Below, piece by piece: positions 1 through 64,000 of a stretch of DNA of 64,000 nt; within the stretch, counting starts at the first letter, position 1, and every line of letters begins with the position of its first letter. Both the position numbers and the translations under genes were made by a program. The notes beneath the pieces were generated by a model. It was not told the DNA's origin, did no database searches, and saw nothing but the letters and a program-made list of their open reading frames with translations. Source of the DNA: Falciphora oryzae. Its lineage: Eukaryota; Ascomycota; Sordariomycetes; Magnaporthales; Magnaporthaceae. The stretch spans positions 709,655 through 773,654 of the forward strand of contig JNVV01000012.1 in the NCBI GenBank assembly GCA_000733355.1. Reading direction: 5' to 3'.

Positions 1-837
1 TCGTGCTTCCGCAACTTCCTGGACACCTACTTGACCTACCTATTCTGGTGCGACGAAAACTGGCGGCTTTGTATCAACAACATCGACGAAAGCAGCCGTC
101 TCATGCTGGGCCGCGCGGCCAACTCGGCCATAGACGATCACCTCGGGGGCCCTGGGACCGTGGATCTACACAGCTTTCCGCAGTCGTACAATCAAAGCCG
201 AAGACAGAAGATGCACTCCAGAGTGACACCTGGAAGTCTGAGCCCGGCCACCTCGCAGAGCGCATCACCGCCGAGGCAGTCGATTTTCGAGAGACTCAGT
301 GGCGTCGCTCGAACCCTGGGCAGGCCGAGGAAGAAGCAGCACGATGTCGAGGCGGGCACTGTCGAGGCGGGCACGGTACAGATAAGCATGCAACAAATTC
401 ACAGCCCGACCTCAACCCAGACCCAGAGCCCTCTGCTGCAGGTGGACTTCGAACAGACCTTGGACGGGTTCCGGGTCAAAGACCTGCAGAGCCTCCACAC
501 CCTGAGCGACAAGGCCAGCAAAGCAAACCTCACCATCCGCCTGAACATGGAGGTGATCGATGAGATCTATGTGTATTTTGCAGGGCTCGGGCAGAATGAA
601 AAACCCAGCTCCGCCTTCGGCGGCCTCAGGTATCAATGCGGTGCGGATATAGAGACCTTCCAATGTGAACTCAGAGGCATCAGGCGGAGGTTGGAAAGCC
701 GTGTCGCCCAGCTTGAGTGTCTCGAGGGGCGCTTTGCCAAAGGCTTCACACTGGTGGGAAGTTTGCACTATTTGGAGGCCGATCACCCACAAGGTACCTA
801 CCATCCAAGCCACACTTCTTTGCTCAGGTGTGGGTGA
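1..837 (+). CDS. CorA-like fungal protein, partial (5' end outside window)
   Basis: The reading frame is open from base 1, so the gene begins before the window. The visible part encodes an aromatic-rich segment (YLFWCDENWRLCINNIDE), a low-complexity linker, then a helical region with paired motifs around 'DLQSLHTLSDKASKANLTIRLN' and 'RRRLESRVAQLECLEGRFAKG'. This layout resembles the cytosolic part of fungal CorA-like proteins that end in two membrane helices. No such helices follow here. After position about 748 the frame loses resemblance at a possible donor (GTGGGAAGT), and no convincing downstream exon was found, so the 3' part may be lost or lie in decayed sequence. Family assignment is from remembered pattern only. 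Confidence 0.45.
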   Translation, partial: SCFRNFLDTYLTYLFWCDENWRLCINNIDESSRLMLGRAANSAIDDHLGGPGTVDLHSFPQSYNQSRRQKMHSRVTPGSLSPATSQSASPPRQSIFERLSGVARTLGRPRKKQHDVEAGTVEAGTVQISMQQIHSPTSTQTQSPLLQVDFEQTLDGFRVKDLQSLHTLSDKASKANLTIRLNMEVIDEIYVYFAGLGQNEKPSSAFGGLRYQCGADIETFQCELRGIRRRLESRVAQLECLEGRFAKGFTLVGSLHYLEADHPQGTYHPSHTSLLRCG

Positions 838-2124
838 GAAATGTGCAAGGGGTAGGAAGGGTGGCCGCCTAGGTGGCCGGACGCGCTGTGACTGACTGCA
901 TGCCAAGATTTTAGCTGCAGGCGAGAGGTTGCCTGGCCATTTCATGCATGTGCTAGCGCCTTTTGCCTACCACACCCCCTTTTTCCTAGCCTGCGAACCA
1001 ATGCGGCCCACGAAAATGGTAAGGCTAACTACAAGGCGGACCACGTTTCGTCTCTCGGGCGATGAAAAGGGGGGTGTGATAGGACGACTCTTGCCACATC
1101 CTGACGCCATGCAACCACTAGCCTTGGAGGCCGCCGTTGAGGTTTTGTTTGTTTCCCCATGTTTTCCCGACACACACGGGTGTTCGACAAGCACTGGCCC
1201 CCAGTCGGCTTATAAAACCTCGCTTCCTCCACTTCTGGGCAAGTTCGGGCGCGACAGTGAATAATGGAGAATTAGCAGCGCTGGGGGTGTGGGATGTCCC
1301 CGACACATCGGCGCCCTTTCACAACTACCTACCTTATGCTCTTTCACGTTGTATGATCTATTTCCAACCATGGAGGCCCTAGAGGAAATCACTGCCGAAT
1401 TTTCCCAATACATCCAGGAGTATGTTGTCGAACATCGTTGCCTTGGAATCGATGGTGTGGGGAACAGGTTACGGTTTGTGCCACGGGTGGCACTCCAAAC
1501 ATTTTGGACCGGCCAAAAGCTGCTCGCCTTTAACATCGACAATACCCACTTAGTCCTAAATGTGGACTGTGTTGGTAGGAGTAGGTACTCCTGTAGGCAC
1601 GGAGATCTCCAAATGGGGTGAACAACGATCCTTTATATCAGAGGATCGATCTATTATTGTGCACGAAGGAGGGAAGGACCTATCTGCCAGGGAGGGAGCA
1701 AGAGGGAGGCTATATATACACGTTCTGGATCGGCCAAAGGCCGTTCCCCTGCTCCCCAACCTCTCGGTCCCACCGGTCCTCTCTGTGCCTTACCGATTGC
1801 CTGCGCCGGTCAACGCAATCCAACAGCAGGGCTGATATCCTCACTGTCCCTGCTGTTTCGCTGGGCCGTTATCCTTAGGGTGAAAAGGAGGGTTTTGGTT
1901 TACAATTTTAATGGAAATCCTAAAAGATGCAGGGGAAAAAATATCACCTCTTTTTAACAATCTACTCGTGTTGCTCGCACACAAAAACAAAATTCCAAAA
2001 AAATATATACTAAATGAAAGAAAGGAAGTGTGCGCTCCTCGTCCTTTGCGCGATCCCCCGGTGATGTCAGTCCATAAAGTAAACATCCCATGTCCGCAGT
2101 TGAGTTGTTCTCGCTAAGCCACAA
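838..2124. other. Gene-poor stretch with one weak ORF
   Basis: No recognisable gene. An ORF on the + strand from an ATG at 1370 to 1621 reads like real protein for about 60 residues (ALEEITAEFSQYIQEYVV and following) but I do not recognise it and it has no supported exon partners. It may be a remnant exon. The rest has many stops on both strands. Confidence 0.3.
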
Positions 2125-2654
2125 TCAAGCCCTTAGGATGGTGGCGGTCCGTTTCGCAACAGCGGTCTCGGTCGTAGCGGTGGCGGTCTCGTTCAGGGCC
2201 TCGACGGTCCCATTAACGGTGCCGGCGAGGGTGCGGCCAGCGGCGTAGCAAGCGTCGTCCTTGCCGGAGCCACGGTCCTGGCAGCCCCGCAGGCAGTAGT
2301 CCTTGTAGTGGAGGTCGGCGTTGGTCCAGTACCAGCGGTCCTCGCAGATGAAGAGTGCGTGGTCAATTTTGGCCTTGCTCATGCTGTCCGGGAGGCCGTT
2401 GGGCTTGAGCTGGCGCCAAATATCGTCACGAGACCAGCCTAGAAGCGCATGGAAAGTTAGCACACAAGCATTCATAAAAGCAGAGATGATTTAAACCCGG
2501 AGAATTTGCTTAGCGGAGCAGGGGACCGGAGGGTGGGAAGCTCACCCAAGTTCAGGAGCGTATGCCCGCAGTAAATCACGTCGTCCGAGCAGGACAGGCT
2601 TATAGCCCCAGAGGCGAGCATGAGAGCCCCGGCGATAACGGAGAGAGCGCGCAT
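2125..2654 (-). CDS. Small secreted cysteine-containing protein
   Basis: Two exons on the minus strand, 2654-2546 and 2438-2125, joined across a 107-nt intron with GTGAGC donor and TTCTAG acceptor. Removing it keeps frame and gives 140 residues. An in-frame ATG four codons upstream (2666) is an alternative start. The N-terminus (MRALSVIAGALMLASGAISLS) is a clear signal peptide. The mature chain has six cysteines, enough for three disulfides, in a pattern like fungal small secreted proteins of the 'YCG-TLL..(Y/W)..DDIW..L' type, followed by a Thr/Ala-rich tail. Such proteins are often effector candidates, but no function is known and none is claimed. It sits in decayed, gene-poor DNA. Confidence 0.7.
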
Positions 2655-2666
2655 TTTCGCAGACAA

Positions 2667-3906
2667 GGCGGGGTTTTTTAGGGGATAATAAAAAGAGCCT
2701 GGCGGTTAAAAAATGTGGCTTCGGTGGCTTGAACACTGGGTTGCTGTCAGAATCACAATACTAAGGTCAAAGCCGGGACTTCATCGACTCTTTATACTTT
2801 ATGAACGACGTAAAAACTGAAAAGCTCACGGTAGTTCACCGCGGTTCGCCGAAATGCTTCTGCCTAAAATGGAGCCGCTGCAAAGAATAAAGTCGAGCAA
2901 ATTAAAAAACATAAGCAAAAATGCAATATCGATTCCTTGGGGAGCACGCGGCCGGGACCTCAAGCGACTCTCGCAATCCAATGGCGCAGGTTTTCGGCCG
3001 AGTGGTTGCGGTGCCATTGGAGACATACCATTAAACAACCTGATGGGGTCCCCTCTCGGTCGGTGCCGGACCAAGCGCCATGTAATCCCCGCTTACACGG
3101 GCGCTAAACCGCGGGCGCAACCGGCTCCTGCCGATGGCCCCGCCGTCCCTATTCGCGGGCGCTCAGGCGCGCAGTGCAAAAGGCGGGCCGGGTGTGAGCA
3201 TCGTTCCACTAGCTGAAATGCAAGGTAAATATGCAAGTCGCTTAAAAATGTGGTTGCCTAAACTAACCCCACTCGACATACAAAACGGGTTTACGTCAGC
3301 AAGTATGAAAGTGGGCCAATGGTGTGTTGTTTTGCCTTTATCCTCGGGATCCCGACTAACTACCTACTTGGGTAAGGCCCCGGTCAAGTCATCGCTGAAA
3401 CGCGTCGCTTGTCGAATGTCAACCACCTGTTCGATTCGCCCATGCAGCCGTACCGCCGTCGGCTGACAACGCAGTTTTTCAACACCTCACGACCGACCCC
3501 TCGCCAACGAGCATGGGCACTGCGAAGCGAGCCACTAATAATCCCCGATAATAAAGGGGCTGGATCCTTTCTAGGACAGCCGGTGATATTGCCGGGAAGC
3601 TCATCGTGCGGGAAACAGGAAGCCGCTATCACCAAACGACGCACCCGGTCTTAAACAACCTTTCAGCTGGAAGATGGCGATTACATCTGAGTGATTAAAA
3701 AATGCTGCTGCCTGGTTTAAAGCTCAAATGAGCGGTGTCTCACGGGGGCGCCGTAATAGTTGCAAACAGGTAAATATGGGTATAAATATTTCTATGAGTT
3801 GCCCCCAATTCGGCCTTCGTGTCGTTCTCGTGTCATCCTAGTGTTATGCCTGCGCATGAGGCCTTTGCAAATACAAACTCGCCATCGTCTCCCCCAAAAC
3901 GACATC
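2667..3906. other. No gene seen
   Basis: Both strands are broken by stops at short intervals and no splice-joined reading was convincing. Composition is mixed, with AT-rich patches. Confidence 0.5.
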
Positions 3907-4385
3907 ATGCGTTCACCCAGCTTCCTCGTCTTCCTGCCGGTTCTCGGGGCGTTTGGCGAGTTCATCAACTGCTACGGTGGGAACGTTTACGATTCTAGCC
4001 TGCAAGCCTTGCCTCAAAACGTTTTCGCGTGCGCTCTTTTATCGAGGGGCCAACAGATCGGCGGCTACCCGCACGCATTTGCCAACCACGAGGGCTTCGG
4101 CTTCTGGGTTAGCGGGCCATACTACGAGTTCCCAATCATGGCCTCGACCTACAGGGGTGGCAAGTTAACACGAACCCTCCCCCATTCTCCTTCTCCACCT
4201 CCTTTGTCTTCTTTATACCTCAGAAGCCTATTTCATCGGTCGAACTAACAGCCACCCTTACAGGAGCCCCGGGACCTGATCGCATGATTTTCAACGGGCC
4301 ACCGGCCTGCGACTTTGCCGGGTTCATCACGCACACCGGGATGCCAGGCAACCGGTTCCGGTTGTGCGATGTGTTTTCAAGATGA
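3907..4385 (+). CDS. Secreted guanyl-specific ribonuclease, RNase T1/N1 family
   Basis: Two exons, 3907-4156 and 4264-4385, joined across a 107-nt intron (GTGGCAAGT donor, CTTACAG acceptor), giving 123 residues. The first about 18 residues form a signal peptide. The mature protein carries the T1-family core in order: YPHxF (Tyr38 and His40 equivalents), EGFGFWVSGPYYEFPI (catalytic Glu58), PGPDRMIFN (Arg77) and FITHTGMPGN (His92), so every catalytic residue of RNase T1 is present. Four cysteines remain in the mature chain. The family cleaves single-stranded RNA 3' of guanosine. Size fits T1-type enzymes; the long loop of ribotoxins is absent. It lies between decayed sequence and LINE tails, with no functional neighbours. 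Confidence 0.85.
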
Positions 4386-4616
4386 GCGTCACCCTGCCTT
4401 TAAAAGGAGGCGAGATTCGGGCTGCAAGCAAGTCGAGGGAGAGGGGGACCGGGGGCAAAAGGCGCCCCGGTTTTGGTCCTCGGCGCTGTTGACGATATGG
4501 CACGTTCAAAGCTCCTGGCAGGCTGGTGGCTACTAAGGCGCCTTGTGTCCCTTTTTTTCACCTTCTTTCTTTTATCTTTGTATCGCGAGTTTTTTCCCTC
4601 CTTGGCCGGAAGGTGC

Positions 4617-4873
4617 GGAGAGAGAGAGAGAGAGAGAGAGAGAGTATATTTAACGTCAGATAGTCGGGATCTACCAGTCCCTGCCTCCCTGGGGGCATAT
4701 GACGTGCTAGCGCTACCTAAGCTTAACACCAGGCTACATGTTGCTATCGAGGCGGCTAACAGATTTGAACCCGAAGGCACACGGAGTTCGGGCCGCATTC
4801 CGGCGCTCCTTGTTAGTGAGCGGGCAATCGGCAAAAGGGCGAGTAATCGCCGGGGCGCTATAAGCGCAGCGGG
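4617..4873 (-). repeat. Copy 1 of a ~255-bp dispersed repeat with (GA)n end, likely LINE 3' tail
   Basis: About 255 bp nearly identical in order to 8307-8566, both in the same orientation and both beginning on the + strand with a GA microsatellite followed by TATATTTAACGTCAG. Differences are mostly C/T or G/A. The second copy adjoins a LINE coding fragment, which suggests both are LINE 3' untranslated ends with a (TC)n tail on the minus strand. Confidence 0.65.
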
Positions 4874-5663
4874 CGGCGCAATAAGCGCCGCGGGTGGTAG
4901 AGAAACGCAGTCGGCCGGCAAGGTGCCGGAGAAAAAGTAAGGCCGGGTTAATGCATACCAGGTGGGTAGGATTAATAAGCAATCCTTTTTCTCATTTGTT
5001 ACAATTGGTCCGATAGCCATTCCAAGCTTTGGCCTGCGTGGGAAAGGATGGGCGGTGAATTTCTGGTTTTTAAACCAAAGGGCGGTGAAGTGGGATGCAG
5101 GGATCGCGCCGCCCGGCCCTACATTAGCCTTGGGGCATATGTGCCTGGAAATGGACGCTGGAATCGGGATAACAAACCCTCCGTGAGTGCGCACGCTCCA
5201 CCTTGCGGCTTTTGTGCTGGGCAATGCCATGCAGCATTTTAACAATCAAGCGATGCCGCCCTTTGCTACCCTTGTCTTCCGACCTGATTGGATTGGGTAC
5301 GAACTGTCGCTGCTCCGGCTGTCATCCTGAAGGATTCGTCGTGGAGTAAAAAGCTTTAGCCGCGGCTCCTGATGACCCATGGCATGGTTTCAGCCATGCG
5401 CGGAGTTGGGGGCGAGCTGAAATCGGCCCGCCGACGTGGACCAGCTCGCGCACGCGTAGGCGGTAGTTATCGGCCAAGATACAAAACACCCTCGGCGCCA
5501 ACTCCCGCGACTGTAAGCACTGGGCCAGCTTCTAGTTTAAAGTCTCTTGAGGATTGGTAGGCTGACGCACGACAATCACCAGGCGCCCCCTGAGCGTGTG
5601 TCCTAATTAGACCAAAAGGCTCCTATAGCAACAAAAAAAACACAAGAGGGTACCGTCCCTAAG
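4874..5663. other. No gene seen
   Basis: Short ORFs on both strands only. Immediately right of the repeat are GC-rich foldback-like strings (AAGCGC / GCGCTT). Nothing supports a gene. Confidence 0.5.
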
Positions 5664-7390
5664 ATGCCACGCGCAGCGGCCGCAGCCCTCGCTGCCGCGA
5701 CCGTGTCTCTGCTGGCGCAGCGGATCGCGGCTCAGCAAAACGCAACCACCGGCCCCGCGCAAGGCGGCAGTGGGTGCCCTCACGCCGACTTCATCCCGGG
5801 GGGCTTCACGCTCAAGGGCGACGATTGCTCGCTCCTGTGCCGGCCCGCGGCCTGGTCCGACATCGCCGCCTTCTTCGTCGGCAATTACGTCGCGCACGCC
5901 GCCACCATCATCGCGAAGCCGGGCCAAAGCAGTCTGGCGGGGATGCTAACCGTCCTGCTCGCCCTGTTGGTGCCCGGCTGCGGCGTCCGGTACGGCGTCG
6001 AGACGATTTGGAAGCACGCCGCCCTTCGCGGGGCGACACCGCTGCAGAAGGCGGCGCGGGCGGGCGCGCTGTGCGCCGTGGTCAAGGTCCCCAGGGATGA
6101 AGGGCTTGGCGGGGGCAAGAATGACGAGGAGGCGGCGCGGACAGGAGCCGGGGATGTAACTCTGCCCGAGCGGGGGAGCGCGCCAGTGCCTACGACCAAA
6201 GGCGGCCTCGAGACGGGGGGAAAAACGACACCGCCCGAGGAGCCGATCCGAAACAAGCAAGGTCTGCAATCCGAATCCTTGCCTTTCATTCCAGCAGACG
6301 CTTGTACAGACGAGGGGGGAGAGAACGAAAGCTGACCCGGGTTTCTCTGGACACAGAACGCAACCCGCTTTTCCTTACAAAAATCCACGGTTTTTGCCGG
6401 CTGCCCGAAGGATACGAGCTGCTGGTCGTGCAGCCCGACGCCTTGTTCGAGGGCGACGAGGAGCCCGCGCCCGCGCCCGCCACGGGGCCGCTATGGGCAC
6501 GTCTTTGGCGCGGAGCCAAAAGTCTCGTCCGACCCGAGCCCCAAAATACGGCGGCTCTCAGCTGCAGCTACAACGTGGTCAAAACCATAATATCCATAGT
6601 GCAGCTGGGCTTCAGCATTCGGACGCTTTACCGCGCGCGCGGCGACCAGCTCGACCAGTTCGGATACGCCGCCTTCGGCCTAACCGTCGCGCCCTACGCC
6701 TGGATGACGCTGGTCAACATGGTGGGCAACGCGGTATGCCCGCAGTACGACTGCATGTTCGTCGTCGGCTCCGAGGGGCTCGATGACCTGGAGCGGCGGC
6801 TAGCAGATAGCGGCGCAGATGACGACGACAGGCGCCGCTTCGGGGTAACGGGCGCCGTCGGGCGGCTCCGGGCGGAGGCGGATCGGGACCTGCAGGAGTA
6901 CTACCGGGTAATTTGGCACCTGGCGCGGGATCAGCAAAGGACCGAGCAGGAGAACGCGGGCGCCCTGGTGTGGTATGCGGTGGCAGCGCGGCGGCGCGTG
7001 GAGCTCAGGCGCGTTAAGGCCCTTCCCGAGGCCAGGCGCCTCGTGGAGGAAACTGTCGCCAACATCTTCATTTACTCCATCGGCTACTTCGTGGCGCTGG
7101 TGCCCCTGGCGATCGTCGGGGCGCTCTCGCTCTTCCGGCCGGGACGGAGCACGTTCGAGGAGCGCGCGTGGATCATGACCTGGGCGGCCCTGGGCGTCGT
7201 GGGCGTCGTGATCGACTCGCCGGCGCGCCAGCTCGAGGGACGCCCAATCATCGGAGGCGACGTATCGCGGCGCCGGGATCTCATATGGACATACACTTTC
7301 CCCACTTTCCTTTTCAGCGCCGTCGCGACTGGGGCGCTCGTTATGGTCGGCAAGATGATGATGGGGTTTGGTGTATGCGAACGGCTGTAG
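5664..7390 (+). CDS. Secretory-pathway integral membrane protein of unknown function
   Basis: Two reading frames join into one protein. The first (5664 onward) gives a signal peptide (MPRAAAAALAAATVSLLAQRIAA), a Cys-containing lumenal segment (HADFIPGGFTLKGDDCSLLCRPAAWSDIAAFFVGNY) and hydrophobic helices (LTVLLALLVPGCGV). The second, in another frame up to 7390, has three or four more helices, including near VVKTIISIVQL, YAAFGLTVAPYAWMTL, FIYSIGYFVALVPLAIVGALSL and the C-terminal AVATGALVMVGKMM. The join lies between about 6087 and 6300: an acceptor TTCCAG ends at 6294, but no donor with matching phase was settled, so either an intron or a frameshift is possible. This layout is common in uncharacterised filamentous-fungal membrane proteins. 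Confidence 0.65.
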
Positions 7391-7486
7391 CACCACGACC
7401 TGGGAGCCTGGTGGGGAAAGTCTGTCTCTCTTTTTCTTTTGCGAGTCTCGCTGCCCCTTTAACATGACTGTCGGACAGCGACTGCT

Positions 7487-7701
7487 GGGGGGCGACTCGG
7501 GAGATGCTCGTATCGGAGACGCCGACGGCGAAGGAGCTGTTTGGCTGGAAGGTGAACGCGCTCAAGCTGCAGAGCTGCGTGACGCTGTTTTGCGTCGGTC
7601 GACTCGAAGTATGTGAATCTGTTTGTCGAGGTGCTGGGCAAGTACTTTGACGGCGCTTTAGATGATATCACGCTTAGCATCATGCGGACCATGGCCAAGT
7701 A
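7487..7701 (+). pseudogene. Broken gene fragment, family not recognised
   Basis: One frame encodes a plausible stretch (TPTAKELFGWKVNALKLQS) and, after a shift by one base near 7593, another continues it (KYVNLFVEVLGKYFDGAL) to a TAG at 7699-7701. The two parts read as one protein with a single-base indel. No start or further domain is visible, so this is a remnant. Between 7702 and 8306 I see no gene. Confidence 0.45.
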
Positions 7702-8294
7702 GGCTTCGGTGGTTCGGATACTACTCTTAGAAGTCAAGCAGCCAGACCGACATCGACACGGTTAGTTAACCTCGCCCACCATCCCCTTCCTCGCCGCCCA
7801 CAAATGCCTTCCCTTTGCGCAGCAACCGGGATGCGGCCCCCCAGTGATTATCTTCAGGTGAAAACCTGGTTTGCGAACCGGTAATAAAGGCATTCCTTCA
7901 AGTCAGCAATCCTCGTGGAATTTACCCCTTAACGGTGGGTTGGCTGCTTTTTTGCGTACAGCAGGTTCTTGTTCTTGTGGCATGCTGTAAAATCCCTGTC
8001 AGGCATCCAGCCAAACCATTTCGTTTCTCGGCATATCTGCCGCTACTTGGTCCCATGGTAGCCGAATATCGATGATCTCAGCCCAGGTTTCACTTAGAGT
8101 ACGTAACAGTTGAGGTTGGGGGCCGCACATTAGTTGACCGGCTTCTTGGCAGCTTACAGAAATGCACATGTACGAGTCGGAACGACCGAACAAGCCCCGA
8201 GATGCGAGCCTTCTCAAATGCGAGCCTTTCAAATGCCGGGCCGTGCTAAAAGCTAAAATGGAGCGACGTCAGCGGCGAAAGCACAGCATGCAAA

Positions 8295-8306
<12 letters not shown>

Positions 8307-8335
<29 letters not shown>

Positions 8336-8566
8336 ATTTAACGTCAGTAAGTCGGGATCTACCAGTCCCTGCCTCCCAAGGGGCATATGACGTGCTAGCG
8401 CTACCTAAGCTTAACACTAGGCTACATGTTGCTATCACGGCGGCTAACAAATTAAACCCGAAGGCACACGGAAGTCGGGCCGCATTCCGGCGCTCCTTGT
8501 TAGTAAGCAGGCGATCGGCGGTAGGGCGTATGTATATACGCCGGGGCGTTGTAAAGCGCTGCGGGG
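8307..8566 (-). repeat. Copy 2 of the ~255-bp (GA)n-ended repeat, 3' end of a LINE
   Basis: Matches 4617-4873. The + strand begins with a CA then GA microsatellite and the repeat ends a few bases before the minus-strand LINE coding fragment. In LINE orientation the order is coding end, 3' UTR, then a (TC)n/(TG)n tail, as expected of non-LTR elements that end in simple repeats. Confidence 0.6.
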
Positions 8567-8578
8567 GGGACTAACGAG

Positions 8579-8968
8579 CTTACTGTTGGTCCTGGTAGTA
8601 CAAAGGGAAAGGCAAAAGGTGTAAGGGAAAAAGGAAAAGGTTATATGCGGGCTTTTTGGGCCCTGTTATCGTCCAGCGATAGTGTAATAATTGGTGGCTT
8701 CGATGAACGGGGCAAAAAGGAAGGGCTTTTGAAGAAGCCGTTTCCAATACCCGGGCCTGTCGAAAGTCGGGGCGGGGTCCGCTGTAAGCCACTTGTTTTT
8801 TGCCGCCTTAGTCAGTCTGCAAAATACAAGGTGGGAAAGGGATTTATTTCGCCCACAGCGGCACGGGTTATCGTCTTCGTGCCCGAATTTTCGGTGGTAC
8901 CAGTCGAAATCCCCGTGGCCGGTGCGTGCGGCTATTAGCCGTTGCGGTACCTTCCGGTGCAGTTGCAA
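8579..8968 (-). mobile_element. C-terminal fragment of a Tad-like LINE polyprotein
   Basis: The minus-strand ORF 8968-8666 encodes the C-terminal region of fungal non-LTR retrotransposon ORF2: an LIAARTGHGDF motif followed by a zinc-knuckle-like HEDDNPCRCGRNKSLSHLVFC with the C-x-C...H...C arrangement typical of Tad1-clade elements just after the RNase H region. No endonuclease or reverse transcriptase remains, so it is 5'-truncated. The 3' untranslated part continues leftwards into the repeat at 8307-8566. Confidence 0.7.
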
Positions 8969-9094
8969 CGCGTCGGGCGTGTGTTGTGGTACCGGCCGGT
9001 TTTACCCACGCTCAATATTCCACATGGGTCTGGCGAGGTCTCGGACTCTTCTCTGGAGCCTGTTCGAGAGACTACAGATGAAGAGAGCTTTCCC

Positions 9095-10445
9095 ATGGAC
9101 GACCGGGAGTTTCGGAAACGCGTGAGTCGCCGGTCTGGTTCGCGGTACTGCAGTCCCAAATGTCCCTCACGACCTATGGGAAGCCTTCGTGACCCTCCCA
9201 TGTTGCCGAACAGGCTCATGCCAGTGAATCACATGAGTCATCAGAGGACTCACAGCGAAGGGCGGCATCAGGGCTCTAATCGATATCAGGAAGACGACCG
9301 TCGGGCTAGCTCGCCAGCCACTCCGGACCAAAGACAACCACAGAGCCCCGCCCGAGCTCGGCTTGGTCATCACGCGCACCCTAGCTCAACGAGTTTTGGA
9401 GATCGGAGCTCAGTGATAGTCTCCGGATATCCTTGCACTGACGAGGAGGATGATCGCTCGGCGGCGGACGAAGCTTACAAGCACGAGACCCCGAGGATAG
9501 GGGGATCGGTGAGAAACAGCCTAAGCTCCACCCGAAGCGCCAACCGCGTACGCGACTACGAACCCCCGCCGTCGCGCAAAAAGATCACCGTCCTCGACAT
9601 CTACACGGAATGCATAGTGGCCAAGAATAACGCGGCTGTAATTGGCTCGGTCTCTCTGGGCCGGTTCCTGGCGCCGAGGGACCAGTCGACAAATCCTATG
9701 GGGCTCTGGCCGGAGCTCAGGGATACCATGAATATGTTTAAAGGATCGCGAGGCCGCAACCAGGTTTTCCTCATCGACGACTCCAGCTCCATGACTCCAC
9801 AAAAAACAAGGTGGCTATGACGGGCAGGGCACCGGCGTACTGCCTTAAACGTGCTAAGGTCGACCTAGACAAGAAGTTTGAGCTGTATTTCGTATCGAGC
9901 GTAAGCCCTAGGAGGGGGTGCTTAAGCACCTCCAGTCGAGCCCTCGAAAGTGCGGTCCAAAAGCACATCTTCAAGGACGCTGAGCTGGATTCTATGGACG
10001 ACGCCCTCAAAGTTGTAGTGGCGGAGGCACTTAATCGCACGAACCAACCCCTATGCTCCATCTACGTGTTAACTAACGGATATTAGGGATCGAGTAAAAG
10101 GGCGAACATGTGCCGTGTTGACGATGCCGTCAGAGAAGCCATGAGAGCCTCGGCAGAGTACTTAACCCAAGCGAACTGGATGGGAATACAGTTCATCCGC
10201 TTTTATCAGCTTGGGGCTCCGAAACGGACAAGCTAGGCCTCCAGAGACTCGGGCACCTCGACGACCATATGGCGGAAAAGAACACAAGGTAATTATGGCT
10301 TTCCCCCTATCACTTCAGCAGCGCGGTTGGTTTCAGACTTCTGACATTTGTTCCATGTGATTGTAGTAAGGACATCGTTGACACGAGATTAGGACGAAAG
10401 CATTTCCGACATCCTCATTGGCAGCGTTATGAAGAGTGTGGATGG
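9095..10445 (+). pseudogene. Broken von Willebrand factor A (vWA) domain protein
   Basis: From ATG 9095 a Ser/Arg-rich, probably disordered N-terminal part of about 190 residues is followed by a conserved block (ITVLDIYTECIVAKNNAAVI) and the MIDAS motif in FLIDDSSSM (D-x-S-x-S), which binds a divalent metal in vWA folds. The frame ends at 9820 and the domain continues in another frame (YCLKRAKVDLDKKFELYFVSS) to a TAG at 10084, after which matching sequence continues (AMRASAEYLTQANWMGIQF) and then, in a third frame, ISDILIGSVMKSVDG near 10400. At least two frameshifts and two stops make this a pseudogene. Fungal relatives are cytosolic proteins of unknown role. Confidence 0.7.
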
Positions 10446-11081
10446 TAAGAACGATTTTTTCATCAGCCCTAGATGCCCATTTTGCACTCAGCCCACCGGA
10501 TCGGCTATCAACAGTCCCGTGTAAAAAAGTACACTGTATTACCATGTAATACATATAGTACATCTTCCTCTCCATCTTTTATCGTGGTTTGGAGAGCCCA
10601 CTTATTATATATTATTAAAAAGCCCTGCTTCCGGGCTTTTGGATTATATATCCCTTTTATTTTTACCATTTTTACTTGATTTATAATTGCGTTGCAGAAC
10701 AGTAGCATTTTGTGAATTTAATATGGGGCGGGGTGGCGGACGGGGGCCGCTCGACTTAACGCATAATTATGCCTTTCAGCTTCGCAGCCGAGATTTTAAC
10801 TGTAATGGTTTTTGTGCCAGGGGAAACGTTTCAAGGGATAAGATACGCCCGTTATGGAGTTTACACTCTCGCATAGTTCCATCGTCGATCACTCGGCTCG
10901 GAAATACGTCGCTCAATATAACTAGAAACGGTTTAGGGTGCACATTTATCACATGAAGCGGAGTTTGGTATGCCAGTTGCAGCAGCGAATTTCCGTCGAA
11001 TTTCCGATAATGCCCGAAATACCCCGCGCTGCTTCGACCGAGAGGATCATTGCGGGACTGGAGACGTGTGCATTCTATTCT
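10446..11081. other. No gene seen, AT-rich
   Basis: AT-rich, with only short overlapping ORFs. It lies downstream of both flanking coding units (the vWA pseudogene from the left and the aminopeptidase from the right), so no promoter is expected. Confidence 0.5.
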
Positions 11082-12697
11082 TTACACCCCAGACCAGCGC
11101 CCCTGCTTGCCCACAGCCCCACGTGAGGCACTGGCAGCCCTGCACCGGACCGGGCTCGAGGCGCCGACTAGGCTCCGCCTCGCAGCCGGCGGCTTCCTTG
11201 GGGACACGCCATCCAGCGAGAGCGCGAGGGTGGCGAGGGCGCGGCCCGCGGCTTTGGCGTTGGTTGTGATGGCGTCCCAGTCGATGTTGTCGATGGTGTC
11301 GCAGGCCTGGTGGTAACACGGGTCCTCGCCCGTGTAGATGCTGGCGGTCGGGATGCCGACGGCGACGAAGCTGGCGTAGTCTGAGCCCGTGTCGAAGTCG
11401 CTAATGTATAAGAAAGCCCGGCTAGGTTAGCAAAGTAACAACGGTGGGGACGGCCGGGGAAAAAAGTAGATTCGGCGACGGAGCAAGAGCACCCACGCGT
11501 ATGTCACGAGCTTGCCCTTGGACTCGAGGTAGGTCGACAACAGGACTGGGCCGACGCCGCTCTGCTCGTTCCGGGCGAGCTCGTAGATGGGGTCGACCGA
11601 TCCGATCATGTCGTAGTTGAAGTAGTACCGAATCGCATCGGCCTCGGTGGCGTTGAGGGCCTGCGTGTAAGCCTTGGAGCCGACGAGGCCCGACTCTTCG
11701 GCCCCCCACCAGGCGAACCTGATCTTGTGCGGGAACCCTCTGTATTTCTTGATGGAGCCCATGATTTCAAGAACCGCCGAGCTGCCGCTCCCGTCGTCGT
11801 TTATCCCAGGCCCCTGGATCACGCTGTCGAGGTGGGCGCCGATCATGATGACCTTGTTGGGGTCGCCCTCCTTGGTCTCCGAGATGACGTTCCAGGACTC
11901 CCTGATGTCGTATGAGTTGTCGACGAGGAGCGACACAAGCACCTGCTCCCCCGCAGCTAGCCGTGCTTTCCACGCCAATCCGACCTCCTGAGTGATGATG
12001 CCGACGGGAACAATGGAGCCTCTGTTTTCGGCGCCGAGGGTCAGAGAAATGATGGCGTTCCCAGGCCTGTTGTTCCAGACAAGCGCCCCGACAGCCCCGT
12101 GCTGCTTCGCCAGGGCCAGCTTCTCGGACACGGCACAAGTGCCCCGCTTGATGAGCGCGATTTTCCCGGTTGCATCGATGCCCGTCCACTGCTCCGGCAG
12201 GCAGCCGGACCCGTTGACGTCGTCGACAGGGGTGTCGATGAGCGGCACGGCCTTGAAGTCGCCAGCCACGTTGTACTGTGGCGACAGCACGATGACGTCC
12301 TCGCCCTCGGGCCCCGTCACCTTGATCTGGCGCAGGTCCTCGAACCAGTACGAGAAGGGGTGGAGGTGGGTATCCATCTCGTTGGCGAACCGCTTCTGCG
12401 CGCACTCCAGCACAAAGTCGACCGAGGCCTTGTAGCCCGTCGTGCCGAAGGCGCGGTTGCCGCCGTTGTCGCGCGCGATCTTGTTCAAGTTCCAGAGCAC
12501 GCGCTGGATCCTGATTTGCATTGTGCGCGGTCGCGTGGTCAGTACCGCCATTTCATCATGATGGGTTGCCAGCGACGAGCCTACCCGGTCGTGGTAATGT
12601 CCGCCTCGACCTTGTCCGCCGTGAGGGGTTCATTGGCAACGACGCATATCGGTGAAGCCAGCCCGAGGGCAGCCGCAAAATAGGTCGTGGGTCGCAT
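11082..12697 (-). CDS. Secreted M28 aminopeptidase (aminopeptidase Y type) with PA domain
   Basis: Three exons: 12697-12585, 12510-11497 and 11400-11082, joined across introns of 74 nt (GTAGGC..AATCAG) and 96 nt (GTGGGT..CATTAG), giving 481 residues. A signal peptide starts MRPTTYFAAALGLAS. A protease-associated domain (about residues 100-230) precedes the peptidase domain. Zinc ligands of M28 are visible in order: GAHLDS, GINDDGSG, WWGAEESG (the EE pair), YDMIG, and YHQACDT near the end. The family removes N-terminal residues from peptides outside the cell or in the vacuole. Exon 2 alone forms a long ORF, but its apparent start at 12551 lies inside intron 1; the upstream exon supplies the signal peptide. 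No nearby gene suggests a pathway. Confidence 0.92.
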
Positions 12698-13860
12698 GAT
12701 GATTTACGAGCGTTTGCTACCACTAGACAAGGTGCGAGAAATACAGAAGTCCGGGAAATGGGCAGTTCCCTCCACCTCGATATTTATACACCGCAGGGCT
12801 GCCGATGGGCAAGGGCCAGCTTCCCGCCTACCTGCATGGGAGCGGCCGCTAGCGCGTAAGCATTCTGAGTACGACAGGGAGGAGGCAAGTGGCTAGGAGA
12901 ACAGGTATTGGGTCCGGCTAATTTGAATCGAAAGAGCTATGCATGGTCGCCGGTGCCATCCGCAGCTTCGGCTTCCGCCTTGGGATGCATGGTACCTGGA
13001 AAACGTTCCCAATTGCACGACCCTGATCAGAAAGCCGGGTGTTGTATGCAGCCTGCGTATTTCAGAGCCAAGATAAGCTTGATCTGCTTCGCTGCTGACG
13101 AGAGATGCAGCGCAATATTGCATACCGGCCAGTCCCAAAAGGGCAGGTGTTTTAGGAGGGCTGGAAAGCCCAATCCGTTACGAACTTCTCCGGTCCCGGT
13201 GGCGTTCGGCCGAAACGATACTTGAAGCTGAGGAGGGAGGGAGTCCGCAGACTGCCCTCCGTCAACATGGAGCTGAGGGCTTGCACAGTCATTCTCTCGG
13301 CCGAGGAGGCCTAGAACCGCCACGTTAGGCATAGATGCGTGCAAACGCCGCCTACACACCATAGAAGAAATAATATGCTCCAATGACACATGGTCCCGAA
13401 AGCCTTGCTAGGTGAAGTGCGTCTCAAGGCCCAATAGCAGTGCAACACATGCAAGCGGGTCGGAGCCCTAAGAGTTGTGGCGGCATCTAGAACGATGATG
13501 TGGGGAAATAACAAATCAACCAGGCAGGCTTGCATCAACACCCATAGTTAGCGCAATAAATCTGCATCTTCGTTTATGCTAGGGGCCGACTGGATGCCGT
13601 GGTTTGTGGCCAGCCCTGAACAGCGGAAGTATGCGAGCTTTCGAATCTCTTAGGTTTATTTACCAGGTTAGTGTGAGAAGGCCTCGGATCGCTCCAATCT
13701 TGTTGATACCATGCTTTGGATCACTGGAGCTCATTCGCAATGCAGCGCCTCTATGATTGATACTCACAATCCAGCGCATCGTCTATTCAGATAGACACTT
13801 CGAGTGATCCATTCTCCGATCCGCCTCTGGTTGGTGCGCGATGGGACGATGAAAGGGAGA
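12698..13860. other. No gene seen
   Basis: The stretch just upstream of the aminopeptidase start (12698-12900) is its likely promoter. Beyond it, ORFs of up to 120 codons occur on the minus strand (13027-13389) without recognisable motifs, and no splice-joined product was convincing. Confidence 0.4.
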
Positions 13861-13864
13861 ACCG

Positions 13865-16150
13865 TGGGCGTCGTCAGCGAATCAACACAACGTCTTCGGC
13901 AGTAGACGATGAATGGGGTTTCATTCCATCAGCGCCTCGCCAAAATGGCCGACCCGGCTATTCCGAGGCTTCTCTGGAACTGGCTGACCTGAGGGACCCC
14001 GAGTCTCACACGGAGCACAGCGGGAGCCATACAAGGACCCTCCGTTCAACAAACTCCCCAGGAGACGGTTCTTCATCTGCTTTGACGGCACGTGGCAGAA
14101 TGCAGTGGGCGAGCGCCAGCCTATGACAAACGTTGCGCGCTTCGCCCCCTCCGTCAGAGCCATAGACGACAATGATGTCTCGCAAGTCGTGTACTACGCT
14201 AGTGGCATCGTTCCACGCCCGACAACACGGCCAAGGCCTCCCGGGGCGAAGATCTGCCCTCCAAGATGGCAGATGCTGGGCAATATAGCAAAGTTTTTTT
14301 TCTTTTTTTGGAGGGGGGTCTGGGAGAGGTAACTGGTTGCCATTAACTCCCCAGCTCAGTCTTATGGAGCTCTAAGCTGATGATCAGATTTAACGCAGGC
14401 ATCATTGCAAACCTCCTCAATGCATACCACTTTCTCTGTCTTAATTACAGCCACCATGATCCTACAGATGAGATCATACTGGTCGGCTTCTCTCGAGGAG
14501 CATACACCGTCCGGTACCTGGCTTCGTTCATTAGCACAGCTGACCTCTTGAGAAGGAGATACATCCTCTTGCTGGAAGAATTGTTCTAGGAGTAGATCGA
14601 TCTTGCCGGGTCGAGAATGCCCGGGGGTTGCGACATTGATGGCGAGGGAGGAGGGAAGGCCCACTTGACGTCTTCGGTCGCTTGGCAAGGCAAGGCGTGC
14701 TCCGCAAGGTCGACATCGAGGCCTGCGCGGAGTGGGATTGCGTTAGCTCCCTACGCTGGACCGTACTTCCGAAGTACATCAGCATGGTCCCCAGCCGCGT
14801 CGAGAATGCATTTCACGCCCTCGGGCTTCATGAGGAACGCAGCAGCTTCAAGCTCGAGACCTGGAAAAGCATGGAGACAAGCCCTGAAGGGGACAGCCGG
14901 CCGAGGGTCGCCCAGTGTCCGTTCTACGGGTGTCACGCCAACGTCACCGGTGGAATAAAGGATTCCAGCTTGTCGACAGTCAGCCTGCTCTGGATGGTGT
15001 CGCAAATTCAGGGGGTGTGCGGTACCGCGTTCTCCCAGGACGCGCTGTTGAGCGTGTGGGCACCCAAGGCCGTGGAGAAAATGTCGTGGCGCCCACGACA
15101 GAAGCGTCATTGGAAGAGTTCGATCAAAGAGGTTATCCTTGGCAAGACACGCAAGCAGGTGGGTTCCGTGGGCAAGAGCCAGGAAGCGCACCACCAAAGA
15201 GATGATCCTGGATGAGATCCATAAGCAGGTGCTTGCGATAGGTGAGAAGCCTCATTGGCCCCTTCATCATACAACAGACAGGCAATCGCAGCATTGGCCG
15301 GCTGGCTGATGGGAGCATTCCGAAGGATACTGATGCGCTCTCCTTCTAGGCGACGTAGGCCAGTCCCGCACCGGCTTCCGGCAGCTAATGCCTGTGAACA
15401 AGCATGCCCATGGGCACCTGCTCCCGTGCCTGTGGCCATGTTCAGGGCACAAGTCAGCCTTGCATCCGCATACTTCCGGATGCCCAACCGGCCTTTGGGG
15501 CTCAGTGTGCACTTTTCGGTGGCCATCCTGAAGGACGAAGGCGAAAGGCGTTTCAACCTAAACACCTGCCCATCCCTTCGCCACTTCGGGTTCGACCGCA
15601 AACGCCGGTATTGGTTTCGAGAAAACGCGCCTGTGGTGGAGGAGAGTGGGTGGCGATCGAGTAGGGACTGAGCGTACGGCCGAGGGCGACTTGACCCTAG
15701 CAAGATCCGCTCGCATGATATCGAGCTTGAGTTACTTGACAGATGGTACCACAAGTCCATAAACAAAGGCTTGAGGCATCCAACACGTGATTATCACAAT
15801 GCAATAGCATCGGGGAGGCCAGATACAGCCCCAGCTCATGAGGATGACGGACTGGAAGCATCTCTGATATGGCTGCTGTGGAACGAGAGCTCAGACCTGC
15901 AGAAGCTGAATTCGGAAAGAACACAGAGGGACGAACAGTCCAGGCAGGGGGGCGGGGGAGAGTATGACGAGGAGGAAGAAGAGTACGACGAGAACGGGTC
16001 GCACAACCGGGACGGTCATGACTGCCCGGATCCCGTCCGGTCCCTGCAGGGCTTCTCCCACCGAGAGGAGCATCATGGGTCCTACCAGCTCTGTGACTCG
16101 AGAGATGATCTGATTCGGGTCAAGGAGAACCCCCAGGATTGGGATCACCC
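13865..16150 (+). pseudogene. Broken DUF2235 alpha/beta-hydrolase-like gene
   Basis: Pieces of one protein appear in order in different frames: a Ser-rich N-terminal part (about 13865-14100), the DUF2235 opening FFICFDGTWQNAVGE and TNVARF (about 14040-14220), the nucleophile elbow in DEIILVGFSRGAYTVRYLA (14380-14589, G-F-S-R-G), an EACAEWD..LPKYISMVPSRVENAFHALGLHEE block with GCHANVTGG (14682-15100), and acidic C-terminal sequence (15672-16421). DUF2235 includes the catalytic fold of Tle1-type phospholipases and many uncharacterised fungal proteins. Several frame breaks, a T-rich insertion near 14290 and internal stops show that the gene is dead, unless unusually many introns have been missed. 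The catalytic Ser is still encoded. Confidence 0.75.
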
Positions 16151-17112
16151 ACCTCGATCTCGCTCGCGATTCCGTGATGCGCATCACGGTCAGCCCGGGA
16201 GGAGAAGATCGTCTTCAGATCCGAGATGTTTCCTCCCCACTCCTGGTCCTGCTGCGCGCGGCCAGTCCAGGTACGACGGCGCCGGACACTGCCCCTCGCA
16301 TCATACCCATCGGGCTGGGACAAGGAGGTGTGAGGAGGAGACGATCGTCGGGATCTCGCGCGGGAAACCATGGTGGTGCTTGGTAATCGGGGCCGGACTT
16401 GGAGGGCGGCGAGGGAGTTGACGTGTCGCGACGAAGAAAAGGTGCTCGAGGAGGGCTGCTCGTACTGACCAGTCGAGAATGTTGCCTGTAATCCATGCTC
16501 GCTGTCTTTCTCTCTACTTCGAGTCGTTTCGTTGGGGCTAAATGGTTGTTTTCCCCCGCACAATATCTTCCCTTTATTCCCTGCTCCTCCTCCTTCGTCG
16601 CTGTCGTTGCATTGTTTCCATTTCTTCCATATTTCCGCTCGGGGTACACCCTAACCTCGGAATTCGCGCTGAATCTGGCTGGCGCGACATCCACATTTTG
16701 TCGTCGTGTCCTCCTCCGTCGAATACGTGCTGCACGCGTGATCGGGATACCAGGTTATCGACAGACATTTCCCGTCTGGGGGACGATACCCGTGTTGCTG
16801 CTGCAGGTCTGGCCAAGACGCGCACCGCATACCCCGGACAACCCCCTCGCGCGCCCCGGTGCCACCAATAAATGGTATGGGCACAGCCCCCGCCCATTGA
16901 TGTTCGCCCAGCCCACCCCCGTGGCTCCCTTATCACTCCCCCACCCACCCGCTCCCAAATCGGGCTTGGGGCTGGGGTTGGTACTGGTTGGCAGCCGATG
17001 GTCTCCCGTTCTGCTATCTCTTGGCCCTCCAGTATTGTAACCTTGCGCATGGCTGGCAATGTCTTGTCGTTGCCGTTCTTGGACGACGCCTGTTGGTTCT
17101 GTTATTTGCTGC

Positions 17113-17119
17113 TGATAAG
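17113..17119 (+). promoter_or_regulatory. GATA element (TGATAAG), candidate AreA/NIT2 site
   Basis: TGATAAG matches the HGATAR consensus of fungal nitrogen-regulatory GATA factors. It is 318 bp upstream of the ammonium transporter start codon, and a second identical site lies 52 bp further on. Paired GATA sites within a few hundred bases are the usual arrangement at AreA/NIT2-controlled genes. Confidence 0.55.
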
Positions 17120-17164
17120 CCCCCTTTGTCAGCCCGGATCAAGTCCGTCGACTGCCTGATGGCC

Positions 17165-17171
17165 TGATAAG
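17165..17171 (+). promoter_or_regulatory. Second GATA element (TGATAAG)
   Basis: Identical 7-mer to the site at 17113 and in the same orientation, 266 bp before the ATG of the ammonium transporter. Binding is inferred, not shown. Confidence 0.55.
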
Positions 17172-17430
17172 GGAACAGTCAAATATGATGAAATCCAAGA
17201 CATGATGCAGGATGCGCCGCGTCTCAAAAAGGGGCCCGTTCACAAGGCACGCGCCTGGTGAGAGCTCTTCTGCATCTTTTTTTTTTTTTTTTTTTTTCTA
17301 CCCGCGGCCACACCGACGCTCGCACTGTCGTCGCCCTAGCGATTACGTGCAGAATCTAGGCCACGAGACAGAACAACCGGATCGAGTTCGTTGATCCCGA
17401 GACCAGTAATCCACCGGCAATTGCGACGGG

Positions 17431-19107
17431 ATGAACCGGACGGGAGCGCCCGTCCCAGTGACGGAATGGCCCGACTACGGCACGAACCCGCAGGGAGGCG
17501 ACCCCATCACGCAGGACCTCAACGCGCCCTACGACAAGGGTGACCTCTGCTGGATGCTCGTCTGCACCATCTTGTGCTGGCAGATCACACCGGTTTGTGA
17601 ACCTCCGGGCTCCCTCGTTTCCGGAGTCCTGGGTGTCTCTGCACTGGAAGAAAACGCGACACGACAAAGCTGACGCATGCCTCCCCTCCACACCCGCCAC
17701 AGGCCATCGGCTTCCTCTACGCCGGCATGCACCGCCGCAAGGCCGCCCTGACCATGGTGTTCCAGTCGCTCTTCTGCGCCTCGGCCTGCGGCATCCAGTT
17801 CTGGGTGTACGGCTACTCGCTCTACCAGTCGCGCGCCGACGGGCCCTTCCTCGGCAACCTCTCGCTCGCCGGCCTGCACAACGTCCTGGCCGCGCCCTCG
17901 CTCGCGAACCCGGACATCCCCGATATCCTTTACGCCTGCTTCGGCTTCACGTTCGTCACCGCAACCGCCATGATCCTCGCGGGCGCCATGCTCGAGCGCG
18001 GGCGGCTGTGGCCCAGCATGGTGTTCCTGCTCTGCTGGACCACGTTTGTGTACTACATGTGAGTTGCTAGCTGGGCCATTGTTCCGTCTCGGGAGGAGAA
18101 GGCTTTGCTGACCGCATGTCGCAAACACCCGCCGCAGTCTAGCGTTCTGGGAATGGAATCCCAGCGGCTGGCTTTACAAGTTCGGCGTCTACGACTTTGC
18201 GGGCTCCGGACCCGTGCACATCGCCTCGGGCTTCAGCGCGCTGGCCTGGTCCATGATGCTGGGGCCGCGCCTTACCGACAACACGGCGGCGACGCGCAAG
18301 CGGGCCGTGATCCACTTCAAGCCGCACAACCCGTTCCTGGTCGGCCTGGGCACCGTCTTCATCTGGTTCGGCTGGTTCGCCTTCAACGGCGCGTCGACGG
18401 CCAACCTGTCGCTGCGCAGCATCTACGTCGTCGTCAACACCAACCTGGCGGCCTGCGGCGGCGGGCTGGGCTGGTCGGCCCTCGAGTACCTGCACAGCCG
18501 CAAGTTCTCGATCCTGGGTTTTTGCTCCGGCATCATCAGCGGCCTCGTCGGCATCACGCCGGCGGCGGGCTACGTGCCCGTGTACGTGGCGGCGCTGATG
18601 GGGGCGCTGACGTCGGTGTGCTGCTTCTACACCAACAAGTACAAGTACCTGCTCTCCGTCGACGAGGGGCTCGACATCTTTGCCATCCACGGCATGGGCG
18701 GTTTCGTCGGCGACATCCTGACGGGCATCTTCGCGGCCAAGTTCGTCCCGGCCCTCGACGGCGTCAGCGGCGACACGTACGCGGGCGGGTGGTGGGAGCA
18801 CAACTGGCGCCAGGTCGGCGTGCAGCTGGCGGCGGCGACGGCGTGCGCGTCGTGGGCGTTTGTGGTGAGCTGCGTCCTGCTCTTCATCATCAACAAGATC
18901 CCCGGCCTGCGCATCCGCGCGACCGAGGACGACGAGATCAGGGGCCTCGACTACAAGTACCTGCACGACGTCGACGACCACTCGGGCTTTGACGGGCTGC
19001 ACACGCCGCACGAGGGCGTGCCCTTTTCGCAGAGCAGCGGCAGCCCTCGCCGGGACCCGGTCGAGGCGGTGACCAAGCAGGTTAGCACAGAGGCGAAGAG
19101 GGATTGA
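17431..19107 (+). CDS. Ammonium transporter, Mep/Amt family
   Basis: Three exons: 17431-17592, 17703-18058 and 18138-19107, with introns of 110 nt (GTTTGT..CCACAG) and 79 nt (GTGAGT..CCGCAG), giving 495 residues. The chain has the 11-helix Amt layout with an extracellular N-terminus beginning MNRTG. Diagnostic motifs are GFLYAGMHRRKAALTM, DFAGSGPVHIASG with the first pore His, WFGWFAFNGAS, NLAACGGGLGW, and DIFAIHGMGGFVGDI with the second pore His. The C-terminal cytosolic tail begins IPGLRIRATEDDEIRGLD, the conserved gating region, and ends in a Ser/Pro-rich stretch. The protein imports ammonium at the plasma membrane; which Mep paralogue (sensor or bulk transporter) cannot be told. Two GATA sites upstream suggest nitrogen-catabolite control. 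Confidence 0.95.
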
Positions 19108-20063
19108 GAGGCGGGTTGCGGCTATTTGTGATAAATAATGCGGTATAATGTTTTGTTGTTTTTTGGGTGGTTAGATTTTTCGGTGGAGAGATCGGATTAG
19201 CAAACATCCTCAGTGCTTTTCAAACGTCAAATGGCGGCGCCAGTCCTTGTGGTCGCGTGATCCAGCGAGGGCCTGGCCAACGTCCAGTGGGGTAAACGGC
19301 TCTTGTAGTTGCCCAGGAGATATGACGAATTCCGCTCTGACATGGTGAATTGCAACCAGGACCCAGGGGAGCACGGATTGAACTCTGTGAGATTGGCACT
19401 GGACCAAGCACTCAACGGGGTCTGGGGCGCAACCTTGAGGCGAGTCAGGGGAAGATGGGGTCGATTACGTTAGGCACGTCGAGGTGCCGCCAATTCCGCC
19501 CACATTGAGGCTCTGGTCAAAGACAAAGCCGTCAGCTTTTCTGGTTTTCTCAGCTCCCCACGGCACTCGCCGGTGTCAACCAATAGTTTCGACACAGCCT
19601 GGGGCTGAACTTGCAGTCCAGGACATCCACTGGACGCCCGTTAGCGTCAAGAAGAACTCGGGCGTCTTCCAAAAGGTGGCGTTTTTCGGTGCCAGAAGCG
19701 GCGTCGGTCTTGTCGGGCACAACAGGAGCTTCGTTGGACCTGCCTATCTTGGACAAGCACGGCGGGGACACTCTTCAGCCAGTCCCGATGCCACCCCCAC
19801 ACCATTGGTGGGCAACGTCACAGCGATGCGGGCGGCCGAGTCGGGCGAAACGCGAGCAGCGCGGGAGCGTGCTGCATAAAGGCGAAGATGGCCGCCTTCC
19901 GCGGTGCTGTTTCCCCAGGCCTATCACCCAGGCCTCTCAAGGGAACCGGCGGGAAGACGGCGCGCAAGTGTGACTTGGGAACCAGGCCAAGCAACCGGGC
20001 TTCTCTGTGGCAGTTGCACGTCCAAGTAACCAACTCTCGGCACGCCCTCCACGACACTCAGCC
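19108..20063. other. No gene seen
   Basis: The space between the ammonium transporter and gamma-glutamyltransferase genes. A minus-strand ORF near 19550-19770 (including LLDANGRPVDVLDCKFSPRL) reads like protein for about 40 residues but has no partner exons. It may be a gene remnant. Confidence 0.4.
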
Positions 20064-21900
20064 ATGCATTTCCCGCGCCGGCGTCGCAGCGGCCCCGGCC
20101 TGAGCGCCGCTCCCCGCCGTCTCCTGACGTTGGCTCTGGCGGCCGCCAGCGTGCCGACTCCTCGCGGTGGCGGCGTGCTTGCGGCCAGCATCCCGTACGG
20201 CGGGGAGCCCCGGATAGGCGCCGTGGCGTGCGAGACGGACGTGTGCTCGCGTATCGGCACCGACCTCCTCAAGCGCGGCGGCACTGCCATCGACGCCGTT
20301 GTCGGCACCGTCATTTGTGTCGGCACCATCGGCATGTACCACAGCGGCATCGGCGGCGGCGGCTTCATGCTGGTGCGCGCGCCCAATGGGACTCACGAGT
20401 TTATCGACTTCCGAGAGACGGCGCCCGCCGCCGCGTCCGAGGACATGTACAAGGACAACCCCAGCGGGAGCCAGCGCGGTGGCCTGGCCAGGTAAGAAAG
20501 AAAGCCACTGGATATGACCGGCTTGGGTTTTATTTGCTAACCATCGACCCCGGTGTTTCAGTGGTGTACCTGGCGAGCTCCGAGGCCTTGAATATGCCCA
20601 CAAGAGATACGGCAGACTCCCATGGCGAGACCTGCTGGCTCCGGCTATCAAGCTGGCCCGCGACGGCTTCACCGTCAACGCCGATCTGATTAAGTACATG
20701 GACAGTGTCGTCAGTGCCCCCGGTGCTGGCGGCTTCTTCGAGGAGGACCCTAATTGGGCCGAGGACTTCGCCCCGACCGGCCGCCGCGTCCGCCTCGGCG
20801 AGACTATGACCCGGAAGCGGCTCGCCAAGACGCTCGAGGCCATCGCCGAGCACGGCGCCGAAGCCTTCTACACGGGCGCCATCGCCAACGCAACCATCGC
20901 CGCCCTCCAGGCCGCCAACGGGACCATGACGCTGGCCGACCTGACTAACTACACCGTCGCGATCCGCGCGCCCTCCGAGATCGAGTACCGCGGCTACAAG
21001 GTGCGCAGCTGCAGCGCACCCGCAGGCGGCGTCGTCGCCCTCAGCACGCTCAACATCCTCAACGGCTACGCCGACTTCGGCGCGCCGCAGAACGTCAACC
21101 GGTCGGCGCAGCACCTCAACGAGGCCATGCGCTTCGCCTACGCCCAGCGAACAAAACTCGGCGACCCGTCCTTTGTGCCTGGCCTGGACGCGTACCAGGC
21201 CGGCATGCTGTCGGCGGCAGCCGCGGCCGAGGTGAGGGGCAAGATCAAGGACGAGAAGACGTTCGGGGTCGAGTACTACGATCCGGACAAGATTGAGTCG
21301 CTCGAGACGCCGGGCACGTCGCACATGGCCGCCGTCGACGCGAGCGGCATGGCCGTGTCGCTGACCACGACCATCAACCTCATCTTCGGGTCCAGGTTGA
21401 TGGTGCCCGAGACGGGCGTCATCATGAACGACCAGATGGACGACTTCAGCGTGCCCGGCCGCTCCAACGCGTTCGGCTACGCGCCCAGCCCCGCAAACTT
21501 CATCCGCCCCGGCAAGCGCCCGCTGTCGTCCATGTCGCCCGTCATCGTCGAGGTCGAGGGCGAGAAGGGAACGCAGCCGTACCTGGTCGTGGGCGCCGCT
21601 GGTGGCAGTCGCATCATCACCGCGACGGTGCAGAACGTGATTCACGTCCTTGATGGCGGTAAGAACGCCGCGCAGGCGCTGGCCATGCCCCGCATGCACG
21701 ACCAGCTCATCCCCGCCGTGACGACGTTTGAGTGGGCGTACGACAACTCCACCGTGGGCTACTTGAAGGACCTGGGCCACAACGTCTCGTGGGTCGCGCC
21801 TGGGCAGAGCTCTGCTCAGGCGGTCAGGATGTTGCTCAACGGGACCTTTGAGGCTGCTGGCGAGCCAAGGCTGAAGAATTCGGGCGGCTACGCTGTCTAA
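20064..21900 (+). CDS. Gamma-glutamyltransferase (glutathione hydrolase)
   Basis: Two exons, 20064-20491 and 20562-21900, joined across a 70-nt intron (GTAAGA..TTTCAG), giving 588 residues. An N-terminal basic then hydrophobic segment (RRLLTLALAAASVP) looks like a signal peptide or anchor. Family motifs are present: GGTAIDAVVGTVICVGTIGMYHSGIGGGGFM near the start of the large subunit, RETAP, GVPGELRGLEYAHKRYG, and the autoprocessing site G-T-S-H where Thr395 would become the N-terminal nucleophile of the small subunit. The C-terminal GAAGGSRIITATVQNVIHVLDG is also typical. It cleaves the gamma-glutamyl bond of glutathione and its conjugates, at the cell surface or vacuole. The ATG at 20064 is preferred over an in-frame upstream ATG because it starts just before the signal-like segment. 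Confidence 0.94.
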
Positions 21901-22099
21901 GATTCCGCGTTCAACAGAGGACAGGCCAGTCTCGTCAAGATTCTCGCCATTCAGAAAGGGTGCAAGGATTCAGAGCATTAATCATAGAAGCTAATATGAA
22001 GAAGCAATTGATGATTTTTTAACTGAGGACCCAGGCATCAACACCTGGCTCGTGACCATCCTACCCATCAACACCGCCCCTGGAGCAGCGGCAATTCCT

Positions 22100-23329
22100 T
22101 CAGGCCGTCGTGCTACTGTTTCCATCGCTACCAGCAATCAACTCCACCTCCTTGTAAACCTTGCCCGGGTTGTCCAGCACTCCCTTCTTATCCTCAATGC
22201 CCCGCACCCACCGATCAAAAAAGGCACCCACCAGCCCCCTGGTGATCTTCACTGCCCTGTCCCCCGGTATGCCGGCAGCCGAAAAGTTGGAAATGTTGTT
22301 GGGGCCGAGCTCCTTCCAAAACGCCAGGTCGGAGCAGTCCGAGTGCCCAAAGTCGTTGGTCAGCGTCCGGCGCCACCAGTCCGTCTGCAGCCTCGAGTAC
22401 TCGCCCCAGGTCACGTCGACGGTCTCCGGGTCGTCGCCCGGGATGTGCGCCCACGACCCGAACAGCATCTGCGGCTTGCGCGCGTCCTGCGTCGGGTTCC
22501 AGATGAGCCCGTCGAGGTTGATGGCCGCGACGGTTAGATTGGGCGACGTCTTGCCGGCCACGTCGAGCGCCAACGACCCGCCGAACGAGTGGCCCATGAT
22601 GCCCATGTTTGTCGTGGCGAAGGGCCACCCGTTCTCGGCTACCAGCGCGGGCCACGCGGTTTCGGTAATGTGCATCATCTCGCGCAGGCGGACGGTGTAG
22701 AGCTGCCGTAGAATCGGCTCCGTGAGTTGAATGTCCGTCGGCGTCCCGATGATACCAGGCCCCGGGTTGGTGGGCCCGCCACCGCCGGGCGCGTCCGGGT
22801 TGGGGTACCAGACGAAGGGCTGCTCGTAGGCGTGCTCGATGCCGACAACGGCGTAGCCGCGCGACGCGAGGTCCGACAGCAGCATCGTGTTGGTTTCCGG
22901 CGGCGAGCCCGTGCCGCCCGCGCCCCAGACGAGGGTTGCGTACTTCCGGCCCGTCAGTCTAGCCACCTTGGCAGCTGGCGCCGGGGTCGCGCCCCAGCGG
23001 ACCTGGGCGGTCAGGGCGCGCAGCTTGTCGAGCGGCAGGCCGTAGTAGCCGCCGTAGAGGCGCACAATCTCCGGGTGCAGGTATGGCGTCGCGGGGCGGG
23101 GCGGCGCGTCGAGGGTGGGGTAGAAGACGGTGGCGAGGTAGGAGGCGGTGATGTTGCCCGGTGCGAAGGGGTCGTCGGGGTTGACGAAGGGGACGGCGTG
23201 CTTGCTGATGCCGACGTTAAAGGGGCCTGTGGGCCCGATTATGGGCTGCAGGGAGGCGATAGCGGTGGTGAGGAGGGTGAGGGCTGTGAGGGCTAGCCGT
23301 GTAGGCGGGGGAAGACTAGGGGACCGCAT
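22100..23329 (-). CDS. Secreted PAF-acetylhydrolase-like esterase/lipase
   Basis: A single-exon gene of 409 residues. The N-terminus (RLALTALTLLTTAIASLQ) is a signal peptide after a short basic start. The body follows the platelet-activating-factor acetylhydrolase family: an ISKHAVPFVNPDDPFAP start, RKYATLVWGAGGTGSPPETNTMLLSDLASRGYAVVGIEH with the oxyanion region, and the nucleophile elbow in NMGIMGHSFGGSLAL (G-H-S-F-G, catalytic Ser). Asp of AAINLDGLIW and a later His (NDFGHSD) are the likely triad partners. Family members hydrolyse short-chain esters or oxidised phospholipids; the substrate here is unknown. It is tail-to-tail with the gamma-glutamyltransferase gene, 199 bp apart. Confidence 0.87.
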   Translation of the reverse strand: MRSPSLPPPTRLALTALTLLTTAIASLQPIIGPTGPFNVGISKHAVPFVNPDDPFAPGNITASYLATVFYPTLDAPPRPATPYLHPEIVRLYGGYYGLPLDKLRALTAQVRWGATPAPAAKVARLTGRKYATLVWGAGGTGSPPETNTMLLSDLASRGYAVVGIEHAYEQPFVWYPNPDAPGGGGPTNPGPGIIGTPTDIQLTEPILRQLYTVRLREMMHITETAWPALVAENGWPFATTNMGIMGHSFGGSLALDVAGKTSPNLTVAAINLDGLIWNPTQDARKPQMLFGSWAHIPGDDPETVDVTWGEYSRLQTDWWRRTLTNDFGHSDCSDLAFWKELGPNNISNFSAAGIPGDRAVKITRGLVGAFFDRWVRGIEDKKGVLDNPGKVYKEVELIAGSDGNSSTTA

Positions 23330-23978
23330 CGTGGCTGATCAATGACTGATGTCCGAGACAGCCCTTGGGAGAGCACAGCGAGCATCCGATGGCTTTTTTT
23401 TTATCGCGGCCCCTGAGATTCCCATCTGGATATCCCCAGAAATTATGATCGTTGGCCACGGACAACAGAACAGCGCCATCCATGTCTTTATACCTACCGA
23501 TATCCGTCGGTATCTCGGCGGGGAGATCATAGCCTGCCTTGATCGAAATTGAATGCTTACCTGCAGGGCCGCTTCATCCTATCGTAAGCACACTAGATAT
23601 GGCGGCTCGGTCACCGGGATGTCAGCACCGCCGTGAGACGACGGGAAAACAACGACCGGGGAACCGGAGCCGCGAGGTACACAACGCGATCCCCGCATTC
23701 CTGCAGGATTTCGCCGACGCTAAGCCGCAGCACCGATACGTATTGACCAAACTGGCCTTCCTATTTGCGCGGTCATATGGATTCCAGGTGCACATTTCCG
23801 ATATGAGGCAAGGCGCCACGGAGCCGAACCACAGTCGCGGGGCCGGGCAGGGCGCGCTCCGGCAAGCCCGACCAAAACAACGAATGCATTACCCAAACCA
23901 CTACCGATAGAAGTTTCTGTTGACACTATTCTGCGGATACCCCTTTCCTGAGGAAGCCGTTTGAGGGTTGAGTCGTTA
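23330..23978. other. No gene seen; upstream region of the esterase
   Basis: Includes the likely promoter of the minus-strand esterase. A + strand ORF at 23539-23910 has no recognisable motif. Confidence 0.4.
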
Positions 23979-25190
23979 GACAAGGTCCAAAACTGTTGCC
24001 TTCGCCTTCCCATCGTCAAGTAACCCTTTCGCTTCTCCAAACATCAACCCCAGCACGTGGCACGCTCTGACAAACGCGTAGGGGCCGCCGCTCTTAGTCC
24101 CTTGGGGCCGCAGTACGGCAGGAAGCTTGCAGCCGTGGAAGCTTGCAGCCGTGGAGCATCCAGACCTCGTCGCCGGGGCGGAGAGGCTGCGTCGCGACAC
24201 CGAGGTACCCCACCGCCGTTTCGAAAAGGAAACCATCACCAAATTCCTCTAATTTGCCCAAAAAATCCGCAAATCCCATAGTAAACTCGTTGCCCGGAAG
24301 TGTAAGACTCCCGGGAGGCCTAACCATATTGCAGTAGGCGTCCACAACTTTTCGCCACCATATCTGGTTGTTGTCGCCGTCGGCAAATGGCTCGAGCTTG
24401 CCGAGAACATCGAAGCCCCTAGCAAAGTCGACCGGTTGTCTCAATTACGAGTTGCGATCCATCGTCGCAAATAGCGCAGCCGCGGATGGGATAGAGGTAT
24501 CAATCGCCGCCGCCAGCGCGCCGTTCACGATATCCACCGGGTGGGGGTAAAACTCGCCGTGCCGGCACGCGTAGTCTACCAGAAATTTGTACATGCCGTC
24601 GCGCTCCGCCAGGAACGCAGGTCGCAGCTGACTGCTCGAAAGCTGCAATGTGTCAGCTTGCACGCCCAGAACGCGCAGCGCTGGCCCCCTCGTGGCCACC
24701 GTTGCCGCAATTTTGCTCGGTAATACCACGGGCAGGAGTTGCAGGTCACTCGCGAGGAGGCAGCCATAAAATCCTCGAAGACGCCCTTCGCAGCGGAGAC
24801 CAACACAAACCCCGAGATCGAGAGGCGGTTGATCGCTTGCGAACAGGTGTAATAGTCGAATGACACAATCTAGTGCGTTATCCAGTTCCAATTCACCTAT
24901 CTGCGAGTCGTCTTTAGTAATAAAGATAAGGTTTTCGGGCCTGGAAAGCACAGGCTCCTGGAAGGTCCCCAGTAGGGCAGCGACATGAAATGTTCCAGAG
25001 ACTCTCAGGGAGCGTTGTAGACATTTCGAGTACCTTGGAACTCCGGCTCAAGCCCGAGTGAGCCAGGCCAGTTGCGCAACGATTCGAGATAGTCACCCGC
25101 CTCAACCCCGATCTCTTCTGCTTTTTGTACCACCTTGGAGATGAGCTCCAGCATTCTCATCGCTGGGGGATGCAGGGATGAGTTCCCAGA
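23979..25190 (-). pseudogene. HET (heterokaryon incompatibility)-like gene remnant
   Basis: Minus-strand pieces in several frames read in order as the middle and C-terminal part of a HET-type protein: VYAFLG-like start (about 25190), KVVQKAEEIGVEAGDYLESLRNWPG, a long frame 24951-24445, then RGFDVLGKLEPF..GFLFETAVGYLGV and RPGDEVWMLHGCKLP followed in another frame by AVLRPQGTKSGGPYAFV and FGEAKGLLDDG to a stop near 23979. The GDEVWMLHGCKLPAVLRP segment is the hallmark of HET C-termini. The frame is broken at 24122-24153 by an exact 16-bp tandem duplication, and elsewhere by stops. The N-terminal HET domain itself was not found. Family call rests on the C-terminal pattern. Confidence 0.55.
24122..24153. 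repeat. Exact 16-bp tandem duplication inside the HET-like pseudogene
   Basis: GAAGCTTGCAGCCGTG occurs twice head to tail. With one copy the minus-strand HET-like frame reads through; with two it is shifted by one base. This is a simple slippage-type duplication that inactivates the frame. Confidence 0.85.
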
Positions 25191-25486
25191 AAAGCGTAAA
25201 CAGCGTCGGCCATTTTGAAAATATCACCCATCATGGAAACCTGGTGCGTCTTTTCGTCCGGGCCATCCTGATAGATATTGAAGGAAAAGATGTGACCCAA
25301 GGCTGCACCATGATCCCGCTGACCGTTTCCTATGTTTTACATATAAAATAAGTGGCTTAGGAGTTCTCCGACCCGCACGTAGAGCAGATTCACCATCTTC
25401 CACCGTACGGAATAATCGAGCCCGGCCTACCAATACTATTTACAGGCACAGCATAGGGCTATCATCACAGCAAAAGAGGCTTTAGG

Positions 25487-27295
25487 TTACCTGAGCCCAA
25501 AGTGACACACGTACCCGCCGACCATGGCCGCCGTGGACAGGAATATGACGGCACCCGTGACGATGCCCTGGTTGAAAAATCCAATGTCCGCTCTTCCCTT
25601 GACACGCTGCAGGGGGGAGATAGAAGGCGCCGTGAGAGTTGAGAGAAGCCGAGATTCGGAGCCGGCGAGGACGTCTTCCAGAAGCTTGCTGTCCTTGGAA
25701 GGGTTGACGAAGACAGACTTGGGACTGGTGAAGATGGTTTTCGAGTAGGCCGTAAGCGTGGAAAATTGGTAGGAAAGGGGGGCGGTCCGGCGGGCCATCG
25801 GGTTGACTGGGTGGGGGCGTGTGCATGTTGCTGTTAGCCATGTTCACCTCAACCTTGTTTCTTGCTTGGAGGCAGCCGCCGATGTGGCGATAGTCAACAA
25901 GATAGACTCACACAAGATGTCCAGGGGAATGTGGTTCACAAAGCTCGTGGGCGAGTCGATGAATTGGGTGATGTACTTTGCCGCTGGTGGCGCCGCGAAG
26001 ATGTAGGCAGCGCCGAGGTGTCCGATGCTGAAAGACAAGAGGTCAGCCGGTGAGTGGGAGAAAGCGCCCAGACGCCCCAGGGAAAACACGTAATTACCTG
26101 GTCGCTAAGTCGATGGCGTCGTCCATGCTGGTCACGGCGTGGACCACGAGGCGGCGCTCTTGGATCTTCTCCCCGAAAATAGCCGATTTCCTATGCCGTC
26201 CAACACCAAACCGTCAGCAAAGCCCTGGGCCACGCCACAAACACAGCCCAATACCTGAAGTGTCGACACGACTCACCGATCCTCGAGGCAAACGACAGCT
26301 CCGGAGACCCCCGAGGACAAAACGTCGGCCTTGGCCTGCAGTCGCTCTCTTTCCGCGAACACTCCACGTCGGGCATCTACGCCGCTCGCTTCTCCGGCCT
26401 TCTCACCGTGTCCGACGCCCGCCGACTGGGACACGACCTCCTGTTGGACGGCCCCCAGGAAGTCCTTTTTGACCCACTCGTTGACCAGGACCACGTCGGG
26501 GGCGTACGGCGACCTTCCCCGGAGCGCGAAACGGGCCGCCACGAGGGACTTGGCGGCTGCCCCGAGGTCCGCGTCGCGTTCGACGATGGCGACGACCCGT
26601 GCGTCGGGGCAAGATGTTATTTGGCCGTGCAGGGTCGGAGAAGAGGGCGGCGTCCTCGTCGCCGGCCCGCTGTGCAACACGGAAACGAGACGGCCGCCGG
26701 GATCGGGTTCGCTGGCCTCTGCGCTGGTGACTAGGAAGATGTCGTGGTCGAGGGCTTCGGCGATGAGGCCGAGCAGCAGCTTTGGAGTCTCGAGACGGAC
26801 ATTCTCAATCTATCCTTCCCGGTCCCCGTCAGTTAGCCAAAAAAAAAGAGGGAAGAAAAATCGAGGCTCGAGAACGGGCTAGCCGTCACTTACCTGGACA
26901 ACGATGCAGTTCCCCGCCGCCAAAGCCGGAACCAGCGCACTCATCAGCCCAAACAGAAAGGCATGTCCCATCGGTGCCGGCCTGATCAAGACGACGCCCA
27001 CTGCTACCCTCCCGCTCGGGACGTCCATGTTCTTCGAGGCGGCGTATTCCTCCATCCGCTCCTTGTCGGGGTCGAGGCCGTCGTGGGTTTCGGCCAGTAA
27101 CCGCATGGAAAGCCAGTACTCGGTGGCCACCTCGCCTGGCGTGTGGGAGGTGTCTCTGGCCATGCTTGCTTGGATGTCCGAGGCGTTCCGGGACAGGGCG
27201 TTGTGCAGGTTCTGGAGCTGGGTTTTGCGGAAGATAGGGTTCAGCGCGCGGCCGTCGATGGCGGCGCTGCGAATCCTGGCGAACGGTTTGGCCAT
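25487..27295 (-). CDS. Membrane-anchored aldehyde-dehydrogenase-like protein lacking catalytic residues
   Basis: Five exons: 27295-26894, 26809-26277, 26190-26098, 26027-25912 and 25806-25487. All four introns have GT..AG ends (GTAAGT, GTGAGT, GTAATT, GTGAGT donors) and all joins keep frame, giving 487 residues. The ALDH fold is recognisable from RKTQLQNLHNAL.., the RPAPMGHAFLFGLMSALVPALAAGNCIVVQ segment equivalent to the cofactor/substrate tunnel, DARVVAIVERDADL, SPYAPDVVLVNEWVKKDFL, and FGEKIQERRLVVHAVTSMDDAI. The catalytic Cys (usual G-Q-x-C) is replaced by RGRSPYAP and the general-base Glu (E-L-G-G) is absent. The C-terminus ends in a hydrophobic helix (GIVTGAVIFLSTAAMVGGYV), a likely tail anchor. 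It is probably not a dehydrogenase; a binding or scaffold role is possible. Confidence 0.8.
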
Positions 27296-28073
27296 GGTGA
27301 ATTGCAGCCCAGTGTTGAGTCTTTGAGACCTGAGTCTTGCGTCTTGGCTGGATGCTTGATGATGTTTAGTCGCGAGTGATGGTCGCCAAGCGAAGGGGCT
27401 GCTCGGCTGCCGAGGAGGAAGATGCGGAGTAAAAGTGCGGAGAAGCAAAGTAAATGCTCGCAGCCAGAATGTCTGTTTGTTGACATGGAAATTGACCTCA
27501 AAGCTGGTAAAGAAGACTCCTTGGACCTCCGGACACCCTTAAGGATGTGGTAGCCGGCCCACCGGCGGCATTGCTCCGTCGAAGCTCCGGCCTGCGGTTG
27601 CGAAATTCGTGCCGTGTCTTCCTCCTTGTCAGGGGGCCGTCAGGGGCCTCCTTGGGGGAATGTTGACAGGGGTTCATGTTATCCGCCCCCGCACTCTCCA
27701 CATCCCGGCCAGTGGTCCCCTCCACATTCCCGCAACAGGGGATAAGCGCTTCCCTGTGTCTGTACTGTGATGTAGCGCAGCGCGCTCCGAGCCATTCCGT
27801 TAACACCGGACCAGCCGTGATGCCACCCTGGCTTCCAAGTTCTATCGGAGCTCCATTCTGTTGTTGAGGAAGGAAGGAGACGCTGCCGTACCGCATGTAA
27901 GGTTACTACGGTCCGTCCGCGCAGACTGGCGTACCCAGGCGCCCCTTTTCAATCCCATTTTCTCCTCGCCCACAGCTTCGCACCATACAGATCTTCAACT
28001 GTTTTTCTTTTGTCGTTCCTGTCGCTTGTGTTTTTCTCGGTGCTCCCCACGCCTCTCTCGGCCAACCGAAGCC
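27296..28073. other. Divergent promoter region
   Basis: 778 bp between the start codons of the minus-strand ALDH-like gene and the plus-strand small gene. Pyrimidine-rich near 27970-28040. No RNA gene or repeat recognised. Confidence 0.5.
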
Positions 28074-28548
28074 ATGTCGACCACCACAACCAAGGTGCGC
28101 GAGACGAGGACATCGGCCCCGATAGCCGCCGTCTTGCAAGACTACAAACTTCATCACTCGGCTGCCCTGGACGCACCCGTCACGACGGACGACGCCGCTT
28201 CTTCGGTCCCGCCGAAGCCCGCGGGGGCCAAGTCGACGAGCGCAAACCCGGCAGGCTGGGACGTCCCGCACCGCCGTGTCCCTCCCTTCCGGCCCACCAA
28301 CAGGCATAGGGACCCTGCCGAGACAAACGTCTACCAGAACGCCGTGGAGCGCGCCTTCATCACGACCATGTTTGCGGGGCTGTTTGTGAACGCGGTAAGG
28401 CCGGCCGGCAGTCGTCTCGAATGGCGAGAAAACGGGGTACTGACAATTGCCTTGACTCTCGCAGACCGTAGCCAAGATATGGAGGGCATCGTTTGAGCAG
28501 TTGGGCGTTGCGGGGCTGTTCAGATATGCGATCGGTGGCGAGATTTGA
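28074..28548 (+). CDS. Small hypothetical protein, possibly membrane-associated
   Basis: Two exons, 28074-28394 and 28465-28548, across a 70-nt phase-0 intron (GTAAGG..TCGCAG), giving 134 residues. The first 90 residues are polar, Pro/Ser/Thr-rich and likely disordered. The C-terminal part (NAVERAFITTMFAGLFVNATVAKIWRASFEQLGVAGLFRYAIGG) is an amphipathic-to-hydrophobic helix pair. I do not recognise the family, although the clean splice and strong contrast between regions argue for a real gene. It is divergent from the ALDH-like gene. Confidence 0.6.
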
Positions 28549-28701
28549 TCTGATGACGGGATTGGACTCGGAATTCGTTTCGCTGGTATTGACGGGGAGC
28601 ACTTGAAATGCGTCCGTTGGGGCTCGCCATATTCGTGCATACGCATTCAAATATCTGGCTATGCAGCTTCTCAACATCTTCGCCCGTGTGAAGTCGGCGT
28701 C

Positions 28702-29250
28702 CTATTGAGACGCCTTCACACCCTTCATCCCGCCATAGTCTTCCTTGACCTCCTCCCCGACGGCAAAGGCCTTGGCCGGCTGCAGCACGTACAGCATCCT
28801 CGCCCACTCCGCCTTGCTCGTGTTCCGCCACGCGTGCATCGTCGCCCTCTGCACGCAAATATCCCCCCTCCGCATCGGCCTCGTCTCCCCCGAGTCCAGC
28901 ACCAGCTCCACCTCGCCCTCGAGCACGACGCCGTAGTCGATGCTCACGGTCCGGTGCATGGGCGACGTGAAGTCGGGTGGGATGTCGACGTACCGCAGCA
29001 CGGTGCCGTTGGAGACGGTCAGCCCGGGAGGGCGGGAGAGGTAGCCCTGGTAGACGGAGACGTCGGCGCCGTCCTTGAGCTCGATCGGGAAGCCCTCGGT
29101 CACGTAACACTGGGCGAAGAAGGCGTCGCCCTTACCGAGCTCGTAGAAGGGTGCTGCGGCGGGGATGGACGTGTCGATGACCGCTTTGCCTTGGGCGTTA
29201 TGCGTGGTTATGAAGCGGTTGGGGATGTGGAGCTTGCCGTTGAGGGCCAT
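28702..29250 (-). CDS. Cupin-domain protein
   Basis: A single exon of 182 residues. The cupin core occupies about residues 85-165: motif 1 around SPMHRTVSIDYGVVLEGEVEL and motif 2 around RRGDICVQRATMHAWRN, giving at least two metal-ligand histidines. Small fungal cupins of this type lie in many catabolic and secondary-metabolite clusters and may act as dioxygenases, isomerases or decarboxylases. It is divergent from the fumarylacetoacetase-family gene (469 bp between starts), which makes it the left end of the proposed catabolic cluster. The metal-ligand set is not a textbook germin pattern (H-R rather than H-x-H), so activity is uncertain. Confidence 0.85.
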   Translation of the reverse strand: MALNGKLHIPNRFITTHNAQGKAVIDTSIPAAAPFYELGKGDAFFAQCYVTEGFPIELKDGADVSVYQGYLSRPPGLTVSNGTVLRYVDIPPDFTSPMHRTVSIDYGVVLEGEVELVLDSGETRPMRRGDICVQRATMHAWRNTSKAEWARMLYVLQPAKAFAVGEEVKEDYGGMKGVKASQ

Positions 29251-29718
29251 ATTGTTTTGCAGCTTTGCCGTTGCCTTTCTTAGGCAAGGGCGATGTTGTC
29301 TATGCTGTAATAATGGCTAAATAGAGGTTGGAAGTTGGAGCCTTGTTTGTCTTGGTGAGGATCGGGCCGGAGAGGCCGTGATGCGAGACGACGACCCGGA
29401 AACGTGCACTTTGGGGGTTTCAAGTAACAGCAACAACAGTTGCGGGACAATAGATCTTCGCCTGGTCGCGGTTGCCGAGGTCAACCAGCAGCTTGACCCC
29501 ACGATGGTCGGGATGTGGGGGAAGGGGAGGGAGGCCGGTTTCTCACAACCATCCCAACTCTCACCACCCACTCATGTCGTATATGATGCGAGTCCACTGC
29601 GGATGTTCGGCCCGAGTCTGATCTGAGCCTATGGACAAGACTGACGTGTTGAAGAGAAGCTGCGTGGGCCCACGCCGTGATTGCCAAACTCGCCGCTGCG
29701 CACACGTTAGTCTCGATC

Positions 29719-31134
29719 ATGTCCGGATACCGTCACCACTTCTCGACCCGCAACATACCATTCGGCATAGCGTCGTCGTCCAAGCACGCAGAGCCTCAAG
29801 CGGCAACACGAGTGGGGGATTCCGTGGTTTTTCTCCACGACTGCCATGTCGCCGGACTGTTCAATGGCATCGAAGACCTGCCCGAGGAAGTCTTCAAAAA
29901 GAAAACGTTGAACGGCTTTGCAGCGCTCCCGAAAACCATCCATAGCAACGTCCGCAAGGCTCTCCAGGATGCTGTTCGGGAGGATGAAGGCCGTTTTGAT
30001 GCTTTGCCCGTGGGAAGCATTGAGCAAGTAACCCATGTGACGATGCACATGCCAATGAGTGTTGGGGATTTCGTCGGTACGATTTCCGTCGTTCTCCCTC
30101 CCATACTTCTCCTTAGTTGACGATCCAGATGGCCAGACTTCTCCTGCTCCCTCGAACACGTCAAAAACGCCGGGCGCATCGTCATCAACGACGAACGGCC
30201 CCCACCGGCCTTTTTCAACTTCCCCATCGGCTACCAGGGCCGCGCCGGCTCCATCGTCGTGTCGGGGACGGACATTGAGCGGCCGATGGGACAGTACCGC
30301 GACAAGACAGCGCAGCCCACGAACGACGGCGAGCTGCCCGTCGTGCACGGGCCGTCGCGCAGTGTCGACTACGAGATGGAGTTTGCGGCCGTCATAGGCA
30401 AGCCACTGCCGATGAATGCGAGGTTGAAGGCCGTGGATGTGGATGAGCACATTTTTGGGTTCGCCCTCTTGAATGACTGGAGCGGTTAGAGGGCGCCCTC
30501 CCCCGAACTCTCAGAGAATGCCCCTACGAGAAAGACATATGCACTGACCACATGGCTACTGAACTCTCCAGCCCGGGACATCCAAAGCTTCGAAATGGTG
30601 CCCCTCGGTCCTCTCAACGGCAAGAACCTGGGCACCACGCTCTCGCCCTGGATCGTTACCCCCGACGCGCTGGAAGCCTTCAAGACCGAGGGCCAAGCCC
30701 CGATCGTGCCCATCCCGACGTATCTCCAAGATCCGGAACGCAAGACGTATGCCGTCAAGATGCAGGTTGAGATCCTGACGGGCGGGGACGACCAGACCGC
30801 GACTGCGACGGTCGTGGGCAGGTCTTGCATCTCGAGCCTCTACTGGTCAGTCCGGCAGATGATCGCGCACGTCGCGAGCGCGGGGACCGCCCTGCGCACG
30901 GGAGACGTCATGGCGACGGGGACGGTGACCGGGCAGGGACGCGACGCGCTCGGGTGTCTCCTCGAGGTGACGGATGGGGGCAGGGCCCCGCTGACGCTGC
31001 AGGACGGGAGCGAGAGGCGGTTTCTCCAGGATGGAGACGTGGTCCGCATGACGGCCGTGGCGGGGGATGAAGGGTCCGGGGTCGGGTTTGGGGAGTGTGT
31101 GGGGAGAGTTGTTCCCAGCCGGCCGTTTGATTAG
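29719..31134 (+). CDS. Fumarylacetoacetase-family C-C hydrolase
   Basis: Three exons: 29719-30076, 30137-30484 and 30572-31134, across introns of 60 nt (GTACGA..GGCCAG) and 87 nt (GTTAGA..CTCCAG), giving 422 residues, the usual length of FAH. Family motifs run in order: FSTRNIPFGIAS, DSVVFLHD, MPMSVGDFVDFSCSLEHV (Asp120), PPPAFFNFPIGYQGRAGSIV, VDYEMEFAAVIG (Glu199 and Glu201), FALLNDWSARDIQ (Asp233), VPLGPLNGKNLGTTLSPWIV. These metal-binding acids fall at the same residue numbers as in mouse FAH except the first. FAH hydrolyses fumarylacetoacetate to fumarate and acetoacetate; relatives split other beta-diketones. With a neighbouring extradiol dioxygenase rather than homogentisate dioxygenase, the substrate may be another ring-cleavage product. 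Confidence 0.93.
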
Positions 31135-31494
31135 CTGCGACGTGTAAATTTGACCTGCCATCTGACCCTGTCTCCCTGACCCCGGAATTCGACACCCCCT
31201 CGTTCCCGAGTCGACCCCGCACTCACCTCGCAATCCAGGTAGCACCCTGCAGGTACTGTGCCAAGTGTCGGGACGAGTGGAGGCGAGCATGTCCGTGTTG
31301 GAATCAGGGGAGCTCGTCTGGATGACTGCCGGCTTCGGCCTTGGTGATTGAAAGGGTGTGCCTTCTTTCTTCTTTTCGTTTGATATTGAGTATTTGCTCT
31401 CGTTGATGTCGCGACTTCGTCTCGGTAACTCTGTTTACTCACTCGTCTCCTCCTCGCCCTCCCCTTACCCTCCGGCTCATAAACATTCGTCAAC

Positions 31495-33353
31495 ATGCCC
31501 GGCCAAATTCGTGACCTCCACACGGTCGACGAAACGTCGTACCCTTACATATTCGAACAGAATGTCACCGTCCGGATCACGTCCGGCGGCGGCGGCCTCG
31601 TCCGGTGCAACGTCTACAGGCCCAAATCAGGCGACAAGGCGCCGGTTCTGGTGACATACGGTCCATACGGGAAAGATCTCCACTACAAGGAGTAAGTACA
31701 AGTTGAAAGAGAAGAGTCCCACAGCCGCCCCTGGCTCGCCCGCTACGTCACCGCTTCTGACACGAAGAGCTCACCATTCGCAGCTTCACGCCCAAGTTCT
31801 CCGAGGTTAATGACGAGCACAAATCGGCCCATTCGGCCTGGGAGACGCCCGACCCGGGATTCTGGACCAGCAAAGGCTACGCCGTGGTACGCGCCGACGA
31901 GCGTGGCACCGGCCAGTCCCCCGGCATCCTCGATACCATGTCCTGCAGCACCTCGGACGTTTTCGTAGACGTGATCGAGTGGGCCGCCGAGCAACCCTGG
32001 TCGACGGGCAAGGTTGGCTTGTTAGGGATAAGTTATTACGCCGGCAGCCAGTGGCGCGTCGCGGCGCGCGAACCCAAGGGCCTTTGCGCCATGGTCCCTT
32101 GGGAAGGCATGTCCGATTACTACCGTGATCGGTGCCGGCACGGCGGTATCCTATCAAACGGGTTTATTAAATTTTGGTGGAACCGGCAAGTTGTCACCAA
32201 CCAGTACGGGCGTCCCGGGCGTGTGGCTTCCATCGAAGGTGACTTGAGCGAAGAGGAGCTCGCGGCCAACCGCAACGACCAAGTTCTCGATAACCAGGCG
32301 CATCGGTTCCGGGACGAAAAGTACTATGCTTCCAAGGAGTACAACATGGGCGATATTAAAGTTCCGTTGCTCTCCGTCGGCAATTGGGGCGGTATTTTGC
32401 TGCACCTTCGCGGTAATATTGAAGGGTATACGCACGCCGGCTCCCAGTTCAAGTACCTTCGCATGATTACTGGGCGGCACGATCTCCCCTTTTACTACAA
32501 AGAAGAGGTCGACGTGCAGCTCAGCTTCCTCGACGCTTTCCTCAAAGGCGAGGACCGCGTCGGCTGGTCCCAAGAGGGCAAGGTGGCGCCCGTCAGCCTA
32601 GTGCTGCGCAAAGGTAACGTTGGCTTTAACAACGCTGAGAAGGAAAAGGCCTACGAGCGCCGCGAGGAGCAGTCGTGGCCTCTCGCCCGCACGCGGTACA
32701 CCAAGTTCCACCTCACGCCGGACGACCAAGGTCTTTCCACTACCCCCAGCGCCATCGGTGTGCAAAGGAGAAAACTAAGCTACCGCGCCTTGGGCACCAT
32801 GGACGGCCCGCAGCTTCTCCAGTTCACCACAGCCCCGTTCGCGCAAGATACGGAAATTACGGGCCACGTCGTCGCACGCCTCAGCGTGTCTGTAACAGCC
32901 GACCCCGGCGGCCCTACGCCTAGCGATATCGACCTTTTCCTCACGCTGCGCTATCTCGGCCCCGACGGTGAAGAAGTTTTTTACACCGGTACGGCGGGCG
33001 ACCCCGTGCCACTGACCAAAGGCTGGCTTCGCGCTTCGCTGCGCAAAGTTAACCGGGAACACCCCAAGCACCGCGAGTGGCTGCCCCATCGCGACTACAC
33101 AAGCAGGGACGTACTGCCGGTCATTCCGGGCGAAGTGTATGCGGTCGACGTGGAGGTGTGGCCGACCAACGTCGTCGCGGAAAAAGGGGGTAGGATCGTG
33201 CTGGAGGTCGCTTCAGGGGATACGCAGGGGTCGGGCATCTTCTTGCACAACGATGTGGTGGACAGGGCCGAGGACGTTTTCCGGGGTTGGAACAATGTTC
33301 ATTTCGGAGGCGGCGCGGAGAACTACGTCGTGCTTCCCATCATTCCCAACTAG
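31495..33353 (+). CDS. CocE/NonD-family serine hydrolase (first copy)
   Basis: Two exons, 31495-31691 and 31784-33353, across a 92-nt intron (GTAAGT..CGCAG), giving 588 residues. The N-terminal alpha/beta-hydrolase domain (PF02129 type) contains DKAPVLVTYGPYGKD, KGYAVVRADERGTGQSPG and the nucleophile in KVGLLGISYYAGSQW (G-x-S-Y). The C-terminal jelly-roll domain typical of X-Pro dipeptidyl-peptidase and cocaine-esterase relatives follows from about residue 370. Family members cut esters or amides, including acyl-amino-acid and lactam substrates. It lies 360 bp downstream of the FAH-family gene on the same strand. A second, diverged relative lies at 45541-47316. Confidence 0.9.
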
Positions 33354-33503
33354 GTTGCGGATGCTAAATGGACTTGGGTCACGTCGCCGTCGTTATTTAC
33401 TTTTGGTCATGGCAGGGCCAAACGCAAGACTGAGACCCGACGGCACGGCACGTAATTAGAGCTTGGTTTTAATGCAATCACCCACTACTATACGACGATC
33501 CGC

Positions 33504-34461
33504 TCAAGTGGCAGCCGTGAGCGCCCTGGGCCACTCGCCAAACGCGTACTGACTGTCGCACATGTTGGTCAGCTCCCACGTTTCGGCTACGAGCTTGCCA
33601 AACACGCCCTCGTCCTCCTCGTCCCCAACAGCCCCGGCGACAAACATGGCCGCCATGAAATGGTCGTCCGTGGCGTGCGCGTCGCGGTACAGTGGGTGCT
33701 TCATGAGCCTCGTCATGGCCCGCCGCAGCCTCGGGCCCGAGTTATTCTTGATGACGTCCTCGACGGCCTGCCTGAACTCGAGCGCCCAGGCCTCGGGTGG
33801 CGTCTCCTGAGCAAAGTTGTCGGCGTAGCGCACCATAGGGGCCCATTGGTTCCTGTATAGATTGTGGACGGCGCCGCCGGAGCCGATGACGACGTAGTTC
33901 TCTTTGCGCAACGGGCGCACAGCGGCGCCGACCTTCACATGGTAGTGCGGGTCGAAACGGGCGTTCATAGATATAATGGTAGTGGGCGGGCAGCCGTCGG
34001 GGAACATGCGGATGAGCACGAGGTAGACGTCGTGAATCCAGTCGAAGGAGTCGTTGCCGGCGACGTCGAAGCCGGCGTCGCGGAGCAGGGAGATGCACCT
34101 GGCCGAGGTCTCGAGGTCCGGGTTGAGCTTGTAGTCGACGTACTTGCGCGGGTGGACGTAGGCGACGGGGCCCTTTCCCGGGTTGGGGTTCGTGGCCACC
34201 TGGATGGCGTCGCCGCCGACGTCCCAGTGCGCGCCCATGAAGATGACGCCCCTGACGTTGTTGGCGCGCGCGCGGTCGCCGGCGCTTTTCCAGTAGGCGG
34301 AGGACTCGGAGTCCTCGCCAAGCATCATGGTCGATCCATGGGAGAAGAAGTAGACCGGGGCGAGGGCTGAGGGAGCTGCTTGCGGGGTAGGGGGTACGTT
34401 GTCAGTACATTCTGGTGGCGTGGCTTCTTTAGAGGAGCTAGACGGGCGAGGACTCACTCAT
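33504..34461 (-). CDS. LigB/DODA-type extradiol ring-cleavage dioxygenase
   Basis: A tiny first exon (ATGA, 34461-34458) is spliced through a GTGAGT donor to the main exon beginning at 34378 or 34375 (tandem AAG/CAG acceptors, both in frame), ending at 33504, about 292 residues. This start is preferred because the continuous frame upstream lacks a canonical ATG. Class III extradiol motifs: VYFFSHGSTMML, GVIFMGAHWD, DPHYHVKVGAA and VVIGSGGAVHNLY, which supply the His residues for non-haem Fe(II) and acid/base catalysis. The family opens catechol rings next to the diol, as in LigB or DOPA 4,5-dioxygenase. It lies between the CocE hydrolase and the dual zinc-finger regulator. This class is much less common in fungi than intradiol enzymes. 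Confidence 0.88.
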
Positions 34462-35094
34462 TTGGTCACTACCAGGTGGTGGGCATGAGTTGAAGGAGTT
34501 TGATGTTAACACCCAAGGCTACGACCTGCTGCTACAAATGCAGTGGGAAATGAAGAGATTCCAATCGTATGACAGGCACGCCCACAGACCAAAGATCCGC
34601 AGGAAATAAAAGAGAAGGTATTTTAAAATGGTAACTACGTAGGCACCTACCTATCTCAAAGAACATTAAATTTGATAAAAAAAAAAAAAAAAAAAAAGAA
34701 GAAGAAACAACAACAAGGCCGAGCGGCCATGAACGACTCCGCGAGCACCCAGGGGTCAGCGCTGCAGGGGCAGCTTCACGAGATGGAAATCTGCCTTCAA
34801 TTTTGCCGTGCCTGCATCTACCGGGAATGTGGGGGAGCCGGACAACTTTTAGCTCGCATAACCCCTGGCCGCCCTGTGACCCTGGGCCCCCTCGCAACCC
34901 CGCACGCTTTTGGTACTTACCTCCTTATGGAGACAGCTGGGACCAGGGTCACTCGGCCCTCGCGACAGCCTTCCCCAGTCGCGATCAGGGCCTCGGGAGT
35001 AGAAGAGGAGGATTCCGGCCAACATCGTCCCATTTCGGGCCCGTCTTTTCCTTCTCCCCTACCCTCCCGACTCCCAAGTCCCGACCTTTCCACG

Positions 35095-38000
35095 ATGAGC
35101 ACGACCACACCCACATCACAGTCGGCCCCTCGGGACACGGGTATCCCCAGCGACCCGAAGCCTGCCTCCTTTTTCCAGTGTGGCTTGTGCAAGCAGCGAT
35201 ACAAGCGAGCGGACCACCTGGCGCGCCACGTCCGATCTCGTAAGGACCCCGACTCCCGCCCGGAGGCTGGGGTAGATCACTGCAGGTGACAGCCCTGTGC
35301 AACCGACATGCGGCTTCACTGACAGGGATTTCGATCGTATTTTGAGACTCCCAATACAAGCCTCACAAGTGCGACATCTGTGGCAAGGCTTTCTCGAGGA
35401 CGTGGGTGATCCCGTCCCTTCTCTTACCAGTACCAGTGCACTACATGTCGCTAAAATTTGCTGTTTTCCTCTGCTTTGCCCTGCCCTGCTCGACAGCGAC
35501 CTTTTGCTTAGGCACGTGGCCAGCCACGCCAATGGAAAGACTAAGAACTCGGCCGGCGGCGACATCCGCGAGGTGCAGAGCCGCGTCTCGCGCGCGTGTC
35601 GGACCTGCGCCACCAACCACTTGCGATGCACCGAATACAAACCATGCAGGCGGTGCGTCGAAAAGGGGCTCAGCTGTAATTGGGAGTCGGACAGCCAGGT
35701 CATGATGGATGTCGACCAAGGCAACGCAGACGCCGCCTCTCCGCCGCCAGACACCAGGACCACGGGGCCATCCGGCATGGAGGTCGAGCTGCCCGGCGGC
35801 CACCCTTCGCGTGTGTTGGCGTCACCGTTACAGGACGAACAACACCAACAGGAAGCAGAGGCACTTCCACCACAGGTTCATGCCGTTAGCTACACCGCGT
35901 TTTTCGCCGACTTCCAACCGCAACAACAGCAGCCGCTGCACAAGCCCCAGAGCCAAGCCCAGCCACCGCCTCTGATGGTCGTGCAGGCTCCCCAGGACTA
36001 TGACGCGAGTCCCGACCCCGCCCAAAGCCCAGGCCTCGGCCCCGGCACCGTCGGCGCAGACACACATGACTGCCCCATCGGCACCGTGACCTCGCGATTC
36101 CCTGACTGGAACTTCCTCCCCGGTTGGCAGACCCCGACGAGAGGCGGTGCGACCGATCTCGGAGGCTGGGCCCTCCCCGACTTTGAGTTGGACGAGGCAG
36201 ACATGCGATTCCTGGACGTGTACAATCACGCAGTGCCTTTTGAGCTCGGAGGGGGCCCGCATTCCGAGGTGACCTTTGGGGCTCATGACGACAACCACGA
36301 CCGGGACCGGGACCGGGACAGGAACAAGGGCAGACCGGCGACAGGAGTCTCGCCCGAGCCCCGCCACCCGGCCTCCTCCGGGCCAGAGGCCTTCCGCAAA
36401 CACCACTGGCGTTTCCAGCCCAACAACATGGACCGCGCCGGCGCCGAGGAACACAACCTGTCGCTGCCGACGGACGCGCAGGATCACGCCTCGCCGGAAT
36501 CCCGCGTCTCGGTCAGCGCGAGGGTCACGGCGGCCCAGCTGAACATGGCGACCCGTGACAAGATTCTCGCCACAGTCATCAAGAACTGCCGCTCGGAGAA
36601 CCTGAGCCGCGCCGTCGAGTTCTTCCCGAGCGTAGAGCTCCTGGACAAGCTGCTGCAGTACTACCTGGCCTCGCCGCTCGCGCGCGCCGACACCTTCATA
36701 CACGCCCCGACGTTCAACCCAAACAACAAGCGACAGGAACTCTTGCTGGCCATGGCAGCCGCTGGGGCCGTCCTGACGTCGGACGCGACACTAGCCAAGC
36801 TTGGATATGCCATGCAGGAGATTGTGCGCCCCTCCGTTGCCGCCCAGTGGGAGGGCGACAATTCCCTGACGAGGGACCTCGAGCTGCTACAGGCCTTCCT
36901 GATCCATCTCGAGATCGGCATCTGGAGCGGCCACAGCCGCAAGATCGAAATCACCGAGAGTTTCCTACAGGCACCCCTGACGATGCTCCGACGAGCGGGC
37001 AGGTTCAAGAGCTCGGGCTATCCCGACGTGGCGTCTTCTCCGTTATCATCAGCCACCGGCCACGACCCGACCCTGGGCGGGCCCGAACTCCTTGAGACAT
37101 GGCAATCTTGGGTGCACGAGGAGTCGTACAAGCGGACCGCCTTCCGGCTTCTCACGCACGACGCAAACTCCTCCATCTGCCTCATGGTCAATCCGCTGCT
37201 CTCGTACGCCGAGATCTCTCTCCCCCTGCCGTGTGCACCTGGTCTCTGGACAGCCACGAGCCCGGGTCAGTGGAAGGCGGCGCTCCCCCTGGCGGAATCC
37301 CACCTGAAAGCCGGCGGCACCCAACCGCCGCCCCCCACCATCGCCGACTTTGCCGACAACCCCGGCGCCTACATCGCCGCCTCGCAAGCGAGCCATCAGT
37401 CGCCCTCGTCCTTTGATACAGCCCTGACCAACCAGGCCTTCTTATCGTACGCCTGGAGTTTATGCTGGGAGTGTATCCAGCTGGCGTCCCTCTGCCGCAG
37501 CAGCAGCAGCGCCACGACGGCCAACAAGATGCCCCGCCGATGGAATGCCCTTATCCTCTCCTCCCGCAAAGACGAAATCCTCAAACTCCTCCATCACTTC
37601 CGCATTGTGGCCGACCCACCCCACCACAACAACCAAGACGCCCCATCATCATCATCATCATCATCATCCGCATCGGCAGCAGCAGCACCGTCTCTCCCAC
37701 ACACACACACCCACGATGACCAAGTGGTGCGCATGAAGCTCGAACACATCCTCCTGCACATGCACGCGCCGCTCGAGGAAATCCAAACGTTTGCGGGCAT
37801 GGAGGGGCCCGAGCAGGCCGCGGGCGCGCACGGCGTCATCGTCGAGTGGGCGGCTTCGCAGGCCGCGCGCACGGCCGTGTGGCACGCGAGCCAGATCGTG
37901 CGGGCCGCGAGGCGGATCGCCGCGGGCGCGGTGCAGGGCCCGCTAGCTTTTAGTCTGTACCATGCCAGCTTGGTGCTGTGGACATACGCGCTCGTCTGGT

Positions 38001-38398
38001 CGGAAGAGCATGGGGATGCACAGCAGCGACAGCAGCAGCAGCAGCAGCACCGGAGACCTAGCAACGCGGGCGCGACGACGGTGTTCCTTGATGAGGACGG
38101 GGAGAGCATAGCGTTGCAGCGGTTTACGCAGTTGGGGACCGGGAGACCTTGTTTCCGGAGCGTGACTTATCCTGCTGGAGCTGGAGCCGGAGCTGGGTGT
38201 GTGCGGTCAGATGGTCGGGCTCGGGGCTCAGTGCCGGCCGTCGAGGAAGTGTTCCTGGAGGAGCCCGACAAGATCATGGGGGCGCTGGTCGACGTCTTGT
38301 GCTGGAACCATCGGGAATTGCCGACACCACACCTGACTGATCGGTTGATCCAACTGATGGGGGCGCTCCAGCGGTCGCCTGGGGCCAGAGGGGGATAG
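35095..38398 (+). CDS. Transcription factor with two C2H2 fingers plus a Zn2Cys6 cluster
   Basis: Three exons: 35095-35239, 35347-35401 and 35497-38398, giving 1033 residues. The splices rebuild both C2H2 fingers: C29-x2-C32-x12-H45-x3-H49 and C57-x2-C60-x12-H73-x3-H77; His49 is made by codons split across intron 1. A binuclear cluster follows: C101-x2-C104-x6-C111-x5-C117-x2-C120-x6-C127. A Gln/Pro-rich linker leads to a fungal-specific transcription-factor domain (about 440-750), then Ser- and Gln-repeat tracts. Such C2H2/Zn2Cys6 hybrids are nuclear regulators. An A18 tract lies about 400 bp upstream of the chosen ATG. In-frame upstream ATGs exist, but they add only low-complexity sequence. 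It is probably one of two cluster regulators. Confidence 0.9.
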
Positions 38399-38599
38399 CA
38401 CAGACGTGTTGAGGCGGGCGTAGATTTAAAGTGCCTCAAATTGTACCAAATAATTATTGTAATCTCGACAATTGGCCACCATCGCATCGTTTCAAGGTTC
38501 TGGTATCCGTAACTAATCCAAGTCATCCTGCTGATATCATTCTCATACACGTAACCACACCACTCTTTCGTCTTCCCGTCACTCTCTCCACCCCTGTCC

Positions 38600-39871
38600 C
38601 TAAGCCTTGATGTAGGGGATGCCGGTCAGCTTGTAAGCCCTCTCGCTCAGCTTGGGCTCGTGGAGCGGCCTGTCGCGGACGAGATGGTCCGGCTCGCCAT
38701 CGCGCTTGGCGAGGTTGGTGCCGGTATGGAGAGCGTTGGGCCAGTGAGTGGTACCGACACGCCCTGTAATTAATCAATTATACGAAAGTGGTCAGTCAAG
38801 AATCTTTGTAATTCACAAAAAGGATGGGGAGGAAAAAAAAAAGAAGCGAAGGAGAGGACGAAAACACGCGCGGAACTCAACTCACTCTCAAAAGCATCCT
38901 TCTTGCGGATCAGGTCCTCCTGCGACGCATCCGCCACGGGCATGAAGCACGTGTAGATGGCCAGGCGGTCCTGCTTGCCCCTGGCAGGGACGTTGTAGTG
39001 CGGCGTGCGCGAGTCCCATAGGAGCAGGTCGCCGGGCATGGCCTCGACCTTTATCCACTCGCCGCCGTTCCTCCGCAGCCAGTCCATGCCCCTGTCGGTG
39101 AAGCCGTACCACTCCCTGGTCCAGGCCGGGATGCGCTCCTCGTCCCTCATCTCCTCGTGGAAGCGCTCGCTGAGCAGGTGGCCGCCGCGACAGACGATGA
39201 GGCCGCCGTCGTCCGGCCCGTTGGGCAGCAGGTTGACGAGGCCCTGCAGGCAGCGGAAGCCGGGCCTGTCGGGGTCCTGGTCTTGGTGCGGCCACGGCTT
39301 GTTGGCGGGCAGGTTCTGGCGGTTGCTGAAGCCGTAGTTGATGGCGTCGAAGGACACGATGAGGTCCTCCGTGTTGTAGACCTTCTCGAACGTCGACACG
39401 ACTCCCGGCTCCGCCCGCACGTCCCAGACAAAGTCCTCGTGCGGCGCCGCGTAGTTGAGGAGCATGCCCTTCTCGTTGATCACGGGGAGCTTGTCCGGGT
39501 GGACGGTGGATGGGTCGTTGCGGTCGTACCCGAGGTTGCTATTTTTTTTTTTTTTTTTTTTTTTTTTTTGGGTAGGGTTGTAGTCTAGAGTGAGAAAGGG
39601 GAACTTGGCCGCCAGAGACACCACCCACCATCGTGTATTTAGTAATCACTTACAAGGACTCGAGCAGACCGAGCATGCGGTTGGCGTAGCTGAGGGCACG
39701 CTCTTGCGGAATCGCACCCTTGATGACGGCGAAACCATCGCGAAGAAAGTCGTCACGCCAGTCGCCGAACTTGGGGTCGGTGCCGTCGCACTTGAGTCGC
39801 GCGCCTCTCGCGAGACTCAGCTTGGGAGTTCGCGAGGAGACGGGCACGGTGACAGTTACGGTGGTGGCCAT
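38600..39871 (-). CDS. PhyH-family Fe(II)/2-oxoglutarate dioxygenase (first copy)
   Basis: Three exons: 39871-39654, 39538-38886 and 38763-38600, giving 344 residues. Introns are 115 nt (GTAAGT..AAATAG) and 122 nt (GTGAGT..TTACAG); the first contains an A28 run (minus strand) right before its acceptor. Facial-triad residues are visible in NKPWPHQDQD (H-x-D) and LLLWDSRTPHYNVPARGKQDRLA (distal His and 2-oxoglutarate-binding Arg). The N-terminal GDWRDDFLRDGFAVIKGAI is typical of phytanoyl-CoA-hydroxylase-like enzymes of fungi, which hydroxylate or desaturate small metabolites. It is a clear paralogue of the gene at 48017-49152, and both share an identical promoter motif. Confidence 0.92.
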
Positions 39872-40136
39872 GGTGGATATATTGTGACTACGTGGGAGCG
39901 GCAGCGTCGGAGCGACAGTTTCAACAAGTGGTTGAGATGTTGAGCCACTCGGTTGACGGATGGGTGTCGGATTGGGTGTGTAGTTGGTGTATAGACAATC
40001 TCTGAACCACGGGTATTAATATTGCGTTTAAATTTATCGTTTCCAGGAGCCATTCGCCTCGCTATACGGGGGGTGCGTCACCGCTGTGTCTGGGGTCGGC
40101 AGACGCGCACCGAAGGTCAGGCCGTCTCGAGGCCGT

Positions 40137-40156
40137 CTCGGTTCGGTTCGGTTCGG
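40137..40156 (-). promoter_or_regulatory. (CCGAA)3CCGAG array upstream of PhyH copy 1
   Basis: On the minus strand, the strand of the gene, this reads CCGAA three times then CCGAG. It starts 285 bp before the ATG at 39871. The identical 20-mer occurs upstream of PhyH copy 2 (47730-47749) in the same orientation, 287 bp before that ATG. CCG/CGG half-sites are what Zn2Cys6 factors bind. Function is inferred. Confidence 0.6.
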
Positions 40157-40317
40157 CTGAGGCAGGGGTTTCCGGAGGTACTGGCCGCCAACGAAACGCG
40201 CGGTCAACGGCCCCGGGTCTGGGGTTAGGGGTCGGAGATTTTAGGCACGCAGCTCTCTTTGTCTTGGCCCCCTACCCCAGCAGAGGGGTCGTCGCATTGA
40301 ACGCAATGAAACTGGTC

Positions 40318-43071
40318 TCACATATCGTACATGAGTAGGTCTGTATCCATCATACTCCAGAGCTCCTCAAACTCCATCCCAGAAAACACCTGGAACCCCG
40401 GCCCGCCCGTCATTCCCAGCTCCTCCACTCTCCGCGGTACCGGTGTCGCCTGCCCGCCGCCGCCACCACCCTGATCTACGGAGGGCAGCGCGGGAAGCCC
40501 AGACGGTCCCTGCACGGGCGCGGCCACGGCCATCCCCCCGCCTGCCGCAGCGTCCCACACGTCCCTTCCCCGCCCATGCCTCTCTCCTCCTGCGCCCTCT
40601 CCTGCGCCCCTACCCTGCGGCAAGCCCCGCAACCTCACATCCTGTCTGAACACGGCCGTCACCCTCTCCCTGAGGCGCGGCAGGATGGCCACAAACGCCG
40701 CCTGGAACCCCCAGTACCGGTACCGCCCTTCTACGTACTCGGTGGCCGACGTCAGGAGCCCTACATCCGACCGTGCCAGCGTGCTGGTGGGCGTGCGTAG
40801 GATGCCCAGCGCGAGGACCACACTGGCGAGGAACGTTTGCGGGACGCCCAGCAGGGTGGATTGCACGCCGGCGTCGGCGAGCTGTAGCGTTTGCAGGACG
40901 AGGTTCCGCGCCGCTTGGATGCACATGGACGCGCCGCCGAGGAGGCGGCCGATGCCGGGGGCGTCGGCGCTGCGCTTCTTCACTTCGTTGGCGAAGCTGT
41001 TTTGGGGGAAGATGATGGCCGAGCGCAGGACGGCGATTTGGGCCTGTTTCGAAGACTCGTCGGTCAGTCAGCCGACCCACTGTCGATAAGGAAAGGAAGG
41101 GCACGCTTGCATGATAATATTGCTGGGACAGGAACACAGCCAGAATGTGGTTATCGTCTGTGGTATCGGTGAAGAAAGTGTTCTGCGGCCGCAGCTGCTC
41201 CGGCAGCGCCGCCTCCCACTCCGTCAAGCACCGTGCTTGCCGCGCCGTCTCGGCCAGCATCTCGCCCGACCCGGAGAAGCGGTGCGAGTAGAGCCAATCG
41301 GATATTTGCCCCATTATGCCCGCCAGGGACACCCAGGCTGTGAACCACATGAACGGGGTGCTCCCGTTGTATGAACGTTCGTCTTCCTCCTCGACGGCCC
41401 CGGTGTTGCTCCCCACGCAGACGCCGCAATTGATAGACAAGTGGTCGTATTCAGGATCTATGCTGGAGGGCCTCCCGCATTCCAGCTGCATGAGCCTTTC
41501 GAGGGAGAAGCAGGACCACCAGGTGCGTTCTCGCAGACTGTCTGCTTGCTGCTGTTGCTGCAGGACGGCCCGAAACGGAGACGAACATGATGATGATGCA
41601 GGGGCAGCTCCACCACCACCTCCTTCTCCTGCGGCCTGTCTCTCGGCCGACTTGTGCAGGCCGAGCGACAGGGCCATCCGAACAGCCTGCCCGACAATGT
41701 GCCACGCTTGGCCATCCTTGCAATGGCCCCTCAGAGCCAGAGCAAGAAGAAGCAGCGCCTGCACGCTAGAATGGTAGGGAGCGGCGGTCAGGTTGCCGTG
41801 CAGGCTATAGCAAGCCGTTAGGTACACCACCTTCGTCTCCAGGGGGCAGTCCATATCGTCGTCACCCTGCCTTGCACGCACCTCGTTCAGGCCGATGCAG
41901 ACAATGGCGTAGAGAATGGCCAGGCCCGGCACGTGGGCCAGCTGCAATTCGTCCTGGAGCCTACGGGACCGAGACTGCAGGTCGAGAAAGAGGTCTACAT
42001 CGGCGTCCACCGTCCCCCGGTTGACGACGGGGAAGAGAGGCCAGATGCGTCTGAAAAAGGCATCGACGCACTGCCCGAGAACCTGGCGATCCGGCAGGTT
42101 GGGGATGCTCGCAAAAAGAGGCATTTGGAACTCCTCGCTGTGCGACATGCCGTGCCCGAACAGCGGGGTTGTGGGATCAAAGCCGTAGCCCGCCAGCCAG
42201 AGGTCGGCAAAGCTGAAGAGGCACTGCAAGCTGCTGCCGCCGAGGACCTGACAAACCCAAAAGAAGGCTGGTTAGGATGTGGCCCCAAGAGAGAAGCAAT
42301 TCGACAAGGGCCGTGCGCACTCACCTTCAGCCTGTTTGGTGAGCCGTCAATGTTCACAACCACGTCGGGGGTCACGACAATCGGGACCGACTGTTCCGCC
42401 ACGGCGTCGTCCGCCGGTGACCCGGAATTCTGCGCCTGTGCGGCCGTGCTCTGTTGGTACGCCCGTGAGAGCCAAGAGACGTGGTCCGTACCGGGGCGCT
42501 GGCTCTTGCTCTGGGACTGCCTCCCGAGCTCTCTCTCGGCGACTGAGCGGACCCTCGCCGGGGACGTGGACCATTGCGTCCTTGTGGAATCCCGCTCGGC
42601 GCGGCGGCCGTCTACCCCGGCCCCTGAAGCGCTCTGGTGGCCAGAGGAGCGTGGCGGCGGGGGCGGCTCGTCAGGCCGAGGTGGTTGCTCAGCGGCGGCG
42701 GCAGCAACGGTGATCGACAGCCGCCGCGCGGCCGTGGCCCTCTTCCTCGCGGCTGCGGGCGCCCCTGGCCTTCGGAGGTTCGAGGTCTCACACGACTCGC
42801 CCCGCAAAGTGCAGTTTTGGCACTTGGGCTGGCGGGCGTCACAACGGACCTTGCGCCTCCGGCACGAGTTGCATGCCAGCGAGAGCCGGGCCGACTTGCT
42901 ACCAGGTGCTGGTACCGGTGCTTGTCTCGGTGCGTGGCCCGCTTGGGCCGGCACCGGCGGCAAGGCCGTCGACGATGACATGGAGGCGAGGCAGCGGGCC
43001 ACCTCGGCGACAGGCTCGGGCTCGATCCAAGCCGGAGGGCCGTCCCGAGCCGAGAAGACGGCGCGGCTCAT
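40318..43071 (-). CDS. Zn2Cys6 fungal-specific transcription factor
   Basis: Three exons: 43071-42325, 42247 to about 41105, and 41043-40318, giving about 870 residues. Intron 1 is GTGAGT..TGTCAG. Intron 2 has either a GTGCCC donor after 41105 or a GC-type donor (GCAAGC) after 41111; both keep frame and differ by two residues. The binuclear cluster is at C67-x2-C70-x6-C77-x6-C84-x2-C87-x6-C94, followed by a basic Pro/Ala-rich linker. The fungal-specific regulatory domain (PF04082 type) spans about residues 290-560, with FFRRIWPLFPVVNRGT, RMALSLGLHKSA and RERTWWSCFSLERLMQLECGRPSSI as signature blocks. A CCGAA-N3-TTCGG palindrome 118 bp upstream of the ATG suggests autoregulation. It is probably the pathway-specific activator or repressor. 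Confidence 0.92.
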
Positions 43072-43188
43072 TGGTTGGTTGGTTGTCTGCCGCTCGGGTT
43101 GGATCGGCAGGGTGAAAGGGCTGATGCAACCGGGCTATCAATCACTTGCCCAAGTCTCCATGGCGTTTGAATGTGGCCGAGGACTGCG

Positions 43189-43201
43189 CCGAACTCTTCG
43201 G
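43189..43201. promoter_or_regulatory. CCGAA-CTC-TTCGG palindrome upstream of the Zn2Cys6 factor
   Basis: A perfect inverted repeat with 5-bp arms and a 3-bp spacer, 118 bp upstream of the Zn2Cys6 gene start. The half-site CCGAA is the same unit that is tandemly repeated upstream of the PhyH genes. Inverted CGG/CCG half-sites with a fixed spacer are the classic operator form for Zn2Cys6 dimers. Confidence 0.55.
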
Positions 43202-43629
43202 TTGAATCTCGCGGTGCGCGAATGTACGGTATAAACTAGACCTACCCAGGTACTTAGGTACCTAGGTACCTCGGCCGCTTCTGTCCACGTTCCCGAGGTC
43301 ACCAGACACTAGGTAGAACTGCAAGGTCAAGGGGCCCAAGATAGCTTCCCCAGCCCAAACACCCCGCAGTTCCGGGGATCTTCAGGGTGGGGTTGCATTA
43401 AATCATTCCCCACCGTCCCCGCACCTCCACCCCCGCGAGCCCAATCAAGCCGGTGCGCTGGCTGAGACGGCACTTCTGCTGAGCAGCACTAGAACTTGAA
43501 ACTCGAGCAGCCACAATTCACAGGTCAGGTCTGGGCTGTAAGCACCACCGAAAAATAACGAATGATGCGAGCCGAGTCAACAGGTGGCAGTCTTTCAGCC
43601 CCAACCCCTACGCGGCACTCGGCTGGTCA
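43202..43629. other. Intergenic, with AGGTAC(C/T) repeat
   Basis: Lies between the monooxygenase 3' end and the Zn2Cys6 gene start. A short array of AGGTAC units (about 43247-43272) forms overlapping palindromes. No gene. Confidence 0.5.
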
Positions 43630-44993
43630 TTACCCCGTAGCCGTCCTAGCCACCCACTCTTTAGCGCCGTTGTAATTACAGTTGTACTCCATGAACTGCC
43701 ACGGGTTCAGCTTGACCTCGTCCGGGCCCGAGCTCTCCGTCGTCGCCGGCTTGGCCTGGTCCCTGCTGTACTTCTGGATGAGACTCGCCCTCGCGTGCCT
43801 GGCCTCGAACACGCGCCGCAGCGCCGCTTGCACCTCCTCCTTGGCGGGCTTGCCGGCGGGCAGGTCCGCGACGTACGCCCGGAGCGCCTCTGCGTCCTCG
43901 AAGCTCTGCGACGCCCCCTGCCCCTGCGTCGGGAGCATCGCGTGCGCGGCGTCGCCGATGAGGGCGGCCCGGCCGCGCACCCAGGTCGGCAGGGCGTCGA
44001 TGTCGCGTAGCTGCCAGATGGCGCGGCTCGGGGCGCGCCTGAAGATCTCGAGGAGCCACTCCGGGAAGCCGGCGTAGACCCGCAACAGGCCGTCCAGGTT
44101 TCCCTCGGTCACCCACGGGTCGTCGTCGTCCCCCCTACCTCCGTTGAGGTCCCTTTCGCACGCGCCATCCGGGACCAGCGCCACGATGCCGAAGACGGCA
44201 CCGTCGCGGCCGGGGCCCATAATGACGCGCCGGTCGTGGCCCACGATCATGGTCGTCACGGACGCGGCCGGGTTCAGGGCCTCCCTGGGGATGTCGATGC
44301 CCGCCAGCCGCTCCGCCGGCACCAGCATCCTGTAGGCCGAGACGCCCGTCGGGACGGCGCCATGTCGCGCGTCGTCTCCGACGATGGCCGACCGCAGCAC
44401 CGAGTGGATACCATCCGCCACGACGACAATGTCCGCCGCGAGCGTCTCGCCGTCTGCCAGCGTCACTGTGCCCCGCTCGGCATCGCACGATCGCACCGTG
44501 CGCCCCGCCCTGATCACAGCCGGCCGGCCGGGCAGGTCGGGACTCGTTGCGGCGGCCCTGAGGGCCGCGTGGAGGTCCTGGCGGTGGTACAGCATGCGGT
44601 CGGCGCCGAAGCGGGACGTGTCGAGTGGCATTTCCCTCACCACGTTGCCCGATTGGTCCAGCATGCGGAAGGCCTTGTCGGCCATGGGGCCGTAGGGCGC
44701 GAGGAACTGATCGAGTCCCCATGCAGTCGCCATCTTGGACGCGTTGGGCTGGAGAGAGATGAGCGCGCCGGTTTCCTTGAGCATTTGCGATCGTTCGAGG
44801 ACGGTGATGGTCCTGTCCGGCGCACGCAGGGCGATGGCCTTGTTACAAGCAAGAAATTGTTGGCAAGGAGAAAAAATAAGAGTCTTGTCTTTGCTTGGAC
44901 GCGCATCATCAAGGGACTTACAGCGGCAAGGCCGGCGATGCCGCCGCCTGCGATTATGATCTCCAAACTTTCGGAGCCCGCGTTACTTCGCAT
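43630..44993 (-). CDS. FAD-dependent aromatic monooxygenase (salicylate-hydroxylase type)
   Basis: Two exons, 44993-44922 and 44838-43630, across an 83-nt intron (GTAAGT..ACAAG) that splits the Rossmann motif; joining gives IIIAGGGIAGLAAAIALRAP and 426 residues. Family features: the GxGxxG dinucleotide fold at residues 13-30, a VVADGIHSVLR segment (DG motif), and RAALIGDAAHAMLPTQGQGASQSFEDAEAL (GD motif binding FAD ribose, followed by the active-site loop). Enzymes of this group use NAD(P)H and O2 to hydroxylate phenolic acids, sometimes with decarboxylation, giving catechols. That product type would feed the extradiol dioxygenase at 33504. A CCGAG/CCGAA array lies about 250 bp upstream. Confidence 0.93.
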
Positions 44994-45234
44994 TGTGCTT
45001 GTTGATTCGAGTGCCTGGCTACGTCGTCGAGACGAATCTTCAGTCTTGCAGGGCGCGCGGGTTGTTCTGATCGCTTGAAGAATTTGAATTGACGGGAACA
45101 CGGTTGATTCTTCCGCCTGATGCTATTGAGCGTGACCACCTATATTGCTATATTGCTGCATCACCTTATCATTTTGGCCGTACCTCATGGAGCAGCCACT
45201 ACTTTCCCGTTTAGGGAGCTCCGTATCAAGAAGA

Positions 45235-45249
45235 CCGAGCCGAGCCGAA
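45235..45249 (+). promoter_or_regulatory. CCGAG-CCGAG-CCGAA array upstream of the monooxygenase
   Basis: Three tandem pentamers of the CCGA(A/G) type, starting 242 bp before the monooxygenase ATG (minus-strand gene) and in the opposite orientation relative to that gene compared with the PhyH sites. It may be a variant of the same operator. Confidence 0.45.
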
Positions 45250-45540
45250 ATGTAGTTAGGACTCGGGTTAAAAATTCGGGTTGTCGATGCGGAATCATCC
45301 AGGTAGGGGCCCTAGGGCGAATGGGGTCGGTTAAACTCAAATTGGAAAATGGGGAGGGGGCCTAGTCTCCATCAAGGCTAACACGGAAATCGCCAAAGTA
45401 GCGTTTGTTCGGTTCAATACGTCACGAAAATATATAGTTATATAACTATATAAAGGAAAAAAAAGAGAAGCCCAACCGACAGCACATTAGAACCAATAAA
45501 TCTATCGATTATTTGCAGTACTGTGCATACATTCCCTCTC

Positions 45541-47316
45541 TCAGAGCGAAACAAAAGGCAGAATCACTCGGCTGGGATATTGCCCTCCGAAATGCACCAC
45601 ATGCGTCCCCTTGTTCTTCTCGTGGTCCGGCCTGGGCTTCGAAAAGGCTGCCGTCTCGGTAAACCCGGGGAACTGGCCCAGGACGTCGAGCTGGACCGAC
45701 TCGCCCTCCTCGTAGTCGACGCCCATGGCCCAGATGCCGATCTCCAGCTTGACCACCTCGCCCCGTGGCACCTTTTGCACCTCGTCGTGGGGGTGGAAGG
45801 GGAACTGCGGGTGCAGGGACTTGGACGCGTCGATCTTGCGCTGCGACGCCCGCAGCACGCCGATGGACCCGTTGTGCAGCGTCAAGCTCTGCCTCTCCTT
45901 GTCGGCCATGTCGTCGATGGACTTGACGGGCGCGCGGGCAAAGGGGAACTGCAGCTGGCTGAGCTCCTTGCCGTCGCGGTCGAGCTTGCGCAGCTGCACG
46001 AAGACGACGAGGTCGTCGAGGTCGTCGCAGCTCATGTACAGCTCCGCCTTGGGGATGCCGATGAGGCGCGTCGCCCGCGGGAAGGTGTGGCGGAACTTGG
46101 AGACCGACCAGCGGTCCTCCGAGTTGTGCGACACGGTGCCCGCCGCCGCCGGGGAAACCTCGGCCGACAGGGCTCCGCCGGGCGCGAGGTAGAAGGATCT
46201 GTAGTCCGTGTCCGGGACAGGGAAGTCGGGCAACACAATGTCGTGGGTGACGTCGCGGTCGCCAAAGGGGAGCGTGGCCCAGCGCACTTTGGGTGTCTTC
46301 TCCCAGTCGTTGTCGATGCCCTTGAGGTACCGGTCGAAGAAGAGCTTGAGCTCGTCGTAGCTCTCCTTGAGCGCGTACAGCTCGAACCACTCCTGGTAGC
46401 CGCTCCACTTGATCCACTTCTTGTCCGTGTTGACCTGCATCCAGCCGCGGACGGCGCCCATGGTGTGGATCTGGCTGAAGTCGGAGCCCGTGATGAAGCA
46501 CGGCACGTTGATCCTAGTCATGTCTACGCACTTGTCGTTCCAGTAGACGTTGGCGAGCGGCGAGCGGCGGTACATCTCGGCAAAGTCCTCGACACCCTGG
46601 TGGCCCTTGATGACCAGCTTGGTGATGAGGTCGTAGTTGCTCATGCTGAACCACCCGCCGCGGCAGAACTGCTCGCGGAAGATGTCGCCCGAGCCCTCCC
46701 ACGGCGCGATGGCCTTGAGCGACGGCGGGTTCTGCGCCGCTGCGTGCCACTGCATGATTGCCAGGTACGAGTTGCCCGCCATGCCGACGTTGCCGTTGGA
46801 CCACGGCAGCCTAGCCAGCGCCTCAATGACATCGTGCGCGTCCTCAGCCTCCTGCAGGCCCATGCACGGCGTGTCGCCGTCGCTGTGGCCGGCGCCGCGC
46901 GCGTCGACGCTCGCGATGGCATAGCCGCGCGCAACCCACCACGCCGGATCGAGGCCCTCGAACTTCTCCAAGCCGCTGACGTCCTCCTTCTTCAGACAGC
47001 AGGCCCACGTGCAGATGTTGAAGATCATGTCCAAGGCCGAGTACTTCTTGCCGTACGGCGACCAGGAGACGATGACAGGCACGTTTCCCCCGTCCGTCGC
47101 GGGCCGGTAAATGTCGGCGTACAGGCGGCACCCGTCGCGGACGATGATCTCGACGTCGTGGTCGACGCGGACGTCCGAGTCGAGCGTCCGGGCGCCAAAG
47201 GGCGCGGAGCCCTTGGCCAGCACTTGGGACTTGCCCGGCGTTGGCTCGACATAGCCATTGTTGCCGACTTCGGGCTTGTTCAGGGGCTTGAAGGCGACCT
47301 GGTAGGGGATCGGCAT
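45541..47316 (-). CDS. CocE/NonD-family serine hydrolase (second copy)
   Basis: A single exon of 591 residues. The N-terminal hydrolase domain has DGCRLYADIYRP, NVPVIVSWSPYGKKY, ARGYAIASVDARGAGHSDG and the nucleophile in NVGMAGNSYLAIMQW (G-x-S-Y). A helical cap follows, then the C-terminal beta-sandwich domain from about residue 370 to the end (LPFVSL). It differs from copy 1 in the elbow (GNSY against GISY) and in lacking introns, so it is not a recent duplicate. It shares a 700-bp divergent promoter with PhyH copy 2. The long opposite-strand ORF over it is a shadow of its GC-rich codons. Confidence 0.92.
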   Translation of the reverse strand: MPIPYQVAFKPLNKPEVGNNGYVEPTPGKSQVLAKGSAPFGARTLDSDVRVDHDVEIIVRDGCRLYADIYRPATDGGNVPVIVSWSPYGKKYSALDMIFNICTWACCLKKEDVSGLEKFEGLDPAWWVARGYAIASVDARGAGHSDGDTPCMGLQEAEDAHDVIEALARLPWSNGNVGMAGNSYLAIMQWHAAAQNPPSLKAIAPWEGSGDIFREQFCRGGWFSMSNYDLITKLVIKGHQGVEDFAEMYRRSPLANVYWNDKCVDMTRINVPCFITGSDFSQIHTMGAVRGWMQVNTDKKWIKWSGYQEWFELYALKESYDELKLFFDRYLKGIDNDWEKTPKVRWATLPFGDRDVTHDIVLPDFPVPDTDYRSFYLAPGGALSAEVSPAAAGTVSHNSEDRWSVSKFRHTFPRATRLIGIPKAELYMSCDDLDDLVVFVQLRKLDRDGKELSQLQFPFARAPVKSIDDMADKERQSLTLHNGSIGVLRASQRKIDASKSLHPQFPFHPHDEVQKVPRGEVVKLEIGIWAMGVDYEEGESVQLDVLGQFPGFTETAAFSKPRPDHEKNKGTHVVHFGGQYPSRVILPFVSL

Positions 47317-48016
47317 GTTAAGTTAGGGGCGAGAAGGGACGGCGTGTGTCCGTATGCAGAGGACTACTCCAGGTACCTAAACAAGACGAAAAAATGTCGA
47401 CGGCGGCAAGATGTCGGAGGGGGTGTCTTTGGTCTTTGGACATGACCTCAGTCAGGTATCCGGCAGAGACCATGGGCTGCTCAAGAAAGAAGCCGAAAGG
47501 AAACAACCCATTGCGACCCCGTCCCCCGGCCCTCGGCTCCGCCATGCACGGCGGGATAAAGATAGAAAATGGCCTTTGCCGTTTTCAAAATTCGATTACA
47601 CCCGGACCCCGCACGAGTGCATCCCCGCAGCGAACCCTTCTTAGGCGCAGGGCCAGGGTGCCCAATAGCACATCAACCCTGCAGGAGGGGCTCAGGAACC
47701 AGTCTACCCCGCAAACACTAAAAGCCCGCCCGAACCGAACCGAACCGAGTCCGGGCCCTCGACAGCGCACATTGCACGATGCCGAGCCGGGGTGTCGCGG
47801 TTCTTAGGAGAAGTCCCCTATGGCAGCGCGAGGACGACGGCAGACTAGGTGCTTATTAAATCGCCATCATTTCCAAGCCGAGTCGGCAAGTGAACAAGCA
47901 GTAAATCGCAAGTCGAACTTTTTTTTTCTCCCAAGATACACATTGGCCAAACCATCTTTTTCCCATCTTCAGCACTCTCCTTTGGACTCAACAATAGCCT
48001 CCTTTGTTGCCGCAGC
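47317..48016. other. Divergent promoter between CocE copy 2 and PhyH copy 2
   Basis: 700 bp with no gene. It holds the CCGAA array at 47730-47749, which could serve both genes, and T/C-rich tracts near the PhyH start. Confidence 0.6.
47730..47749 (+). promoter_or_regulatory. (CCGAA)3CCGAG array upstream of PhyH copy 2
   Basis: The same 20-mer as at 40137-40156, in the same orientation relative to its PhyH gene. It starts 287 bp before the ATG at 48017 and about 414 bp before the divergent CocE start. Confidence 0.6.
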
Positions 48017-49152
48017 ATGGCCACCGCGACCGTTGCCCGGCCAGCCGAGGCGTCGGAGCGCACCTTTGGCGCCCGGTTCGAGACCAAGGACCTGGTCGAG
48101 TTCGACGAGTCGGCCGTCTACGGCGACTGGCGCGACGAGTTCCACAAGAACGGCTGCGTGCTCATCAAGGGCCTCATCTCGCCGGAGCGCGCCAAGTACT
48201 ACGCCGACAAGCAGATCGAGTGGCTCAGGAAGTTTGAGCTCGGCTTCGACGAGAAGGGCCCCGAGACGTGGACGGCCGAGCACCTGCCCGTCAGCTTCAA
48301 GGGCGGCATGTACTTTGCCTACGCATCCACGCACGAGAAGATGTCGTGGGAGGCGCGGACCGAGCCCAAGGTCGTCGAGGTCTTTGAGAAGCTATGGGGC
48401 ACAAAGGAGCTGCTGTGCTCGTTTGACGGCATGAACATTTCCATGCCCAACCGCAAGGACCTGCAGTGGAGCCCGTGGCCTCACTGCGACCAGAACCCGG
48501 AGCGAAAGGGGTGAGCGGGACCCCCGAGCACACGCGCCTTAACTAGTTTAAAGAAAAGGAAAAGAAAAGAAAGCTGACGGGCCCCTCTCCCCTTTGCAGC
48601 ATGCAAGCCGTCCAGGGCCTCCTCAACTACGCCCCCAACGGCCCCAAGGACGGCGGCCTCATGCTTATGCGCGGCTCCTCCAAGCTCTTCAATGAGTTCT
48701 TCGCGCACAAGCGCGAGTCGGCCGACCACGAGGATGCGCCGCCGCCGGAGCTCAAGTACATGGATCTCTTCCTCTTCTGCGAGAAGGACGTGCAGTGGTT
48801 CAAGGACCGCGGCTGCGAGCTGATCAAGGTCAACATGGACCCCGGCGACTTTGTGCTCTGGGACTCGCGCACCATGCACTACGCCTGCCTGCCCGAGGGT
48901 GAGCAGATCCGCCACGTGCAGTACATCTGCATGACCCCCAGGAAGTTCGCCAACGACGAGGCCCTCGCGGCCAAGAGGCATTGCTTCGAGAACTGGATGG
49001 GCACCACGCACTGGCCGCACTGCAACATACGCCCGGCAGAGGAAAGGCCCATGAGGGACGGCAAGCTGTGCCCCAAGTACAGGACCGAGCCGTTCGAGAA
49101 GCCCGAGATCACCGACCAGGTACTGCGTCTGGCCGGTGTCAAGCATTATTAG
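48017..49152 (+). CDS. PhyH-family Fe(II)/2-oxoglutarate dioxygenase (second copy)
   Basis: Two exons, 48017-48510 and 48600-49152, across an 89-nt intron (GTGAGC..TTGCAG), giving 348 residues. The facial triad is visible as PWPHCDQNP (H-x-D) and DFVLWDSRTMHYACLPEGEQIRHV (distal His and Arg). The N-terminal YGDWRDEFHKNGCVLIKGLISPERAKYYADK and C-terminal THWP-H-N.. LRLAGV blocks match copy 1 (38600-39871), so the two are paralogues; copy 1 has an extra intron near its N-terminus. Such enzymes hydroxylate, epoxidise or desaturate small molecules using 2-oxoglutarate and O2. Confidence 0.93.
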
Positions 49153-49499
49153 GGGCAGGGACAGAGGAATGGGGTTTGTTTGGATAGGGTTCGCCACGAT
49201 AATAATTGCCGGTTCATAGCAATGAATGAAATGAGGAGAAAGAAACAAGTGGGGAAAAACCATGACCAATGCTATCTTTCGGTTCCTGTCACAGATTGAG
49301 AATGCTTCTCGAGCGCACACGGGCTGGTTCGGTCGGGTCTATGCTCCAGGACAATTCCCCATGGAGTCGGAATCAAGTGATATGGATCCCTTGCGCCCAG
49401 TAGCGAAGCCAACATTTTGCCCGAGCCGACGCAACCCTGGAGGGCCGCATCAGGTCTGCCAGTGCAGCAAGCCTCCACGCACCGGCCCCACCTTACCCC

Positions 49500-49583
49500 G
49501 TGGGGAAAACGCGGGAGGATTGGTGGGAACCCAACCCGAGTGTGGGGAAAACGCGGGAGGATTGGTGGGCACCCAACCCGAGT
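49500..49583. repeat. 42-bp direct tandem repeat (two copies) in the MFS promoter
   Basis: Units 49500-49541 and 49542-49583 differ at a single base. A partial third unit begins at 49584. Each unit contains a CCCGAG element near its end. The array is about 250-330 bp upstream of the MFS start codon, so it may double regulatory sites. Confidence 0.85.
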
Positions 49584-49828
49584 GTGGGGAAGGAGGCAGG
49601 GGTAAAAAAAAAGGGAGGATGACGGAGACGGCAGCAACCTGACCTGGGGCCAGAAGCCCATGTTCACTCGTGGGCGCTCGTGTGTTTTACTCGCCATAAA
49701 ACGCGCTTCGCAGCCAGTGCCGCCGGCTGAGCCCTGGCTGCTAACATTCAATTATCGTCCGGATGTTCCTGCCCACTGGTTAGCCAGCCAGTTTCCATCT
49801 TCCCCTTTGTACTGGACCGAGTTTCGAG

Positions 49829-51893
49829 ATGGCGGCCGTCAAGAAACAAGATTCTTTCTGCGCCCACGTCGAGGATGCCGCTGTCGACGACGGAAAGCTC
49901 CAGGTCGACCGCTCCAAGGTCAATGTGAGCGGCACCATCCAGCTTACCGCGGGCAAAATCGTCTACATCCCAGCGCCCACTGCGGATCCCAGGGGTAAGC
50001 CCTCGCTGGGCGAGCGCGCGACTTCTCCACGGTTTGATTAAGCCATCCGAGCGATTTGATTCGGTTCTTATCTTAGCTGACTTTTTCCCCCAGATCCTCT
50101 AAACATGGCCATTTGGCAGAAAATCCTCGTCCTGATCTGCCTGTCTTTCTGTAAGTTCGCCATCTTCCGAACCCTCCGAACTTATAAATTCGATAAAACA
50201 CGACCTAATGATTTTCTTTCCTTTGCGTCTTCCCAGTTTCCGTCGTCGGTCTCGGCATGGTTAGCGGTTTCGGCGGCCTTCTCGGCTTCTACATCCCCAA
50301 CTACGCAAAAGTCGGCAAAGGGTATGCCGAAATCAGCTACATGCTGAGTCTCCCGAACCTGACAATGTACGTTTGCATACGTAGTTTGCAGTGAGCAAGC
50401 GAAATCCCTGCTTCCCCTCCCCCTTTTACGACAGAACGTCGCAGTGTTGACACGACTACCTTGCCCAGGGGCTTCGGCAATCTGTTGGGCATGCCTATCG
50501 CCATCGCCGTCGGCCGGCGCAGCGTGCTCCTCTGCGCGACCGCGCTCATGTGCGCCAGTATCGGCCTTTGCGCGGGCGCGGGCACCTCGGCGGAAAACTA
50601 CGACTGGCACCTCGGGGCGCGCATGCTGCTCGGCGTGGCGGCGGGCCAGAGCGAAGCGCTGGTCCCCATGATCACGCAGGAGATCTTCTTCCTGCACGAG
50701 CGCGCGCGGTTCCTCACGATCCAGCAGACGATCCAAACCATCGCCGTGGCCATCTTTGTGCTCTTCGCCTCCCCGATCGCCGACGCCATCGGGCCCGCCT
50801 GGTGGTACGGCCTCGGCTGCATCCTGTGCGGGGTCTGCTTCCTCGTCTGCTTCTTCTTCGTCCCCGAGACCAAGTACTACCGCCCCCAGTCTGCCTACCA
50901 GGAGGCCGCGTCTGGCGGCGACAGCGACGGCGCCGGGTACCGGCTTCACACCGAAAGGCCCCCGCTCGACTTTGAGAACTACGAGGCGCGCACCTGGCGC
51001 TCCGACATGCGTCTCTGGATCGGCAAGCCGGAGTGGGGCAATGCTTGGACCGTCTTCAAGGATGCCTGGACCATGGTGCTGTTCCCGAATGTCTTTTGGG
51101 CTCTGGTCCTCAACGGTGTCACTCTGGGCGGCAACATTGCCATCAGCATGACGGTATGTGAAAATCCCTCCTGCTTTTGACTTGGGTACGAAAAACAATA
51201 TGCTTACTTGGCACCTGGCAACAACAGTACGGACGTGTGGTTGAGTCCCCGCCCTACAACTGGCCTACCTCTTCGACTAGCTACTCCAACGCCGGCCAAA
51301 TCATCACCTCTCTTGTTGGTATGCGTGCTGCTGAACATCGTCGCTCCCGATCCTTTCCTTTTCGAATTTGCTAACGAGAAACCCCATCCCCAGCTCTCCC
51401 GAGCTACGGCTACCTATCCGACTATCTAATCAAGTGGTTCGCCCGCAGACGCGGCGGCATCCACGAACCCGAGACCCGCCTCCTGCCCCTTTTCGTCCCC
51501 ATCTGCATCGGCGTCTTCACCATCGTCTTCTACGGCCAGGGCGCCGCGCACCCGGAGCGCTACCACTGGTTCACCTACGCGTGGGCGCTCGCGGCCTACT
51601 TCTTCACCTTCATCGGCGCCAACATTGTGGCCATCACCTACCTGCTCGACGCCTACCCCCAGCGCGCTAGCTCGCTGCTCGTCATCGTCTGCGCCCACCG
51701 CGGCTTCCTGTCCTTCGGCGTCAGCTACCGCGTGTGGGACATGATCGACGCCATGGGGTACGACGGCGCGTTTGGCATGTTTGGAGGCCTCACCGCCCTC
51801 ATGGGCATCCTGGGAATTGTCCTGTTCTTCACCGGCAAGTCTATCCGGCGGCACACCAGCCACTGGGTCACGGTCAGGGACAAGAACGCGTGA
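49829..51893 (+). CDS. Major facilitator superfamily transporter
   Basis: Six exons: 49829-49994, 50094-50150, 50237-50366, 50469-51153, 51228-51318 and 51394-51893. All introns are GT..AG (75-102 nt) and all joins keep frame, giving 542 residues with about 12 membrane helices. Helix 1 is rebuilt by splicing (ILVLICLSFFSVVGLGMVSG). Between helices 2 and 3 the loop GNLLGMPIAIAVGRRSVLL carries the conserved MFS G-x-x-x-D/GRR element. A large cytosolic loop (about 270-330) separates the two halves, with VPETKYYRP closing the first. It is likely a plasma-membrane proton-coupled carrier taking up the cluster substrate or exporting a product. It is the right end of the proposed cluster. Confidence 0.92.
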
Positions 51894-52651
51894 GGGACTG
51901 GAGTATTACTTGTCACAGCAGTTGTTGTGTCGTGGCACAAGGCGGGCTACCTTTGTAGTGCTCTCAGGCCTACCCCTGATGGGACGAGGTCACTGGGGTT
52001 TATGATGAACAGAGGAGAGGATGGCCCGGCGGGTTACTTCGGCATATTCTCGACCAATGACCTGCCTCTCTATATTTAGAAATTAATTAGCCGTAGTGCG
52101 TGCTCATGCTTATCCCAGAGCACCTCCGTATTGCTATCCTCACTCATAAGGCTTTTACACTTGCCCCTTCACAACATAAAAACCTTCACGAGGGCTATAG
52201 GAAGTGAACTTGCCTCCGGCTTAACTGAAACAACTTCGTGTAACTACCAGCAGAGTGCTCACCATACTCACATACGTCCCTTGAGCTCTAGATCCGCCAC
52301 CCGCCGCCCGCCGCCCGCGCCCCCGCCGGCGTTTGCCAGCGCCGTCTCGGCCGCGGACAGATCCCGTTCGAACTGCCTGATCTGCTTTTCACGCTGGCTC
52401 TGGAGCTCGAGCGCCTGCTTCTTCGCCGCTTGGACCCGAGCCCAATCGGCATTAAACGCACCGCTCTCGCGGGTCGCGGGGGCTCCGTATCTGTCGCCTG
52501 GATGGACGCAAATCTCGGCGGGGCCGCCTGACCCCAGGGAGCTTTAATTGCCATAATGGTGCTAGGCTTTGGCTTGGATATAATCATAGCCAGCGGCTGT
52601 ATTAACACCACAAAAAGCGTTAACGCCTACCATCGAAAGGTTATGCGATAG
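51894..52651. other. Intergenic with a short minus-strand coding remnant
   Basis: Between about 52540 and 52277 the minus strand reads ADWARVQAAKKQALELQ and LSAAETALANAGG, a GC-rich coiled-coil-like segment lacking a start. It may be the C-terminal end of a gene whose body was lost when the retroelement at its right arrived. Nothing else is recognised. Confidence 0.3.
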
Positions 52652-52946
52652 TGTAACCAGGGGTCAAAGACGGCTTGGAGAAAGAATCTCTAGATTGCAG
52701 ATAATCTTTCTATGGGCTTAAGAGATGCTTGAGGAGGGAGGAATCTTTCGTGAAGGACATAGGAGATAGCAAGGTTTATATAAACCCTTTGTAATCCGTG
52801 CGAAGTATCGAGTACATAATTCACACTGCCTTCCGACCTTCACCGTTTGGCCTTAGGGCCGCTAACCGCCTATGCGGGTCTTCGAACCTCCGTAAGGCCA
52901 ACTCGTAATGCCAACTAGTTAGGTCCACGGGTTCTTCCGTGTAACA
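52652..52946 (-). repeat. 3' LTR of the Gypsy element
   Basis: 295 bp, TGTAAC..GTAACA on the + strand. Matches 59351-59636 in the same orientation and 63643-63937 inverted. Confidence 0.9.
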
Positions 52947-52999
52947 CTATCCTCCTCTTCTTAGGGCGCGTTTCGAAACCTTCCGAGGCCCGCTTAAGG

Positions 53000-55900
53000 G
53001 ATGCGGCCGTGCCTATATCTTGTAGCACGCGGGGGTCCCTAGGTTTGTCGGGGTTAAGCCAATAAAAAGCAATAACGTGCTGCTTAAATCCGTCGGTATC
53101 GAAATGCTTTTAAGGTTCCCACGTCCAATCCTTTTTGCGTGGGTAATCTTCCCATCGGACAAAGTAACGAACCTTCCCGCCTGTATCCATGGAATCCATA
53201 ACCTTTTCTACAACGAAATCTCCTATAACCGAAAGGGCCTCCCGCAATACCTGGTTAGGGTTAGGTCGTGCCTGAATACCAAAGCGGTAGGGTTCGATAA
53301 AGGACACGTAAAAAGCGTTATGGATTTTCCAGGTTTTAGGCAGGGCCAGTCGTACCGCCGTGGGAGAAATAACCTTAAGGATCCGAAAGGGCCCGAGCAT
53401 TTTGGCATCGAATTTCTTAGCGGGGCGACGGGTCTTTATATGCCGGGCGTTTAACATAACGAACTATCCTTCGGTAAGGACCGGCGAGGGGCTTTTCCTT
53501 TTGTCGGCCCAATGCTTCATTCGTTCCCGGGCTTTCTCGAGGTGTTGTTTGGCTTTTTCGTGCACCTAGGTTATCCAATACCGGTAAAGTTAGCTTGCTA
53601 GATTGCGTACTCGTCCTAGGAAAGGGGGATTATTAAAAGCTGGGTGGTACCCGTAATTGGCGAAAAAGGGAATAATGGAAGTACTTGCCGAAAATATATT
53701 ATTATAGGCAAATTCCGCCGTAGGTAATAGCTCAACCCAGTTGGTCATTTCGTAATTTACGAAAAACCTAAGGTAGGCTTCCAGGCTTTAGTTAAGCCTT
53801 TCGGTTTGTCCATCCGTTTAGGGATAGAAAGCAGTGCTCATTTTTGGCTTGATGCCTACCAAACGGAGGAAGTTTTTCCACAAATAGCTCGTAAATTTGG
53901 AATCTCTATCAAAGATAATATCCAAAAGCATACCGTGCAATCGCTAGTATTCTTTAGCGAAAATGCGGATAAGGTTATCCGATTTCTTACCCTCGATTTT
54001 AAGGGGAACGAAATGCGCCATTTTGGTAAAGGGGTTTACCATTACCTAGATTGAATCGCACCTATCGCTTAAAGGGAGGTCCGTGATAAAGTCCATAGCC
54101 ACCGTTTTTTAAGGCTGGTAATGCAGCTCTATAAGTTGTAAGGGTCCAAAGGGGGCATGCTTTGGGGCCTTATTGCGTTAGCACTTCAGGCATCCCTTTA
54201 CGTATTCCCGGACTTTTGCTTCGATATTGGGCCACTAAAAGTGCCAAGTAATTAACTCGAGGGTTTTATCCATACCCATATATCCAGCGACTTTTATATC
54301 ATATTCAGATTTAAGGACTTCCTTTTGCAGGGCCTCCGTTGGCACCCACAATTTTTCCTTATAATAAAGGAAGCCATCCTTTACTTCTTTACCCTTTTCG
54401 GGCTTTTGGAAGCGACCCTGGTATTCGGGATCCGATATACCAGCTTGCTTAACTTTGTTAGTAAATTCCGTAGCCCACTTTAGGACTAGAATACTATAAA
54501 GCCGGCCTGGGGATAGGAAGAAAAAAGGTGCTTTTTGCAGCAAAGCTTTTTCCATGGGGTTATTTTTTTGTCCTTCCAAGGCCGAAATTTTTGCTAGGAA
54601 GTGTTTTTTTTGCAAGATCGTCGTAATCGGCTAATCCTTACTCCCCCCTTTCTTAAGCTTGTGCTAAGGTAATTTCGATAGCATATCGGCCTTTTCATTT
54701 TGCTTTTTTGGCCGGTAATTGATTATAAACCAATAACCAGCCAGCTATTGTGCCCATTTAGTTTGCTTTCGATTAAGGACTTTGGCCGTTAGGAAATATT
54801 CGAAGTTCCGGTAATCCGTATAAACCTCTATCCGGTGCTTTGCCCCTTCGAAGTAATGCTTCCACCTAGCGAAATAATCAACGACCGCCAAAAGTTCTTT
54901 ATCGTAGATTTCATAATTGATTTCGGCGGGCGACATTTTTCGTAAATGGAAAGCAACGGGGTGCAATTTATTGGTTTCGGGGTCCTTTTGGGATAACACC
55001 CCTCCAAAGGCAAAGTCCAAAGCGTTTACCTCGACTTGCGCCGGGAGAAACGGATCGAAATGCCGGAATATCGGAGGCGAAACGAAAGCGATTTTAAAAG
55101 CCTCGAAGGCCTGGTCCATCTCGGGGGTCCATCGCCATTGGCTTTTAGGCAGGGCGTTGGCCGTCGTTATAAGCCTAACGATTTTAAAAAACCCTTTAAT
55201 AAACCTCCTGTAAAAGTTAGCGAAGCTAATAAAGGATTGGGAGTCTTTAAGGCATTTGGGGGCTTCCTATTGCATAATAGCATCCATTTTATCCTTGGAC
55301 ATTGCGATACCGTCGGGTTCTATTATGTGACCAAGGAATTCGACCTCGTGCACCCCCCAAACGCATTTGCGAGGGGCTACGGTTAGGTTATGTTTGGTAA
55401 GGCGGCGAAGCACCTCCTTTACCAAATTATCGTGTTATTCCTTGGTTTTTGCGTATATTAGGAGGTCATCCAAATACACGAGGAGCCCGGCATCGATAAG
55501 GTCCATAAAGATATGGTTCATTATGCTTTGGAAGGTGGCGGGGGCGTTAATGAGGCCTATAGGTATAACCGTGAATTCGAAGACGCCGTATTTGCAGCGG
55601 AAGGCCGTAAGCCATTCGTGCCCTTTTTTTATCCGAATCAGGTTAAACCCGGTTTTAAGGTCGATTTTCGTTTTCCATTTGGCATTCCGAAGTCGATCCT
55701 GGAGCTTTGTAATAAGCGGGATAAGGCACCGAATCGGAATCGTTTTAGCGTTCACGTCCCTATAGTCGACCACCACCCTTAAGGGATCGAGGGGGTTTTT
55801 TTTTTCTGCGAATATAAGGGGCGAACTGTTGGCAGTTTTGCATGGCCTAACCTTGCCGGTTCGCATATGCTTTTCCAGCCAAGGCTTTAAAACGTCCAGC

Positions 55901-58785
55901 TCTCTTTGGCTTATTTGGTATAGGGGGCCATGGGTTAATTGGGCTCCTTCCTTTAAGTAAATTTCGTAGTCCCAGGGCTGATGATCGGGAAAACGGGTAG
56001 CGGCCGCTTCCGTTATAATAGGAAGGAATTCCCTAAACTCCTCTGGTACCGATTCGAGGCCGTCCGAATCTGCTTTGGCCACTTCCTTAGGGGAAGGAAT
56101 ATTATGCCCGTATTTAATAGCCGCAATAACTGCGGGTTCGACCGTTTTTATATCCTCCCGAAGGCGTAAGCCTTTAAGGGGCCGTAAGTCCTATAGCTTC
56201 CGGGCCCGGGGTTTGTTGCATTTCCGGCATTTGTCCGAATCCATGCGGATGTCCCGAAGGTCGCGATCTAATAAGCCTAACGGTGGGTGTTGCTTTTACC
56301 ATGCGAAGGGTAGGATAACGTCGTAATTTGGATCCGTAGGACTAATTTCGAACGTTTCCGTAAAATAGTGCGTTTTGTGCCGGAGGGTAACGTCGATAAC
56401 TAGTTGCTTTCCGGCTTCTGGTTCGATTTTCCCTAAAAAGGAGGTCATTACGCGAGGGATGGTTTTATCGACCAAATGGCCTGGAAGTTGCTTGGCTATT
56501 TTGTCCGAAATAACCTTCGTATCGCTGCCACCGTCCAAAAGCACCCGGACAGGTATTTCCTTCGACCCCTTCGCCCGTATATACATGCGAAAAATTGGCT
56601 TTGCGAGTTCCCTATCCGTTAGGGGCCTTCGTGCAGCAGCGACGGTCGATGGTTGTCAACAGTCATCGTCCGATTCCGAATCCGATAGTTCAAAGATTCG
56701 TGGTTCGCTCGGGGCCTTTGAGGTAAGGCCAGCGATTTTAGCCTTTTTAGCCTATGGCTGTTCCTCCTATTCGTCCGTTGCAAAGCGTTTAAGAATGGAT
56801 TTGGCACCGGCCGTTTTTGCTGGTGTAGGAGGGAGTTCCTTGCCGTTGGTGTCCTTTTTGGCGTAGCATTTTAACGTATGGTGCCCTTCTTTTTCGTAGC
56901 GCTAGCAGTCGGCTTTAGCCAACTTTCGTGCGTCGATATCGCGTTGTTCGATTCCTTCGAGTGCCAATTTGGTGGTAGTCCAAATGTTGTCCTTTTTATC
57001 GGCGGCCTTTTTATCGTTAGCCTTTTTTCCGGAACGGGAGCTTGAGGATGGATTTGGGTTCCTGTTTTTGGAGCCTTTGCCGCGGCGACGGCCCGCGTTC
57101 GAGCGCTCCTAATTCGAAACGGGCTCGTTTTTTCCCTTTTCCTTTTAACCCGTTCCTTATATTAAAGCTTTAATGGAGGTTCTATCCGCGAACTTTTGCT
57201 CGTAAGTGATCCCTGCCTTTTGGAAGGCTTCGAGGAATTCGGCGTTATTTGTAAGGATTCGACCTTTATTGGCATATACCAAATCGGCGATACCTTCGGG
57301 TAGCGAGGATCGGACGAAATCCCGGAAGGTCGTACCGGTCTATCGGGTAGTGATATTATACTGCCCTAATTCCGTTAAATAGCCGACGATATCGCCGTTG
57401 TACTTTAAGGACCGGAGCTTTTTAGTATCAATTCGTTCCTCGTTAAAGTCTTTATAATGTTTTTCCAGCAACGAAACGTATCCTTTCCAGGAATTTCGAA
57501 CGTTTATAAATTCCAGTGAACGTACCCTAGCTACATGCCATTAGAGGGCGGTTCCTTTTAGGAGGGACCCGACCCAAATAATGCGGTGCGGGTTACCCGT
57601 AAAGTTTTAAGGGCAGGCGTTTATATAAACCTGTACCACGAACCACCAGTTTTTAAATTTAGTGCGATCCCTTTCGAAAGCGCTGGGGGCTTTGAGTTGC
57701 ACGGGGTTGATTATAAAAACCGTGCTTTAGGGAATTCCCTTAGGGGGTTGCGGCGCCCTATCGCTTAGCGGAAAGGGTGATCGGAATAGCCGTGGCTTTC
57801 GGTTAGGAGGTCGCGGTGGCAGGTTATTATCGCTACCATCCGATTCCGAAAAGTTCGAAAAGTCCGGATTACCGGCGGGTTGTCCTTGTATCCGTCCCAG
57901 CGTAATGCTTATACGGGCCTGGTTTGTTCGGGTTTGTAAATCCTTTAAGGTCCTTTCCATTTGTGCGGCCAGCAAGCCGGCGTTCGATCCGACAATCCGT
58001 TCCCGCGCTATCGAGCTTGTTTATTTAAAAGCGGAAGGCGGAAGTATATCGGTATCAATTTCGGCTTTATTTTCCTTTATAGGGACGGGTACGTCCTAGG
58101 GAAAGCTTTGGTTTAACCCGGGTTGTTAAAACGATCGTTGCAAGGCCGAAAGTACAGTAGCTGATTTAGGCCGCTTTCTTTATGCTGCAAGCCGCCGGCT
58201 TTCCCGTACGGCGTTTTTAACAAGCTGGTAAGTTTGGGCCAATATGCGTCGCTTGGTTTCGGTAAGGGCTTTGGGCGAAATATGCTTTTTAGTTAAGAGA
58301 TCCTGGATTTGGGCATCCTTATCGACGGCCCAGTTAGTAACTCCCTTTTTAAAGGTGGAAAGCCGTGCTTGTAAGTTTTGCAAATGGTTTTGTTGGGCCC
58401 AAGTAACATCCCGAAATTGAACTAGGGCCTCCGAACGGGTTTGTTGCTTTCCAGCCAAAGTGGCAATCGTAGCCCAAATTTGTTATGCAAATGCCTGGCT
58501 TTTTCCGATGATCCGTTGCCGAAATGCCTTTTATTGCTCGGCAGAAGCGATTAGGCTTTCTTTATATAAAAAGACGACGGTATTGTACGCGTGGGTGATG
58601 TGGTCGTAATAGGTCCTGATTTCGCGGATTTGTTCCCAATCGGCGAGGATTTCCTGGCTTACATTTCGGGATAGGGCCGAAATTGCTTCGTGCGTACTGA
58701 TAAATTCCCGCTGGATTTCGGTCATCCAGCCCGGGGGGTCCTGAAGGCGTCCCACGGATATAAGGGCTTGTTGTTTAAAGGCCAT
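53000..58785 (-). pseudogene. Gypsy gag-pol remnant
   Basis: One reading frame, interrupted by stops, covers the polyprotein. Gag-like helices lie at 58785-57150. A zinc knuckle near 56910 keeps C..EKEGHH..C but its second Cys is Tyr. The aspartic protease (VLLDGGSDTKVIS) is at 56586-56296, reverse transcriptase at about 56082-55200 with catalytic VYLDDLLIYA, RNase H at about 55119-54745, integrase zinc and core domains at about 54615-53600, and a chromodomain (GKVRYFVRWEDYPRKKDWTWEP) ending near 53110. In-frame stops fall where relatives have Gln or Trp, as C-to-T changes on either strand would produce. It cannot make a functional polyprotein. Confidence 0.9.
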
Positions 58786-59350
58786 GCTGAAAGGGGGTGC
58801 CGAATACAGGATAAGTGCCCCCTAATCGTCAAGCATAGGGGTATTTTGGCGTTCTTCCGGTGTAGACCGGGAGGGGCCTTCGGGGGCTTTTCCGGCCGCT
58901 TTTCCAGATTGGGCCGGCATCGTATCGGCAGGTATACCGGAATCGCTGGGCAAAAAAGGGGATTCCGTTAATTCCCGGGCCGGCATGCCAAAGTCGCTTA
59001 GTAGGGAAGGAGATATCGTTGCAAACGAGATGAAGGGGTCCGGTTCCCTGTATTCCTAGGCAGCGTAAAGTCCCAAACGTACAAGGGAGATTTTCCGGCC
59101 TTTTTTAAAATCCCGTGATTTCGCCAGGGCGACTAAAAAGGTGAAACGACCCTTTTGTATATTTTTTTCGCTTTCACCCGTTCGAAAACACCGGTGACAG
59201 TCAAAATGTTTGTGGTGTGGCCCCAGGGTTTTATTCGCTAAAAAAGGCAACAGTTGGGGTTTAGGGGTACCGACTGACAGGGCCTCTCTAAAGCTTAGGA
59301 GGAAAGATAGTGAGGCTTCCGTCAGGGGGCAGAGCGTAAGAAAGATTATT

Positions 59351-59636
59351 TGTAACAAGGGGTCAAAGACGGCTTGGAGAAAGAATCTCTAGATTGCAGA
59401 TAATCTTTCTATGGGCTCAAGAGATGCTTGAGGAAGAAGGAATCTTTCATGGAGGACATAGGAGATAGCAGGGTTTATATAAACCACCTTGTGATTCGTG
59501 CGAAGTATTAAGTATATGATTCACACTGCCATTCCGGCCTTCGGCCTTTGGGCCTCAGGGCCGTTGGGCACCTATACCGGTTCCCGGACCTTCTGTGGGG
59601 CCGATTGGGTGAGTCCACAGGTTCTTCCGTGTGACA
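59351..59636 (-). repeat. 5' LTR of the Gypsy element
   Basis: 286 bp. It abuts the truncated 3' end of the Fot1-like transposase gene directly on its right. Confidence 0.9.
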
Positions 59637-61485
59637 GGCGTTTACTTAATGCTTCGTTCGCCTTTCTAAACGTAAATACCTCGGTTCGGAAAAAGGCTAC
59701 CTTATGCATTATCGCTTTCGCCCCTTTTGCAATTTGTTCCACAGCCGTATAAATAGGAATTAAAAAGCTGCCCTGGTAATTGGAAATCCGAGTTTTAATA
59801 TGTTCGGATTGCGAAGTTGCTTCCCTAGCCGTCCGGGGCGTTTTAAAGGTCTAAAGTTTAGGGTCGTTTAAAGGCGTTCTCGGGGGAGTTGGAGTTCGTA
59901 ACCTTATATCCAGCTTTTCTAAAACCGAATTTGGATTGAAAAAAGCAAGGCCAGCCCCTTGAAAGCCTCCTTGGATATTTCCTTCGGTTATAGAATTAAA
60001 AAATGCCGCTTTAAACGCCGAAAAGAACTCGACTTTGGTCACGTAGCTAACGTATAACCTTATTAGGTTTTCGATTTATCGACCGTACGCCCGCTTTATT
60101 AGGCCGAAGCACCCGACGTTAAGCGGCTAAAAAAAGTGAAACGAATGCGGAAGCATGCAAAACGTAATAATGTTATGTTTTTAGCAATAGAGCTCGAAAT
60201 CCGTCAAATGGTGGCTTTCGTAGCCGTTTAGCACTAACAAACGATAGGACCTCGTGGAACGAGCTGCAATGTGTTTGTCGAAATGCTGGATCCATTCCAG
60301 GCCGAGTTCGTTCGTAGTCCACCCGTTGGCGCTTATTGCGATAACCTAGTTGCGTGGAAGGTCGGTTTCCGAGTACCAATTGGCTAAATGGTACTACCCT
60401 TTAACGATAACGTGGTTCACCAGCGAGTCGGTCAAACCACCGAGTCGATCACTTCGAAATCACGTGTTAAACGCGATTTTCGACACCCTTGCTAACTCGG
60501 CCAATTTAGGCCTAAATTTAACCAAATTTAAACAGGTTATATTTAACTAAAAAAGAAACTTAATTTAATTTTCTTGGATTTTAATCATTACCGCTTTAAG
60601 GTTAGTTCGTAGTACTGTATAATACACTGTGTAAAATATTAAACTAACCCTAAAGGGGTAGTAGTAAAAATCCAAAAAAATTAAATTAAATTTCCTATTT
60701 AGTTAAATATAACATTTTTAAATTTGGTTAAATTTGTGTTTAAATTGGCCAAGTTAGCAAGGGTGTCGAAAATCGCGTTTAATATGGGATTTTGAAGTGA
60801 TCGACTCGGTGGTTTGACCGACTCGCTGGTGAACCACGTTAATAAAAGGAGGGACCGCCTAACCGCAACAGTTAACCCTTTAAATGACTGTAGCCCATTC
60901 CCGGTTGCCAGGTTGGACCAGCTTTGCTTTGCTACGGCCTTCCGATGTTGTAATAACCATAGCAGCGGCGATCATGCCCATAAAAAAGCCGGTTTCGTCG
61001 AAGTTATAAATGTCGTTATCCAGGATGCCATATTTGGCTACAGTGTTCCGCATAAGGTCGAACCACGTAGAAACGAGCTTGGGATTTTCGCACTTGGCCC
61101 TTTGGTAGTTGTACTTTCGAATCTAGCGCGTGCCGAGCTTTGGGCGGCGCTTAACGAACCTTTCGACCTAGCACTTGCCAACGGTGCCCGCGTCGCGTTC
61201 GGCGAGCAGTCGGTTGGCCATATCTTTAATACCAGAAGGCCGGGGAGGAAATGCGCGGGAATTTAGCTCGAGTATGTATTTAACAAGCGCCTCCTTTTCG
61301 GATTTTGTAAATTTCCGTGTTTTGGGCATGTAGTCGCGTCGAGTAGGTTGGCCGCGCTTCCGCCGGGCGAGGGTGGAAAAGTCGACTTCGTAGATTTTGG
61401 CGGCGCCCCGGATATTTAACTGTGGATTCGATGCGATCGCCCGAAGGGTTAGAACAATTTTGCGTTCGTTGCTTTGGTTTGCCAT
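59637..61485 (-). pseudogene. Fot1/pogo-like (Tc1-mariner) transposase, interrupted and RIP-mutated
   Basis: Starts at ATG 61485. N-terminal psq-type helix-turn-helix (NIRGAAKIYEVDFSTLARR) and a CENP-B-type second HTH (KFTKSEKEALVKYILELNSRAFPPRPSGIKDMA), then a DDE_1 core: first Asp in NDIYNFDETGFFMGM, second position now Asn in RLLVLNGYESHH, third position now Asn in PLNVGCFG. Family members have Asp at these two sites, so the catalytic triad is lost by G-to-A changes. Stops are also at former Gln codons. The frame is interrupted at 60410-60839 by a foldback element and resumes exactly beyond it. The C-terminal part is cut at 59636 by the LTR. Confidence 0.88.
60410..60839. mobile_element. 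430-bp foldback MITE inserted in the transposase gene
   Basis: Terminal inverted repeats of about 140 bp begin ACGTGGTTCACCAGCGAGT and end with the complement. The element is flanked by TA duplications (60408-60409 and 60840-60841). Deleting it with one TA restores the transposase reading across the site. It has no coding capacity. Confidence 0.88.
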
Positions 61486-61519
61486 TGTTTGTTATGGAGC
61501 TATTCGTGGATGAAGTTGG

Positions 61520-61541
61520 ATTGACGCGTGGACGCGTCAAT
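61520..61541. repeat. 10-bp palindrome with 2-bp spacer
   Basis: ATTGACGCGT-GG-ACGCGTCAAT, 35 bp upstream of the Fot1-like transposase start. It could bind a regulator or the transposase itself; unproven. Confidence 0.6.
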
Positions 61542-61734
61542 TGTGGCACACACTGATGAACTACGTTAAATAAATTTTATTTATATTTTATTATTATACG
61601 ACGTATAAAACGTATAAAAATTCGGAGAAAATATTTTTACTAAAGAATTATTTTTAATAATAACTGATTAAATTTTTAGGAAATTCCACCGGAAATTGAA
61701 CAAAGTGCACCGACATTTTTTATATGCATTTTCG

Positions 61735-61778
61735 GGTGATCCACTCGCTTGTTTAATCCACTCACTTGTAAACCACGT
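61735..61778 (-). repeat. Right terminal inverted repeat of the Fot1-like element
   Basis: On the minus strand it reads ACGTGGTTTACAAGTGAGTGG followed by an internal near-repeat ACAAGCGAGTGGATCAC. It is followed by TA at 61779. It aligns with the ends of the 430-bp MITE, marking the 5' terminus of the transposon whose transposase begins at 61485. Confidence 0.65.
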
Positions 61779-61780
61779 TA

Positions 61781-61928
61781 TGTAGCCGATTTTATATAAT
61801 TATCTTCAAATTTGTAACCCTAACCCGGGTGAGATATTAAAAATGCAGGAGTTAAATTAGCGCATTTTTTTATATCTCGCCCAGGTTAAGGTTATAAAAT
61901 TAGAGATAATTATATAAAATCGGCTACA
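61781..61928. mobile_element. 148-bp MITE, near-perfect hairpin
   Basis: Inverted arms of about 60 bp start TGTAGCCGATTTTATATAAT, with TA target duplications at 61779-61780 and 61929-61930. The short loop contains no ORF. Unrelated in sequence to the 430-bp element. Confidence 0.85.
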
Positions 61929-61930
61929 TA

Positions 61931-62067
61931 GTTAAAACCTTAATTTTAAAATTTCATTAAATTTAGACCAGAATTGGTGGAGTTAAAGCGAGTTAAAAAA
62001 CAGCGTTTAGTATGGGATTTTGAAGTGCGCCACTCGCTTGTGTGCGCCACTCGCTTGTGAACCACGT
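61931..62067. mobile_element. Solo right arm of the 430-bp MITE family
   Basis: Its inner part (CAGCGTTTAGTATGGGATTTT then GAAGTG) and outer end (CTCGCTTGTGAACCACGT, then TA) match the right arm of the element at 60410-60839. No left arm is present. Confidence 0.65.
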
Positions 62068-62176
62068 TAATCACTCTCCCAATTTCAATGCAGCAGCCCA
62101 ACCGGCTGATGTTCTGGAAAGTTTAAAAATGTGTCGTCGCAGCACATCGCCCTTCCGTGTGTGCAGCGCCTCCAGC

Positions 62177-63502
62177 CTACTCATCCTCATCCTTGGCCCG
62201 CTTGCGCTTCCTTGTCTCGTCTGCTGGCTTCTTCTCGCCCTTCCTGATGGCGATCACGGCGCGCACGCTCTCCGAGTTGTCTGCCTCGTAGCATCTTTTG
62301 CTGTCGATCTCGAGAAAGTTGAACGTCTCGAGACGAGTTCCCAGGGCTAAAACAAGTAAATTTGACCCGGTGAGCACATGACATCCCCAAACTCGAGGGC
62401 GCGTGTGGTCAAAGGTTTACTTACTAAACTTGCTCGCTGGGGGCGGGGCGGCAACACGCTTGGTCTTCCTGCTGTTCGCCGGCCGACGCACAGCTTCCGA
62501 GATGCTAGGTGGTCCGATGAAGGACCTAGCAGCCGACGGTGTCACCAGCATGAAGAAGTACCTCTCGCCTTCCTCAAGACCGTCATTGAGACCGAATTCG
62601 ATATACGTGGCTCCTGGCGGCGTCTCGAACCGCCTAGCCAGGCATCTGCAAGACTGGCCACGCTCGTTGTTCTCCAAGTCTTTCAGCAGGGCCCTGGTTG
62701 GGTCTTGCGAGGGCAAGCAGGGCAGCTTATCAGAGCAGGCTGCAACAGCAGAGGAGCTGGGTTAGTTAGGTAGTTACGACAAAGTGCTACTCAGCAAGAC
62801 AAAGGAGGACATATTCCCAAAAAAAAAAAAAGCCTTACCATCCTCCGCCAGAAGCAGGGTCTCCCGCAGGTGGGAGCATCGAGACGCGAGGTGGCATTGA
62901 ACCTCAACGGTGGCGCCGGGCTTCGATCCTAGGGCAGCCCACTCCAGTCGCAGCCGAGGGGCACCCTCAGCAACCGGGTTCGTGACTTTTAGGTTGCCTG
63001 TGCGCTGGTAGTCGAGCAAGCACTGCCCGATTAGGCGTTCCCATAGCTTCTTCTGACGCTCCAGAGGGTTCCGGGGCGTCACGAGAAACAGGGCAGAGGG
63101 CAGCTGGGACATGATTCCGGCGAACAAATCCCCGACAGTGTGGAAGACAACGTCTTCCTCGGCGACATCGGCCTCTAAGCCCAGTTCGTTGACGGCCTCG
63201 TTCAGTGATAGCCATCTATCGTGCACGCGAAGGCGGGTCGGGGCCACGAGGATACGACGTGCCTGCCAGTCAGCAAGCCCCGAGCCGGAATAGAAGAGCT
63301 GAAGACGCAGCTTCCCGGCCTGGACAAACTCGGGGGTGAGATCTTTCGTGTGTGGGCAGGCTCTCAGGCAGCTATGGAGGAGACGCTTTACCGCCGCCGC
63401 GAATGAGTTGTCCGGGAAAACATGAACAGCAGGCGAGGCTTCAAAGCGCCGCTGCTCCTCTTCCTTGGCGGTTCGGACCAGGCCGTGCGCCCGCAGGATA
63501 AG
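62177..63502 (-). pseudogene. Unknown gene, 5'-truncated, three exons
   Basis: Exons 63502(open)-62839, 62739-62425 and 62346-62177 join through GTAAGG..TTGCAG and GTAAGT..TTTTAG introns, all in frame. The product of about 380 residues has no recognised domain; it contains QRKKLWERLIGQCLLDYQRTG, PGATYIEFGLNDGLEEGERYFFML and ends in a basic KRKRAKDEDE, a possible nuclear signal. The first exon is closed by an in-frame stop at 63505-63503 and has no ATG before the middle of the domain, so the real 5' end is missing. The adjacent sequence is transposon-derived. GC-rich codons show it escaped RIP. Confidence 0.55.
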
Positions 63503-63642
63503 TCAAGACCCCTGTTTTGCGCCACCCCCCACTTCCGGCCACCCCAATTCCAACCACCCGATTTTCAACGCGTCAACTTCAACGGGTCGCCATTTAACGA
63601 GCAATTGATCCTTTAACCTCTTTTTTGGTGCATTTTGATACC

Positions 63643-63937
63643 TGTCACACGGAAGAACCCGTGGACCCAACTAGTCGGCATCACGAGTCGGCCTCACGGG
63701 GGTTTGAAGACCCGCATAGGCGGTCAACGGCCCTGAGGCCAAGCGGTGAAGGTCGGAAGGCAGTGTAAATCATGTACTCGATACTTCGCACGGATCACAA
63801 AGGGTCTATATAAACCCTGCCATCTCCTATGTCCTTCACGAGAGATTCCTTCCTCCTAAAGCATCTCTTGAGCCCATAGAAAGATTATCTGCAATCTAGA
63901 GATTCTTTCTCCAAGCCGTCTTTGACCCCTTGTTACA
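63643..63937 (+). mobile_element. Solo LTR of the Gypsy family
   Basis: 295 bp, TGTCACACGG..TTGTTACA, inverted relative to the LTRs at 52652 and 59351. Flanked by perfect 5-bp target duplications ATACC at 63638-63642 and 63938-63942, and no internal domain is present, so it formed by LTR-LTR recombination. Confidence 0.92.
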
Positions 63938-64000
63938 ATACCGGACCCTTCATAAAGCAATATACGGAAACGGAGATCGCGTGCGCCCTCGAGGGCGTGC
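63938..64000 (+). mobile_element. Start of a second pogo-like transposase, partial
   Basis: The last 60 bases read GPFIKQYTETEIACALEGV in one frame, which fits the opening of psq-type HTH domains of fungal pogo/Fot transposases. It runs off the window. The solo LTR sits immediately upstream. Confidence 0.4.

Follow-up and report, generated by a model that had tools for sequence, protein, structure and literature searches.

A candidate fungal cluster for extradiol ring cleavage in Falciphora oryzae, with LigB-type dioxygenase, CocE-type hydrolase and divergent fumarylacetoacetase-type genes

A stretch of 64,000 nucleotides from Falciphora oryzae (contig JNVV01000012.1, positions 709,655 to 773,654, referred to here as the window) contains eleven contiguous genes, and the question it raises is whether these form a fungal system for the extradiol (meta) cleavage of an aromatic ring. 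We hold with moderate confidence that the genes make up a regulated catabolic cluster built from two adjoining modules, one for trimming and hydroxylation and the other for extradiol cleavage followed by FAH hydrolysis.

Gene content and limits of the cluster

The block extends from 28702 to 51893 of the window, and the intergenic gaps in our own gene models are only 150–700 bp, so that no unrelated gene fits between the eleven. The initial annotation was correct in both respects, and Pfam backs each family it named. Ten of the eleven spliced models have a single terminal stop, the exception being TF2, whose exon joins are provisional. The left half begins with a short cupin (182 aa; 28702..29250, minus strand; Pfam Cupin_2 2.1e-8; PDB 3es1 3.5e-29), which has no NCBIfam match and whose PDB matches are unnamed cupins. 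Next, on the plus strand, are a full-length fumarylacetoacetase-type hydrolase, FAH (422 aa, 3 exons; 29719..31134; FAA_hydrolase 9e-41, FAA_hydrolase_N 3e-23; PDB 5ti1 7e-78), and a CocE/NonD-type alpha/beta hydrolase, CocE1 (588 aa, 2 exons; 31495..33353; Peptidase_S15/PepX_C 6e-33/2e-42; PDB 3ib3 3.4e-55), in which Ser149 and His298 of the presumed catalytic triad are conserved across the CocE1 family. LigB, a DODA-type class III extradiol dioxygenase by domain match (291 aa; 33504..34461, minus strand; Pfam LigB 2.4e-16; PDB 8in2 2.4e-17), is modelled with a proposed 4-nt exon 1 (34458-34461) and exon 2 at 33504-34375, and is followed by the regulator TF1 (1033 aa; 35095..38398, plus strand), with two C2H2 fingers (zf-C2H2 1e-11), a Zn2Cys6 motif (Zn_clus 8e-5) and a fungal transcription factor domain (Fungal_trans).

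The right half contains two PhyH-type 2-oxoglutarate dioxygenases that are about 41% identical, PhyH1 (344 aa, 3 exons; 38600..39871, minus strand, stop codon at 38600-38602; Pfam PhyH 6.7e-10) and PhyH2 (348 aa; 48017..49152, plus strand; PhyH 1.5e-7). By eye PhyH1 appears to carry the HxD...H motif. No third copy of this PhyH type was found in the genome, and it is seen only in the window. Between the pair, all on the minus strand, are the regulator TF2 (40318..43071; Zn_clus 1.4e-9, Fungal_trans 2.3e-24; several alternative exon models), the flavin monooxygenase FMO (426 aa; 43630..44993; FAD_binding_3 3e-11) and a second CocE/NonD-type hydrolase, CocE2 (591 aa; 45541..47316; Peptidase_S15/PepX_C 7e-41/1e-35; PDB 3ib3 1e-77). 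FMO had been called an FAD phenol hydroxylase; it is an FAD monooxygenase, but a salicylate-hydroxylase-like group A enzyme fits better (PDB 5evy 9.7e-37), and its match to salicylate 1-monooxygenase TIGR03219 (3e-43, 147.9 bits) is far under the cut-off of 446.35. An MFS transporter closes the block (550 aa, 6 exons proposed; 49829..51893, plus strand; MFS_1 7e-19).

The eleven genes are probably not the full extent of the system, because an ALDH-like gene of several exons on the left was overlooked (25910..27295, minus strand, from the extent of matches in an approximate model; Pfam Aldedh 3.3e-10 for the joined pieces). The system probably begins near 25910 and includes this gene, as its only other copy found in the genome sits some 4 kb away from a LigB paralogue. 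Inspection by eye suggests that the encoded protein has no catalytic cysteine. Between it and the cupin, a small predicted protein (28074..28548, plus strand; an ORF with one proposed intron) has no Pfam match. All whole-genome copy searches were run exon by exon, such that copy counts are lower bounds and "only" refers to copies found.

LigB and its recurring partners

The predicted fold and conserved histidines place LigB in the class III (LigB/DODA) extradiol dioxygenases. The AlphaFold2 model (pLDDT 80.7) has 8in2 as its best PDB match (TMq 0.74), with 2pw6 at 0.66, and H51, H116, H147, H172 and H240 are kept in 120 of 120 homologues (the best 120 of 819 proteins at E <= 0.001), as is H14 in all 100 having a residue there. 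The score against the 4,5-DOPA extradiol dioxygenase model NF007914 is below its cut-off (71.7 versus 233 bits). All organisms named among the best 120 are fungi, and several homologues carry the name 'aromatic ring-opening dioxygenase family'. We met no role for this fungal family in the literature. When 17 ring-cleavage candidates, LigB types among them, were deleted in A. niger, the fungus grew on gallic acid as before, and the flavus intermediates described in the same source suggest that gallate undergoes extradiol cleavage (PMC10512348); gentisate opening is also counted as extradiol in PMC8283699.

Comparison with other fungi supports LigB, FAH and CocE1 as a unit recurring in Verticillium dahliae, where VDGE_09807, the orthologue of LigB, has the tag number adjoining that of VDGE_09808, a fused FAH-CocE1 model; their contigs are of identical size (386,554) and were taken as the same contig. 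Among the matches listed, 7 of 8-9 assemblies that allow the comparison, Verticillium included, have LigB and CocE1 on contigs of equal length from one organism, a proxy by which the two are apparently co-located. They are on separate contigs in F. decemcellulare NM208, and FVEG_06737, the orthologue of CocE1 in F. verticillioides, is far from the ring-opening dioxygenase FVEG_06463 (PMC10512309), a possible orthologue of this LigB. No bacterial counterpart was confirmed in a narrow test of two contig scans with two short peptide patterns each. A second locus in the same genome, on contig C18, has paralogues of the ALDH-like gene (about 40%; C18:388575-389426, some 4 kb from the C18 LigB), LigB (74%) and CocE1 (70%). 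Because the three orthologues are consecutive in Verticillium and C18 repeats the ALDH-like, LigB and CocE1 genes, the grouping goes beyond chance. The recurring unit supplies the fungal LigB family with a concrete partner set and directs the search for products toward diketo acids that FAH could cleave.

The two loci have different affinities in trees built from chosen subsets (39 of 120 listed homologues for LigB, 39 of 120 for CocE1, and 13 outside pairs when concatenated). LigB and CocE1 of the window fall together with Sarocladium and Chaetomiaceae (concatenated support 91/90), and the C18 copies with Pyricularia (100/100), the C18 LigB being 91% identical to that of Gaeumannomyces; the placing of the C18 copies points to a probable Magnaporthales genome. 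Among the concatenated pairs, the Pyricularia and Clonostachys genes are from different species, and in at least two further pairs, those of S. eucalyptigena and E. dermatitidis, tags indicate different strains. A single clade of window, C18 and Pyricularia copies is not rejected by AU tests (p 0.202, 0.149 and 0.109; 0.159 with a wider set). Ancient duplication is thus a possible source of both copies, and we make no claim of horizontal transfer of the window cluster.

The proposed pathway and its alternatives

Taken together, the cluster looks built for aromatic uptake, trimming, ring opening and product splitting. The two-module reading starts from the gene content and domains, the LigB histidines, the linkage of LigB, CocE1 and FAH in another fungus and the divergence of FAH, and from these we infer the reactions, their order, the substrate and co-regulation. 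The right module (PhyH1, TF2, FMO, CocE2, PhyH2 and MFS) would take up the compound, hydrolyse an ester or amide in it, trim it in 2-oxoglutarate-dependent steps and, by flavin hydroxylation, yield a polyhydroxylated ring. In the left module (ALDH-like, cupin, FAH, CocE1, LigB and TF1), LigB would open this ring in extradiol fashion and a specialised FAH would then split the diketo acid by hydrolysis of a C-C bond. The recurring unit speaks for the pathway first proposed for the locus, but not for its wording in terms of simple catechols: plain catechol cleavage gives a semialdehyde, which on chemical grounds is no FAH substrate, and the ring should therefore bear a further hydroxyl, like the one in the bacterial route for 7-hydroxycoumarin. 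We tentatively suggest a more specific version, fungal meta-cleavage of a hydroxylated catechol, in which a triol made by FMO would be opened by the DODA-type LigB and the diketo acid split by a re-tuned full-length FAH of the tyrosine-degradation type, with the CocE and PhyH pairs feeding the route and two regulators running it.

FAH just reaches the cut-off of the fumarylacetoacetase model TIGR01266 (375.8 versus 375.3 bits), so that ordinary FAH activity is possible, and it might be a spare tyrosine/homogentisate-type enzyme surrounded by bystander genes. This we consider very improbable, as homogentisate dioxygenase has no match in the window, the genome matches being on C73, C22 and C19, and the gene is linked to LigB and CocE1 in Verticillium. 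The window FAH is 60% identical to the Verticillium protein over 254 residues, whereas its identity to the other two full-length FAH genes of the genome (C22 and C73) is 37-44%, depending on the segment; of these, the C73 copy is 1.8 kb from a homogentisate dioxygenase match. The pocket also differs from both of these copies. At three positions, corresponding to the substrate-pocket residues Tyr128, Arg142 and Tyr244 of the mouse enzyme, Tyr/Phe, Arg and Tyr are found in the C22 and C73 copies, Ser, Ile and Met in the window copy, and Ser, Val and Met in the Verticillium copy; among the copies compared, the changes are confined to the last two.

The halves could also be unrelated neighbours that serve separate pathways, one being a conserved LigB-CocE1-FAH(-ALDH-like) unit, the other PhyH/FMO/CocE2/MFS together with a regulator of its own. 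C18 repeats left-half genes only, the PhyH type was found only in the window, and in 11 of the 13 fungi that could be compared the relatives of FMO and CocE1 do not share a contig, so that the FMO-LigB link is not general. A promoter motif is similarly restricted: CGG-NN-CGG-NN-CGG, which was spotted by eye before counting, has five overlapping matches at three places in the window (0 of 100 shuffles reach five), all in right-half cluster promoters and none in those of the left module. These candidate cis elements, which as a motif shared by cluster promoters also count in favour of the two-module reading, are CGG-TT-CGG-TT-CGG-TT-CGG at 40139..40156 (plus strand), 268 bp from the PhyH1 start, and at 47730..47747 (minus strand) in the divergent CocE2/PhyH2 promoter, and CGG-CT-CGG-CT-CGG at 45235..45247 (minus strand), 242 bp from the FMO start. 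Nonetheless, each half has a CocE-type gene, the locus tags of FMO and CocE1 in Sporothrix eucalyptigena differ by five, and in Plectosphaerella plurivora the two share one contig. We regard unrelated modules as unlikely; given the other 11 fungi, these two linkages weakly support the earlier proposal that the monooxygenase feeds LigB. Biosynthetic tailoring, in which the catechol opened by LigB would cyclise again into a pyran, pyridine or betalain-like ring and PhyH, FMO and CocE decorate a scaffold made elsewhere or imported, seems to us a little less unlikely. The C18 LigB and CocE1 paralogues flank a polyketide synthase (KS, AT, DH, KR, ACP) and an AMP-binding enzyme, cupin relatives at C6:472526 and 479666 are 2-9 kb from a ketosynthase match, and plant DODA/LigB and Aspergillus sydowii DODA make betalain-type or pyrone products (PMC12653660). 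Against this, no backbone synthase was noted in the block at first, and in exon-wise, lower-bound searches for condensation and ketosynthase domains contig C12, which holds the window, has no condensation-domain match and its sole ketosynthase match is 374 kb to the left of the window. An AMP-binding search placed none of the 14 scored candidates (of 60) on C12. The retained catalytic residues of FAH likewise argue for C-C bond hydrolysis.

Relation to described systems and a further promoter signal

The earlier remark that a fungal cluster with this gene set is not known to have been described holds for the exact combination, but related systems are published. In the literature searched we found no printed description of the set or of the LigB-CocE1-FAH core. 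Fungal aromatic ring-opening dioxygenase (ARD) degradation clusters are a published class, after Gluck-Thaler and Slot, and like the window they have a ring-opening dioxygenase among neighbouring genes; they are called by proximity and a core gene (PMC10735191). LigB is a homologue of the kind that defines them (Pfam LigB 2.4e-16). The fungal gentisate cluster shares an FAD monooxygenase, a ring-cleaving dioxygenase, an FAH-family hydrolase, an MFS transporter and a Zn2Cys6 regulator, but there gentisate 1,2-dioxygenase opens the ring, whereas the window has a DODA-type LigB together with CocE and PhyH pairs (PMC8283699, PMC7842363); Pfam scans of the eleven genes gave no gentisate 1,2-dioxygenase. 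With the homogentisate/tyrosine cluster the window has a full-length FAH in common, but it has no homogentisate dioxygenase and the FAH pocket is altered, a pair of the usual kind being on C73. In Pseudomonas mandelii, hcdABC acts on 7-hydroxycoumarin with a similar logic, from FAD hydroxylase to trihydroxy ring, extradiol opening and a proposed hydrolase; this system belongs to a bacterium, and its extradiol enzyme, HcdB, is of type I and not a LigB (PMC6222606). The benzoxazolinone-induced cluster FVEG_03387-03405 of Fusarium verticillioides, compared by annotation only, shares FAH, an FAD-binding protein, a cupin, ALDH, a transporter and regulators, lists no LigB or CocE, and has several genes, ALDH among them, that are not induced (PMC10512309).

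A second promoter sequence, CCCCGCAC, which we take to be CreA-like, is present in five of nine cluster promoters, and, of 100 simple Markov shuffles, 1 produced an equally widespread k-mer. As it was examined after looking, it is a weak candidate for a cluster promoter signal; it is also found at 16554, 22200 and 50826.

Gene content and flanks of the block

The initial annotation had named eleven contiguous genes, and gene models and Pfam matches bear these out at 28702-51893. From left to right they encode a cupin (minus strand), the fumarylacetoacetase-type hydrolase FAH (plus), the CocE/NonD-type hydrolase CocE1 (plus), the DODA-type extradiol dioxygenase LigB (minus), the regulator TF1 (plus), the 2-oxoglutarate dioxygenase PhyH1 (minus), the Zn2Cys6 regulator TF2 (minus), the group A FAD monooxygenase FMO (minus), CocE2 (minus), PhyH2 (plus) and MFS (plus). 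Neighbouring gene models within the block are separated by 150-700 bp, and there is therefore no room inside it for an extra gene. The next gene left of the cupin is a small one of unknown family (28074-28548), and beyond it is an ALDH-like gene (about 25910-27295); genes of other kinds are located further left, encoding a gamma-glutamyltranspeptidase (20518) and an M28 peptidase (11430). To the right of the cluster the GC content falls from about 0.60 to 0.41-0.49, and this AT-rich stretch (window 52000-62000) contains retrotransposon open frames (reverse transcriptase, RNase H). A short DNA-transposon-like HTH frame is also present there.

Proposed ring opening and a divergent FAH

In the proposed route, the FAH-type enzyme would cleave a diketo acid produced by extradiol ring opening. 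On chemical grounds, we would expect such cleavage to yield a diketo acid only where a further hydroxyl is suitably placed, that is, with a triol rather than a simple catechol. The report on hcdABC provides a precedent for a further-hydroxyl route, and there the hydrolase's own products were not identified (PMC6222606).

The window FAH is of the full two-domain fumarylacetoacetase type, and the other full-length FAHs in the genome are on contigs C73 and C22, with only a weak partial match on C31. A homogentisate dioxygenase match is positioned 1.8 kb from the C73 FAH, and the two (C73:140116-143707) likely constitute a tyrosine-degradation cluster; another such match is 45 kb from the C22 FAH. 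At the alignment positions that we take to be mouse Tyr128, Arg142 and Tyr244, with the numbering and roles assumed, the window FAH has Ser, Ile and Met and the Verticillium FAH has Ser, Val and Met, and the C22 and C73 FAHs have Tyr/Phe, Arg and Tyr. Asp126, His133, Glu199 and Glu201, presumably metal- or catalysis-linked, are retained in FAH. Judged by its sequence, the window FAH is specialised relative to the C73 and C22 copies, and it barely meets the NCBI fumarylacetoacetase cut-off, which speaks against a new activity.

Sequence comparison with the PDB places LigB nearest to DOPA dioxygenases (8in2, 29ky) and E. coli YgiD (2pw6), and it falls below the NCBI family cut-off for DOPA dioxygenase. 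The predicted structure (pLDDT 80.7, pTM 0.85) also has 8in2 as its best match (TMq 0.74), with 2-aminophenol 1,6-dioxygenases and homoprotocatechuate 2,3-dioxygenase coming after it. Two further LigB matches are present in the genome, on C85 and C18. FMO is salicylate-hydroxylase-like, with a score far under the equivalog cut-off. PhyH1 and PhyH2 share about 41% identity and are the only two copies of their type found in the genome; no PDB relative of PhyH1 was found by sequence. The genome search turned up three PepX_C genes: CocE1, CocE2 and one on C18.

Linkage in other fungi

Co-location in other fungi was assessed from the organism, contig size and locus tag of protein matches, comparing the best 120 of 819 rows for LigB, 120 of 4443 for CocE1 and 120 of 2197 for FMO. 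This evidence is a proxy, because the contig size given is that of the longest contig within a 90% cluster and may be another member's, and because FMO relatives at 53-67% are not necessarily orthologues. The V. dahliae LigB carries the tag VDGE_09807, and the adjoining tag VDGE_09808 is an 845-residue FAH and CocE1 model in which, by Pfam labels and sequence, FAH comes first and CocE1 after, as in the window. Among the matches listed, seven assemblies show the same organism and contig size for LigB and CocE1: F. subglutinans (146 kb), X. digitata (189 kb), P. appendiculata (244 kb), V. dahliae (387 kb), S. schenckii (1.8 Mb, tags 27 numbers apart) and, as cases of little weight, Mariannaea (2.6 Mb) and S. 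strictum (5.2 Mb). F. decemcellulare NM208 is a counter-example with the two on separate contigs, as they are in M. nivale, though possibly from different strains. CocE1 and FMO are on one contig in S. eucalyptigena (tags 000872 and 000877) and in P. plurivora, and on separate contigs in 11 of the 13 comparable fungi among the matches listed, as counted by eye (nine Fusarium, S. strictum NLU13 and M. trichocladiopsis). Two narrow scans confirmed no bacterial relatives.

ARD clusters are a published class, described as enriched in plant-symbiotic fungi (PMC10735191). The FAMeDB main text has no word starting extradiol, LigB or meta-cleavage (PMC13094099), and no paper describing this gene set was found in the literature searched, most subscription papers being outside its reach. 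Other literature was also drawn on (PMC10512309, PMC10512348, PMC8283699, PMC7842363, PMC12653660, PMC12704424).

A candidate promoter motif and a second locus on C18

Across the 64 kb window, the motif CGGNYCGGNYCGG gives five matches, counting overlaps, at three sites: 268 bp before PhyH1, 242 bp before FMO, and between CocE2 and PhyH2 (414 and 270 bp). The search gave no match in the left module. Shuffles gave a mean of 0.38 and reached five in 0/100, figures that are optimistic because the motif was spotted before counting. Outside the window there is one match, in L016, across the 132 kb of loci L012-L025; L008 and L009 also hold matches but are the window's own DNA (25 loci compared). 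The candidate element would fit a Zn2Cys6 regulator, for example TF2.

Contig C18 carries paralogues of CocE1 (70%), LigB (74%) and the ALDH-like gene (about 40%) spanning 354.8-389.9 kb, interspersed with a polyketide synthase, an AMP-binding enzyme, a GMC oxidoreductase and a sugar-type transporter, and the genome search gave no FAH match at this locus. The region (C18:348000-397999, L012-L016) possibly represents a case in which this type of ring-opening enzyme serves biosynthesis. In trees, the C18 copies cluster with Magnaporthales and the window copies elsewhere, although the difference is not significant. The genome search found just two ALDH-like copies, both close to a LigB, and we therefore count the window's ALDH-like gene into the system, of which it is probably part. 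Its product and the C18 paralogue appear to be without what we take to be the catalytic cysteine of aldehyde dehydrogenases.

Elsewhere in the genome, two relatives of the window cupin are located 2-9 kb from a polyketide-synthase ketosynthase match (C6:472526-479977). Two large condensation-domain arrays of similar spacing (C5:1353275-1369525 and C78:102171-127796), in open frames 5478 and 8631 aa long, are apparently related NRPS genes.
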